Shown one piece after another: positions 1 through 44,140 of a stretch of 44,140 bases of DNA. Every line of letters begins with the position of its first letter. The stretch's first letter is position 1. The stretch is taken from contig JAUNDN010000006.1 in assembly GCA_030526045.1 (NCBI GenBank), positions 38,094 to 82,233 on the forward strand, written 5' to 3'. The translations under genes were made by a program, and so were the position numbers. The notes beneath the pieces are model-generated. The model was not told where the DNA came from. It made no database searches and saw nothing but the letters and a program-made list of their open reading frames with translations. The DNA comes from Bacillota bacterium (GTDB lineage: Bacteria; Bacillota; Clostridia; Lachnospirales; Lachnospiraceae).

Positions 1-22
1 TTATTGGCAACGTATATTTATT

Positions 23-34
23 GGTAACGTTACC
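23..34. promoter_or_regulatory. Candidate LacI-family operator (12-bp palindrome)
   Basis: GGTAACGTTACC is a perfect 12-bp palindrome with a central ACGT-type core typical of LacI/GalR-family operators. A near copy of its left half, TTGGCAACG, lies 17 bp to the left at 4-12. It sits beyond the thiT terminator, so it probably serves a leftward gene outside the window. The regulator is unknown. Confidence 0.4.
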
Positions 35-44
35 GGAACTCTAT

Positions 45-83
45 AAAAGCATACCACTTACATTCCTTCTTTGCAAGTGGTAT
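45..83 (-). terminator. Rho-independent terminator of thiT
   Basis: A 9-bp perfect stem (51-59 pairs with 75-83) with a 15-nt loop lies just after the thiT stop. On the minus strand it is followed, after GC, by TTTTA. The T-run is short, but the position fits the end of the thiT transcript. Confidence 0.6.
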
Positions 84-95
84 ACCGCATTTTCT

Positions 96-773
96 TTATG
101 ATTCCGCCATATTTTTTACTTTTGCGAGCCCCTTTGAAACAGGAGGGAGTAATAAAATGATCACCGTAACCACTGCTTCTGCTCCAAGATAAGCTCCGTT
201 ATAAACCAGCGAATAGACCGGTGCGGACATGTTGTAATCAGCGGCATAGCTTCCAAAGAAGATCATTCCCGACAGGAAAGCGAAAAAGTATCTCCCAAGC
301 ACGCCAAGCAGATATCCTCCGATCAGACCATGCTTCTTATTGGAAAGGAATCCGGAAAGTCCCAGCGCGCCAAATGCAAGCAAATAGTCTGTCAGCATCT
401 GTGGAATACTGATAATGTAAGGATCTACCACAAGCTGAAGCACGCCGTAAGCAACCGCTGCTGTCAATCCGGTACGCGCTCCGAACAGATAACCGATCAG
501 GCAAATGAACAGCATACTGCACAGTGTAACAGAACCACCCATCGGCATATCCACAAGCTTGATCATGCTTGTCACCATGGCAAGTGCCATCGCCATCGCA
601 GAAAATACCAGCTGTTTGGTGCCGATTTTCTTCTTTCCTGCAGGATTACTGATCACGCAGCCCAGCAGAAGGACAAGAATCATCACTGCCACCAGCACGC
701 CATAACCGGCTCCGGTCAGTTCAAAATAATTGCCCCATTCCTCATCCACAATTTCTGTTGCAAAAATAGACAT
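96..773 (-). CDS. thiT: Energy-coupled thiamine transporter substrate-binding subunit ThiT
   Basis: This is the S component of an ECF-type thiamine importer, a membrane protein that binds thiamine and works with a shared EcfAA'T module encoded elsewhere. Family signs are GGSVTLCSML (about 79-88), TDYLLAFGALGLSG, and the GRYFFAFLSGMIFFGSYA segment followed by VYSLVYNGAY. There are six family membrane segments plus an extra hydrophobic segment at about residues 22-42, which is not usual. From memory of the Lactococcus ThiT structure, the Tyr/Asn ligands near the C terminus are kept, while positions matching its His125 and Trp133 appear as Ala and Phe. The start is set by AGGAGG seven bases before ATG. 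The TPP riboswitch upstream independently supports the function. Confidence 0.93.
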   Translation of the reverse strand: MSIFATEIVDEEWGNYFELTGAGYGVLVAVMILVLLLGCVISNPAGKKKIGTKQLVFSAMAMALAMVTSMIKLVDMPMGGSVTLCSMLFICLIGYLFGARTGLTAAVAYGVLQLVVDPYIISIPQMLTDYLLAFGALGLSGFLSNKKHGLIGGYLLGVLGRYFFAFLSGMIFFGSYAADYNMSAPVYSLVYNGAYLGAEAVVTVIILLLPPVSKGLAKVKNMAES

Positions 774-803
774 AAAAAAACCTCCTTATTTTATCACAGG
801 AGG
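774..803 (-). promoter_or_regulatory. SD-sequestering hairpin / T-run expression platform of the thiT riboswitch
   Basis: On the minus strand CCTCCT (798-803) can pair with the thiT ribosome binding site AGGAGG (781-786) across an 11-nt loop. Seven Ts and then the ATG follow the stem. The same hairpin could therefore block ribosome loading or act as a short intrinsic terminator. It is the likely output of the adjacent TPP aptamer. Confidence 0.55.
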
Positions 804-850
804 GGTACATCCAATTCTCATAAATGCATAAAAATGTCATTTACGAAAAT

Positions 851-951
851 CTGCTTCCCTACGCCGGTATTACCCGGTTCAGGTAGTGAGGGTCAGTGTG
901 CGGATATTCGCAATTTCCACACACAATCTCAGCATGTGCTCCCCTAGCGAC
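851..951 (-). promoter_or_regulatory. TPP riboswitch (THI element)
   Basis: Read on the minus strand, the leader has the conserved THI-box parts in order: an AGGGGAGC-type P1/P2 start, the CTGAGA core, a variable P3 arm, ACCTGA, then GGGTAATACCGGCGTAGGGA. This aptamer binds thiamine pyrophosphate and normally turns expression off when TPP is plentiful. It lies between the promoter at 968-996 and thiT, so it controls thiamine import. Confidence 0.95.
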
Positions 952-967
952 TTATTTAACTGTACTA

Positions 968-996
968 AAAATATACCTATTTATAGATTTTGTCAA
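968..996 (-). promoter_or_regulatory. Sigma-A promoter of thiT
   Basis: TTGACA (991-996), a 17-bp spacer and TATTTT (968-973) on the minus strand, placed directly after the addA stop and just before the TPP aptamer. An overlapping TATATT gives a shorter 15-bp spacing. The expected start is near 961. Confidence 0.7.
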
Positions 997-1009
997 TCTG
1001 TTTCATACA

Positions 1010-4000
1010 TTATGGCAACACAACCTCCTTGCCCAGTGCAAAGGAATAGATGATTTTTTCTGTCACTTCTTTTCCGGTAAGGCGGGTGAGCGCCTGCGCA
1101 TAGTAATCAAGCTGTACCTGATACCGCGTGATCAGCTCCTCCGGGGTCTTTACGCGATCCGTCTTATAATCCGCCACGATGATCCTGCCGTCCTCCTCAA
1201 AAAAGACGTCGATGATTCCCTGAATCAGAACCTGTTCACTTTCCGGGAACTGACTGCCCAGCCGACTTGCGGGAAGTCCCAGCACGAAAGGCTGTTCCCT
1301 TTTAAGCTTGCCAAGCTGTGCTGCCTTTTTCATTCTCCCGGCAAGACTGCTTCTCAGAAAAGTCCTGATTTTTCTGTTGTCAATACTCTCTCTCCACTGC
1401 GCGGTAAGTCTTCCTTCCTCCACAAACCGCTCAAGCTGTGCATTCAGCTGCTGCTCCTCATCCGGTTCCATACCTTCTCCAAGCTGTGAGAAATTAAGCA
1501 GCTCCATAACCTTATGGTAGGCACTTCCTCTGTCTGTCCCGGACATTTCTTCTCTTTTACTGATAAAGGATGGAATATAGGGCACAATTTCAGGCTCTTC
1601 AAACAGTTGTGCGGTAAATGCCTGCTCTGCATTTTTTCCCTTCATGCCATCATCAAAATTAAGCTCCTGCATTGACTGAGATGATAAATTATGAATTGCT
1701 TTTTTCTTCAATTCAGACACAGTTGTCTTCACAAATAAATCTGATAAATACTGGTATGGATATACTTTTTTAAACCGATTTGACAATTCTGTCATAATCT
1801 GCTCATCTCTGCCGTCTTTTCCAGCTAAGAGCTTCTGTTTCCGGTCAATTTCCACCACTGCTCCCTGAACATCGTTAAGGAATGCTTCCTCCGGTCTGAC
1901 CAGCGTCACCTCATCAAGACAGGGAAAAATAAAATCAAGATAACAGGATGCCCCCGCCAGGATCGAAAACGGAATTTTTCCATTGCAATCCAAATTTCCA
2001 AATTCTCTCTGTCTGTTTAATTCCTCTTCAAATTGATCCACATCTGCCGTCATTCCGGTTAAGATCAGTTTTTCCCGCGCTCTTGTCATTGCCACATAGA
2101 GGACTCTCATTTCCTCCCCCAGTGTATCCAGCTTCATTTTCAGTGCCACTGCACGTTTCTTCAGCGTCTTACTCTGGAGTCGCAATTCCTCATCCACATA
2201 GTCAACACCAATTCCCAGATCTACATCCGCTATCATTCTGCCGGTTGTGTCCTGCATATTAAAGCGCTTGGAAAGCCCTGCCACGAAACAGACCGGAAAT
2301 TCCAGTCCTTTACTTTTATGAATACTCATAATACGCACGACATCGGCATTCTCATCCAGAATATCCGCCTCTCCGTAATCCACTTCATATTTTTCCAGCT
2401 GTTCCATGTACCGCAGGAAATGAAAAAGACCATAATAGCTGGTATTCTCAAAGGCTGCTGCACGGGTAAGCAGCATTTCCACGTTTGCCCTGCGTTGACT
2501 GCCACCCGGACATGCCGTTACATAATCAAGGTACCCCGTTTCAGTAAGAATATCCTGAATCAGCTTATGAATAGGTGTATATGCCGTTTTCTGCCGATAC
2601 CCTGAAAGCCATTTGAGGAATCCTTGCACTTTTTCCTTTTCTTCACCATCATAGTTTTTCAAAAGCTCATACAGCGGAGCCTTCGTATCCTCTGCACGGA
2701 TTTTGGCAATCTCCTCCTCGCTAAAACCACCAAAAAAGGATTTCAGGGTTCCGTATAGCGGGATATCCTGTAGGGGATTGTCAATCACCCGGAGCAGCTG
2801 CATCAGGACCTTGATCTCCACTGTCTGAAAGTAGCCGGTCCTTGAAGAGACATAGGCAGGAATCCCTTCCTTCTCCAGAACCGCCTTAAATTCCTCCGCC
2901 CAACCCGAAGTGGTTCTAAGCAGGATAACAATATCACTGTATTTTACAGGACGAAGCCTTCCGGTTTCCTTATCCGTCACCTTAAGAGAAATGTAGAGTT
3001 CCCGGATCTTATGCGCAATGACTACTGCCTCCTGTTCTCTAGTTGTTAGCCGGGATTCCTCATTCTTTCCGATCAAGAGATATTCCGTCCTGTAGGGGTC
3101 CCTAGCCGTATTCCCTGTTCCGGAATCCGCTTCAAGTTCCGTCTCAGGGAACACAGCTCCCTGGTATAGCGCTGCCTCATCATCATAGTCAACGCCGCCA
3201 ATCTCCGGTCTCATCATCCTTGAAAACAGGCTGTTTACGCTGTTAATGACCTGCAAGCGGCTTCGGAAATTCCTGTGAAGGTCTATCCGCTGACAGTTGG
3301 TAGCTTCTTTGGTATAACCGGTATATTTCTCGATAAAAAGCTCCGGCCTTGCCAGTCGGAATTTATAAATACTCTGCTTCACATCCCCGACCATGAAGCG
3401 GTTATATTTTTTATCCTCCTCACCAGAAATACTTTGTAGCAGAAGCTCCTGCACCTGATTGCTGTCCTGATATTCATCTATTAAAATCTCGGCAAAATGT
3501 GCCCTGTATTCCCGGGCTGCCGATGATGGTAAGACACTGCCATCCTCCTGCTTTTTCAGCAGAATATCAAGTGCAAAATGCTCGATATCATGGAAATCGA
3601 TTATATTTTCCCGGCGCTTCCTCTGATCCAGCAATTCCTTGTAAGCAAGCACCAGTAATAGCAATTCCTCCACATTCGGCGCTGCCGCCTCCATCCTCTC
3701 CACAACCTTTTCGGGTGATAGTACAAGATAGGTTTCCCTGATATCCTGAAGTCGCTTCTTTACGTCCTTTCGTATCTGCTGCACCTTCTCCCGAAGGAGC
3801 GGATTTACGCTGTCATCCTTCTTGGAGGGAAGCCTTCCGAAGTTCACAGACTCAAATGCTTCATAAAAGCCTGCAAGCGTCCCAATGTCTGTCAGCTTGC
3901 TGAGCATCTCCTTTTCTTTTTCCAGTGTTTCTCCATACATATAGGGTCCATCCGGTCTCCCCGCTAATTGCAGGGCATTATGAAGCTCTCTGACAGCTTC

Positions 4001-4675
4001 CTCTACGATGGTTTTGATATAACATATGATATAGTGGCACCAATCCGTCTGTTCTAATTCGGAAACGTTTGCTATCTTATAGTCGTTTATGCATTGACCA
4101 ATCCAGTCTTCCGGCCAGGGGTAGCTCATGGAGAACTCATACAGCTTACTGATGTATTCCTCCAGAAGTCTGTCATTACTGCCTCCCGTAAAATATTCCA
4201 CGCAGGAGAGAAACCTTGCATTTTTTGCCTGATATTGCTGCTCTAACAGTTCAGTAAGCGTGTCCTGCTTAAGAAGACGCAGCTCCCCCTCATCAGCAAT
4301 CCGAAAGCCCGGATCTAGACCGATATCATTAAAGTTATTTCTGATGACAAAAAGGCAGAAGCTGTCAATCGTCGTGATCTGCGCATTATGTAGGAGTGAT
4401 ACCTGTCTTTGAAGATGCACATTATCAGGCATCCTGCATAGACGTGCGGAAAGCGCCTTGCCGATACGTTCTCTCATTTCTGCAGCAGCCGCATTGGTAA
4501 AGGTCACAACCAAAAGGCGATCTATATCCACAGGATGCTCTTCGTCCGTCACCATTCCGATAATACGCTCCACCAGCACCGCTGTCTTGCCGGAGCCTGC
4601 TGCTGCGCTGACCAATATATTCCGATTCCGCAAATCTATGACCTTCTGCTGTTCGGGTGTAAACTGTAGTGCCAT
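1010..4675 (-). CDS. addA: ATP-dependent helicase/nuclease subunit A (AddA)
   Basis: AddA is the UvrD-like helicase and nuclease subunit of AddAB, which resects double-strand breaks to Chi-like sites and loads RecA. Visible motifs: Walker A AAAGSGKT (24-31), motif II IDEYQDSN (about 400), HKSKGLEFP (about 790), VAMTRARE (about 863), and the RecB-type nuclease motif VADYKTDR (about 1170). The length (1221 aa) is normal for the family. I chose the ATG at 4675, preceded by AGGAAAGGAAGT, over an in-frame GTG at 4708 that would add 11 untypical residues. It follows addB by 55 bp, the usual addB-addA order, and likely shares the aminopeptidase promoter far upstream. Confidence 0.96.
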   Translation of the reverse strand: MALQFTPEQQKVIDLRNRNILVSAAAGSGKTAVLVERIIGMVTDEEHPVDIDRLLVVTFTNAAAAEMRERIGKALSARLCRMPDNVHLQRQVSLLHNAQITTIDSFCLFVIRNNFNDIGLDPGFRIADEGELRLLKQDTLTELLEQQYQAKNARFLSCVEYFTGGSNDRLLEEYISKLYEFSMSYPWPEDWIGQCINDYKIANVSELEQTDWCHYIICYIKTIVEEAVRELHNALQLAGRPDGPYMYGETLEKEKEMLSKLTDIGTLAGFYEAFESVNFGRLPSKKDDSVNPLLREKVQQIRKDVKKRLQDIRETYLVLSPEKVVERMEAAAPNVEELLLLVLAYKELLDQRKRRENIIDFHDIEHFALDILLKKQEDGSVLPSSAAREYRAHFAEILIDEYQDSNQVQELLLQSISGEEDKKYNRFMVGDVKQSIYKFRLARPELFIEKYTGYTKEATNCQRIDLHRNFRSRLQVINSVNSLFSRMMRPEIGGVDYDDEAALYQGAVFPETELEADSGTGNTARDPYRTEYLLIGKNEESRLTTREQEAVVIAHKIRELYISLKVTDKETGRLRPVKYSDIVILLRTTSGWAEEFKAVLEKEGIPAYVSSRTGYFQTVEIKVLMQLLRVIDNPLQDIPLYGTLKSFFGGFSEEEIAKIRAEDTKAPLYELLKNYDGEEKEKVQGFLKWLSGYRQKTAYTPIHKLIQDILTETGYLDYVTACPGGSQRRANVEMLLTRAAAFENTSYYGLFHFLRYMEQLEKYEVDYGEADILDENADVVRIMSIHKSKGLEFPVCFVAGLSKRFNMQDTTGRMIADVDLGIGVDYVDEELRLQSKTLKKRAVALKMKLDTLGEEMRVLYVAMTRAREKLILTGMTADVDQFEEELNRQREFGNLDCNGKIPFSILAGASCYLDFIFPCLDEVTLVRPEEAFLNDVQGAVVEIDRKQKLLAGKDGRDEQIMTELSNRFKKVYPYQYLSDLFVKTTVSELKKKAIHNLSSQSMQELNFDDGMKGKNAEQAFTAQLFEEPEIVPYIPSFISKREEMSGTDRGSAYHKVMELLNFSQLGEGMEPDEEQQLNAQLERFVEEGRLTAQWRESIDNRKIRTFLRSSLAGRMKKAAQLGKLKREQPFVLGLPASRLGSQFPESEQVLIQGIIDVFFEEDGRIIVADYKTDRVKTPEELITRYQVQLDYYAQALTRLTGKEVTEKIIYSFALGKEVVLP

Positions 4676-4730
4676 ACTTCCTTTCCTTTCCAAATCATCG
4701 CTTTCCACTGCATTTCATTACATGTGTTTC

Positions 4731-7700
4731 TTATTGCTCTTTTCGGAGTTCCTCCTGCATCCTTGCAAGAAGCTCATCCTCCGGCAGACTCTTTAGCACA
4801 CGCTCCCGATAACCGGGAATTCCCGGCTCAAAATCACAGATCCCTTTATAAACGCAATAGGTACAGGACTCTCTGCCTGACTGTTCACAAGGGTTTATTT
4901 CCATATCTCCGTTCAGGATCTGTCTTCCAAACTGTCTGATCTTATGATCAACAAACGCGGAGACAATTTCATAGTCTTCTTTTGCAATGATACTGGAATG
5001 GGCAGAAAAACTACCGTCCTTCTTTCGCTCAACCGGTACCACCAGAGATTTATCCGTAAAATTTTTGTCAAGAAGAGTTACCACCCGCTCATCCTGATTG
5101 ACAATACCGGTGGTTCGAAGTTCCTTCAAGAGCGCTTTGTTTACCTCCTCAGCCGAAAGCTCCCCCTCCGCACTGATCAGCGGATCATCCACATGATAAT
5201 ACAGAAGTGCCGCCGGAACGATCTCCTTCCCCGGATGCTTTTCCTTGATTACCTCCTTGGCAACATTCATGTAAACTACAAGCTGGAGCTGCAAGCCATA
5301 GTAGAGGGCAGCAAGATCAAATTTCCTGTTCCCCGACTTATAATCAATGACCTTTACATATACATGTTCCTCATCCTCACAGGTATCGATCCGGTCGATC
5401 CTTCCCCGCAGCTTCATCCTCTCATCCTCTGACAGCGCAATATTGACTGCCTGAAGATCCTCCACGTGACTGAAGGACATTTCAAAGGAAGCCGGAACAA
5501 AGTCTCCCTCCTGAAGCTGTGCCCTAAGCGTACGGATGGTTCTCTTCAGGATGCGGTACATCCGCTCAATCATATATTCATAACGTGCGTTACTGTAAAG
5601 AACAGTCTCTCCGTATTCAAGCGTACACTCCAAAAGAGCCTCCTTCAGGAGCCGGTCCCCCTCCTCGTCCGGGAAATCAAACCAGGTATAGTGGTTCTGT
5701 GAAAGTTTTCCTGCAAAAGCCTCCAATACCCCGTGAAAAATATTGCCAAGATCCACCTGCTCAAAGCCGAATTCTTCCCTCTCCCTCAGCATCAGTCCGT
5801 ATTGAAGGAAATGAGCGTAAGCGCAGGAAGCATACTTTTCCAGACGGCTGACACTGTTTTCCAGCATCCTGCCGTAAAGTGCCCTTGCTACCGCCTTTGC
5901 AAGCGGCTTATGCTCGTACTGTTTGAAGGCAGCCTCTGCAAGTTTTCCTGCATAGTCCCTGTATGTCTCATCCTGCTCATAAAGATGGTATAGGGAAATC
6001 AGCTCTTCTTCGCTTAAACATCCCTTCCTTCCCTTTGCATACTCTCGCAATTCTCCGGAAAGCAGGGAAAGGCCGTCCTTTTTCCCTACAATCTGCATAA
6101 GAGAGTTTTCCATAACATCCGCTTTTTTTATCCCAAGCCAAGGAAACATCTCCCTGATCGTGTCGATCAGATAGGAAGGGCGGATACTCTTTCCGTCACT
6201 GCTGATCCCGGAAAAGGAAATATATAGCCGCTGCGAAGGTTTGGTCATATTCATGTAGAGATAAAGCCGTTGAATGTACATCTGCTGTCTGGGAGTAGGC
6301 GCCAGTTCAAAATCCGACTGCTGAAGAAATTCCCTGTCGATATCGGAAATGATTCCTCCCTTAGAGCTACCCTTAGGAATATTCCCGTCATTCACCCCTA
6401 AGAAGAACAAAATCTTCACCTGCTTTAAACGGGTTCGCTCCATATCACCGGCTACAATTCGGTCCACACTGCCCGGAATGGTACCCACCTCAATTTCCTG
6501 AAAACCTGCGTCCAGAATGTCAGCAAACTCCTGAAGCGTCATGGGTTCTTCATCAAGCAGAGAAACGATCTGCTCCAGAAGCTCCATCACAAGCCGGTAA
6601 ATCTGCGCATACTCTCTGCTTTTCTCCGGCTCCTTGTTTTCCATAAAATACTGTTCATAGACTGCCAGTTTTTCCTGAACCTGCCCTGCCACAATAAAAT
6701 CATACAGGGTTCGGACAAGCTCTCCTGCTGTCTTTTTCTTTTCTAACAGCGGAGCAAGCTGCTGCATCAGCCTCTCTCTTACCCGATTGAGCCTTGCAAG
6801 CTTTTGAACCTCCTTCAGTTCTTTTTCATCCCCGCATTCTTCTTCAGGGATTGCTCTGCCCTTTCGCACAAAAGCCTGCTCCCACTTTTTTCTCCCCTTG
6901 ATTCCAAGCGCAAGCACATAATTTTCCAGAAGATCGATCTCCTCCGGCTCAAAGTCAACAAGTCCGCACCGCAGATAATGGAATACTGTCTCGTAGGAGA
7001 AATTACATAGTACAATTTTGAGTGCGCTCCGTATGTATTCAATAAAGGGATTTAACATAAGCCCCCTGGTTCGATCCATAAAAAGGGGGATGTCATACAT
7101 TTGTGCTTCCCGCTCAAGGTAATCCCCGTAGGTCTCCAGATTTCCCGTGACCACCGCAATATCCCGGTAGCTGTATCCCTCCTCCAGCACCAGCTTCTTA
7201 ATTCGGATACAGACCTCCTTTACTTCCTGTGCAGGATTGACTGCTTCCGTGATCTGAATCTCATGTTCCTTCCCCTTTTCCTGCCAGACTGCCGCCGGAT
7301 AGCGGAACAGATTCTGCTCCAGATGTGCCAGCACTTTACTGTCTCGAAAGCGCGGAAGAGACGAATTTCTGATAAAGACATCATCTTTTCTTCGTACATC
7401 TGCCTCCCGTGCCAGACGGCACAGATCCTTCACTGTCTTTTTGCTCAAATAAAACAGCTCCTGCTCGCCTCCCATCCGAAAGGGATCCTCTCGAATATCA
7501 ATTGTTATTGAAACGATGACTTCATCGGTCAATCTCATTAATTCCTGAATCAGCCGGTACTGAATCGGTGTAAATCCGGTAAAACCGTCAAAGACAACAA
7601 CGCTGTTTCTGATTATTTCTGACTTCCCTACTGCACCTGTAAGAAGCTCCAGCGTCTCCTCCGTCGTGACAAACCGGTCTTCGATATATTCCTGAAAGCC

Positions 7701-8192
7701 CTGATAAATCATTTTCAGATCCTTGAGCTTGTAATACAGGGCTCCACGTTCTTTGGAAAATTCTGCCAGCTCTCCCACTTGTCCCACATCAAGTCCATAC
7801 TGCATGAACTCGGAAATGGCAGATTTCACCTCATGGATATAGCCGATCTTATTCAGATTTTTTCCGATTACAGGCAGATTATCCTTCAGTCTGCCTGCCA
7901 CCCTGCGCAGCACAAGACTTTTCCCGGTATCGTCCAGAACAGGTTTACTGTCATACCCGGTTTCCTCAAATATACGATGTGCCAGTCTTCCAAAGCTGAG
8001 TACATCAATATTCATGATTCCTCCGCAGTCACTGGCTTTCACCAGATCCACCTGAGTCTGCATGGTAAACTGATCCGGCACCAGTATCAGGAAATTTTTC
8101 TCCGGCTCACACTTTGCCATACTTAAGATATCCTCGTGGAGTCGTCTGCTCTTTCCGGCTCCGGAACCGCCAAAGTAAAACTGTAATCCCAT
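4731..8192 (-). CDS. addB: ATP-dependent helicase/nuclease subunit B (AddB)
   Basis: AddB is the partner of AddA in double-strand break repair. It has a Walker A-like GSGAGKS (9-15), a C-terminal RecB-type nuclease domain with VIDYKSG (about 951), and the four-cysteine iron-sulfur staple: one Cys in YASCAYAHF (about 789) and three in SCTYCVYKGIC (about 1107-1119). All four Cys expected for the Fe-S cluster are present. Its 1153 residues match the family. The start has AAGGAG seven bases upstream. It lies 35 bp after a long perfect inverted repeat that ends the HAD gene and 55 bp before addA. Confidence 0.96.
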   Translation of the reverse strand: MGLQFYFGGSGAGKSRRLHEDILSMAKCEPEKNFLILVPDQFTMQTQVDLVKASDCGGIMNIDVLSFGRLAHRIFEETGYDSKPVLDDTGKSLVLRRVAGRLKDNLPVIGKNLNKIGYIHEVKSAISEFMQYGLDVGQVGELAEFSKERGALYYKLKDLKMIYQGFQEYIEDRFVTTEETLELLTGAVGKSEIIRNSVVVFDGFTGFTPIQYRLIQELMRLTDEVIVSITIDIREDPFRMGGEQELFYLSKKTVKDLCRLAREADVRRKDDVFIRNSSLPRFRDSKVLAHLEQNLFRYPAAVWQEKGKEHEIQITEAVNPAQEVKEVCIRIKKLVLEEGYSYRDIAVVTGNLETYGDYLEREAQMYDIPLFMDRTRGLMLNPFIEYIRSALKIVLCNFSYETVFHYLRCGLVDFEPEEIDLLENYVLALGIKGRKKWEQAFVRKGRAIPEEECGDEKELKEVQKLARLNRVRERLMQQLAPLLEKKKTAGELVRTLYDFIVAGQVQEKLAVYEQYFMENKEPEKSREYAQIYRLVMELLEQIVSLLDEEPMTLQEFADILDAGFQEIEVGTIPGSVDRIVAGDMERTRLKQVKILFFLGVNDGNIPKGSSKGGIISDIDREFLQQSDFELAPTPRQQMYIQRLYLYMNMTKPSQRLYISFSGISSDGKSIRPSYLIDTIREMFPWLGIKKADVMENSLMQIVGKKDGLSLLSGELREYAKGRKGCLSEEELISLYHLYEQDETYRDYAGKLAEAAFKQYEHKPLAKAVARALYGRMLENSVSRLEKYASCAYAHFLQYGLMLREREEFGFEQVDLGNIFHGVLEAFAGKLSQNHYTWFDFPDEEGDRLLKEALLECTLEYGETVLYSNARYEYMIERMYRILKRTIRTLRAQLQEGDFVPASFEMSFSHVEDLQAVNIALSEDERMKLRGRIDRIDTCEDEEHVYVKVIDYKSGNRKFDLAALYYGLQLQLVVYMNVAKEVIKEKHPGKEIVPAALLYYHVDDPLISAEGELSAEEVNKALLKELRTTGIVNQDERVVTLLDKNFTDKSLVVPVERKKDGSFSAHSSIIAKEDYEIVSAFVDHKIRQFGRQILNGDMEINPCEQSGRESCTYCVYKGICDFEPGIPGYRERVLKSLPEDELLARMQEELRKEQ

Positions 8193-8227
8193 AGTTACTC
8201 CTTACATCAGAATTGTATATCCTCTTT

Positions 8228-8267
8228 TCCATATCTGCATGGATAAGACTATCCATGCAGATATGGA
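8228..8267. repeat. Perfect 18-bp inverted repeat over the HAD-gene stop codon
   Basis: TCCATATCTGCATGGATA (8228-8245) and its exact complement (8250-8267) are separated by AGAC. The right arm encodes the last residues of the HAD phosphatase, and the stop codon (8249-8251) spans the loop edge. There is no T-run after it on either strand, so it is not a standard terminator. It may protect the mRNA 3' end or reduce read-through into addB. Confidence 0.8.
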
Positions 8268-9064
8268 ATCATTTCCTTCACGGATGAAAAGATCAGATGA
8301 GGAATCACATCCGACTTCTTCACATCCTCCATACCAGCCTCTCCGCTCAACACCAAAATCCCCGTATATCCGTTATTTACTCCTGCTGCCACATCTGTAT
8401 ACAGCCGGTCCCCCACCATGGCAGTCTTCTCCTTGGAAACACCTGCCCGGCATGCAAGATAATCCATGATATCTCCGTTTGGTTTCCCGATGATGTGGTC
8501 CGGATACCGGAATGCCGATGCATGAATGAATGCATGAATTGCCCCCGCATCAGGGATAAAACCGGTTTCTGTGGGACAGTTAAAGTCCGGATGTGTAGAA
8601 AGATAGGGAAGTCCTTCCCTGACAAGATCGCACACCCTGCATAATTTTTCATACGTAAGTGTTGTGTCAAAGCCTACTACCACTACCTCCGGTGCCTGTT
8701 CGCTGAGGCTGATTCCCTCTTGCTCAAACTCCTCCTTCAGCAGCTCATTTCCCAGAAGGTACACCTTTTTTCCGTCAAAATTCCGCTTCAGATAGTCGAT
8801 GGTTGCCTGCCCGGAGGTCACGATCTTATCAAGATCGATGGAAAGCCCCATCCTTCTCAGCTTCTCCACATATGCCTGGGGATTCTTGGAGGAATTATTG
8901 GTCAGAAATACATATTTCTTTCCTGCCTCTTCCACCGCATTCAGGAAATCCCTTGCTCCTTCGATCCATCTTTCCCCAAGGTAGACGGTACCGTCCATGT
9001 CTAGTGCAAAGCATTCTATTTTCTTTAATAATCCGTTTTCATCTGTATTGACCTGTGGTATCAT
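8249..9064 (-). CDS. HAD-IIA family sugar/nucleotide phosphatase (NagD/PNPase-like)
   Basis: A 271-aa cytoplasmic HAD-superfamily phosphatase of subfamily IIA. Motif I is ALDMDGT with nucleophile Asp22 and acid/base Asp24. Motif II is FLTNNSS. The C2 cap lies between about 85 and 190. Motif III is at GKPNGD and motif IV is MVGDRLYTDVAAG. Such proteins (NagD, AraL, pNPPase) hydrolyse sugar or nucleotide monophosphates with broad specificity, so the substrate cannot be read from the sequence. AGGGAG lies upstream of the ATG. It lies 24 bp after the aminopeptidase gene in the same probable operon, with addBA downstream. Its 3' end forms one arm of a perfect inverted repeat. Confidence 0.88.
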   Translation of the reverse strand: MIPQVNTDENGLLKKIECFALDMDGTVYLGERWIEGARDFLNAVEEAGKKYVFLTNNSSKNPQAYVEKLRRMGLSIDLDKIVTSGQATIDYLKRNFDGKKVYLLGNELLKEEFEQEGISLSEQAPEVVVVGFDTTLTYEKLCRVCDLVREGLPYLSTHPDFNCPTETGFIPDAGAIHAFIHASAFRYPDHIIGKPNGDIMDYLACRAGVSKEKTAMVGDRLYTDVAAGVNNGYTGILVLSGEAGMEDVKKSDVIPHLIFSSVKEMIPYLHG

Positions 9065-9088
9065 TCGTCTTCTCCCTGCGCTTTCTCC

Positions 9089-10876
9089 CTACACCTCTCT
9101 GGTGGCCTCCTTAAGCCATACAAGCTCATCACCTGTAAAGTAAGGCGACAGCTTTTCGTAAACCTGCCTGTGGTATTCGTTTAACCTCTGCCTGTCTCTC
9201 TCCTCCAACATAGAGACCTCCACACAGTCAAGATCAATGGGAACACAGGTCAGATCCTCAAAGTACATAAATTGTCCGTATTCATTCTGCTCCCCCTTCC
9301 GGCAAAGCAGTTCATTTTCAATTCTGATTCCGTGGCTTCCCTCAATATAGATTCCCGGCTCATCCGTGGTCACCATTCCCTCCTCCAGCACTGCATTATC
9401 CTGATAATCAGGCATCAGCTTCCACCGGAAGCTGTTCGGGCCCTCATGAACGTTCAGAAGATAGCCTACCCCATGGCCAGTTCCGTGTTTATAATCAAGT
9501 CCCTGCTCCCAGAGTATCTCTCTTGCCCGGATATCCAGATTGATTCCCCTGCATCCGTGAAGAAACACACTGCTCTTTAGGTTCAGCATGGCGCGAAGCA
9601 CCAGTGTATAGTGACGCTTTTCCTCCTCACTCACCGGGCCTAATGCAATGGTTCTTGTCACATCTGTAGAGCCCTCCAGATAGTGTCCGCCACTGTCCAC
9701 CATCACAAGCCCTTGTCCTTTAAGTTCGGCACAGTCTTCCGGCAAAGCGCTGTAATGGATGATTGCCCCGTTGCTGCCATAGGCGCAGATGGTCTCAAAG
9801 CTGGGTTCAAGGAAATGCTCCTGTTGTCTTCTGAAAGCTTCCAGCTGCTTTGCTGCACTGACCTCAGTGATCGGAAGCTTCCCAATATTGGTTTTTAACC
9901 AGTATAAAAATCTTGTAACCGCGATTCCATCCTTCAGATGAGCTGTCCGCAGATTCTCTATCTCAACCGGATTTTTCACTGCCTTCATGAGCGTCGTGGG
10001 GTTGGGCCGATCGATCACCGTCACATCTTCTGAAAGTTCCTTCATCAGGCGACAGCTCACTCTTCCCTCACACAGGAGTACTCTCTTCCCGTGAATCTTG
10101 GAAAGATAAGGATAAAAGTCATCATAAGGGCAAAGCTCCACACCGTCCTCACAGAGACTGCAGCTGTCCTCAGCCTTGAAAATTCCTTCTCCTGTAAAAA
10201 GGAGTACCTGTTCCATCGTTATTACCGCATAGGCAAGAACCACAGGGCAATACTCTACATCGCTGCCCCGCAGATTGAGAAGCCAGGCAATATCATCAAG
10301 AGAGGTAAGCAGATGAATGTCCGCTCCCTCCGCCTGTATTTTCTCCCGCACCCGCTTAAGCTTTTCTCCTGTGCTAAGACCACTGTAGCACTCCTTAAGT
10401 AAATAAGCCGGATGATGAATCAGGGGCGGACGATCCGTCCAGATTTCTTCTGCAAGATCAAGTTTCCAGCACAAACGTCCCTTCTTCTTTTCCAGAATTT
10501 CCTCAAAGCTTACGGCTTCATCAGCCTTAACTACTCTGCCGTCAAATCCGAGGCACTGCCCCTCAAGGAGATGCGATTTCAGATACTCCTTGAGAGTCGG
10601 TACCCACGGCTCTCCCATCTTCATCAGTAGGATGCCGGAGCCCGCAAGCTCCTTATCCGCCTGGATAAAATACCTGCCATCCGTAAAAAGAACGGCTTCA
10701 TCCCCTGTCACCACCAGCGTACCGGCAGAGCCTGTAAAGCCGCTGAAATATTTTCTCACCATAAAAAAGCTGCTGACATATTCGCTGTCATGATAGTCCG
10801 ATGTCGGAATCAGATAGCAGTCTATTCCGGCTTCTTTCATGCTTTTACGCAATTGCTCCAGTCTTTCCCGTATCAT
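9089..10876 (-). CDS. Xaa-Pro aminopeptidase (M24B, aminopeptidase P family)
   Basis: A 595-aa cytosolic metallopeptidase that removes N-terminal residues before proline. It has the three-part layout of the long APP1-like form: two creatinase-like N-terminal domains (about 1-310) and a C-terminal pita-bread domain. The five dinuclear-metal ligands are visible: Asp in VMVDSGG and Asp in GSTDVTR (about 394 and 405), His in GTGHGVG (about 467), Glu in TDEPGIY (about 505) and Glu in RIENELL (about 519). AGAGG lies upstream of the ATG. As first gene after the promoter at 10935-10963 it probably leads the operon with the HAD gene and addBA. The co-operon logic with DNA repair is unclear. Confidence 0.93.
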   Translation of the reverse strand: MIRERLEQLRKSMKEAGIDCYLIPTSDYHDSEYVSSFFMVRKYFSGFTGSAGTLVVTGDEAVLFTDGRYFIQADKELAGSGILLMKMGEPWVPTLKEYLKSHLLEGQCLGFDGRVVKADEAVSFEEILEKKKGRLCWKLDLAEEIWTDRPPLIHHPAYLLKECYSGLSTGEKLKRVREKIQAEGADIHLLTSLDDIAWLLNLRGSDVEYCPVVLAYAVITMEQVLLFTGEGIFKAEDSCSLCEDGVELCPYDDFYPYLSKIHGKRVLLCEGRVSCRLMKELSEDVTVIDRPNPTTLMKAVKNPVEIENLRTAHLKDGIAVTRFLYWLKTNIGKLPITEVSAAKQLEAFRRQQEHFLEPSFETICAYGSNGAIIHYSALPEDCAELKGQGLVMVDSGGHYLEGSTDVTRTIALGPVSEEEKRHYTLVLRAMLNLKSSVFLHGCRGINLDIRAREILWEQGLDYKHGTGHGVGYLLNVHEGPNSFRWKLMPDYQDNAVLEEGMVTTDEPGIYIEGSHGIRIENELLCRKGEQNEYGQFMYFEDLTCVPIDLDCVEVSMLEERDRQRLNEYHRQVYEKLSPYFTGDELVWLKEATREV

Positions 10877-10934
10877 ACCGTAACCTCTTTATTTCCCTGA
10901 CCTGTCTTTTGCAGTGCAGGAACATTCTTTCTTA

Positions 10935-10963
10935 AGTATATCGCATTATGCCACATCTGTTCC
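10935..10963 (-). promoter_or_regulatory. Sigma-A promoter of the aminopeptidase-HAD-addB-addA operon
   Basis: GGAACA (10958-10963), a 17-bp spacer and TATACT (10935-10940) on the minus strand, starting right at the end of spoVAE. No terminator hairpin separates it from spoVAE, so sporulation transcripts may run into this operon. Confidence 0.55.
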
Positions 10964-10964
10964 A

Positions 10965-11321
10965 CTACTTTTTCATCTTGGGATTGAAGAAAAGACTCGC
11001 CAGATAGCCAAAGATTAAAGCTGCTGAGGTTCCCACTGCTCCTGCCTTAAAGCCGCCGGTAAAAAGCCCCATGAAGCCCTCCTGGTCAACAGCCTCCTTT
11101 ACACCCTTCATCAATACATTCCCAAAACCAAGAAGCGGTACGGAAGCTCCCGCCCCTGCAAAATCCACAAAAGGCTGATACCAGTTAAAAGCGCTGATCA
11201 GGGATCCAAGGCATACCAGAAGCACCATGATCCTTCCCGGCAACATTTTCGTCTTTTCCATTAAAATCTGAACCAGTGCACAAATCAGTCCACCCACCCA
11301 GAATGCATTAAAATAATCCAT
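10965..11321 (-). CDS. spoVAE: Stage V sporulation protein AE (SpoVAE, SpoVAC/AEb family)
   Basis: A 118-aa membrane subunit of the SpoVA channel that moves dipicolinic acid into the forespore and out during germination. The family signature is seen in FVDFAGAGASVPLLGFGNVLMKG, parallel to the FGGAGALVPITGFANS stretch of SpoVAC in this window. There are about four membrane segments. The ATG at 11321 is preceded by AAAGGAGG at ideal spacing; a longer reading frame to 11387 overlaps the upstream gene and is unlikely. It is separated from the other spoVA genes but has its own sigma-G-like promoter at 11367-11397, whose -35 lies in the end of the MBL gene. Confidence 0.93.
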   Translation of the reverse strand: MDYFNAFWVGGLICALVQILMEKTKMLPGRIMVLLVCLGSLISAFNWYQPFVDFAGAGASVPLLGFGNVLMKGVKEAVDQEGFMGLFTGGFKAGAVGTSAALIFGYLASLFFNPKMKK

Positions 11322-11366
11322 GATAACCTCCTTTACGGCATTCCCTGCCGGATTGTTCTCATGGAT

Positions 11367-11397
11367 TATTATGTGCACAGATTTCACTTTTCATTCC
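11367..11397 (-). promoter_or_regulatory. Sigma-G-type promoter of spoVAE
   Basis: GGAATG (11392-11397), 18-bp spacer, CATAATA (11367-11373) on the minus strand. Sigma-G sites follow roughly GMATR-N17/18-CATNMTA, so both boxes fit. The -35 overlaps the last codons of the MBL gene, giving spoVAE an independent forespore promoter with a leader of about 40 nt. Confidence 0.72.
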
Positions 11398-12142
11398 CAC
11401 AGTGTAACGTATCGGAATTGATCATAAATTCTTTCTTTTTCTCCGATACATCCTCGATGCTTCCCGCAAACCTCCTGCCAAGAGAAGTCTTTTTGTAGCT
11501 TTGAATAATCTGATAGTCATCCCACATATGCATGGGAAAGATATGATCCGCCTCTGTTTTTTCAAGAAAATAATCAAGTCCCAGATGATAACCGTCAGAA
11601 AGCCTTGGATCAAGAGGCACAAAGGCAAGATGAAAGTGCCGTCCTGCAATCCGGTCAATTTCTGCATGGTAATCCCGTTCCATCCGGTCATTCCAGCTTT
11701 TCGGCTCCTCTTTCCAGTACCAGTGGTTTAAGTCTCCCGCATGATAAATGGATACTCCCTCCACCTGCACCAGAAAAGCAACACCTACGTCTGTAGAGCG
11801 CAGCGCCTCCACGCGAAACTCCCCCGGAAGCTCATAGCACTCTCCCGGACACATTCGCTTTGTCCTTTCAAGGAGTGCCGGGGATAAACCCTTTTTGGCA
11901 AGATAAGCTTCGTTCAATTTAATATCATTTCCAAAAAAATAACTGGCATTCGGGGAATGCGTTTCTCCCCACTTGAGTACCGACAGCTGAAAATGATCCT
12001 GATGCTTATGGCTTGCAAAAATGATCAGCTTCTTTCCCTCCGGCACTGCCGGAAGCTCTCCGCGATAATAATCAAATACCAACAGATGCCGGTCAAGCTC
12101 CACAGCAAAACCGCTGTGATAAAGATAGGTTACCTGAATCAT
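11384..12142 (-). CDS. MBL-fold metallo-hydrolase
   Basis: A 252-aa metallo-beta-lactamase-fold hydrolase, probably cytoplasmic. The metal motif HKHQDH lies at residues 45-50 (HxHxDH), another His in IYHAGDLNHWYW, and a late His in FPMHMWDDY. The pattern resembles the UlaG/YycJ-like branches rather than beta-lactamases. The substrate is unknown. It starts 6 bp after the DMT permease, whose last codons carry its AAAGGA site, so the two are translationally close. The sigma-G promoter of spoVAE begins inside its 3' end. Confidence 0.85.
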   Translation of the reverse strand: MIQVTYLYHSGFAVELDRHLLVFDYYRGELPAVPEGKKLIIFASHKHQDHFQLSVLKWGETHSPNASYFFGNDIKLNEAYLAKKGLSPALLERTKRMCPGECYELPGEFRVEALRSTDVGVAFLVQVEGVSIYHAGDLNHWYWKEEPKSWNDRMERDYHAEIDRIAGRHFHLAFVPLDPRLSDGYHLGLDYFLEKTEADHIFPMHMWDDYQIIQSYKKTSLGRRFAGSIEDVSEKKKEFMINSDTLHCGNEK

Positions 12143-12148
12143 ATTTTC

Positions 12149-13042
12149 TTATTCCTTTTGTTTTTCTCCCACTGGGAGCTGCACCAGAATCACTGCTCCG
12201 AAAACCAACGCGCAGCCAATCAGCTCTCTCCCGCTCAGTGCCTGCCCCAAGATCACCCAGCCGGCCAGCATGGAGACAACAGATTCCAGCGACAGAATCA
12301 GGGATGCCACCGTAGGGTCGGAATCCTTCTGTCCCACCACCTGCAAGGTGTATGCCACACCGCTTGACATGATTCCCGCATAGGCGAGAGGAATGATGCC
12401 GTCAATAAAGTTGGAAATCTGAGGCTTCTCCAAAATGAGTGCAAGAATGCTGCAAATAATCCCCGCTGTCAAAAATTGCAGACAGGAAAGCTCCACACAA
12501 TCCGCCTTGGGAGCAAAATAATCGATTACCAGAATATGTACCGCAAAAAGGATCGCACAAATAAACACGTAGGTATCGCCCTTGTTCAAGGAAAATTTTT
12601 CACTCATGCAAAGAAGATACATGCCAAACGCCGCGATCACCGCCCCGATCCAGACCCTTCCGGGCACCTTTTTCTTCAGAAAAATCCCCAAAATGGGAAC
12701 AATGATAATATACAAGGTCGTGATAAATCCGGCTTTTCCTACCGTTGTATACATGATACCGATCTGCTGGCAAAGCGCCGCAGCACAAAGTGCAAGACCA
12801 CAGCAACAGCCTCCCAGCAGCGTAATTTTAAGTCCGGCCCGTTCCACCTGTTTTTCCCGGTCCTTCTTCCTGCGGACAAGCACAAGCGGAAGCAGAACCA
12901 CGCTTCCCAAAAGAAACCTTGCCCCATTAAAGGAAAACGGTCCCATATAATCCATTCCGACGCTCTGTGCCACAAAGGCAACGCCCCAGATGGAGGCAGC
13001 CATAAACAGCAAAAGGCTACTTTTCAAAGATACTTTTTTCAT
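12149..13042 (-). CDS. DMT-superfamily permease (EamA, two repeats)
   Basis: A ten-helix inner-membrane transporter with two EamA repeats (about 5-140 and 150-290). AASIWGVAFVAQSVGMDYMGPFSFNGARFLLG marks the first repeat, and YAGIMSSGVAYTLQVVGQKDSDPTVASLILSLESV the second. Family members export amino acids or other metabolites; the substrate is not predictable here. The ATG at 13042 is preceded by AGGAG at seven bases, better than the ATG four codons upstream. It sits 21 bp after aroK and 6 bp before the MBL gene in a tight leftward run. Confidence 0.9.
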   Translation of the reverse strand: MKKVSLKSSLLLFMAASIWGVAFVAQSVGMDYMGPFSFNGARFLLGSVVLLPLVLVRRKKDREKQVERAGLKITLLGGCCCGLALCAAALCQQIGIMYTTVGKAGFITTLYIIIVPILGIFLKKKVPGRVWIGAVIAAFGMYLLCMSEKFSLNKGDTYVFICAILFAVHILVIDYFAPKADCVELSCLQFLTAGIICSILALILEKPQISNFIDGIIPLAYAGIMSSGVAYTLQVVGQKDSDPTVASLILSLESVVSMLAGWVILGQALSGRELIGCALVFGAVILVQLPVGEKQKE

Positions 13043-13063
13043 TTGTCTCCTCATTTCATTCTG

Positions 13064-13570
13064 TTATTTATCCCAGTCCGTAATTTGTTCGGCAATTTCC
13101 TCTACTACCTGCCTGATACTTTTTCCGCTGCATTCTATCACCACACCTGCATACCTTTCATACAGGGGAACCCTTTCTTCATAAAGTTCAAGCAACGTGT
13201 ACCCTTCTTTCAGCACGACACCTCTTTCATGCAGATCTCCCAGCCGCTCCTTTAGCTCCTCGTAAGGGAGTTTCAGATACACGATTTGTCCCATTTTACC
13301 AAAATGAGACATGGCATCCTTTCCGTAAACCGCACTGCCCCCTGTAGCAATCACAGTATGATCTGCAATAATGGAGGCATTGATTTCATTTTCAAGCATA
13401 AGAAAACCTGCTTCGCCCTTCTCGTCTATGAGCTGGTAAAGCAGTTTTCCGCAGGTTTCCTGAATGACCAGATCACTGTCAAGAAACCGATATCCCAGCT
13501 TCTTGGCAAGCACAACACCTACTGTGCTCTTTCCTGATCCCGGCATTCCAATTAAAACTACATTCTTCAT
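13064..13570 (-). CDS. aroK: Shikimate kinase
   Basis: A 168-aa cytoplasmic kinase that converts shikimate to shikimate 3-phosphate in the chorismate pathway. Walker A GMPGSGKST is at 8-16, the shikimate-binding DSD at about 32-34, the Walker B-like ATGGSAVYG at about 78, and the lid/adenine region contains YEERVPLYERYA. The start ATG overlaps the ridA stop as ATGA, a sign of translational coupling. No other shikimate-pathway gene is in the window, so it is an isolated aroK. A longer frame adds 10 residues with no ribosome site. Confidence 0.92.
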   Translation of the reverse strand: MKNVVLIGMPGSGKSTVGVVLAKKLGYRFLDSDLVIQETCGKLLYQLIDEKGEAGFLMLENEINASIIADHTVIATGGSAVYGKDAMSHFGKMGQIVYLKLPYEELKERLGDLHERGVVLKEGYTLLELYEERVPLYERYAGVVIECSGKSIRQVVEEIAEQITDWDK

Positions 13571-13944
13571 TTTACAACCGCAATGACTTCTACTTCGCAA
13601 AGCACATCCTTGGGAAGCTGCTTCACTGCTACACAGCTTCTTGCCGGCTTTCCGGTAAAATACTTTTCATAAACATTGTTAAAGGCGGCGAAATCGGACA
13701 TCTCTGCCAGAAAACAGGTCGTCTTCACGACACTTTCATAGTCAGCGCCCGCTTCCTTTAAAATCTCGCCCACATTCTTCATCACCTGCTGCGCCTGAAC
13801 TGTGATATCTCCCTCGGCAATTGCCCCTGTTTCAGGAATGATCGGTATCTGTCCTGATGCAAACAAAAATCCGTTTGCGATAATTCCCTGGGAATAAGGT
13901 CCGATAGCTGCGGGTGCTTTTGTTGTTGCTACTTTGGTTAACAT
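13567..13944 (-). CDS. ridA: RidA family enamine/imine deaminase
   Basis: A 125-aa RidA (YjgF/TdcF) protein, normally a trimer. It hydrolyses reactive 2-aminoacrylate-type enamines released by PLP enzymes such as threonine dehydratase. Conserved parts: AAIGPYSQGI, FASGQIP, the catalytic Arg102 in PARSCVAV and Glu117 in the LPKDVLCEVEVIA tail. GGAGG precedes the ATG. It is coupled to aroK by a 4-nt ATGA overlap. Confidence 0.94.
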   Translation of the reverse strand: MLTKVATTKAPAAIGPYSQGIIANGFLFASGQIPIIPETGAIAEGDITVQAQQVMKNVGEILKEAGADYESVVKTTCFLAEMSDFAAFNNVYEKYFTGKPARSCVAVKQLPKDVLCEVEVIAVVK

Positions 13945-13976
13945 AACTCATCCTCCATCCTTTTCTTTCTGTCATT

Positions 13977-14210
13977 TCATGGTTCGTCAAACTCTGCCGT
14001 CACGTAAAATCCCCGTTCATTTTCAACAATGTCCACTACCTTTCCGTTTCGTGCAAGCATTCTTTCCCGAAACGGGTAATTTCCTGACATGGCAAGGGAG
14101 GGATCGATCGTATAATAATAGTTGCTGGGAAGCACACCTTCCGTCACCGTAATCTCATCGCCAACCTGCAAAAGTCCCGGGCGTTCCATCTTAAACTCCA
14201 TTCTTCGCAT
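13977..14210 (-). CDS. Small conserved-looking protein, function unknown
   Basis: A 77-aa soluble protein I do not recognise. It is mixed acidic/basic with a VGDEITVTEG stretch and a C-terminal GKVVDIVENERGFYVTAEFD stretch that looks like a small beta barrel. It has no signal peptide or membrane segment. It is real by context: GGAGG seven bases before the ATG at 14210, 32 bp before ridA and 39 bp after the MFS gene. Another ATG three codons downstream is possible. Its beta-rich KOW/PRC-like look is only an impression. Confidence 0.7.
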   Translation of the reverse strand: MRRMEFKMERPGLLQVGDEITVTEGVLPSNYYYTIDPSLAMSGNYPFRERMLARNGKVVDIVENERGFYVTAEFDEP

Positions 14211-14249
14211 GTGCATCCCTCCGTTCCTACTATTGTAATCGTCCCGGTC

Positions 14250-15476
14250 TTATTTTTCAAGCTCTGTGCCTGCAATTTTACCTGCATGCAGTGTTTTCTT
14301 TGGCGGTTCTGCCGCTAAAAGCATGATCACCATTCCTACAAGCCCCGATCCGGTTGCAATCATCAGCATATTTGTGACTCCGCTGTGATCGATCAGCGTG
14401 CCTCCAAGCAACGCTCCGATCACACTTGCAAGTGTATAAGTCATAGTCATATAGGCCTGTCCTTTGATTGCATCCTGTTCATCCATAATGGAATTCACAA
14501 AATAAACGGAGGATACGGTCATCAATCCCCAGCCAAGCATCTGAAACAGCTGTATGCCGTAATAAGCAGGAATATTAGGCGCCAGCAATGATCCAAGCGC
14601 CTTCAGCATAAAGAAAATTCCCGAAATACGAAACCAGATATCACACCTTACCTTTTTCAGCATATAGCTGAACAGAAACAATGTAGGCATTTCCACAAAG
14701 GCAGCAATCGCTATGGCAATCCCCATCTCCTGGCTTCCGCCACCCTTACTCTCCACGATCTGGAAATTAAAGCTGTTGATCAGCACATGACTGATATAGA
14801 CCAATGTACATCCAATCAGCACCACACCGAATCTTTTGTATTTTTTCAGGAATGATACCGGATCACTGCCGCTTATTCCGGCTTCTTTCGGCAATTCCTT
14901 TATCTGCTTGCGAAAGGGAAATAACAGCAGGCTGATAAATAATGCCACCGAGAGTACCATGACGGAGACCGGCAAAGACACGGCGCCTGCCCCTGAAATA
15001 ATGCCGCCAAGTGTATAAGCAACGATCGCATATCCCACAGAGCCCATCCCTCTTGCCACACCAAAGTTCAGTCTTTTTCCCTGATTGATACTCTCCATAC
15101 CAAGGGAATTTACAAATGGGGTAAGAAGCTGAAGGATCGTCAGACAGCAGCCATAAAACAGACCTGTGAAAAGGAGAGATTTCCGGTAAGTAAGAAGGAG
15201 CAATCCTCCCAGTATCACCTGAGATCCCATAAGCAGGGCTATGATTCTCCTAAGAGAAGGGCTCTGCGGCTGATCCGCATAGCCTGCCAGAGCCGGCTGT
15301 AAGACCGCCGATACGATACCCGCAATAGCAATCAGCATACCAATCCGGGTATTGGAAAAGCCACAGTCCAGTAAATAGACACTGGCAAAGCCCGAGATGC
15401 CTCCATATACCATCCAGTAAAATCCCTGAATAAATGCATAACGCACTGTCATATTTTTTTCAGAATTACTCATCAT
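14250..15476 (-). CDS. MFS transporter (MFS_1-like, LacY/NupG-type)
   Basis: A 408-aa permease with twelve predicted membrane helices. The N-terminal half starts RYAFIQGFYWMVYGGISGFASVYLLDCGFSNTRIG, which is typical of the MFS_1_like group related to nucleoside and lactose:H+ symporters. The loop after helix 2 has AGYADQPQSPSLRR instead of a strict GxxxDRxGRR. The substrate is unknown. A double ATG follows AAGGGAAAAT. It is only 22 bp after spoVAB, so forespore transcripts could read into it; no separate promoter was seen. Confidence 0.88.
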   Translation of the reverse strand: MMSNSEKNMTVRYAFIQGFYWMVYGGISGFASVYLLDCGFSNTRIGMLIAIAGIVSAVLQPALAGYADQPQSPSLRRIIALLMGSQVILGGLLLLTYRKSLLFTGLFYGCCLTILQLLTPFVNSLGMESINQGKRLNFGVARGMGSVGYAIVAYTLGGIISGAGAVSLPVSVMVLSVALFISLLLFPFRKQIKELPKEAGISGSDPVSFLKKYKRFGVVLIGCTLVYISHVLINSFNFQIVESKGGGSQEMGIAIAIAAFVEMPTLFLFSYMLKKVRCDIWFRISGIFFMLKALGSLLAPNIPAYYGIQLFQMLGWGLMTVSSVYFVNSIMDEQDAIKGQAYMTMTYTLASVIGALLGGTLIDHSGVTNMLMIATGSGLVGMVIMLLAAEPPKKTLHAGKIAGTELEK

Positions 15477-15498
15477 ATTTTCCCTTCACAAATACTCA

Positions 15499-15996
15499 TT
15501 ACATTCCGGTAAGAAATATCTCTTTTGAAAAATATAAAAAACTTCCCAGCAGTTTTCCCGCAGCAGCTGCCGTAATGGCAATCCCAAGCCCATGCCGGAA
15601 ACCGATTCGCCTTGCAAAAATGGGAATGGAGTCAAGCATTTCAGCAATGGCAAATGCAAGACAACCAACAAACATCCCCGCAAAAAGTCCCATTATGATC
15701 AAAAACAGAATTCCGATGAAGGTCCAAATTTGCTCGGTCCATCCTCCAAAAAACTGATTCTCCCGAACAAACTCTCCAATCGGAAGACTTTCCGCATACA
15801 AACTGGAAATGCCGCCAACCAGCGTACCGAATATAACTGCCTCCTCCAACACGAAAATCTTCTGAGCCACATGCATCTTGCCTGCAAACCGCGGAATCAA
15901 TCCTACGGAGGCCAGCACCGTAAAAACTCCTGCCGATGAGAGCAGTCCAAAGGAGAGACCGCAAACTCCCAAAAGAAGCTGCCTAAGAAACATCAA
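15499..15996 (-). CDS. spoVAB: Stage V sporulation protein AB
   Basis: A 165-aa membrane protein with about five hydrophobic segments, recognised as SpoVAB by its FxxGLSSGAGVFT-like N terminus, the IPRFAGKMH loop, and a C-terminal FARRIGFRHGLGIAITAAAAGKLLGS segment. In Bacillus it is encoded with spoVAA and needed for dipicolinate uptake. It overlaps spoVAA by 14 nt. GGGAGGG lies nine bases before a TTG at 15996 that is directly followed by ATG, so translation may begin at either codon. Confidence 0.88.
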   Translation of the reverse strand: MMFLRQLLLGVCGLSFGLLSSAGVFTVLASVGLIPRFAGKMHVAQKIFVLEEAVIFGTLVGGISSLYAESLPIGEFVRENQFFGGWTEQIWTFIGILFLIIMGLFAGMFVGCLAFAIAEMLDSIPIFARRIGFRHGLGIAITAAAAGKLLGSFLYFSKEIFLTGM

Positions 15997-16612
15997 TGCT
16001 TTGTCCCTCCCTGTCTGCAGTCTCGATCAGCGCTTTATTTACATCCGTCTCGTAAGTGCGCATTTCCACCTCAATCGGTGTGGGATCCTTGGTAATCCTT
16101 CTTCCCCCCACATGGTTAAAAAACAGGATAATTCCTGCTGCCAGCCCAACAGAGTAGGAAGCCTCTAAAATACTGTACCCATCCGAAGGATATCCCATGA
16201 CAAGCTCATAAACCTTAGAAAAAATCTTATTGATACTGATATCATTGTGGAATGCCATGATGGTAAAGCCTGTTCCAAAGAAGCTGATTGCAGCGACAAA
16301 GGCAGTTTTCACCCACTGTACCGGACCCTTATGCCTGTCTACATTGACCAGTTCAATCACGGTGGCAGTTTCACCAACGCTCTGCACAGTAACTCCGGGA
16401 CATTCCCTTTCAATCAGTTCTATCACCTTCAGAATACTGACCACCTGGCGCTTTTGCTCTTCTTCATGGAACTGATGAACCCGCAGTGACTTCGCCTTGG
16501 CACAGACAGACTTTTCACGGCAATAAACGGAGGCAATGTCCTTCACGCATACCTGCGCTTCCATTACCTCCGCATTCTGTTCTGCTTTTAAATATAAAAC
16601 GGTATTTGCCAT
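15983..16612 (-). CDS. spoVAA: Stage V sporulation protein AA
   Basis: SpoVAA has an N-terminal soluble domain (about 1-95, starting with TVLYLKAEQNAEV and carrying the VYCREK patch) followed by two membrane segments near 103-125 and 145-165. It forms the membrane-proximal part of the SpoVA system with SpoVAB. The second of two tandem ATGs (16612) has AGGAG at six bases and is preferred. A near-perfect sigma-G promoter lies 29 bp upstream. The gene follows the exported EEP protein gene by 57 bp, and its 3' end overlaps spoVAB. Confidence 0.9.
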   Translation of the reverse strand: MANTVLYLKAEQNAEVMEAQVCVKDIASVYCREKSVCAKAKSLRVHQFHEEEQKRQVVSILKVIELIERECPGVTVQSVGETATVIELVNVDRHKGPVQWVKTAFVAAISFFGTGFTIMAFHNDISINKIFSKVYELVMGYPSDGYSILEASYSVGLAAGIILFFNHVGGRRITKDPTPIEVEMRTYETDVNKALIETADREGQSIDVS

Positions 16613-16640
16613 CATTCTCTCCTGCTTTTCTTTTTCAGGA

Positions 16641-16670
16641 TAGTATGACCTTATTTACTATTTTTATTCT
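16641..16670 (-). promoter_or_regulatory. Sigma-G promoter of spoVAA-spoVAB
   Basis: AGAATA (16665-16670), 17-bp spacer, CATACTA (16641-16647) on the minus strand. The -10 is identical to the Bacillus sigma-G consensus and the -35 fits GMATR. The start should lie near 16634, about 20 nt before the spoVAA start. The -35 overlaps the EEP stop codon. Confidence 0.85.
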
Positions 16671-17748
16671 ATTTCAAGAAAAACTGCATGATTACCGGGT
16701 CATGATCCGAAAACTCATATCCCCAGTCCATATTCTGATAAAAGTTCACGCTTACATTGTCGGAAACAATAAAGCCATCCAGAGTGACGGTATAAGTAGT
16801 TTCAGGGTTATAGGGTTCCCCTGCACTCCTGCAGCTGTTGTGTGCCACATCCTCCGAATCCCTGATTTCATCAATTGCCAGCGAAAAACCTTCCGGAAGG
16901 CCTTCTCTCGGAAACGGATATGCCCATTCCGGTGCATTTTCCTCCGTCTCCTCCCTCAGATTCTGATTAAAATCCCCTCCGCAGATCACATAATTTCCTT
17001 TTTGGTAATCCGCAATCATATCCTGATACAGCATGGAAAGCTGCCCTTCCCTGATCTTATCACTGCTTCCGTAAGCCGACATATGCATATTGTAAATACA
17101 TAGCTGTTTCCCATTCTGCGCAGGAATCCTGGACACGGAATAGCATCTGTCCAGATCCAAAATCTTGCTGAAGGACTCCGAAATCGGAAGGCTTCTTCTC
17201 ATAGCAGATGCAATCTGCCCACGCGAATAAGTAACGATACCACTCTGATTGGCGCCATGAGGCTGCCAGGGCGGAAAGAACAAATAGGGAGAATCATAAT
17301 TTTGAGCGAAATCATAGTAGTACCCCTTCATGAATTGGTTCAACAGTTCCAGTTCGTCCACATGATGGGCTCTGGTTCCGTCCCTGTCCACCTCCTGCAA
17401 AAGCACAAAATCCGGATTAACATCATTGATGATCTCACCCATCCCCGAAACAGCAGCAAGCACGCTCTCCTCATCTTTCGCCCGGGCGGATTTTCCGCCA
17501 TCCATAAAGAAGCTGAAATCCTTCCTGTAAGCACCAAAGCCAATGTTATAGGTCATAATCATGTAGGCTCTTCCCGTTTTCACGCTAAAGTCATCGGAAA
17601 AATAGGTGTTTTCACCGTTTCGCCCGACCTCCAGAGTCAGATTGTCCGGCAGTCTGTAATAAGTACTAAATACATATCCTGCATAAATCCCCAAGGCTGC
17701 AATCAATAAAAAAACCAGCAATAGGATCTTTTTTACTTTCTTTTTCAT
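16669..17748 (-). CDS. Membrane-anchored endonuclease/exonuclease/phosphatase (EEP) family protein
   Basis: A 359-aa protein with an N-terminal signal anchor (about 7-29) and an outward-facing EEP domain, the fold of DNase I, sphingomyelinases and inositol phosphatases. Catalytic signatures are TYNIGFG, LLQEVDRDG (metal-binding Glu), YNMHMSAYG, GGDFNQN (Asp-Asn pair) and the final FSDHDPV (Asp-His). All catalytic residues are present. The substrate could be nucleic acid, a phospholipid or a sugar phosphate outside the cell. An extended -10 promoter is seen 36 bp upstream. The gene end carries the -35 of the spoVAA promoter. Confidence 0.85.
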   Translation of the reverse strand: MKKKVKKILLLVFLLIAALGIYAGYVFSTYYRLPDNLTLEVGRNGENTYFSDDFSVKTGRAYMIMTYNIGFGAYRKDFSFFMDGGKSARAKDEESVLAAVSGMGEIINDVNPDFVLLQEVDRDGTRAHHVDELELLNQFMKGYYYDFAQNYDSPYLFFPPWQPHGANQSGIVTYSRGQIASAMRRSLPISESFSKILDLDRCYSVSRIPAQNGKQLCIYNMHMSAYGSSDKIREGQLSMLYQDMIADYQKGNYVICGGDFNQNLREETEENAPEWAYPFPREGLPEGFSLAIDEIRDSEDVAHNSCRSAGEPYNPETTYTVTLDGFIVSDNVSVNFYQNMDWGYEFSDHDPVIMQFFLK

Positions 17749-17783
17749 GAACCATACACCTTCTGTCCTTGTTCTCTCTATTT

Positions 17784-17792
17784 AGTATACCA
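17784..17792 (-). promoter_or_regulatory. Extended -10 promoter of the EEP gene
   Basis: TGGTATACT on the minus strand is a TGn-extended -10 (17784-17792). No good -35 precedes it, only a pyrimidine-rich stretch. It lies between the unrecognised 582-aa gene and the EEP gene, so the EEP gene may be expressed separately. Confidence 0.45.
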
Positions 17793-17814
17793 GAAAAAAA
17801 GGAAAAAGGATGTT

Positions 17815-19563
17815 TTATTTCTTTAATTCCAGAACATAGTTTACGGAAGGAGTCATTTGCAAGGTGATTTTGTGGTCAACTGCCGCCATTTCGCAGCCTG
17901 TGATCAGATTTTTCACTGAGCTGTACCCCTCTCTTAGCCTTAACGTAACACTCTCTGTATAGAGCATGTCGGAACGGACGATCACCTTATCATTATCATA
18001 TACAAATAGCTGAACCAGCGCAGGTCCCTCCACTACAGCCGGCATATTCCCGGAAAAGAGTTCCCGGATCACGCCAAGCACCTGAGCAGGGTAATGGTAA
18101 AGATCACCCATATCATCCGGAATTGTGATTACGCTGATATGACCTGTTCCATAGGCACAGCGAAGAACGATAGGAAAATTATTATCCGTTCCGTAAGCAG
18201 CTGCCAGCTCCCATACATCATTGGTGCAATAATCCAGCTGCGGAATCAAAACAGGCTTTCCACCGGCATACTTCCCGCTAACCGTAAGTCCGTTATCTTT
18301 GGTATCCGCATATTCATGTACAATTGCTTTTCTGGAGGAATAGGAAATATTTACAAACTCCTTCCGGAAGGCCTCACCAAGCTTTCTCACAAAGCCACTG
18401 GTAACGATCACATCAGCACCTTCCGTAATCATGCTCTCTTTCATCTTGTCTATGATCTGTGCATCATCCGCAGCCCCCTCTGCCAGGAAAATAACCTTCT
18501 CCCTCTCAGGATAATTGATACAGGGTGCAAAGGGGACACCGCACATCCCCAGATAATTATGTAAATTGTCTTCTCCTCTGGCGTTAGCCGGTCTGTATGC
18601 AGCAGCGCCCACAGGGTTTCCCAGCTGCCCCATAAAGCCGTCAATCTCATCAAACATAGCTCCCAGGGCTGCCGGGAATACCTGATATGCCGGATCATTG
18701 ATCAGCGAACCCAGGCAGAATAAAGTCACTTCTTTTGCTTTGGCAAATAAAGTCAGATAGCCCTGTTCCAGATAAGAGGTCAGATTGTAGGTACATTCAT
18801 ACGGATCAAACCAGCCGCCAAGATTTCTCCCCGGGGCTGCACTTTCCAGATAACGCATCACAAAATAGCTCAGATATTTGGGCAGGTGCTGCTGTGCATA
18901 AGCCGGATTCCTGGTTTCTGTTCCCGTATAAATAGAGTCGAAGATTGCAGGCTCCATCTGAAGGTCATAGCCTGTTTCCTGAAAAGCCTCATACCACTGC
19001 GGGAACTTCACAATGACATTTATGTCAGGATTTATCTCCTTTGCTGTCTTCATGACAATTTCCTCAGTGATCCATTTCTTCTGCTCCAGACGAAACTGTG
19101 ACCAGGAACGCTCACCCTTTTTCTCAATGCAGTCCTTGCAGCGGCAGTTCAGAAAATAAAAATCATCGAAGATAAACTCATCAAAAACCTCTGCATTGAT
19201 TTCCACTGCCCGCTTCAAAATATCCATCCCCTCCTGCCTTGAATAGCACAGGGATACAAAGCCTTCATTATTCCCTGCTCCACAGGTGGTGATTCCTCCT
19301 GATGCAGCAATCCCTTTACTCTCAAAATACGCCTTCACCTTAAGGAGCTGCTCCTTGCTGCACCATTTAAGGCCTCTATAGCATTCCAGATATGCACGTC
19401 CGATCTTTACATTGCCGTAAAGGCGCTTAAACTTTCTGTCGAAATCGTCAAAATCTGTAATACTGTTGATATTTTCAACAGGACAGTAAACGCTCACATT
19501 AAAGTTCTTGTAGCTTGTTACCTTTTCTCTTTGTGCCAAACCTTTATTTCGCATTTTTTCCAT
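17815..19563 (-). CDS. Uncharacterised glycoside-hydrolase-like barrel protein
   Basis: A 582-aa cytoplasmic protein, no signal peptide. Residues about 18-330 look like a TIM barrel, with FDEFIFDDFYFLNCRCKDC (about 129-147) carrying acidic residues and three closely spaced Cys. Residues about 335-420 read like a Rossmann/trimerisation domain (VIFLAEGAADDAQIIDKMKESM), and the tail is a beta-rich region. This order resembles GH42-like enzymes, but I cannot assign a family. The ATG at 19563 follows GGAGGG; a longer frame adds 19 residues without support. It lies 138 bp downstream of spoVAD and may be transcribed with it. Confidence 0.6.
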   Translation of the reverse strand: MEKMRNKGLAQREKVTSYKNFNVSVYCPVENINSITDFDDFDRKFKRLYGNVKIGRAYLECYRGLKWCSKEQLLKVKAYFESKGIAASGGITTCGAGNNEGFVSLCYSRQEGMDILKRAVEINAEVFDEFIFDDFYFLNCRCKDCIEKKGERSWSQFRLEQKKWITEEIVMKTAKEINPDINVIVKFPQWYEAFQETGYDLQMEPAIFDSIYTGTETRNPAYAQQHLPKYLSYFVMRYLESAAPGRNLGGWFDPYECTYNLTSYLEQGYLTLFAKAKEVTLFCLGSLINDPAYQVFPAALGAMFDEIDGFMGQLGNPVGAAAYRPANARGEDNLHNYLGMCGVPFAPCINYPEREKVIFLAEGAADDAQIIDKMKESMITEGADVIVTSGFVRKLGEAFRKEFVNISYSSRKAIVHEYADTKDNGLTVSGKYAGGKPVLIPQLDYCTNDVWELAAAYGTDNNFPIVLRCAYGTGHISVITIPDDMGDLYHYPAQVLGVIRELFSGNMPAVVEGPALVQLFVYDNDKVIVRSDMLYTESVTLRLREGYSSVKNLITGCEMAAVDHKITLQMTPSVNYVLELKK

Positions 19564-19701
19564 AAATGATAACCCTCCTGATGCTTTTTCACCATGTGAA
19601 GATGTGCCCGGAAGGCACACCCTTCAAGTACACCCAAAGGATACCATTTTTCATTTTGGCATTCTATGACGCTTCCGCCTGGATATTGTATAAATCTCTC
19701 T

Positions 19702-20739
19702 TCATTTACAGCTCACAAGCTCCACTGCGTGAGCAATTCCCGGAATGCTCTGTCCCTCGTTGAAGCTTGTCTTGCTGAGCAGGGCTCCTGTGGGAACGAA
19801 CAGGACTCTCTTCCACTTTCCTTCCTCAAGTTGCTTTAAAATATACGCTGAAAGCACCACGGCACAGCAGCCGCAGCCGCTTCCTCCCGCATGGGCGTCC
19901 TGACTTTGATCATAAATTTCCATACCGCAATCCATATGAACCTTGGAAATATCCATTCCCTTTTCCCGCATCATGTCCCAAAGTGCCTTCTGTCCCACGC
20001 TTCCAAGATCTCCGGTAATAATCTTGTCATAATCGGAGGGCTTTCTCTCAAAATCTGTCAGATGCTGATAAATGGTATCGCAGGCAGCCGGTGCCATGCA
20101 GGCTCCCATATTCATGGAATCCTTCAATCCGAAATCTACAATTTTGCCAACCGTGAGTCCCGCAATCATTGCACGGTCATTTTCACTCTTCACACTGCTC
20201 AGGACAAAAGCACCGCTTCCTGTTACCGTCCATGAAGCAGAAAGGGGACGCTGGTTCCCGTACCCCAACGGATACCGGAACTCCTTCTCCGCACTGGCAA
20301 AATGACTGGATGTCACACAGGCTGCATGCTCTGCCATTCCCCCTGCTATCATGACCGTGGCCATGGAAATTGTCAGGGCACAAGTAGAGCATGCACCATA
20401 CATCCCCACAAGCGGAATCTGAAAGGATCCTAATCCAAAAGTACTTGCAATAGATTGACCAAGCAAGTCACCCGCAAACAAATACCTGATTTCTTCCTTG
20501 GAAATCCCGGATTTACCGATTGCAAGCGTAAGCGCCTCCTTCTGAAGCGTGCTTTCCGCTTCCTCCCAGGTATCAGCACCAAACCGGTCATCCTTACCCA
20601 CCACGTCGTACTGATTGCCAAAGGGTCCCTGTCCTTCCTTGGTTCCCGCCACTGACGCGCTTGCTCTTATATAAACAGGAACCGGAATCTTAATGCTCCT
20701 TTGTCCCTGTGAAAAAATAGCTCCAACTGCTTCTTCCAT
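19702..20739 (-). CDS. spoVAD: Stage V sporulation protein AD (dipicolinate-binding)
   Basis: A 345-aa thiolase-fold protein that binds dipicolinic acid and is part of the SpoVA channel at the forespore inner membrane. Recognisable segments are the DDRFGADTWEEAE helix, the LFAGDLLGQ loop, the MYGACSTCA segment, PLGYGNQRPLSASWTVTGSGAF and the GGSGCGCCAVV C-terminal patch. Length equals the family norm. GGAGG plus seven Ts precede the ATG; that GGAG is in the 3' arm of a hairpin (20748-20788). A sigma-G-type promoter is embedded so that its transcript starts in the loop. nhaC lies upstream, separated by 89 bp. Confidence 0.94.
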   Translation of the reverse strand: MEEAVGAIFSQGQRSIKIPVPVYIRASASVAGTKEGQGPFGNQYDVVGKDDRFGADTWEEAESTLQKEALTLAIGKSGISKEEIRYLFAGDLLGQSIASTFGLGSFQIPLVGMYGACSTCALTISMATVMIAGGMAEHAACVTSSHFASAEKEFRYPLGYGNQRPLSASWTVTGSGAFVLSSVKSENDRAMIAGLTVGKIVDFGLKDSMNMGACMAPAACDTIYQHLTDFERKPSDYDKIITGDLGSVGQKALWDMMREKGMDISKVHMDCGMEIYDQSQDAHAGGSGCGCCAVVLSAYILKQLEEGKWKRVLFVPTGALLSKTSFNEGQSIPGIAHAVELVSCK

Positions 20740-20747
20740 AAAAAAAC

Positions 20748-20788
20748 CTCCAGATGATTTACTTTTGCTTAGTCTTTCTCATCCGGAG
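20748..20788 (-). terminator. Hairpin overlapping the spoVAD ribosome site (terminator of nhaC)
   Basis: CTCCGGATGA (20779-20788) pairs with TCATCTGGAG (20748-20757), ten pairs with one G-U, across a 21-nt loop, followed by GTTTTTTT. On the minus strand this is a good intrinsic terminator for the MBOAT-SGNH-nhaC transcript. Its 3' arm contains GGAG of the spoVAD ribosome site, so read-through RNA would also have that site masked. Confidence 0.7.
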
Positions 20789-20799
20789 ATTTTTATTCC
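20770..20799 (-). promoter_or_regulatory. Sigma-G-type promoter of spoVAD
   Basis: GGAATA (20794-20799), 17-bp spacer, AAGACTA (20770-20776) on the minus strand. Five of seven -10 bases match CATACTA. The expected start is near 20763, within the loop of the 20748-20788 hairpin, so this transcript lacks the hairpin's 5' arm. Confidence 0.68.
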
Positions 20800-20828
20800 T
20801 TCATTTATTTATGAATTTTTAGATAACT

Positions 20829-22202
20829 CTATGTTTCCTTTTCTCTCCCATACCCTGTGATGATACTGAAAGCCAGGATCACCAGCATACAGATCGAATA
20901 ATAATTGACAAATGGAATGGAGGAAGGAACCACCGTAAATTTCTCACCGAACTGGGCCGTCAGCTGGGCCGGAATCACGCAGTGCACCGTCCACGGAGCC
21001 AGAAAACAGAACACGCAGCCTGTACAATCTAAGAGGTTTGCTCTGCGGTAACGATCCACGCCTGCCTTCTGTCCCACCTCATTGACCAGATCACCAAGAG
21101 CCACAATAGCAACGGAAATCACTCCCGTAATCATACTCAAAATTCCTGTGGAAAGTACGATCGCAGTTTCAGCGCCGGCTTCACTTTTTGCAATTTTATG
21201 CAAAAGCTTCCCCACATCCTCAAATAATCCTCCCGCTTCCATGACCCCCAAAAGGGCAAAGGCAGCAATCAGCATAGCTACCGTTCCCGCTGTTCCAAGG
21301 ATCCCGTCCACCAAAAGTCCTGATACTGAAAATCCACCGGGAAAGGCAAGGAGATCGGAAGGCTGATAAATTCCAAAGATAAGCCCTGTGGCTACACCCG
21401 CCAAAATACCGTAGGACATAGCTGTGATCAGATGCTTCCTAAGCAGACATAGCACGATAATGGTAACCGGAATGATCAGCATGACAAGGCTTAAGGGTTT
21501 CATCTCTGTACCGGCAGCTGTCTGCATAGCGGCACCGCTCTTACTTGTCCTTGTAAAAAGCAAAAACAGGAGCATGGCGCCCGCCGCTGCCGGAAGACTG
21601 TATCTCGTCCTTGTTTTTACCACCCGACCAAGTTCCGCCTCCTGCGTACTTGAGGAGGCGATCGTGGTGTCCGAAATCGGTCCCAGATTATCCCCAAATG
21701 CTGCTCCTGACACAATAGCACCGATCATAAATACAGGTTCCACTCCTGCCATCACGCCCACCGGAAATAAGATTGGTATCACCACAAAGTATGTGCCTAC
21801 CGAGGTTCCTGTAGAAAAAGCAAGAAGACAGGTAATCAGGAATGTTGCCGCCACAAACAGCTTCCCTGTAAATCCTGCTGCCACTACATAGGCAGCCAGT
21901 GTCTGTACCAGACCGCTTCCCGAGATCAGCTTCCCTGAGACCGCCGCAAGTATCACCGCAAGTACAATCACGCCAAACATGGGCTTGCCAAGTCCCTTTA
22001 CGATTGCCTCTCCATATGCCATATCATTCTTTACAAAGATCACTCCTGTAATCAAGGCTGCGAAGAATGCTACCACGTATCCGTTCACATTAGACTGATG
22101 AAATGCCGCAAAAAGAATGATCCCGGCGGTCACCAAAAGTGGCATCAGCCTTCCAAAACTTCCCAGCCTGAATTCCAAATGCTCCTTTTTATTGTCCATC
22201 AT
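20829..22202 (-). CDS. nhaC: NhaC family Na+/H+ antiporter
   Basis: A 457-aa antiporter with about eleven membrane helices. The family marks are STGTSVGTYFVVIPILFPVG and the ion-site loop GAAFGDNLGPISDTTIASSS (about 165-184), followed by the C-terminal NLLDCTGCVFCFLAPWT helix. NhaC-type proteins exchange Na+ for H+ or carry amino/organic-acid exchange (malate:lactate in MleN), so the true substrates are open. The double ATG at 22202 lies inside the end of the SGNH gene (14-nt overlap) with GGGAG upstream, so it is coupled to that gene. A terminator that overlaps the spoVAD leader follows. Confidence 0.88.
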   Translation of the reverse strand: MMDNKKEHLEFRLGSFGRLMPLLVTAGIILFAAFHQSNVNGYVVAFFAALITGVIFVKNDMAYGEAIVKGLGKPMFGVIVLAVILAAVSGKLISGSGLVQTLAAYVVAAGFTGKLFVAATFLITCLLAFSTGTSVGTYFVVIPILFPVGVMAGVEPVFMIGAIVSGAAFGDNLGPISDTTIASSSTQEAELGRVVKTRTRYSLPAAAGAMLLFLLFTRTSKSGAAMQTAAGTEMKPLSLVMLIIPVTIIVLCLLRKHLITAMSYGILAGVATGLIFGIYQPSDLLAFPGGFSVSGLLVDGILGTAGTVAMLIAAFALLGVMEAGGLFEDVGKLLHKIAKSEAGAETAIVLSTGILSMITGVISVAIVALGDLVNEVGQKAGVDRYRRANLLDCTGCVFCFLAPWTVHCVIPAQLTAQFGEKFTVVPSSIPFVNYYSICMLVILAFSIITGYGREKET

Positions 22203-23244
22203 CTGTTATCTCCCTTTCTTCCGTGCCATGGGATAACAAGAACTGCTTCCACAAATCATTATACTTTCCAAGCAAATGGATCTGGTCAAAGGTATATTCT
22301 GCATTCAGGTTTCCTTCCTCGTCACAGACCACTTCATTCACATCAATATAAAAGATCGTCTCATTGTCAGCCAGGGTAGCGATTGCATGATTTCTTGCAT
22401 TGATGTTGCTGTTGTTAAAAATCGCATCACTTTCGTTCTTTTTGCCGGATACCCTCATAATCCCCTGAATCATAATCTTTGCTTCGGGCTCCAGCTCATG
22501 AAGGGTATCAATGACCTCCGTATATTTCGCCATAAAGTCTTCCGTCGTTCCACGTCCCAGTTCATTGATGCCCACCATCAAATAGATTTTCCCGTAATCC
22601 TTACTTGCCAGCGCATCCGGAATTGTTCCCTGACCTTTAAAGTTTTCCTCCATCACCTTGTAGATCGTGAGCGAGGTTTCACAATAAAAATCTGCATGCC
22701 CGGAAAGATCCGTGTAGTCCCTGAGTCCAACTGTCCTGGAATCTCCGATGAATAATGCATCATCAAAATAGCTTTCATCCACCTGTATAAATTCATAGTC
22801 CGCCGCATGAAGTATTCCCACATCCCCATAAATATCCGCCGATATATGATTGATATATTCATCATAAGTACTCTCACGAAGGGGCTCCGGCCGCTCAAAC
22901 GGTATCTGTTCTGCCTCCGGCGTAGGGCTCGGTGATGGCAGGGGAGTAGGCGTTACCTCCGGTGAAGGTAACGGTTTGTCCGGTTTCTCCGGTTCTTCCT
23001 GCGGCACTTCTCCACCGATTTCCACTGTCTGATTTCCGGCTTCAATGCTTTCTGACTGAAGCATCTGCCACGGGTAGATATCATCATTCATCGCCGTGAA
23101 CATGACCGACAAGACCGGTGCCTTCAAAGGGTCGTACTCCTGTCCGGCGTAAATACCGGTTCTTCCGCAAATTGCGATTATGGAAAAAAGCAGTCCGGTA
23201 CTCAAAAGTAAAACAAGCAAAGGACACTTTTTCAAATATTTCAT
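22189..23244 (-). CDS. Secreted/membrane-anchored SGNH hydrolase-like protein
   Basis: A 351-aa protein with an N-terminal signal anchor (about 6-27), a Pro-rich linker (about 78-122) and a C-terminal SGNH domain. The catalytic Ser is in FIGDSRTVGL (about 168), the Asn in VGINELGRG, and the Asp-His pair in DQIHLLGKY (about 322). The preceding MBOAT gene is 18 bp away; MBOAT plus SGNH pairs usually move and attach acyl groups to cell-surface polymers (as in AlgI/AlgJ, PatA/PatB and DltB/DltD). Which polymer is modified here is unknown. AGGTGGGAAG lies upstream of the ATG. Confidence 0.85.
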   Translation of the reverse strand: MKYLKKCPLLVLLLSTGLLFSIIAICGRTGIYAGQEYDPLKAPVLSVMFTAMNDDIYPWQMLQSESIEAGNQTVEIGGEVPQEEPEKPDKPLPSPEVTPTPLPSPSPTPEAEQIPFERPEPLRESTYDEYINHISADIYGDVGILHAADYEFIQVDESYFDDALFIGDSRTVGLRDYTDLSGHADFYCETSLTIYKVMEENFKGQGTIPDALASKDYGKIYLMVGINELGRGTTEDFMAKYTEVIDTLHELEPEAKIMIQGIMRVSGKKNESDAIFNNSNINARNHAIATLADNETIFYIDVNEVVCDEEGNLNAEYTFDQIHLLGKYNDLWKQFLLSHGTEEREITDDGQ

Positions 23245-23262
23245 AGACTTCCCACCTGTCTG

Positions 23263-24639
23263 TTAAAAATTCAGATACATAAACGGATTTCCGGCACTAC
23301 TGCTGGCAAAGTAAATCGAGCACCAGAAAATCACCAGTAAAAACACCAACATAAGAGGATTCTTCTTATGCTTTTCAAAGAAACGAAACACTGTTGGAAT
23401 ACAAAGCACAATTCCTGCGAGAAAAAATATTCCATAATTTTGTGCATATCTGATAAAGTCCTGCTGATTGACTGCAATACCGGCACCTCCCAGGAAAGGA
23501 AAAAGCCTTCCGAAATAAATGCCCAGTTGTCCCGGATCCGTTATGGCAAATACAACCCATGTCAGGGGAATCACCAGCAGTACATAAAGACGTCCCAACA
23601 CCGGTATTTTACTTAAGTACTTACCGTAAAACAGCTTTTCCAGAATGATCAGAATTCCGAGAATGCTTCCCCAGATAATATAGTTAATGCCGTTTCCGTG
23701 CCAGATTCCCGTAAGGAGCCAGACCAACGCCAGATTAAATACAAGCTTCTTTTTATCGCAGCGGCTTCCGCCCAGAGGGATATAGACATAGTCCCGAAAC
23801 CAGCTTCCAAGCGTCATGTGCCATCTTCTGTAAAATTCTCCGATGCTTTTTGAAGCATAGGGATGATTAAAATTCTCAATAAAATTGTAACCAAGCATTA
23901 CCATTAAGCCGGAGGACATCAGCGAATATCCCCAGAAGTCAAAATAAAGCTGCATCGAATATCCCGCTGCTCCCATCCATGCCAGGGGTGTTGATATACT
24001 CTGAAATCCGATCATCTGCAGATCATTCCAAAGAATAGCAAGCCGGTCTGCCAGCAGGACCTTCATTCCAAGCCCCAGGACAAAGTATTTCAGTCCATCC
24101 TCAAACTGCTCCGGGCCACAGGTTCTTTCAAGGTCAAACTCTCCCTCATTATAGCGCATGATCGGGCCGGATACCACTTGGGGAAACATCACAAAATAAA
24201 GCATCACATACCGGAATTTAGGCTGTACCAGTATTTCACGCCTGTAGACATCCACCTGAAAGGAGATCATCTTAAAAATGTAAAAGCTGATTCCAAGCGG
24301 CAGCAATGCATTATCCACAAAGGTTCCGAGAAGCTTAAAAACTACTAAAATAATTACATCCAGCACTACCGCTCCGATCAGATATTTTTTGCGCGCTTCC
24401 TTCTGCCATTCATGGATGGAAAAGCCTTCTCCAAGCTCCCACTCCTTCCTGTCCAGCAGATAGTTAAGTATTGCCGCAATTATCAGAACCGGAATAAACA
24501 AAGGCTCTCCGACTGCATAAAAAACAATGCTGCCGACAAGAAGAACACACTCTCTATACCTTAATGGCGTCACAAAATATACAACTAAAAAAATCGGTAA
24601 AAACCGAAATAAGAATTCCAAACCGGAAAAACTGACCAT
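23263..24639 (-). CDS. MBOAT family O-acyltransferase (AlgI/DltB-like)
   Basis: A 458-aa multi-span membrane acyltransferase. Family signs are LPLGISFYIFKMISFQVDVYR, MFPQVVSGPIMRYNE, EFYRRWHMTLGSWFRDYVYIPLGG and the catalytic His in WLLTGIWHG (about 313). It would pass acyl groups across the membrane to the neighbouring SGNH protein for O-acylation of an exported glycan. The ATG at 24639 has AGGGG at six bases; an ATG five codons upstream lacks a site. It is the first gene after a good sigma-A promoter at 24683-24711. Confidence 0.93.
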   Translation of the reverse strand: MVSFSGLEFLFRFLPIFLVVYFVTPLRYRECVLLVGSIVFYAVGEPLFIPVLIIAAILNYLLDRKEWELGEGFSIHEWQKEARKKYLIGAVVLDVIILVVFKLLGTFVDNALLPLGISFYIFKMISFQVDVYRREILVQPKFRYVMLYFVMFPQVVSGPIMRYNEGEFDLERTCGPEQFEDGLKYFVLGLGMKVLLADRLAILWNDLQMIGFQSISTPLAWMGAAGYSMQLYFDFWGYSLMSSGLMVMLGYNFIENFNHPYASKSIGEFYRRWHMTLGSWFRDYVYIPLGGSRCDKKKLVFNLALVWLLTGIWHGNGINYIIWGSILGILIILEKLFYGKYLSKIPVLGRLYVLLVIPLTWVVFAITDPGQLGIYFGRLFPFLGGAGIAVNQQDFIRYAQNYGIFFLAGIVLCIPTVFRFFEKHKKNPLMLVFLLVIFWCSIYFASSSAGNPFMYLNF

Positions 24640-24682
24640 ACATTTCCCCTGCATTTCTCAAGTAGTAAAGACTGTAAATATA

Positions 24683-24711
24683 ATTGTATCACCGCTTATC
24701 CAAATCTACAA
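24683..24711 (-). promoter_or_regulatory. Sigma-A promoter of MBOAT-SGNH-nhaC
   Basis: TTGTAG (24706-24711), 17-bp spacer, TGA-extended TACAAT (24683-24688) on the minus strand, 44 bp before the MBOAT start. It is divergent from the spoVAC promoter; the two -35 boxes are about 30 bp apart. Confidence 0.7.
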
Positions 24712-24740
24712 GGAGTGACTTAAAGCCCTTGATTAATTTT

Positions 24741-24770
24741 TGCATATTTTTTTGTAAAGGAAACAAACTA
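24741..24770 (+). promoter_or_regulatory. Sigma-G-type promoter of spoVAC
   Basis: TGCATA (24741-24746), 17-bp spacer, CAAACTA (24764-24770). Six of seven -10 bases match CATACTA and the -35 fits GMATR. The start is expected near 24777, giving a leader of about 34 nt with AAAGGAAA before the ATG. Confidence 0.75.
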
Positions 24771-24810
24771 TAAGAAAAATCAGTTAGTGCATAAGCACAG
24801 AAAGGAAATT

Positions 24811-25290
24811 ATGAACGAACCCAAGAGTGAAGAACAGCTTAATCTCGAAAAGGACTATGAGGAATATGTCAAACAAATTACGCCTACCCACAATCTGTGG
24901 TTTCAAATGCTCCGCGCCTTTATCACCGGCGGCATCATCTGCCTGATTGGTCAGCTCCTGCTTAATTTTGCCTCAAACAATCTCGGTATGGATAAAGAAA
25001 TGGCAGGGAGCTTCTGCTCCCTGCTTCTGGTTTTCATAAGCGTACTCCTTACCGGCTTTAATCTTTATCCTTCCATTGTCAAATTCGGTGGTGCCGGTGC
25101 CCTGGTACCCATTACCGGTTTCGCAAACTCGGTGGCCGCCCCCGCAGTTGAATTCAAAAAGGAGGGACAGGTCTTCGGCATCGGCTGTAAGATATTTACC
25201 ATTGCCGGTCCGGTTATCCTATATGGAATTTTCACCAGCTGGGTGCTGGGACTCATTTATTGGCTATTGAAAATAATAGGAGTCCTTTAG
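24811..25290 (+). CDS. spoVAC: Stage V sporulation protein AC
   Basis: A 159-aa forespore membrane protein; the Bacillus homologue behaves as a mechanosensitive channel for dipicolinate release. A polar N terminus (1-40) is followed by about four membrane segments, with the family stretch FGGAGALVPITGFANSVAAPAVEFKKEG (about 90-117). The ATG at 24811 has AAAGGAAATT before it; a GTG eight codons earlier has no site. It is the only spoVA gene on the plus strand here and is transcribed alone from its sigma-G-like promoter. Its stop overlaps the stop of the CofE-like gene from the other strand, leaving no space for a terminator. Confidence 0.93.
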   Translation: MNEPKSEEQLNLEKDYEEYVKQITPTHNLWFQMLRAFITGGIICLIGQLLLNFASNNLGMDKEMAGSFCSLLLVFISVLLTGFNLYPSIVKFGGAGALVPITGFANSVAAPAVEFKKEGQVFGIGCKIFTIAGPVILYGIFTSWVLGLIYWLLKIIGVL

Positions 25291-26480
25291 TCGGTCGTAA
25301 AATTATCAAAATATCCCTGAATCAGAATAATCGGTGTTCCCTTATCGCCGGAACCTGAAGTAAGATCACACAGGGAACCGATCAGATCCGTAAGCTGTCT
25401 GGGGGTTGTCCCCTGAGAAGCCATATTGCCAACCAGATTGTCCTGTTTGGATTTAATGCTGTTTGAAATCGCTTCCTTCAGCTTTGCACCGCTTAAGTTT
25501 GCGAAATCATTATCTGCAAGATATTTCAGCTTTAATTCATTGGGTGTTCCGATCAGACCATCTGTAAATGCAGGGGAAACCACCGGGTCAGCCAGTTCCC
25601 AGATCTTGCCCTGCGGATCCTTGAAGGCACCGTCTCCGTATACCATAACCTCTACGTGTTTTCCGGTCTTTTCAAGGATTGCTGCCTGAATGTCAAGAAC
25701 CAGATCCTTACACTCATTAGGGAACAGCTTGATCTTATCCTCCGTGGATTTATTGGAACCAAGCAGTCCGTACCTCGTATTATATCCACTTCCGTTTACC
25801 GGTGCATTTAAAATGTCATCAAGACCGCACACAACCTTAGCACCGGCTTCCTTCAGAATGCGCTTGGTACGTGCTCTTGTATGAATATCACAGTTGATGA
25901 CACAGTCTGTATAGTCAAGAATGGTCTTTGCCTGATTGGCAAATACGATTTCAACCTCTGCTCCGGCATCCTTGATTATCCCCGCATAATAGTCCACATA
26001 ATCAACACCTGTGAACTCATGCTTATTTTCCCCAAAAAGTGCGCGGTATTTCTCTAAGGACAATACATCCGAATAAGGATTGATGCCTGCCTCATCCAGC
26101 TGGTCATAGGTAATCAATGCATTTCCCACCTCATCGCTGGGATAGCTCAGCATCAGCACTACCTTCTTACAGCCCATTGCAATACCTTTCAAGTTAATTG
26201 CAAAACGGTTACGCGACAGGATCGGGAAGATTACACCTACGGTTCCACCGCCCAGTTTCACTTTTACATCAGCCGCAATATCCTGTACGGTTGCATAATT
26301 TCCCTGTGCGCGTGCTACAATCGACTCTGTCAGGGCAATCACATCTCTGTCTCTTAACGTAAAGCCTTCGCTTTCAGCAGCCCCTAACACGCTTTCTACC
26401 GCAATGTCAACGAGATTATCGCCTTCTCTGATAATGGGGCATCTGATTCCCCTTGATACTGTTCCTACTCTTCTTTCCAT
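25287..26480 (-). CDS. CofE-like (coenzyme F420-0:L-glutamate ligase family) protein
   Basis: A 397-aa cytoplasmic protein of the F420 ligase family. The N terminus reads RGIRCPIIREGDNLVDIAVESVL and DRDVIALTESIVARAQGNY, as in CofE, and later come VINCDIHTRARTKRILKEAGAKVVCGLDD and EVMVYGDGAFKDP. CofE adds glutamate to F420-0, but most Clostridia are not known to make F420, and no F420 gene is nearby, so the acceptor is unknown. The ATG at 26480 follows AGAGGT. A TTTACA-17-TAATAT promoter is upstream. It is convergent with spoVAC with overlapping stops. Confidence 0.8.
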   Translation of the reverse strand: MERRVGTVSRGIRCPIIREGDNLVDIAVESVLGAAESEGFTLRDRDVIALTESIVARAQGNYATVQDIAADVKVKLGGGTVGVIFPILSRNRFAINLKGIAMGCKKVVLMLSYPSDEVGNALITYDQLDEAGINPYSDVLSLEKYRALFGENKHEFTGVDYVDYYAGIIKDAGAEVEIVFANQAKTILDYTDCVINCDIHTRARTKRILKEAGAKVVCGLDDILNAPVNGSGYNTRYGLLGSNKSTEDKIKLFPNECKDLVLDIQAAILEKTGKHVEVMVYGDGAFKDPQGKIWELADPVVSPAFTDGLIGTPNELKLKYLADNDFANLSGAKLKEAISNSIKSKQDNLVGNMASQGTTPRQLTDLIGSLCDLTSGSGDKGTPIILIQGYFDNFTTD

Positions 26481-26521
26481 CTTTGTACCTCTTTCCACCA
26501 GTTTCGTATATATATAATTCT

Positions 26522-26550
26522 ATATTAAATGATGTGGAACCGAATGTAAA
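26522..26550 (-). promoter_or_regulatory. Sigma-A promoter of the CofE-like gene
   Basis: TTTACA (26545-26550), 17-bp spacer, TAATAT (26522-26527) on the minus strand, about 41 bp before the start codon. A run of TA repeats follows the -10. Confidence 0.7.
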
Positions 26551-26570
26551 CAGAAAAGAAACGGTATATA

Positions 26571-27332
26571 TTACTTGTTCATTTTGTAGATAGGATCCGC
26601 CGGATATCCGCCCTTCATCTTCTGCATTCCGCGCTGAATGGCATCCTTGGATTCCTTCCAGTCAGCATCCTTATTGCGATAGTCAAATTTTTCGACCAGC
26701 CAGCTCACATCATCCTGTAGCCGCTCCATGTTCTTTTCCATCAGTTCAAACATCGCAGGATAGAATTCCTTCTTTTCCTTATCACTCAGCATCGTCTCCG
26801 AATATTCACAGAGGTCTCCGAAATGATGAAGGCAAAAGCCCTTCCCTGAGAGAATCCGTTTCTTGAAGCTCTCATCCTTCTGATACATATAAAAGAAGGT
26901 ATCTAAATATCTTTCATAGGTATCCGCAAAACGGTTGCAGATATAACAGGAGTTTTCCTTTTCCTGTACCCAGATACCGATGGGATTGACTCTCTCGGTG
27001 TTTTTCTTGAATTTACCCATCAGTCCTGATTTCCGTGGTGCAAATTTCTGAAATTGTTCCTTCATTTCCCGATTCACCCTGGCATAATGGGTTTTCAGAA
27101 TCCATCCGTTTCCCAGTGTATTCCCGTAATCAAACATCTTCTTAAAATGGGCACGGCAAAAGCCCGCCTTGTCGGTAGCCTCCCGCACATCGCTCTCCAT
27201 GTATGAGGAGCCTGAACCGAGAACAAAATCCAGAAGATCCTGTTCCACCTCCCGTTCAATATAGCAAAAGGGACATTCATCATCCGCGTTTACGGCATCA
27301 TTAAGCGGTATCGTATAAAGCGTTTCTTTCAT
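26571..27332 (-). CDS. DUF6062-like protein with duplicated Cys/His motifs
   Basis: A 253-aa soluble protein that I place, with moderate certainty, in DUF6062, a family of Clostridia with no assigned function. It contains two copies of one pattern: CPFC (20,23) with FCRAHF (59,62), and SCYIC (about 129-132) with FCLHHF (about 167). Each could bind one zinc. The ATG at 27332 has GGGAGG upstream and lies 14 bp after the TetR stop, so the two genes are probably one operon under that regulator. A metal-stabilised regulatory or carrier role is only a guess. Confidence 0.72.
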   Translation of the reverse strand: MKETLYTIPLNDAVNADDECPFCYIEREVEQDLLDFVLGSGSSYMESDVREATDKAGFCRAHFKKMFDYGNTLGNGWILKTHYARVNREMKEQFQKFAPRKSGLMGKFKKNTERVNPIGIWVQEKENSCYICNRFADTYERYLDTFFYMYQKDESFKKRILSGKGFCLHHFGDLCEYSETMLSDKEKKEFYPAMFELMEKNMERLQDDVSWLVEKFDYRNKDADWKESKDAIQRGMQKMKGGYPADPIYKMNK

Positions 27333-27346
27333 TCCGATTTCCTCCC

Positions 27347-27949
27347 TTATTTGCAAGTAAGCTTTTTGAGCATATCAAGGTAACCTTTTATTTCCTGGTA
27401 ATAGATTTCCGGCTGAAAGGCTTCCTCCCTGAACCGCTCCGTCATCAGTCCGTCTGATATATACTCGATCACCTTTATGAGGCGCTGCGCATCCACACCC
27501 TCCCTGAAACAGGTAATATCCGCCCTAGCCATAATCTCCTGATATTTTTCCGGCAGAATCCCACGTTTGTCTTCTGTTTCGACCAGAGCCTCAGTGGCGT
27601 CCTCTCCACGGCTTCTGTTCAGAAACTGGAGCATATATGGGTAGTTTTTCATTACCTGAACCTGGGACTGCTTAACCTGATTAACCAGCTTAAAAAAGTC
27701 CTTTTCATCCCGGTCTACTCCAGTTGCCAGCTCCAAAAGCAGATATCTGACGCTGTAATCATAGACAAAGCTGTACAATCCCAGCTTGCTGATAAAGTAA
27801 TGAAACAGTAAGCCCTTACTGATTCCGGCTTCCTTCACAATCTCATCGGTACTGGCATGCCCGTAGCCGTTCATGGCAAATACTTTCAGTGCCGCATTGA
27901 TCATTCTGTCCTGTTTTTCTTTTTTTAAATCAAAAAATTTGTCGTTCAT
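27347..27949 (-). CDS. TetR/AcrR family transcriptional regulator
   Basis: A 200-aa repressor-type protein. The N-terminal helix-turn-helix runs over about 12-56 (RMINAALKVFAMNGYGHASTDEIVKEAGISKGLLFHYFISK); the rest is the all-helical ligand/dimer domain. The start at 27949 has GAGGG; six extra residues upstream lack support. It is followed by the DUF6062 gene. A palindrome GACT-N5-AGTC just downstream of its -10 suggests self-repression. The effector is unknown. Confidence 0.9.
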   Translation of the reverse strand: MNDKFFDLKKEKQDRMINAALKVFAMNGYGHASTDEIVKEAGISKGLLFHYFISKLGLYSFVYDYSVRYLLLELATGVDRDEKDFFKLVNQVKQSQVQVMKNYPYMLQFLNRSRGEDATEALVETEDKRGILPEKYQEIMARADITCFREGVDAQRLIKVIEYISDGLMTERFREEAFQPEIYYQEIKGYLDMLKKLTCK

Positions 27950-27971
27950 ATTACCCTCATCCCCCATTATT

Positions 27972-28020
27972 GACTTTGCGAGTCGAAATCTAATATACCA
28001 TATTTGTTACCACTCTTCAA
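27972..28020 (-). promoter_or_regulatory. TetR-gene promoter with candidate operator
   Basis: TTGAAG (28015-28020), 17-bp spacer, TATATT (27992-27997) on the minus strand. GACTTTGCGAGTC (27972-27984) is an inverted repeat directly after the -10, where a bound repressor would block transcription. The operator is inferred from position and symmetry. Confidence 0.6.
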
Positions 28021-28117
28021 TAAAAATTTATGGATTTTTTATACATATTCCCTTTTCAATTTCAAAGAATAGTATTAAGATATCTTTATAGGATAAACAA
28101 CTGAAAGGAGTATTCCC

Positions 28118-28633
28118 ATGTCCAAGAAATTTGGTAAATTTTTGCTTTTCTCCGCTGTTGCAGGTGCCGCTGCTTATGGGGCATATCAATACCTGCAAAA
28201 GAAAGATAAGATAACTCCCGCCGGGACCGCTGAGGAACCTGACGAAGATTTTGATGATTTCAGTGAAGACCTTGATGAGGATGTGAACACTTCCAAAGAG
28301 CGTTCCTACGTTTCTCTGAACCTTGATAAAGCAGAAGCAATTGCAACAGAGGCTTTTCACAAGGCGAAAGAAGTCATTGCCGATTCCGTGCAGCAGGTGA
28401 AGGAAACCGTCAGAGCCGTGACAGAAGGGCAAACCGTTTCGGAAGGTAATTTTACAGACTTAACCGCCATCAACAAAGAGGCAGTTACGGACACAGAGGA
28501 TGTCGCTGCTGAGGCCGCGGAAGCTGCAAAGGACATCGCTGACACCATGGCAGATATAAAAGACGAGGCTGCTGATTCTATCAAGGCTGCCGCCGAAGGA
28601 AAGGTAGAAGAATTCTTCAATGATGAGGATTAA
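28118..28633 (+). CDS. Acidic YtxH-like membrane-anchored protein
   Basis: A 171-aa protein with an N-terminal hydrophobic segment (about 8-26, FLLFSAVAGAAAYGAYQYL) typical of YtxH-type proteins, an Asp/Glu-rich stretch (about 40-57), then long Ala/Glu/Lys-rich amphipathic helices (about 68-165) that could form a coiled coil. YtxH-like proteins are often stress-linked, but their function is not known. AAAGGAG lies eight bases before the ATG. It is transcribed alone, divergent from the TetR gene, and ends at a strong terminator. No clear promoter could be assigned. Confidence 0.75.
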   Translation: MSKKFGKFLLFSAVAGAAAYGAYQYLQKKDKITPAGTAEEPDEDFDDFSEDLDEDVNTSKERSYVSLNLDKAEAIATEAFHKAKEVIADSVQQVKETVRAVTEGQTVSEGNFTDLTAINKEAVTDTEDVAAEAAEAAKDIADTMADIKDEAADSIKAAAEGKVEEFFNDED

Positions 28634-28656
28634 CTATCATAAGACCTACTGAAGTG

Positions 28657-28701
28657 AAAGCCCGGAGCATTACCTACAGGTAGTTGCTCCAGGCTTTTTT
28701 T
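28657..28701 (+). terminator. Rho-independent terminator after the YtxH-like gene
   Basis: AAAGCC-C-GGAGCA pairs with TGCTCC-A-GGCTTT around one mismatch and a 15-nt loop, followed by a seven-T run. The right arm is also the coding end of the convergent MocR gene, which stops at 28674 in the loop. On the minus strand the stem is followed by only three Ts, so it is weaker in that direction. Confidence 0.88.
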
Positions 28702-30134
28702 AATGCATATATGCCATTTTCCAGTTCCTGCTTTTCCATAGCGCCGTATCCCAGTAAAATTGTATTCTGATAAGGCATTTCCTGAATACTTCTTCCTTCC
28801 ATACAGGCATCGGATATTCCGTACAACCTGATTTTCTCTTTCCTTGCCGCAGCAAGAAGCTCTTCTTCACCGATTCCCTTTTTACTGGTAAGAAGCAGAT
28901 GCAATCCTGCATTTTCTCCGGTAATCGTAAATTTTCTTTCAAAGGGCTCAAGAAGTCCTAACAGGAAATCATGCCGCTCCCTGTAAATCTTTCTCATCTT
29001 ATTCAGATACCGTTCAAAGTAGCCATCCCTGATAAACTCATTTAAAATCTGCTGATCAATACGGGAAACCGTTGAGGCATAGCATCCGCAATTCTCCCGA
29101 AAACGGGGAAGAAGCTTTTCCGGGAGAACCATATACCCCACACGAATTGCGGGCGCAATGGATTTGGAAAAGGTTCCCATATAAATCACTCTTCCCATCC
29201 GGTCAGAAGCCTGCAAGGAGGGAATCGGTTTCCCTCGATACCGAAATTCACTGTCATAATCATCTTCAATCAGATATCTGTCTTCCTCCTCCGCCGCCCA
29301 CCTGAGCAATTCCATCCGTCTGCCAATCGGCATCACCACACCGGTCGGGAACTGATGGGAAGGCATCACATAGGCCACTCTCGCCTTGGTCTGCTTCAAT
29401 TTTTTTACATCCATGCCGTTTCTGTCCACAGGAACAGCTTCAATCTCATAAGCAAAGGATTGAAATATCTTGTAAGCACGCTTATAGGTAGGTTCCTCCA
29501 TAGCAATGGGAACATGCCTTCCGAGAATCTTCTCAAGGAGCATAAAAAGATAATCCGTTCCGGCACCGATGACGATCTGATCCGGTCTGCAATTCACACC
29601 TCTCGAAGAATGAAGATACCTGGCAATGGTTTCCCTAAGTCTATCATCTCCCTGGGCATCTCCCAAGGCAAACATCTCGCTGTTAGCATCCACCAGAATG
29701 TTTTTGGTAATCTTTTTCCACGTGGCAAAGGGAAAATTCTTAAGGCTCACTGCATGAGGTGAAAAATCATAAACAATCTCCTGCAAGGGGGCCTGTTTCC
29801 CTGTGCTGTGATCCTCTTTGCAGACAGTCTCCTGCTTATTCCCGCCTACTTCTTTATCCGGCGTCACTGATAAATTCAATAGCTCCTCCACATGACAGAC
29901 AAAATACCCCCGGCAGGGTCTTGCCTGCACATATCCCTCCGCCACAAGCTGTCCATAGGCAAAATCCACTGTGCTTCGGGCTACCTGAAGATATTCTGCC
30001 AAAGAACGAGTTGAGGGAAGCTTCTCACCCGCAAGAAGCTTCCCTGTTCTTATCTCATCTCTGATATGTTCGTAAATTTGCTGATACAGACACTCTTTTC
30101 CTTCGTCCGTCAGCTGGATTGTTAAATCTATCAT
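28674..30134 (-). CDS. MocR/PdxR-type regulator (GntR domain fused to a PLP aminotransferase fold)
   Basis: A 486-aa fusion. Residues about 5-75 form a GntR winged helix (LYQQIYEHIRDEIRTGKLLAGEKLPSTRSLAEYLQVARSTV), and about 115-480 an aminotransferase class I fold with the PLP-binding Lys in GTFSKSIAPAIRVGY (about 322). Members sense PLP or amino acids such as GABA or taurine. No pdxS/pdxT or amino-acid gene is adjacent, so the target is unclear. The ATG comes 1 bp after the DUF2225 stop with no evident ribosome site, suggesting coupling to that gene. Its last codons lie in a terminator hairpin. Confidence 0.92.
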   Translation of the reverse strand: MIDLTIQLTDEGKECLYQQIYEHIRDEIRTGKLLAGEKLPSTRSLAEYLQVARSTVDFAYGQLVAEGYVQARPCRGYFVCHVEELLNLSVTPDKEVGGNKQETVCKEDHSTGKQAPLQEIVYDFSPHAVSLKNFPFATWKKITKNILVDANSEMFALGDAQGDDRLRETIARYLHSSRGVNCRPDQIVIGAGTDYLFMLLEKILGRHVPIAMEEPTYKRAYKIFQSFAYEIEAVPVDRNGMDVKKLKQTKARVAYVMPSHQFPTGVVMPIGRRMELLRWAAEEEDRYLIEDDYDSEFRYRGKPIPSLQASDRMGRVIYMGTFSKSIAPAIRVGYMVLPEKLLPRFRENCGCYASTVSRIDQQILNEFIRDGYFERYLNKMRKIYRERHDFLLGLLEPFERKFTITGENAGLHLLLTSKKGIGEEELLAAARKEKIRLYGISDACMEGRSIQEMPYQNTILLGYGAMEKQELENGIYALKKAWSNYL

Positions 30135-30135
30135 A

Positions 30136-30972
30136 CTATTTTTTTTCTTTCATCTTTGCAATCAATAATTCCTTTAGATCCCTTGCCTTATCCTTCATCC
30201 GACTGTTGACAGAAGGGGATACCAAGAGATTAGCAACAATTCTGGATGAAATCTCGTATTGTTCAAAATCCATGGCGAGTACGGCAACCAGGTATTCTAC
30301 CGTAGCTTCATCCATTCCGCACATCGGATAGTTTTCAGCTTCTCTTGCCTTCAGGAATCCCTCGAAAGCATTCCTAAGGAAATCCTTCTCCTGCTCCTTT
30401 AATTCTTTTGATTTCTTCTCATAATCGGCAGACTCCTTGTCGAGACTCTCCCAGGCGCTTCTGCAAAGCCACCCTGCCTTCAGGCAGATATAAGCCTTCT
30501 CACTTGCCTTTGCATGCTTTACCATTGCATTTGCGAGGCTCATCTTATAAAGATAGATTGCATACTCATAGGAAAAGACGGCTTTCGGTTCCTCTGTTAC
30601 ATGAAAGACCCTTGATATATTCTCCTTTATCAGCTTGGTCTGGGTTTGAGTCAGTCCCCCGAAATATCTGCGCAGTGCTGCATATCCACAATGAGGGCAG
30701 AGGATCACATCATATTTCAGAGGCTCAATATTTTCATACACTGCACGAAGATCCAGGTCTGTCCTGACCAGTCTTGCTTTGCCTGCCTTTAAGGTACGTG
30801 ACTTAATCTGCGTATAACAGACCGGGCATTCATAGGATTTATCAAAAAGGAAATCTGATTCCTGCATAACCGGTGCTTTTGCTTTTTCCGGCTCCGCCGC
30901 CTTTTTCTGATCCTCAAAAAGATCCATTCCCTCAAGATTTTTCAATCCTAACCCATCCAATAATCCGGCCAT
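30136..30972 (-). CDS. DUF2225 family protein
   Basis: A 278-aa soluble protein of DUF2225. A short variable N terminus is followed by ECPVC (49,52) and LCPHCGY (92,95), which probably bind one zinc, and then a helical, TPR-like C-terminal half (about 125-275) with repeated aromatic/Ala helices. The role is unknown. It lies 12 bp after glnS, with AGGAGG overlapping the glnS stop region, and 1 bp before the MocR gene. Confidence 0.88.
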   Translation of the reverse strand: MAGLLDGLGLKNLEGMDLFEDQKKAAEPEKAKAPVMQESDFLFDKSYECPVCYTQIKSRTLKAGKARLVRTDLDLRAVYENIEPLKYDVILCPHCGYAALRRYFGGLTQTQTKLIKENISRVFHVTEEPKAVFSYEYAIYLYKMSLANAMVKHAKASEKAYICLKAGWLCRSAWESLDKESADYEKKSKELKEQEKDFLRNAFEGFLKAREAENYPMCGMDEATVEYLVAVLAMDFEQYEISSRIVANLLVSPSVNSRMKDKARDLKELLIAKMKEKK

Positions 30973-30984
30973 CCTTGGTTCCTC

Positions 30985-32685
30985 CTAAGCTTTCGGTAGT
31001 ACATAAGAACTTTTCAATGATACGATTCTGTTAAATACAGGTGCATCGGCTTTAGAGTCTCTGGCATCCACACAGAAATACCCCTGACGCACAAACTGGA
31101 AGCTATCGTAAGCCTTGGCATCCTTAAGCGCAGGTTCCAAATAGCATTCCTTTAATACGGTAAGAGAATTGGGATTCAGATTCAAGCTGCCATCCTCATT
31201 ATATACACCCTTCTCTTCGTCAATAATATTTTCGTATAACCTGACCTCTGCCTTGATTGCTTCCTTTGCAGGAACCCAGTGAATGGTTCCCTTTACCTTA
31301 CGTCCCGTAAATCCGCTGCCACACTTGGTTTCCGGGTCATAGGTACAGTGTACCTCAATGACCTTGCCGTTTTCATCCTTCACGCAGCCGGTACAGGTTA
31401 CAAAGTAGGCATTCATCAGACGCACTTCATTTCCCGGGAACAAACGGAAATACTTCTTTGGCGGCTCCTCCATAAAGTCCTCTCTGTCAATATAAAGTTC
31501 TCTGCCAAAGGGTACCTTCCTTGTACCCATCTGTTCATTTTCAAGGTTGTTGGCAACCTCTAAAAGCTCAGTTTCATCTTCAGGATAGTTGTCAATAATC
31601 AGTTTTACAGGATCAAGCACTGCCATCATACGAGGACGCTTCAGCTTCAGATCCTCCCTGATACAATATTCCAGCATCGCATAATCCGCGGATGAATTGC
31701 TCTTTGACACACCACAAAGCTCTACAAACATTTTAATGGATTCCGGCGTAAAACCTCTTCTTCTTAAGGCAGCTATGGAAACCAGTCTTGGATCATCCCA
31801 GCCGTCTACAATACCGTCCTCCACCAGCTTCTTAATGTATCTTTTTCCTGTCACCACATTTGTCAGATACATCTTCGCAAACTCAATCTGCTTTGGCGGA
31901 TGGGGATACTCCAATTCCCTAACAACCCAGTCGTATAAAGGTCTGTGATCCTCAAACTCCAGCGTACAGATGGAGTGGGTGATTCCCTCAATTGCATCTT
32001 CGATAGGATGCGCAAAGTCATACATTGGGTAGATACACCATTTATCTCCGGTGTTATGGTGCGTCATATGTGCCACACGATAAATGATCGGATCCCGCAT
32101 ATTGATATTGGGAGATGCCATGTCAATCTTGGCACGAAGTGTCTTTTCTCCATCTGCAAACTCTCCGTTTTTCATTCTTTCAAACAGTGCAAGGTTTTCC
32201 TCGACGCTTCTATCCCTGTTAGGATCATTCTTTCCTGCCTCAGTCAGGGTACCACGGTATTCACGCATCTGCTCCGCCGTCAGATCGGACACATACGCTT
32301 TTCCCTTTTTAATCAGCTTCACAGCCCCTTCGTACATCTGCTCGAAATAGTTGGATGCAAAAAACAGTCTGTCCTCCCAGTCGGCACCCAGCCATTTGAT
32401 ATCTGCAAGAATGGATTCAACAAACTCTGTCTTTTCCTTGGTCGGATTCGTGTCATCAAAACGCATGTTGAACTTACCGCCATATTCCTTTGCAAGTCCA
32501 TAATTCAAAAGAATGCTCTTGGCATGTCCTATATGAAGATAACCGTTAGGCTCCGGCGGAAAACGGGTATGCACCGTATCATAAACACCTTCCGCAAGAT
32601 CCTTATCTATAATCTGCTCAATAAAATTTCTGGAAACAACCTCTTTTCCTTCCTGATTTTCTTTTTCTTCTAAAATCTCACTCAT
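30985..32685 (-). CDS. glnS: Glutaminyl-tRNA synthetase
   Basis: A 566-aa class I synthetase that charges tRNA-Gln. The HIGH motif is at 51-54 ([14 protein letters not shown]); the region matching KMSKS of E. coli (VMSKRKL) reads [11 protein letters not shown] (about 275-285), keeping Lys-Arg but not Ser; then [24 protein letters not shown]. The C-terminal anticodon-binding beta barrels (about 345-560) are complete. Many Firmicutes use GatCAB rather than GlnRS, so this is a GlnRS of horizontal origin typical of some Clostridia. AGGTGAGAGC precedes the ATG. It starts the operon with DUF2225 and MocR genes. Confidence 0.95.
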
Positions 32686-32763
32686 GCTCTCACCTGCCTG
32701 CTGCCCGGGATAGGCAGCGGATTTACCTCCTGCCGTCAGTCTTAAAACACCATATTACTAGTA

Positions 32764-32772
32764 ATCATAGCA
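32764..32772 (-). promoter_or_regulatory. Extended -10 promoter of glnS
   Basis: TGCTATGAT on the minus strand is an extended -10, about 79 bp before the glnS start; the matching -35 (TTTATA) is weak. The leader has a GCTGCC/GGCAGC hairpin with no T-run and no T-box motif. Confidence 0.45.
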
Positions 32773-32785
32773 CACCAAAATCAAT

Positions 32786-33769
32786 TTATAAAGTAGAATT
32801 TTCAATGAATTCCGCTAAATACCGGTTCAATTTGTCGGTAAAATAGTCTTCTGTGGAAATATACGTATCCTGTTTCCGATATTGCTCTATAGGAATAAAG
32901 CCTCCCGCTTTTTCACTGTGACCGCCACCCGAACCGATATCTCCTCCGAGATAGGCGGCAAGTTCATCTGCCCGAACCGCCTTTACACAGCTTCTGACTG
33001 AAAACTTAATTCCATCAGGCATGATATGGTAAACGACACATGTGTCAACTTTGTCCACCTGAAGCAGGAAATCGCTGATCAGGCCTAAGATATTCGGATC
33101 ACAAGGCCTTGTTCTGACAAGTGCATAGTGATAGGTCTGATTGTATATATTTCCTAATAGTGCCAGTCCGGCAATCTCTACTTCCTCTAAAGACAAATTG
33201 GAATTCTTGAACTGACTGATTAGGTCTTTGTCAAAAAACAGACTGTCCCGCATTTCCATATCAAGAGGGTTATAGATTTCAGAGAACTGGCTGGTGTCTG
33301 AAAAGAGGCCATAATACAGTGCAGTACTGAGTTTCATCTCCTTCTCAAAGCAAAAGCCTTCCGCTCTCATCATATCCCATACCAATGTAGAACAGCTGCC
33401 CAGGTTACTGCGAATTTCACCCAGAGGCACCTGATCCGCCACATGATGATGATCAATTACAGCAACCGTATCCGCATGAAGACAAGTCACATTTCCCGCC
33501 CCGTACTGACAGTCCACCGTAATCAGAAGCCCCTTCACCTCTGTTTCCTTATCCTCCTCATAAGAAATCGGGATTTGAAGTTCTTTGACCATCATAGTCA
33601 AATTTGTTTTACGTATCTGATTTCTGCCTAAATAAATCAGACGTACCTCTTTTCCCTTCCATTTAAAGTACGTATAAAGCCCAAATCCTGATGCCAACGC
33701 ATCGGCATCAGGATTATCATGACATTGAATCGTTATTGGATTATAATTTTCCAATTCTGCTAATTTCAT
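32786..33769 (-). CDS. DHH-family phosphoesterase (NrnA-like)
   Basis: A 327-aa cytoplasmic hydrolase of the DHH/DHHA1 type. It has HDNPDADAL (about 17-25), LITVDCQYG, the DHH motif VIDHHHVAD, and SGGGHSEKAGG (DHHA1) in the C-terminal domain. Relatives degrade short oligonucleotides or pAp, or c-di-AMP derivatives; the exact substrate is open. It lies downstream of the GGDEF-EAL gene with a 50-bp gap, which suggests that it could clear pGpG made by the EAL domain. The ribosome site is AGGCGG, weak. Confidence 0.9.
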   Translation of the reverse strand: MKLAELENYNPITIQCHDNPDADALASGFGLYTYFKWKGKEVRLIYLGRNQIRKTNLTMMVKELQIPISYEEDKETEVKGLLITVDCQYGAGNVTCLHADTVAVIDHHHVADQVPLGEIRSNLGSCSTLVWDMMRAEGFCFEKEMKLSTALYYGLFSDTSQFSEIYNPLDMEMRDSLFFDKDLISQFKNSNLSLEEVEIAGLALLGNIYNQTYHYALVRTRPCDPNILGLISDFLLQVDKVDTCVVYHIMPDGIKFSVRSCVKAVRADELAAYLGGDIGSGGGHSEKAGGFIPIEQYRKQDTYISTEDYFTDKLNRYLAEFIENSTL

Positions 33770-33789
33770 ATCAACCGCCTGTAGTTTAA

Positions 33790-33795
33790 ATTATA
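33790..33795 (-). promoter_or_regulatory. -10 box (TATAAT) before the DHH gene
   Basis: A perfect TATAAT on the minus strand in the 50-bp gap after the GGDEF-EAL gene. No good -35 lies 16-18 bp upstream, so the promoter is weak or needs an activator. Confidence 0.4.
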
Positions 33796-33819
33796 CTGCA
33801 TCGTTTTGCACCTTCACGG

Positions 33820-36519
33820 TTATGTTGCATCTTCCGCCCCTTCAGATAGGTTTGGCAAATACTTTGCTTCAAATTCCTTTCTGGACATTGGTCTGTCAAA
33901 ATAGAACCCCTGTACTAAGCAGTCACACATTTTGGAAAGAATCTCATACTGGTTCTTTGTTTCCACACCTTCGATGCAAAGGTTTACATCAATTGCATCC
34001 GCAAGCTCTCCTACCATTTTTATAAAGGATTTCGCGTATGCATCCCGTTCCAGATCCTTGATGAAGCTCTGATCCACCTTAATGACATCCAACGGAATTT
34101 CACGGATATGGTTCAGTGAGGAATACCCTGTTCCGAAATCATCCAGTGCAATCCTTGCCCCCAGCTTACGGATACTTGCCAATATTTCCTTCATGCGCTC
34201 CATATCATTGATTGCAAGACTTTCCGTCACTTCCAGTGTGAGATTGTGCGGCGTAATTCCGGTTTCCTTAATAATCCGTTCAATCGTCTCAACGATGTCC
34301 GTCTGCAAGAGCTGAACAACGGATAGGTTCACATTCACTTTATGGTCAGGATATCCGTGATCATTCCAGTACTTGCAATGTAAGCATGCCTCCCGGAGTA
34401 CATAATCGCCGATGGGATTGATCAGTCCCAGATATTCCGCAAGAGGAATGAACTCGGAGGGTGAAATAAAGCCCATCTCGGCGCTGTTCCATCGTACCAG
34501 TGCCTCCGCGCCGGTACAGGGAAGTCCTTCCCGTGTAATATCAATAATCGGCTGATAGAAAACCTCAAATTCCCGGCAGCCCTTTGTTGCCGCATCTCTC
34601 ATATTCTTTTCCATATCAAGCCGCTTGCCGGATTTGGAATCCATATTGTTGGAGTATTGTGCCACTCGGTTCTTTCCGCTTTTTTTTGCCTCATACATGG
34701 CAATATCTGCTTTCTTGATCAGCTCGTGTACAACCTCTCCTTCACTCGGATACTCTACAATTCCCATACTCATGGTGCAGTAGTAATCAGCATCCTTGAG
34801 GAACCATGGCTTCATGAATATTTCCTTAATGTCCGCAATGATGTTCTCAAATTTTCCATATTCTGCAGGGGGAATGACAATGACAAATTCATCTCCACCC
34901 ATACGGTAACAGGTATTTCTAATCCCTTCCACTCTCTGCAGGCTATGCGAGATTGCTTTCAAGAGCACATCTCCGTACTGATGTCCAAGACCATCGTTGA
35001 TATGCTTAAAGTCATCCAGATCCAGATAAAGCAATGCACCCTTCTGGGAGGTTCTTCTTGCTTCATCTACATATTTGGCAAGATCTCTTTCGCAACACAT
35101 ACGATTATAGAGGCCGGTCAGGAAATCCGTATAAGCCTGCTGCTCAATCTTCCGCTGATAAAGCTTCTTCTCCGTAATATCATATAATGCACACAACAGA
35201 ACCGGACTGCCGTCCACCCATTTGATTCTGGTGTAATATAAATCATACCAGCGTTCTCTGCCTGCATGAAAGATTTCGCTGACTCCGCTTTCCGAGTTTA
35301 GTCCCTGATCAAGAAGTGCGTTTATACTACCATCCCTAAGCTCCTTCTCAAAGGTATGATGCATATTACTGTTAATAAATAAAGGCGCTCCGGTTGCCAG
35401 ATTTCTGACATACACAGCACTTCCTACATTATCCAGAATCATTTCAAGGGAAGCATAGGAACTCGCAAGGGAATTCTTCTGGATTCTCCTCGTCAGTACA
35501 CTTTGAAGAATCTTAACGGAATCATTCGCAAACTTGATTTCCTCCAACTGCCAGATACGGTCATTTTGCTTCTCTCCAAAATAAACATACATATTGGAAG
35601 GAGCATTTCCCAGCATCACAGGCATCACAATAACTGCCTTCAATCCCAGTTCCCGCATGGACTCCTTTTCTTCCGGTTTCATCACAGAATTCTTAGAAAG
35701 AACCAGTGTTTTCTCTGTCCGGAAAAAGGAGGGATGCTGTCCGTCCTCACGTGGCTGCCAGGGTACTCCCGGTCGGCACCAGCGTGTGATAACATCTACA
35801 TGATTCCCGTCCCCTGATATACGATATACTGCAGCAACACTTAAGGAGAGGAAATTACTCACGATTTCAAGCAGCTTTTGCATAATGGCTTCCACAGCCT
35901 CCTCGCTTTCCAAAAGCTGCACAACACCAGTAAGAGCCTCAGACCGTTTCAGATTCTCGCCCATCTCCCGTTCCGAATAACGGCTTCTTCTGCTCTCTGC
36001 TTCAGCGCTCTCCTTGTAGAATTTATATTTCAGCATTGTTTCCGTAAAATTACGCAAAAAATCTACGGCCTTCTCAAAGCGCTTCTGCGTCAAGACACAG
36101 GTAAATCCCTCAAGTGGCTCATTCACATAATCCTCTGTCTTGTAAGCATCAGAAAGCACACCGCAAACAAGCCAATTGATTACAGGTTTCCCGCCAATCT
36201 TAGCTGATATTACTGCCAGCCGAAGGTTGGGATAAGCTGTTGTTTCAATTGCCTGATCCTCCAGTGTGCTTTCCGACACGCGCAGCAGCATGTTTTGAAG
36301 CTGCTCGCTGCTGATTACATCTTGTATTCTATCAATTTCCTCTTCTTTGCCACCACCAAACTCTGTAAGTGGAATTCCTCTGCTGTCCACGCAACAAAGA
36401 AATATGTTTGACACATCACAAAACTGCTTCTGCCATTTCTCCAATTCCTTCCCTTCAATCAGGCTCTGAAGCAGTGGCTCAGCATCATACAGCTGCCTGC
36501 CATTCTCCCCGTTGTTCAC
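33820..36519 (-). CDS. PocR-GAF-PAS-GGDEF-EAL protein (c-di-GMP cyclase/phosphodiesterase)
   Basis: An 899-aa cytoplasmic signalling protein with no predicted membrane segment. Domains: a PocR-type ligand domain (about 5-165), a GAF-like domain (about 200-345), a PAS-like domain (about 355-450), GGDEF (about 465-625, motif intact at about 541-545, no RxxD inhibitory site) and EAL (about 640-885, with AEAL, NLTLEVTES, DDFGTG and CIEGVET). Both catalytic halves look active. The start is GTG at 36519 with AGGAG ten bases upstream; an ATG-GCT-TAA mini frame lies between. It follows guaB, which supplies GMP precursor, by 107 bp with a GC-rich hairpin between. Confidence 0.92.
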   Translation of the reverse strand: MNNGENGRQLYDAEPLLQSLIEGKELEKWQKQFCDVSNIFLCCVDSRGIPLTEFGGGKEEEIDRIQDVISSEQLQNMLLRVSESTLEDQAIETTAYPNLRLAVISAKIGGKPVINWLVCGVLSDAYKTEDYVNEPLEGFTCVLTQKRFEKAVDFLRNFTETMLKYKFYKESAEAESRRSRYSEREMGENLKRSEALTGVVQLLESEEAVEAIMQKLLEIVSNFLSLSVAAVYRISGDGNHVDVITRWCRPGVPWQPREDGQHPSFFRTEKTLVLSKNSVMKPEEKESMRELGLKAVIVMPVMLGNAPSNMYVYFGEKQNDRIWQLEEIKFANDSVKILQSVLTRRIQKNSLASSYASLEMILDNVGSAVYVRNLATGAPLFINSNMHHTFEKELRDGSINALLDQGLNSESGVSEIFHAGRERWYDLYYTRIKWVDGSPVLLCALYDITEKKLYQRKIEQQAYTDFLTGLYNRMCCERDLAKYVDEARRTSQKGALLYLDLDDFKHINDGLGHQYGDVLLKAISHSLQRVEGIRNTCYRMGGDEFVIVIPPAEYGKFENIIADIKEIFMKPWFLKDADYYCTMSMGIVEYPSEGEVVHELIKKADIAMYEAKKSGKNRVAQYSNNMDSKSGKRLDMEKNMRDAATKGCREFEVFYQPIIDITREGLPCTGAEALVRWNSAEMGFISPSEFIPLAEYLGLINPIGDYVLREACLHCKYWNDHGYPDHKVNVNLSVVQLLQTDIVETIERIIKETGITPHNLTLEVTESLAINDMERMKEILASIRKLGARIALDDFGTGYSSLNHIREIPLDVIKVDQSFIKDLERDAYAKSFIKMVGELADAIDVNLCIEGVETKNQYEILSKMCDCLVQGFYFDRPMSRKEFEAKYLPNLSEGAEDAT

Positions 36520-36555
36520 TTAAGCCATACTCCTTCCGGTTTTCATGTGCAACCC

Positions 36556-36580
36556 ATGCCCCGCATGAAGTGCGGGGCAT
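36556..36580. repeat. GC-rich perfect hairpin between guaB and the GGDEF-EAL gene
   Basis: ATGCCCCGCA (36556-36565) and its exact complement (36571-36580) with a 5-nt loop TGAAG. No T-run follows on either strand, so it is not a canonical terminator. It may shape the leader of the GGDEF-EAL mRNA, or be a remnant of an IS200/IS605-type end; the latter is a weak guess. Confidence 0.6.
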
Positions 36581-36626
36581 CTCCCCAATCATTCTTTCTC
36601 TTAATGTTTCCGTAACCTTGTAATAA

Positions 36627-38099
<1,473 letters not shown>

Positions 38100-38136
38100 C
38101 TATGATCATTTTAATTACTTCCACATTTACCAAAAG

Positions 38137-38637
38137 CTAGTCAAGAAATACTTTCCTGGGCGCTGCCATCTGAATCGCCTTCACCATTTCAATACCGGGT
38201 TCGAAAATCACCTGCTGTTTGCCATCATAAAAGAAAATATATCTTCTCTCCGGCTGCTTTTCCTGACCGGAACTGTAATCCGTCGCCTTTTCCTTTTCCA
38301 TTCTGCCCTTGTAATTGTCAAGATGCCATGACTTGAGCGGTGCCATGATCTCCAGCTTTCCCATATCAAAGGTAGCAACTCTCTTACGCCTGCTCTTTGC
38401 CATGATCTTGTCCACGGAAAGCTCTTTATCCACATAAAGATATTCATACTCAAGGTCACAGTTCAAGTAAATAAAATAAGCGGCCACACATAACAGCACG
38501 CCAATAATCATTGCAATAATTGTAATAAAACCTAAAATAATAAAGCAAGCTGCCAACATGATCGTAAGGATTTTCAGCAGCTTCATATACATTGGTGTTT
38601 CTCTTTTTACCAGACATTCCACATAGGTCTCGTTCAT
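38137..38637 (-). CDS. Small membrane protein (DUF6106-like)
   Basis: A 166-aa protein with two adjacent membrane segments (about 18-56) and a soluble, basic-to-mixed C-terminal domain (about 60-166) ending in the tail VKAIQMAAPRKVFLD. It looks like the DUF6106 family of Lachnospiraceae, but I am not sure. AGGAGG precedes the ATG. The next gene, guaB, is 55 bp downstream. The function is unknown. The upstream 252-bp gap also holds the promoter of the divergent plus-strand gene. Confidence 0.75.
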   Translation of the reverse strand: MNETYVECLVKRETPMYMKLLKILTIMLAACFIILGFITIIAMIIGVLLCVAAYFIYLNCDLEYEYLYVDKELSVDKIMAKSRRKRVATFDMGKLEIMAPLKSWHLDNYKGRMEKEKATDYSSGQEKQPERRYIFFYDGKQQVIFEPGIEMVKAIQMAAPRKVFLD

Positions 38638-38815
38638 TTTAAGCCTCCTGTAATTGTTTCAACCTTCCTTAGTTCAAGTAAGTATATACCTTATCATGAT
38701 ATTATATTTTTCAAAAAGTTTCAAGTAATATCGGGAAATGTTCCACACCTTTAGGCAGTATCTTTTATTTAATTAAATGTTTATTGTTTTTTAACAGATA
38801 TCTTATTTCCATTCG

Positions 38816-38844
38816 TTGACACTCCTTTTTAAAATCGGTATGAT
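38816..38844 (+). promoter_or_regulatory. Strong sigma-A promoter of the membrane-anchored binding-protein-like gene
   Basis: TTGACA (38816-38821), 17-bp spacer, TATGAT (38839-38844). This is the best sigma-A site in the window; the start codon follows 45 bp later. The rest of the 252-bp intergenic gap is AT-rich without further clear features. Confidence 0.85.
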
Positions 38845-38889
38845 ATTATTTATAATTAACTTACAGCACTTGAAAGGGACTTTATTAAT

Positions 38890-39744
38890 ATGGCGACACG
38901 CGAAAAAAAGCCTCGAGAATACCGAGGCGTTCAGGACGAAATTCATGAACAGCATCTGAAAGTGAAGGATATGACCTTCAAGGAAAAGCTGGCCTATTTC
39001 TGGGATTACTATAAATACCATACGCTGGCCGCCATACTTATTGTATTTTTTGCCATTACACTCGGACATGATATCCTGTCAGCAAAGGATTATGGGTTTT
39101 ATGGTGTTATGCTTAATTCTACCATGCTTTCCGGCACTAAGATGGGCACTGCCTTTGCTGAATATGCCGGCATTGATACGAACCAATATGACTGCTTTAT
39201 TGATGCGGAATCCACTCTGTCCTACACCGGCATGAATGAATATGATATGGCAACCACACAGAGATTGGCTGCACTTGTCCAGACAGGGGATTTGGATGCA
39301 GTGGTTTTTGATTCCGTTGCATTTAACAACTATGCCAATAACGAAATGTTCCTTGATCTTCGTACCGTTCTTACGAAGGAGGAGCTTACTAACTATCAGA
39401 ATGACCTTTACTATGTGGATTACGCGCAGATTGAAGCCGCAAACGCCGATTCGAATTACATGAATGAAGATTTGATTTCCGGAGAAGACATAAACAACAT
39501 GGACTCTGAAGACATTCAGGAGGAAGCAGAAAAGCATCGTTATCCCGAAGCTATGGAAAAGCCCGTTCCGGTAGGCATCTACATCACGGATTCTGCCTTT
39601 GTCAAAAAGAGTGGTAATTACAGTCAGATGGTTCCCGTATTTGGCTTTTCCGCAACCACCACGCGTCTGGATATCGCGCGAAAATATCTGGAATTCCTCA
39701 ACGATGACTCCATTAATTTTGCCGATATGCTGGAACAATACTAA
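38890..39744 (+). CDS. Membrane-anchored protein with a binding-protein-like exterior domain
   Basis: A 284-aa protein with a basic cytoplasmic N terminus (1-44), one membrane segment (about 45-62), and an outward-facing domain (about 65-284). That domain has the stretch TGDLDAVVFDSVAFNNYANNEMFLDLRTVL, seen in ABC solute-binding-type folds, but there is no lipobox or transporter gene nearby. Gaps in the domain suggest a truncated or diverged binding fold. GAAAGGG is 12 bases before the ATG. It is monocistronic behind a strong promoter and ends 5 bp before a large palindromic element. Confidence 0.72.
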   Translation: MATREKKPREYRGVQDEIHEQHLKVKDMTFKEKLAYFWDYYKYHTLAAILIVFFAITLGHDILSAKDYGFYGVMLNSTMLSGTKMGTAFAEYAGIDTNQYDCFIDAESTLSYTGMNEYDMATTQRLAALVQTGDLDAVVFDSVAFNNYANNEMFLDLRTVLTKEELTNYQNDLYYVDYAQIEAANADSNYMNEDLISGEDINNMDSEDIQEEAEKHRYPEAMEKPVPVGIYITDSAFVKKSGNYSQMVPVFGFSATTTRLDIARKYLEFLNDDSINFADMLEQY

Positions 39745-39748
39745 GCTG

Positions 39749-40045
39749 TCTATAAAAGAAACTGCTGCTAATGCCACTGTGCGGAAAACCCTCAAAGCCG
39801 TGGTGGTATCTATGTGTAAGGAACCATTCGCATGCGGGCGCAAAAAATCAATCCGTGTATGAAAAATAAAGCCCACAGACTTTACCTGTTCGAAGCGAAG
39901 CAAGTTTAAAGTCTGTGGGCTGTTTTTATTTTTCATACACGGGTTAGATTTTTCTTGCCCGTATTGCGTGTGACGAACACATAGATACCACAACGGCTTT
40001 TCGGACAGCCATCCATACAGTAGCATTAGCAACGGTCTCTTTTAT
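39749..40045. repeat. Approximately 297-bp imperfect palindrome (foldback/MITE-like element)
   Basis: The left arm (from 39751, TATAAAAGAAACTGCTGC) and the reverse complement of the right arm (from 40045, TATAAAAGAGACCGTTGC) align along about 140 bp at roughly 75-80% identity. Shared blocks include TGGTATCTATGTGT, CCGTGTATGAAAAATAAA and CCCACAGACTTTA. AGCTG lies on both flanks (39744-39748 and 40046-40050), a possible 5-bp target duplication. It fills the gap between convergent genes, overlapping the lysC stop. No transposase is present. Confidence 0.75.
39870..39932. terminator. Bidirectional terminator at the centre of the palindrome
   Basis: AGCCCACAGACTTTA (39870-39884) pairs perfectly with 39907-39921 across a 22-nt loop. 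The plus strand continues GTTTTTATTTTT; the minus strand continues TTTATTTTTC. It can end the plus-strand membrane-protein transcript and the minus-strand lysC operon transcript. Confidence 0.8.
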
Positions 40046-41361
40046 AGCTGCGCTACTACAAAGATATCATAGATTGCTTTGATCGCTGTCTCAAAATCAT
40101 CGTTGGCAACACCGATGATAATATTCAGCTCACTGGAGCCCTGGTCAATCATCTTGACGTTCACATTGGCATGGGCAAGTGCCGAGAAAATGCGTCCCGC
40201 TGTACCTCTTGTGGATTTCATGCCCCGTCCTACGACTGCAATCAGCGCAAGATCTGCCTCGATTTCCACACAATCGGGATCTGCCAGTCTGTGAATCGCC
40301 GAAACCACCTTCTGCTCCTTATCCATGAACTCATCCTGGTGAACAAACACCGTCATAGTGTCAATACCGGAAGGAACATGCTCAAAGGAAATGCCGTAAT
40401 CCTCAAATGCCTGCAGAACCTTTCTGCCAAATCCGATTTCAGAGTTCATCATTGCCTTTTCAATATTAACCGAGCAAAAACCCCGCTTTCCGGCAATACC
40501 GGTAATCACATATTTGGACTTCTGGCAGGTGCTCTCTACGATCCATGTGCCAGCATCCTCCGGCTTATTGGTATTGCGGATATTGATAGGGATTCCTTCT
40601 CTCCTTACCGGAAAGATTGCATCCTCATGGAGCACGCTTGCGCCCATGTAAGATAACTCGCGTAATTCTTTATAGGTAATCGTCTCAATTCCTTCCGGAT
40701 TATTTATAATCCTGGGGTCTGCAATCAGAAAGCCCGATACATCTGTCCAGTTCTCATAGACAGCCGCCTTTACGGCTCTTGCCACAATAGAACCGGTAAT
40801 GTCGGAGCCGCCTCTTGAGAAGGTCTTCACTCTGCCATCCGCATAGGCACCGTAAAATCCGGGAATTACCGCATTTTGCATGCCTGCAAGGCGCTCACTG
40901 AGGATTTCATTGGTAACCTCCGCATCAAATTCTCCATTCTCCCTAAACCGGATCACCTCTGCAGAGTCAATAAACGCAAAGCCAAGATAGTCTGCCATGA
41001 TAATACCGTTCAGATATTCTCCTCTGGAGGCAGCATAATTCTCTCCTGCTTTTTCCTTAAAATTCTTCTCGATCGTCTTAAACTCATCCTTCAGGGAAAG
41101 GGACAATCCCAGTCCATCGATAATTTCCTGATATCTTGCTTCGATTGCCGCAAGCTCCTTACTAAAATCCTTTCCTGCTTCTGCCAGATGATAACAGCCG
41201 TAAAGCATATCCGTTACCTTGGTGTCTTTCGAAAACCTCTTTCCCGGTGCCGAAGGGATCACATATCTTCTTTCCGCATCCGCATGAATAATTTCCCCTA
41301 CCTTCTTGAACTGCTCTGCGCTGGCAAGTGAGCTTCCTCCGAACTTAACTACCTTTTTCAT
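40042..41361 (-). CDS. lysC: Aspartate kinase
   Basis: A 439-aa enzyme that phosphorylates aspartate at the start of the lysine/threonine/methionine pathway. It has VKFGGSS (5-11), the kinase domain with TFSRGGSDITGS, and a C-terminal double ACT region (about 305-439, GFCSVNIEKA and VVGRGMKSTRGTAGRIFSAL) for feedback control. It belongs to the monofunctional class. The ATG follows AGGAGATT. It is the last gene of the leftward operon ACT-hom-apgM-lysC. Its stop codon is inside the terminal repeat of the palindrome. Confidence 0.95.
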   Translation of the reverse strand: MKKVVKFGGSSLASAEQFKKVGEIIHADAERRYVIPSAPGKRFSKDTKVTDMLYGCYHLAEAGKDFSKELAAIEARYQEIIDGLGLSLSLKDEFKTIEKNFKEKAGENYAASRGEYLNGIIMADYLGFAFIDSAEVIRFRENGEFDAEVTNEILSERLAGMQNAVIPGFYGAYADGRVKTFSRGGSDITGSIVARAVKAAVYENWTDVSGFLIADPRIINNPEGIETITYKELRELSYMGASVLHEDAIFPVRREGIPINIRNTNKPEDAGTWIVESTCQKSKYVITGIAGKRGFCSVNIEKAMMNSEIGFGRKVLQAFEDYGISFEHVPSGIDTMTVFVHQDEFMDKEQKVVSAIHRLADPDCVEIEADLALIAVVGRGMKSTRGTAGRIFSALAHANVNVKMIDQGSSELNIIIGVANDDFETAIKAIYDIFVVAQL

Positions 41362-41398
41362 TACAATAATCTCCTCATAAAACTTATTTTAATCCCAT

Positions 41399-42607
41399 TT
41401 ATTTTTCAAGCAATTTATCCATCATGGCATGCCCCTTGGAAATATAGTTTCCACTCAGCTTTGCTTCTCTCTCATTGTAGTTCCAGCTTTCCTTCCTGGA
41501 TGCCTGACTGTCATATAAGAGATAAGGGACACTGTCTGCCGTGTGGGTTCTGACCCTGATCGGTGTAGGGTGATCCGGCATAACCAAAAGCCTGTATTCC
41601 GTTCCCGCTTCATCAAGTGCCCGGGTCAATGGTCCAATCACTCTCTGATCCAGAAATTCAATCGCCTGTACCTTCCTCTCCACGCTGCCCTGATGTCCCA
41701 TCTCATCGGGTGCTTCCACATGAATATAGGCAAAATCATAACCGTCACGTAAGGCATCAAGTGCTGCCTGCACCTTACCTTCATAGTTGGTATGTAAGCC
41801 GCCGTTTGCGCCTTCCACCTGCGCCACGCCCATTCCGGCACCTACCGCGATCCCCTTCAGCAGATCTACAGCAGAAACCATCATCCCCTTTAATCCGTTC
41901 TTTTCTTCAAAGGAGGAAAGCGCCGGTTTGGTTCCTGCTCCCCAGAACCAACAGCAGTTTGCAGGATTTAAGCCTTGCTTCTTTCTTTCTATATTGATTG
42001 GATGATTCACCAGAATTTCATAGCTTTTCTTCATCATGGAAAGAAGCTTTTCATCTGAGGGAAGATACTGTCCGATCACCTGTCCCAACACATCATGCGG
42101 CTGGGTCAGTGAAATCACACTGCCGTAATTCCAGATCAGGCAATGGCGGTAGCTTGTTCCCACATAAAACTGATAGGTCTCATCCTGAAGTTCGGCTTTG
42201 ACCGCTTCAAGAAGCACCGCACAGTCCTCCGTACTGATTTCGCCGGAGCTGTGATCGATAATTGTCTTTTCTTCAAATGGTTCGTCTCCATCTGAGATCG
42301 TCACAATATTGCATCGAAGTGCCACATCCGTATCCTTCATGGGAACACCGATGCTTAACGCCTCCAGCGGGGAACGCCCCGAATAATAAATCTTCGGATC
42401 ATATCCTAGGACCGAAAGATTTGCCGTATCAGATCCCGGCTTCATTCCCTCCGGAATCGTTTGTACCATTCCAATTTCCGAAACCTTGCTCAGGGCATCC
42501 AATGCCGGTGTGTCTGCATACTCAAGCGGCGTTTTTCCATCCAGTGCCGAGATAGGTTCATCGGCCATTCCGTCTCCAAGCACTACCACATACTTTTTCT
42601 GTTTCAT
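41399..42607 (-). CDS. apgM: ApgM-family phosphoglycerate mutase-like protein, proposed homoserine kinase
   Basis: A 402-aa metalloenzyme of the alkaline-phosphatase superfamily, archaeal-type cofactor-independent phosphoglycerate mutase group. Metal/nucleophile motifs: LGDGMADEP (about 10-18), KPGSDTANLSVLGYDP (nucleophile Ser/Thr region, about 56-71), HVEAPDEMGHQG and the late VMPDHPTPI. In operons with hom it is the subfamily proposed to act as homoserine kinase (TIGR02535). Here it lies between hom and lysC while no GHMP-type thrB is visible. It starts 1 bp after the hom stop, with its AGGAG inside the hom end. Confidence 0.9.
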   Translation of the reverse strand: MKQKKYVVVLGDGMADEPISALDGKTPLEYADTPALDALSKVSEIGMVQTIPEGMKPGSDTANLSVLGYDPKIYYSGRSPLEALSIGVPMKDTDVALRCNIVTISDGDEPFEEKTIIDHSSGEISTEDCAVLLEAVKAELQDETYQFYVGTSYRHCLIWNYGSVISLTQPHDVLGQVIGQYLPSDEKLLSMMKKSYEILVNHPINIERKKQGLNPANCCWFWGAGTKPALSSFEEKNGLKGMMVSAVDLLKGIAVGAGMGVAQVEGANGGLHTNYEGKVQAALDALRDGYDFAYIHVEAPDEMGHQGSVERKVQAIEFLDQRVIGPLTRALDEAGTEYRLLVMPDHPTPIRVRTHTADSVPYLLYDSQASRKESWNYNEREAKLSGNYISKGHAMMDKLLEK

Positions 42608-42608
42608 A

Positions 42609-43811
42609 TTACTCCTCGATTCTGATTCTGCTTAAAATACCGACTTTTTCAGCCTTTTCATTAAATTCCTTTTCCGTCATCCTATCTGTAACAAAAGCAA
42701 ACTCGCCCGGAACATCTGCCTCAATGACGCTTGCGCTGCCGAATGTCTGAAGCGCTTTGCTTTCCTTATCTGCTGCCACACGCACAAAGAATCTGCGGCT
42801 TGCCTGTTCAATACCGGTCAGTATTACATCCTCATGATCCCAGAAGCACATGATCACTTTGCCGATGTGTCTCGCACAATCCACCACATCTGATACCACT
42901 GCGCTTGCGGTGGGAAGCTTCCCGGCGCCTTTTCCGTAATACATGGAGTCGCCCAGCATGTTGCCGTGTACACAGACTGCATTAAACACATCATTTACCA
43001 TATAAAGAGGATGATCCCTGCTGATCATGAAGGGGGCAACCATAGCATAGAATCTGCCGTCCTCCTCCTTGCTCTGGGCAAGCAGCTTGATGGTCTTTCC
43101 CATCTTACGTGCATAAACAAAATCTGTTGCTGTAATTTTGGTAATTCCCTCTGTATAAATATCTTCGTATTTTACATTTTTCCCGCACATCAGGGAGGAA
43201 AGGATTGCAATTTTACGGCATGCATCATAGCCTTCCACATCTGCCTCCGGATTTCTTTCGGCATAGCCCTTTTCCTGTGCCTCCTTCAACACATCATCAA
43301 AATCTGCACCTTCCTTTTCCATTTTAGTAAGAATATAGTTAGTGGTTCCGTTTAGGATACCGGTGATCGCATCGATTTTCTCTGCTGTCAGTGAGTAGTT
43401 CAGCGGACGGATAATTGGAATGCCGCCTCCCACACTCGCCTCAAACAGATAATTACATTTATTTTCATGCGCGATCCTGATCAGTTCCGGTCCGTGTGTG
43501 GCTACCAGTTCCTTGTTGGAGGTACAGACGCTCTTGCCGGCAAGCAGCGCTCTCTTCGTAAAGTCGTAAGCAGGCTTAATACCGCCCATGGTTTCACAGA
43601 TAATCTTCACCTCGGGGTCTGTCAGAATCTGCTCTACGTCATGTACTACCTTATCTGCATAAGGATCCCCCGGAAAATCTCTCAGATCCAGAATATACTT
43701 AATATTAATATCCTCACCGGACTTTTTGTTAATCTCTGCTTTATTCTTCTCGATTACCTCTACGACACCGCTTCCCACCGTGCCATATCCCATTACCGCT
43801 ACCTGAATCAT
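42609..43811 (-). CDS. hom: Homoserine dehydrogenase
   Basis: A 400-aa NAD(P)-dependent enzyme that reduces aspartate semialdehyde to homoserine. It has the Rossmann GYGTVGSG (8-15), SVGGGIPIIRPL, LNGTTNYIL and a catalytic region with AEADVEGYDA-like residues (ERNPEADVEGYDACRK). A short ACT-like region (about 340-400) is at the C terminus. It is preceded by the PheB-type ACT gene (13 bp) and followed by apgM (1 bp), a tight operon. AGGAG is upstream of the ATG. Confidence 0.95.
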   Translation of the reverse strand: MIQVAVMGYGTVGSGVVEVIEKNKAEINKKSGEDINIKYILDLRDFPGDPYADKVVHDVEQILTDPEVKIICETMGGIKPAYDFTKRALLAGKSVCTSNKELVATHGPELIRIAHENKCNYLFEASVGGGIPIIRPLNYSLTAEKIDAITGILNGTTNYILTKMEKEGADFDDVLKEAQEKGYAERNPEADVEGYDACRKIAILSSLMCGKNVKYEDIYTEGITKITATDFVYARKMGKTIKLLAQSKEEDGRFYAMVAPFMISRDHPLYMVNDVFNAVCVHGNMLGDSMYYGKGAGKLPTASAVVSDVVDCARHIGKVIMCFWDHEDVILTGIEQASRRFFVRVAADKESKALQTFGSASVIEADVPGEFAFVTDRMTEKEFNEKAEKVGILSRIRIEE

Positions 43812-43824
43812 TTCTGCTCTTCTC

Positions 43825-44140
43825 CTATTCTTTGGCTAATATTTTTACATTTCTAACGCCCTTTTGATGCTCCATCGCTTCGAGCATTTCCGACACATTT
43901 CCCGTTGTCGGAAGCACCTGGACACTTAAGCTTAAGGATGCCACTCCGTTGATTGGAATACTCTGATGAATGGTCAGAATATTCGCCCCGAACTGAGCTA
44001 TGATCTTCAGAACATCCGAAAGAAGTCCCGGCTCATCCTCCATTTGGAAGGTCAACGTAATCGTTGTTCCCTGGGAATTATCATGGAACTGAAATATATC
44101 ATCCTTGTACTTATAAAAGGAACTGCGGCTGATTCCCACC
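43825..44140 (-). CDS. PheB-type (UPF0735) ACT domain protein, 5' end outside the window
   Basis: The visible 105 residues run to the right edge, so the gene continues beyond it; the usual family length is about 145 aa. GISRSSFYKYKDDIF is the end of an N-terminal helix-turn-helix-like region, and TITLTFQMEDEPGLLSDVLKIIAQFGANILTIHQ is an ACT domain, which binds amino acids. Members of this family are often beside hom or pheA. A regulatory role for the aspartate-family operon is likely but not proven. Confidence 0.85.
   Translation of the reverse strand, partial: VGISRSSFYKYKDDIFQFHDNSQGTTITLTFQMEDEPGLLSDVLKIIAQFGANILTIHQSIPINGVASLSLSVQVLPTTGNVSEMLEAMEHQKGVRNVKILAKE

Follow-up and report, generated by a model that had tools for sequence, protein, structure and literature searches.

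Dispersed spoVA genes and a predicted fold-back leader before spoVAD in a Lachnospiraceae genome

In a draft genome of a Bacillota bacterium (Lachnospiraceae), spoVAE, spoVAB, spoVAA, spoVAD and spoVAC lie within 14.3 kb (10965-25290), interspersed with unrelated genes and with spoVAC inverted, and the leader of spoVAD is predicted to fold into a hairpin that pairs its Shine-Dalgarno sequence (SD) with an arm inside its own promoter. The stretch of DNA analysed here, called the window, is 44,140 nt long (GCA_030526045.1, contig JAUNDN010000006.1, positions 38,094-82,233 of the forward strand); the genome is 2.68 Mb in 85 contigs and 90% complete, with about a tenth possibly missing. We think it fairly probable that operon breakup, separate forespore promoters and a fold-back lock on spoVAD together explain this arrangement. 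On this reading, the lineage would once have had a contiguous spoVAA-AB-C-D-E operon that later came apart, and a separate promoter would now drive forespore expression of each piece (sigma-G-type for spoVAA and spoVAE, intermediate for spoVAC and sigma-F-like for spoVAD). spoVAD would now stand downstream of codirectional, presumably vegetative genes. RNA reading in from these genes would carry the 5' arm and fold into a 16-bp hairpin with a U-run at its end, so that it would be terminated or, its SD being paired, remain untranslated; RNA from the spoVAD promoter would begin inside the loop, lack the 5' arm and be free. The features are collected in Table 1.

Table 1. Positions of spoVA genes, neighbouring genes, candidate promoters and the spoVAD leader hairpin in the window
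Feature	Position	Strand	Basis or remark	Promoter score
spoVAE (Eb)	10965-11387	-	PF03862, 127 bits; likely true start ATG 11321	
spoVAE promoter, sigma-G-type by motif, GAATG-18-CATAATA	11367-11397	-	overlaps end of gene before spoVAE	19.1
Interposed genes: metallo-beta-lactamase-fold protein, EamA, shikimate/homoserine-kinase-like, RidA, conserved 79-aa protein, MFS	11384-15476	-		
spoVAB	15499-15996	-	PF13782, 103 bits	
spoVAA	15983-16615	-	PF12164, 92 bits	
spoVAA promoter, sigma-G-type by motif, GAATA-17-CATACTA	16641-16670	-		13.5
Interposed genes: endonuclease/exonuclease/phosphatase-family protein, 601-aa protein without Pfam match	16669-19620	-		
spoVAD	19702-20739	-	PF07451, 462 bits	
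spoVAD leader hairpin, 16 bp; 3' arm with GGAGG and T-run, 5' arm in promoter spacer	20742-20794	-	folding	
spoVAD promoter, sigma-F-like -10 by motif, GAATA-17-AAGACTA	20770-20799	-		12.9
Codirectional genes upstream of spoVAD: Na+/H+ antiporter, GDSL hydrolase, MBOAT acyltransferase	20829-24654	-		
spoVAC promoter, forespore-type, intermediate F/G by motif, GCATA-17-CAAACTA	24741-24770	+		12.1
spoVAC	24787-25290	+	PF03862, 151 bits; likely true start ATG 24811	

Pfam matches and coordinates confirmed the original prediction that the spoVA genes are split by unrelated genes within ∼14 kb, with spoVAC on the opposite strand. All five families (SpoVAA, AB, AC, AD and AEb) scored above the Pfam cut-off in the window. 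Among NCBIfam models, SpoVAE had its best match to TIGR02839 (127.4 bits, just below the cut-off of 131.1), SpoVAC matched TIGR02838 (160.6 bits, just below the cut-off of 164), and SpoVAD lay above the NF006160 cut-off and just below that of TIGR02845. The listed GTG starts of spoVAE and spoVAC are probably too early, the ATG codons given in Table 1 being backed by relatives. The set had been described as whole, which holds for AA, AB, C, D and Eb, but no F was identified among the window genes and no Ea came to notice there. One gene of the GerA family, to which SpoVAF and germinant-receptor A subunits belong, is found on another contig. The gene named aroK in the original prediction does match Pfam SKI; among NCBIfam models, however, a homoserine kinase fits it best, with a score below cut-off. 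A hidden second spoVACDE, which would have spoken against the original prediction, did not turn up in the draft genome (∼90% complete): its two matches to PF03862 and single match to PF07451 are all inside the window. The genes do not form a contiguous operon, the model-match distances being 8.3 kb for AA-C, 4.2 kb for C-D and 8.4 kb for D-E, with C inverted. As to the four transcription units inferred earlier, a promoter-like site stands before each gene, but spoVAA to spoVAE form one codirectional run of nine genes that overlap or are spaced by ≤62 bp (spoVAE counted from 11321), and spoVAE may be transcribed from the spoVAA promoter as well.

Candidate promoters were scored against models that we derived from family SASP and gpr leaders (19 SASP sites from 29 leaders and 11 gpr sites from 26 leaders, hand-picked from a scan with strings that we take to be the sigma-F and sigma-G consensus). 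The models selected the four sites named in the original prediction, and each of the four strings occurs at one place. The -35 weights were hand-set after the spoVA sites had been viewed, so that the test is not fully independent; with these weights the spoVAA and spoVAE sites scored above the control 95th percentile of 13.2 and the spoVAD and spoVAC sites just under it (Table 1). Relatives were taken from the best 80 of 550 loci encoding a relative. Among L004-L038, the control 95th percentile (246 leaders) was exceeded by sites for spoVAA in 18/19, for spoVAD in 29/35, for spoVAE in 8/11 (after dropping five matches of <60% identity, in which SpoVAC was caught by the SpoVAE query) and for spoVAC in 13/28 of the matches listed, some weaker spoVAC genes being missing. 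At the spoVAD site the F score exceeded the G score in all 36 leaders and the boxes were the same in 36/36; the -35/-10 spacer was fixed at 17 (33 leaders) or 18 (three), whereas the distance from -10 to ATG varied from 28 to 82. Judged by motif, the spoVAA and spoVAE promoters look sigma-G-type, that of spoVAD sigma-F-like, and that of spoVAC intermediate and least conserved. The expectation of a sigma-G-like promoter for every unit was thus borne out as far as forespore-type sites precede all four, but not in sigma type for spoVAD and spoVAC.

The hairpin before spoVAD did not figure in the original prediction. The leader folded with a minimum free energy of -21.5 kcal/mol (z -5.6; 0/200 shuffles as stable), and its last 29 nt alone gave -0.6 kcal/mol. 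Between the arms lies a loop of ∼20 nt with a weak inner 3-bp helix. As the 5' arm occupies the spacer of the -35 and -10 boxes, the hairpin can form in read-through RNA but should not in promoter-started RNA: the predicted unpaired fraction of the SD was 0.00 in the read-through RNA and 0.68 in a modelled RNA that begins at the predicted start between the arms, ∼24 nt ahead of the ATG. A model of the leader had a single strong match in its own genome, the spoVAD leader itself. A known Rfam element was rejected, as no family matched the hairpin at gathering score; the only match in the window was a TPP riboswitch elsewhere.

We consider it possible but unlikely that the hairpin serves the upstream genes as their intrinsic terminator, placed economically over the spoVAD promoter and SD, with SD hiding as a by-product. 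A T-run of 5-7 precedes the ATG in 35/36 spoVAD leaders, the stem pairs an A-run with a T-run, and four spoVAD leaders of the genus survey (G001, G017, G042 and G138) likewise end in T-runs; moreover, a terminator scan with a loop limit of 3-8, which excludes this hairpin, gave no other candidate terminator on the minus strand from the antiporter stop to spoVAD. The GC-rich stem and T-run of an intrinsic terminator are thus present, but the loop is long where a short one is expected. Against a mere terminator also speak four leaders (G060, G095, G098 and G143) in which the SD or its neighbourhood is paired but no T-run is present, and the C/U variation of the 5' arm where it faces the almost invariant GGAGG, which fits SD pairing. 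The insulation of spoVAD would be the same outcome either way.

The fold-back lock is also consistent with conservation among relatives. We aligned 33 rows (31 distinct) from 36 clade leaders; three leaders with insertions (L014, L024 and L027) were left out, and L030 (fold lost) and L037 (misaligned there) were kept. Among the 31 distinct leaders, 94.8% of cells were paired, vs at most 63.0% with the partners slid. Cells changed on both sides numbered 10, vs 3.0 in shuffles (0/500), and the covariation score was 0.206, vs 0.169 in shuffles (1/500) and ≤0.090 when slid. Only three pairs had two-sided change, which is not above shuffles (122/500), and partners slid by +1 gave six such pairs and nine such cells (vs 3 and 10 in the true register). 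The fold is absent in two isolates of the clade, Parablautia intestinalis (L030, z +0.75) and P. muri (L027, z -0.02); isolates that carry the lock include Lachnospiraceae bacterium 10-1 (L022) and 1XD21-87 (L015).

It seems quite improbable that the hairpin also forms in the forespore transcript and acts as a switch opened by a signal, of the kind discussed, in the part of the article available to us, for a small hairpin at the sigG ribosome-binding site (PMC5942855). The loop letters are largely conserved among closer relatives, but the flanking of the 5' arm by promoter-like boxes at fixed spacing would then be coincidence. Less probable still is that the repeat serves as operator DNA for a forespore regulator, for which SpoVT and RsfA are candidates, and is not an RNA structure. 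Promoter palindromes are often operators and this repeat overlaps the promoter. We rejected this reading, however, on the G-U pairs, which fill 61/496 cells and fit RNA rather than a DNA operator, and on the variable arm spacing, the three leaders left out of the alignment having tens of extra bases there; in addition, some other genera have the same geometry with a different sequence, and the own genome has one strong copy of the model.

Scattering of spoVA genes is a habit of Lachnospiraceae. In a survey of genera that compared AA, C, D and E (AB was not located), the four stood in a row in 29/88 Lachnospiraceae genera, and C-E were contiguous in 34/92, vs 43/55 other clostridial genomes. 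We set the limits of adjacency at 700 bp for C-D and D-E, 1500 bp for AA-C and 2000 bp for C-E; pairs on different contigs were scored as non-adjacent, so some of these may be contig breaks. When only same-contig cases were counted, C-E were contiguous in 34 and apart in 22 genera of the family, vs 43 and 1 elsewhere. In one relative (L072) the order is AA-AB-C-D, four other genes, E. The synteny comparison proposed with the original prediction showed scattering to be common in the family. There is next to no chance that the dispersal is an artefact of assembly or of a single strain, for although the genome is a draft of 85 contigs, the same genes recur in the same order in other assemblies (e.g., L004, L023 and L031-L033). 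Literature searches (spoVACDE in Lachnospiraceae; spoVA synteny in Clostridia; spoVAD terminator, promoter or RBS) returned nothing matching, and the accessible part of one article lists spoVA genes without gene order (PMC3416734).

We called a leader locked when its z was < -2.5 and at least 3/5 SD bases were paired upstream in the region -75 to +3, a definition made after the first spoVAD leaders had been seen. By this measure 30/35 spoVAD leaders of L004-L038 were locked, and 6/246 control leaders of 16 non-spoVA genes, five of the six from one gene. The genus survey began from 105 genomes with a PF07451 match, from which G064 (split gene) and the weak G034, G049, G050, G091 and G120 were dropped; 99 spoVAD regions were retrieved, G063 and G105 lacked a usable start, and 97 were folded. 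Locks occurred in 10/59 genera where spoVAC was not found next to spoVAD and in 0/38 where the two were adjacent (two-sided Fisher, 0.006); the ten include the window itself, and the other 49 non-adjacent leaders were unlocked. In 23 of the 59 the two genes share a contig but stand apart (5 locked), in 30 they lie on different contigs (4 locked), and for six no spoVAC was listed (1 locked). A codirectional frame preceded 8/10 locked vs 18/48 unlocked leaders (one-sided p 0.017). For three of the ten locked leaders (G009, G030 and G042), the start assigned by the automatic promoter call does not lie downstream of the SD partners; a promoter chosen by eye would fit G042, and none was found for G009 and G030. 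The promoter-start RNA of G098 was predicted to be closed (0.09). We rejected the idea that head genes are generally locked: locks were not clearly enriched at AA (3/60, taken at random from 97), separated E (1/18) or separated C (2/20, from 24 genes) vs 3/114 other ORFs. Elsewhere, locked leaders were seen at sigG (10), SASP (6) and gpr (2) genes, and a rerun gave 9, 6 and 1, small differences that arise because the z-scores come from random shuffles.

Spore genes must be silent in growing cells, and spoVAD adjoins codirectional ordinary genes. The lock, if true, would explain how spoVAD avoids read-through and how repeated breaks in the spoVA operon could leave forespore timing intact. More tentatively, fold-back leaders might be a general device of Lachnospiraceae forespore genes (sigG, SASP, spoVAD and at times spoVAC), with the anti-SD arm in untranscribed promoter DNA (spacer or -10 box); immunity to read-through would then allow spore operons to split and their pieces to take up places among vegetative genes, an idea to which we give somewhat worse than even chances.

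In fold-back inhibition of IS10 and in the leader of phage T4 gene e, transcripts from outside hide the SD and transcripts from the proper promoter do not. The spoVAD leader is predicted to be alike in hiding the SD in outside transcripts only, but those are genes of a mobile element and a phage, not a developmental gene. The spoVA genes of Bacillus form one operon. In C. difficile, spoVACDE (CD0773-CD0775) is placed in the sigma-G regulon in the portion of the source available (PMC3789822). The window has the same protein families as both, with forespore promoters (here motif-predicted); unlike them, as far as that portion goes, it has separated pieces, an inverted spoVAC and a sigma-F-like spoVAD promoter. 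For the B. subtilis sigG leader, a large hairpin has been proposed to prevent translation of RNA that reads through from spoIIG (PMC5942855, in the part available). As described there, sigG is also a forespore gene downstream of a codirectional operon, its ribosome-binding site is hidden in read-through RNA, and the hairpin is impossible in RNA from its own promoter, as is predicted here for spoVAD. The spoVAD case differs from that description in the gene and the sequence, in the T-run that ends the arm, in a 5' arm inside the -35/-10 spacer, in being kept with covariation in 30/35 related loci, and in its association with operon breakup. By analogy, the spoVAD lock would be kin to the proposed sigG hairpin, in another gene and with another layout.

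The genes for SpoVAE, SpoVAB, SpoVAA, SpoVAD and SpoVAC all scored above the Pfam cut-offs, and their coordinates and Pfam matches bear out the original prediction that the spoVA set is split by unrelated genes, with spoVAC on the opposite strand. Interposed are a metallo-beta-lactamase-fold protein, EamA, a shikimate/homoserine-kinase-like protein, RidA, a conserved 79-residue protein, MFS, an EEP-family protein, a 601-residue protein that matches no Pfam family, a Na+/H+ antiporter, a GDSL hydrolase and an MBOAT protein. No further PF03862 or PF07451 match was found outside the window in its draft genome. The genome also carries a SASP gene, gpr and a sigG-like gene (418 bits, against a cut-off of 457 bits that none of 45 genomes searched reached), and a second sigma gene is taken for sigF. 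This putative sigF lies on the same contig as spoVAA, ∼52 kb away; a similar gene adjoins spoVAA in survey genome G012, for example.

Features of the window and its genome
Feature	Position	Strand	Remark
TPP riboswitch	839-955	-	63.6 bits
spoVA set	10965-25290	- (spoVAE, spoVAB, spoVAA, spoVAD); + (spoVAC)	
79-residue protein, RidA, kinase, EamA genes	12149-14216		travel as a group beside spoVAD or spoVAE
171-residue protein gene	28118-28633	+	leader locked in 5/24 relatives
Putative sigF	contig C18: 1533-2234		

We sought spoVAA, spoVAC, spoVAD and spoVAE in 150 Lachnospiraceae genomes of different genera. Among the matches listed, all four genes were placed in 88 genomes; the AA-(AB)-C, C-D and D-E junctions were all kept in 29 of these and none was kept in 8, including the present genome (only 3 of the 8 have the four genes on one contig). 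Of 92 Lachnospiraceae genera, 34 have spoVAC and spoVAE contiguous, 22 have them apart and 36 have them on different contigs; for 55 other clostridial genomes the numbers are 43, 1 and 11. Because of these counts, we concluded that scattering is a habit of Lachnospiraceae and that this genome is an extreme case. Inverted spoVAC, MBOAT, SGNH and spoVAD follow one another, sometimes with extra genes between, in 27 of 35 related loci (L004-L038), as counted in the gene orders of the best 80 of 550 SpoVAD-scan loci. Locus L072, with AA-AB-C-D followed by the 79-residue protein, RidA, kinase, EamA and then spoVAE, looks like an intermediate; the order of events is inferred. The same four-gene group occurs beside spoVAD or spoVAE in many of the more distant loci among the best 80 of 550, some titled Acetatifactor or Eisenbergiella.

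The four promoter strings originally proposed all exist in the window. Rough promoter models built from Lachnospiraceae SASP (sigma-G) and gpr (sigma-F) leaders, scanned over 130 bp before each gene, chose the same sites (spoVAE 19.1, spoVAA 13.5, spoVAD 12.9, spoVAC 12.1; control level 13.2, taken as the 95th percentile across 246 control leaders from 16 other genes). Best scores exceeded 13.2 in L004-L038 for 18/19 spoVAA, 29/35 spoVAD, 8/11 spoVAE and 13/28 spoVAC leaders; models and scan share hand-made choices and the -35 weights were set after the spoVA sites had been seen, such that the test is not fully independent. The F score of the spoVAD site was above its G score in 36/36 clade leaders (window plus L004-L038). 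In C. difficile, spoVACDE is described as a sigma-G operon, and sigma-F promoters are described as keeping a G upstream of the -10 box (PMC3789822). Nine codirectional genes run from spoVAA to spoVAE, each overlapping the next or separated from it by no more than 62 bp, and therefore spoVAE may also be transcribed from the spoVAA promoter besides its own. The organisation as four transcription units is unproven. The original layout stands, and its reading as coordinated forespore expression without an operon holds in part.

The fold-back leader of spoVAD, predicted from sequence, is a finding added to that layout. A typical leader reads G[ACT]ATA, 17-18 bases usually with CTYCRGATGA, -ACTA, an A-rich stretch, TCATCTGGAGG, T5-7 and ATG. 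The arms in the window form a 16-bp pairing (MFE -21.5 kcal/mol, z -5.6; 0/200 shuffles fold as well). Over 31 distinct leaders 94.8% of cells were paired vs at most 63.0% with partners slid, with G-U pairs in 61/496 cells. Cells changed on both sides numbered 10 vs 3.0 in shuffles (0/500), and the covariation score was 0.206 vs at most 0.090 with partners slid. Pairs with two-sided change numbered 3, not above shuffles (122/500), and sliding the partners by +1 gave 6 pairs and 9 cells of this kind, which counts against covariation. A covariance model found one strong copy in the genome, at spoVAD (next two E 0.59 and 0.70); over 81 loci it found the 36 clade leaders (33 built the model), with L074 as a weak match (E 0.002) and E of at least 0.2 at all remaining distinct sites save the reverse strand of clade leaders.

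The 5' arm is located between the -35 and -10 boxes, and RNA initiated at the spoVAD promoter would start within the hairpin loop, free of this arm. The SD was predicted to be unpaired at 68% in promoter-start RNA vs 0% in read-through RNA entering from upstream. All 36 leaders have a spacing of 17 or 18 between the boxes, while the stretch from -10 to ATG varies between 28 and 82; a promoter formed by the boxes and an RNA pair formed by the arms would give this pattern. The leader should thus act as a lock against read-through; such RNA would be terminated or merely untranslated, and either outcome would insulate spoVAD from codirectional upstream genes.

A leader was called locked if its hairpin had z below -2.5 and at least 3/5 SD bases paired upstream within -75 to +3. 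By this definition, chosen after the first spoVAD leaders had been seen, L004-L038 gave 30/35 locked spoVAD leaders, 4/19 spoVAA, 1/11 spoVAE, 0/28 spoVAC and 0/18 spoVAB; leaders of 16 other genes gave 6/246, 5 of these from the gene at 28118. The definition also captured 11/44 spoVAD and 5/24 spoVAE leaders in L040-L083; in several of them the 5' arm, judged by eye, includes the -10 box itself. The spoVAE leaders of L054, L062, L066 and L072 carry a short hairpin around AGATAGAAATATCT and a T-run directly before the gene; the same region in other species has a -10-like GCAGATACTA or GCAGAAACTA.

Across genera, spoVAD leaders were locked in 10/97 with usable leaders, own genome included: 10/59 where spoVAC was not found beside spoVAD (apart on one contig 5/23, different contigs 4/30, spoVAC not listed 1/6) vs 0/38 where it adjoins. 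The upstream frame was codirectional in 8/10 locked vs 18/48 unlocked cases by a crude test (p 0.017, one-sided). Every paired SD base was partnered upstream of the predicted start in 7/10, the exceptions being G009, G030 and, by automatic call, G042; the G098 leader is predicted to remain closed in promoter-start RNA. By eye, G001, G017, G042, G060 and G138 have a lock-like layout with differing sequences (G060, with 2/5 SD bases, falls short of the definition). Model R1 weakly matched G138 (E 0.0005) and G001 (E 0.003), which may therefore be distant kin. The spoVAC leaders of G044 (L366) and G017 (L358) have a hairpin-plus-T-run layout resembling the spoVAD type.

Among other forespore genes, locked leaders numbered 10/29 for sigG, 6/29 for SASP and 2/26 for gpr (9, 6 and 1 in a rerun), against 3/114 other ORFs of the same loci (p 5e-6, 0.002 and 0.23, respectively). 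All paired SD bases had their partners upstream of the predicted start in 5/9 sigG, 5/6 SASP and 1/1 gpr locked leaders of the rerun, some starts being implausible. No clear enrichment was found at spoVAA (3/60), separated spoVAE (1/18) or separated spoVAC (2/20). The SD is hidden by a fold in ∼1/3 of the 29 Lachnospiraceae sigG leaders (set L216-L245); locked are L217, L219, L220, L225, L231, L232, L239 (strongest, z -7.2), L244 and L245.

For clostridial sigG leaders, RBS hairpins at or below -6 kcal/mol are described in 4/13 (PMC5942855). In B. subtilis, a large hairpin in the sigG leader is described there as proposed to block translation of read-through RNA from spoIIG. The spoVAD leader would operate like this B. 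subtilis sigG leader, and would be a new case of a sigG-like device at another gene; unlike B. subtilis sigG, it has a T-run and covariation and is seen with operon breakup.
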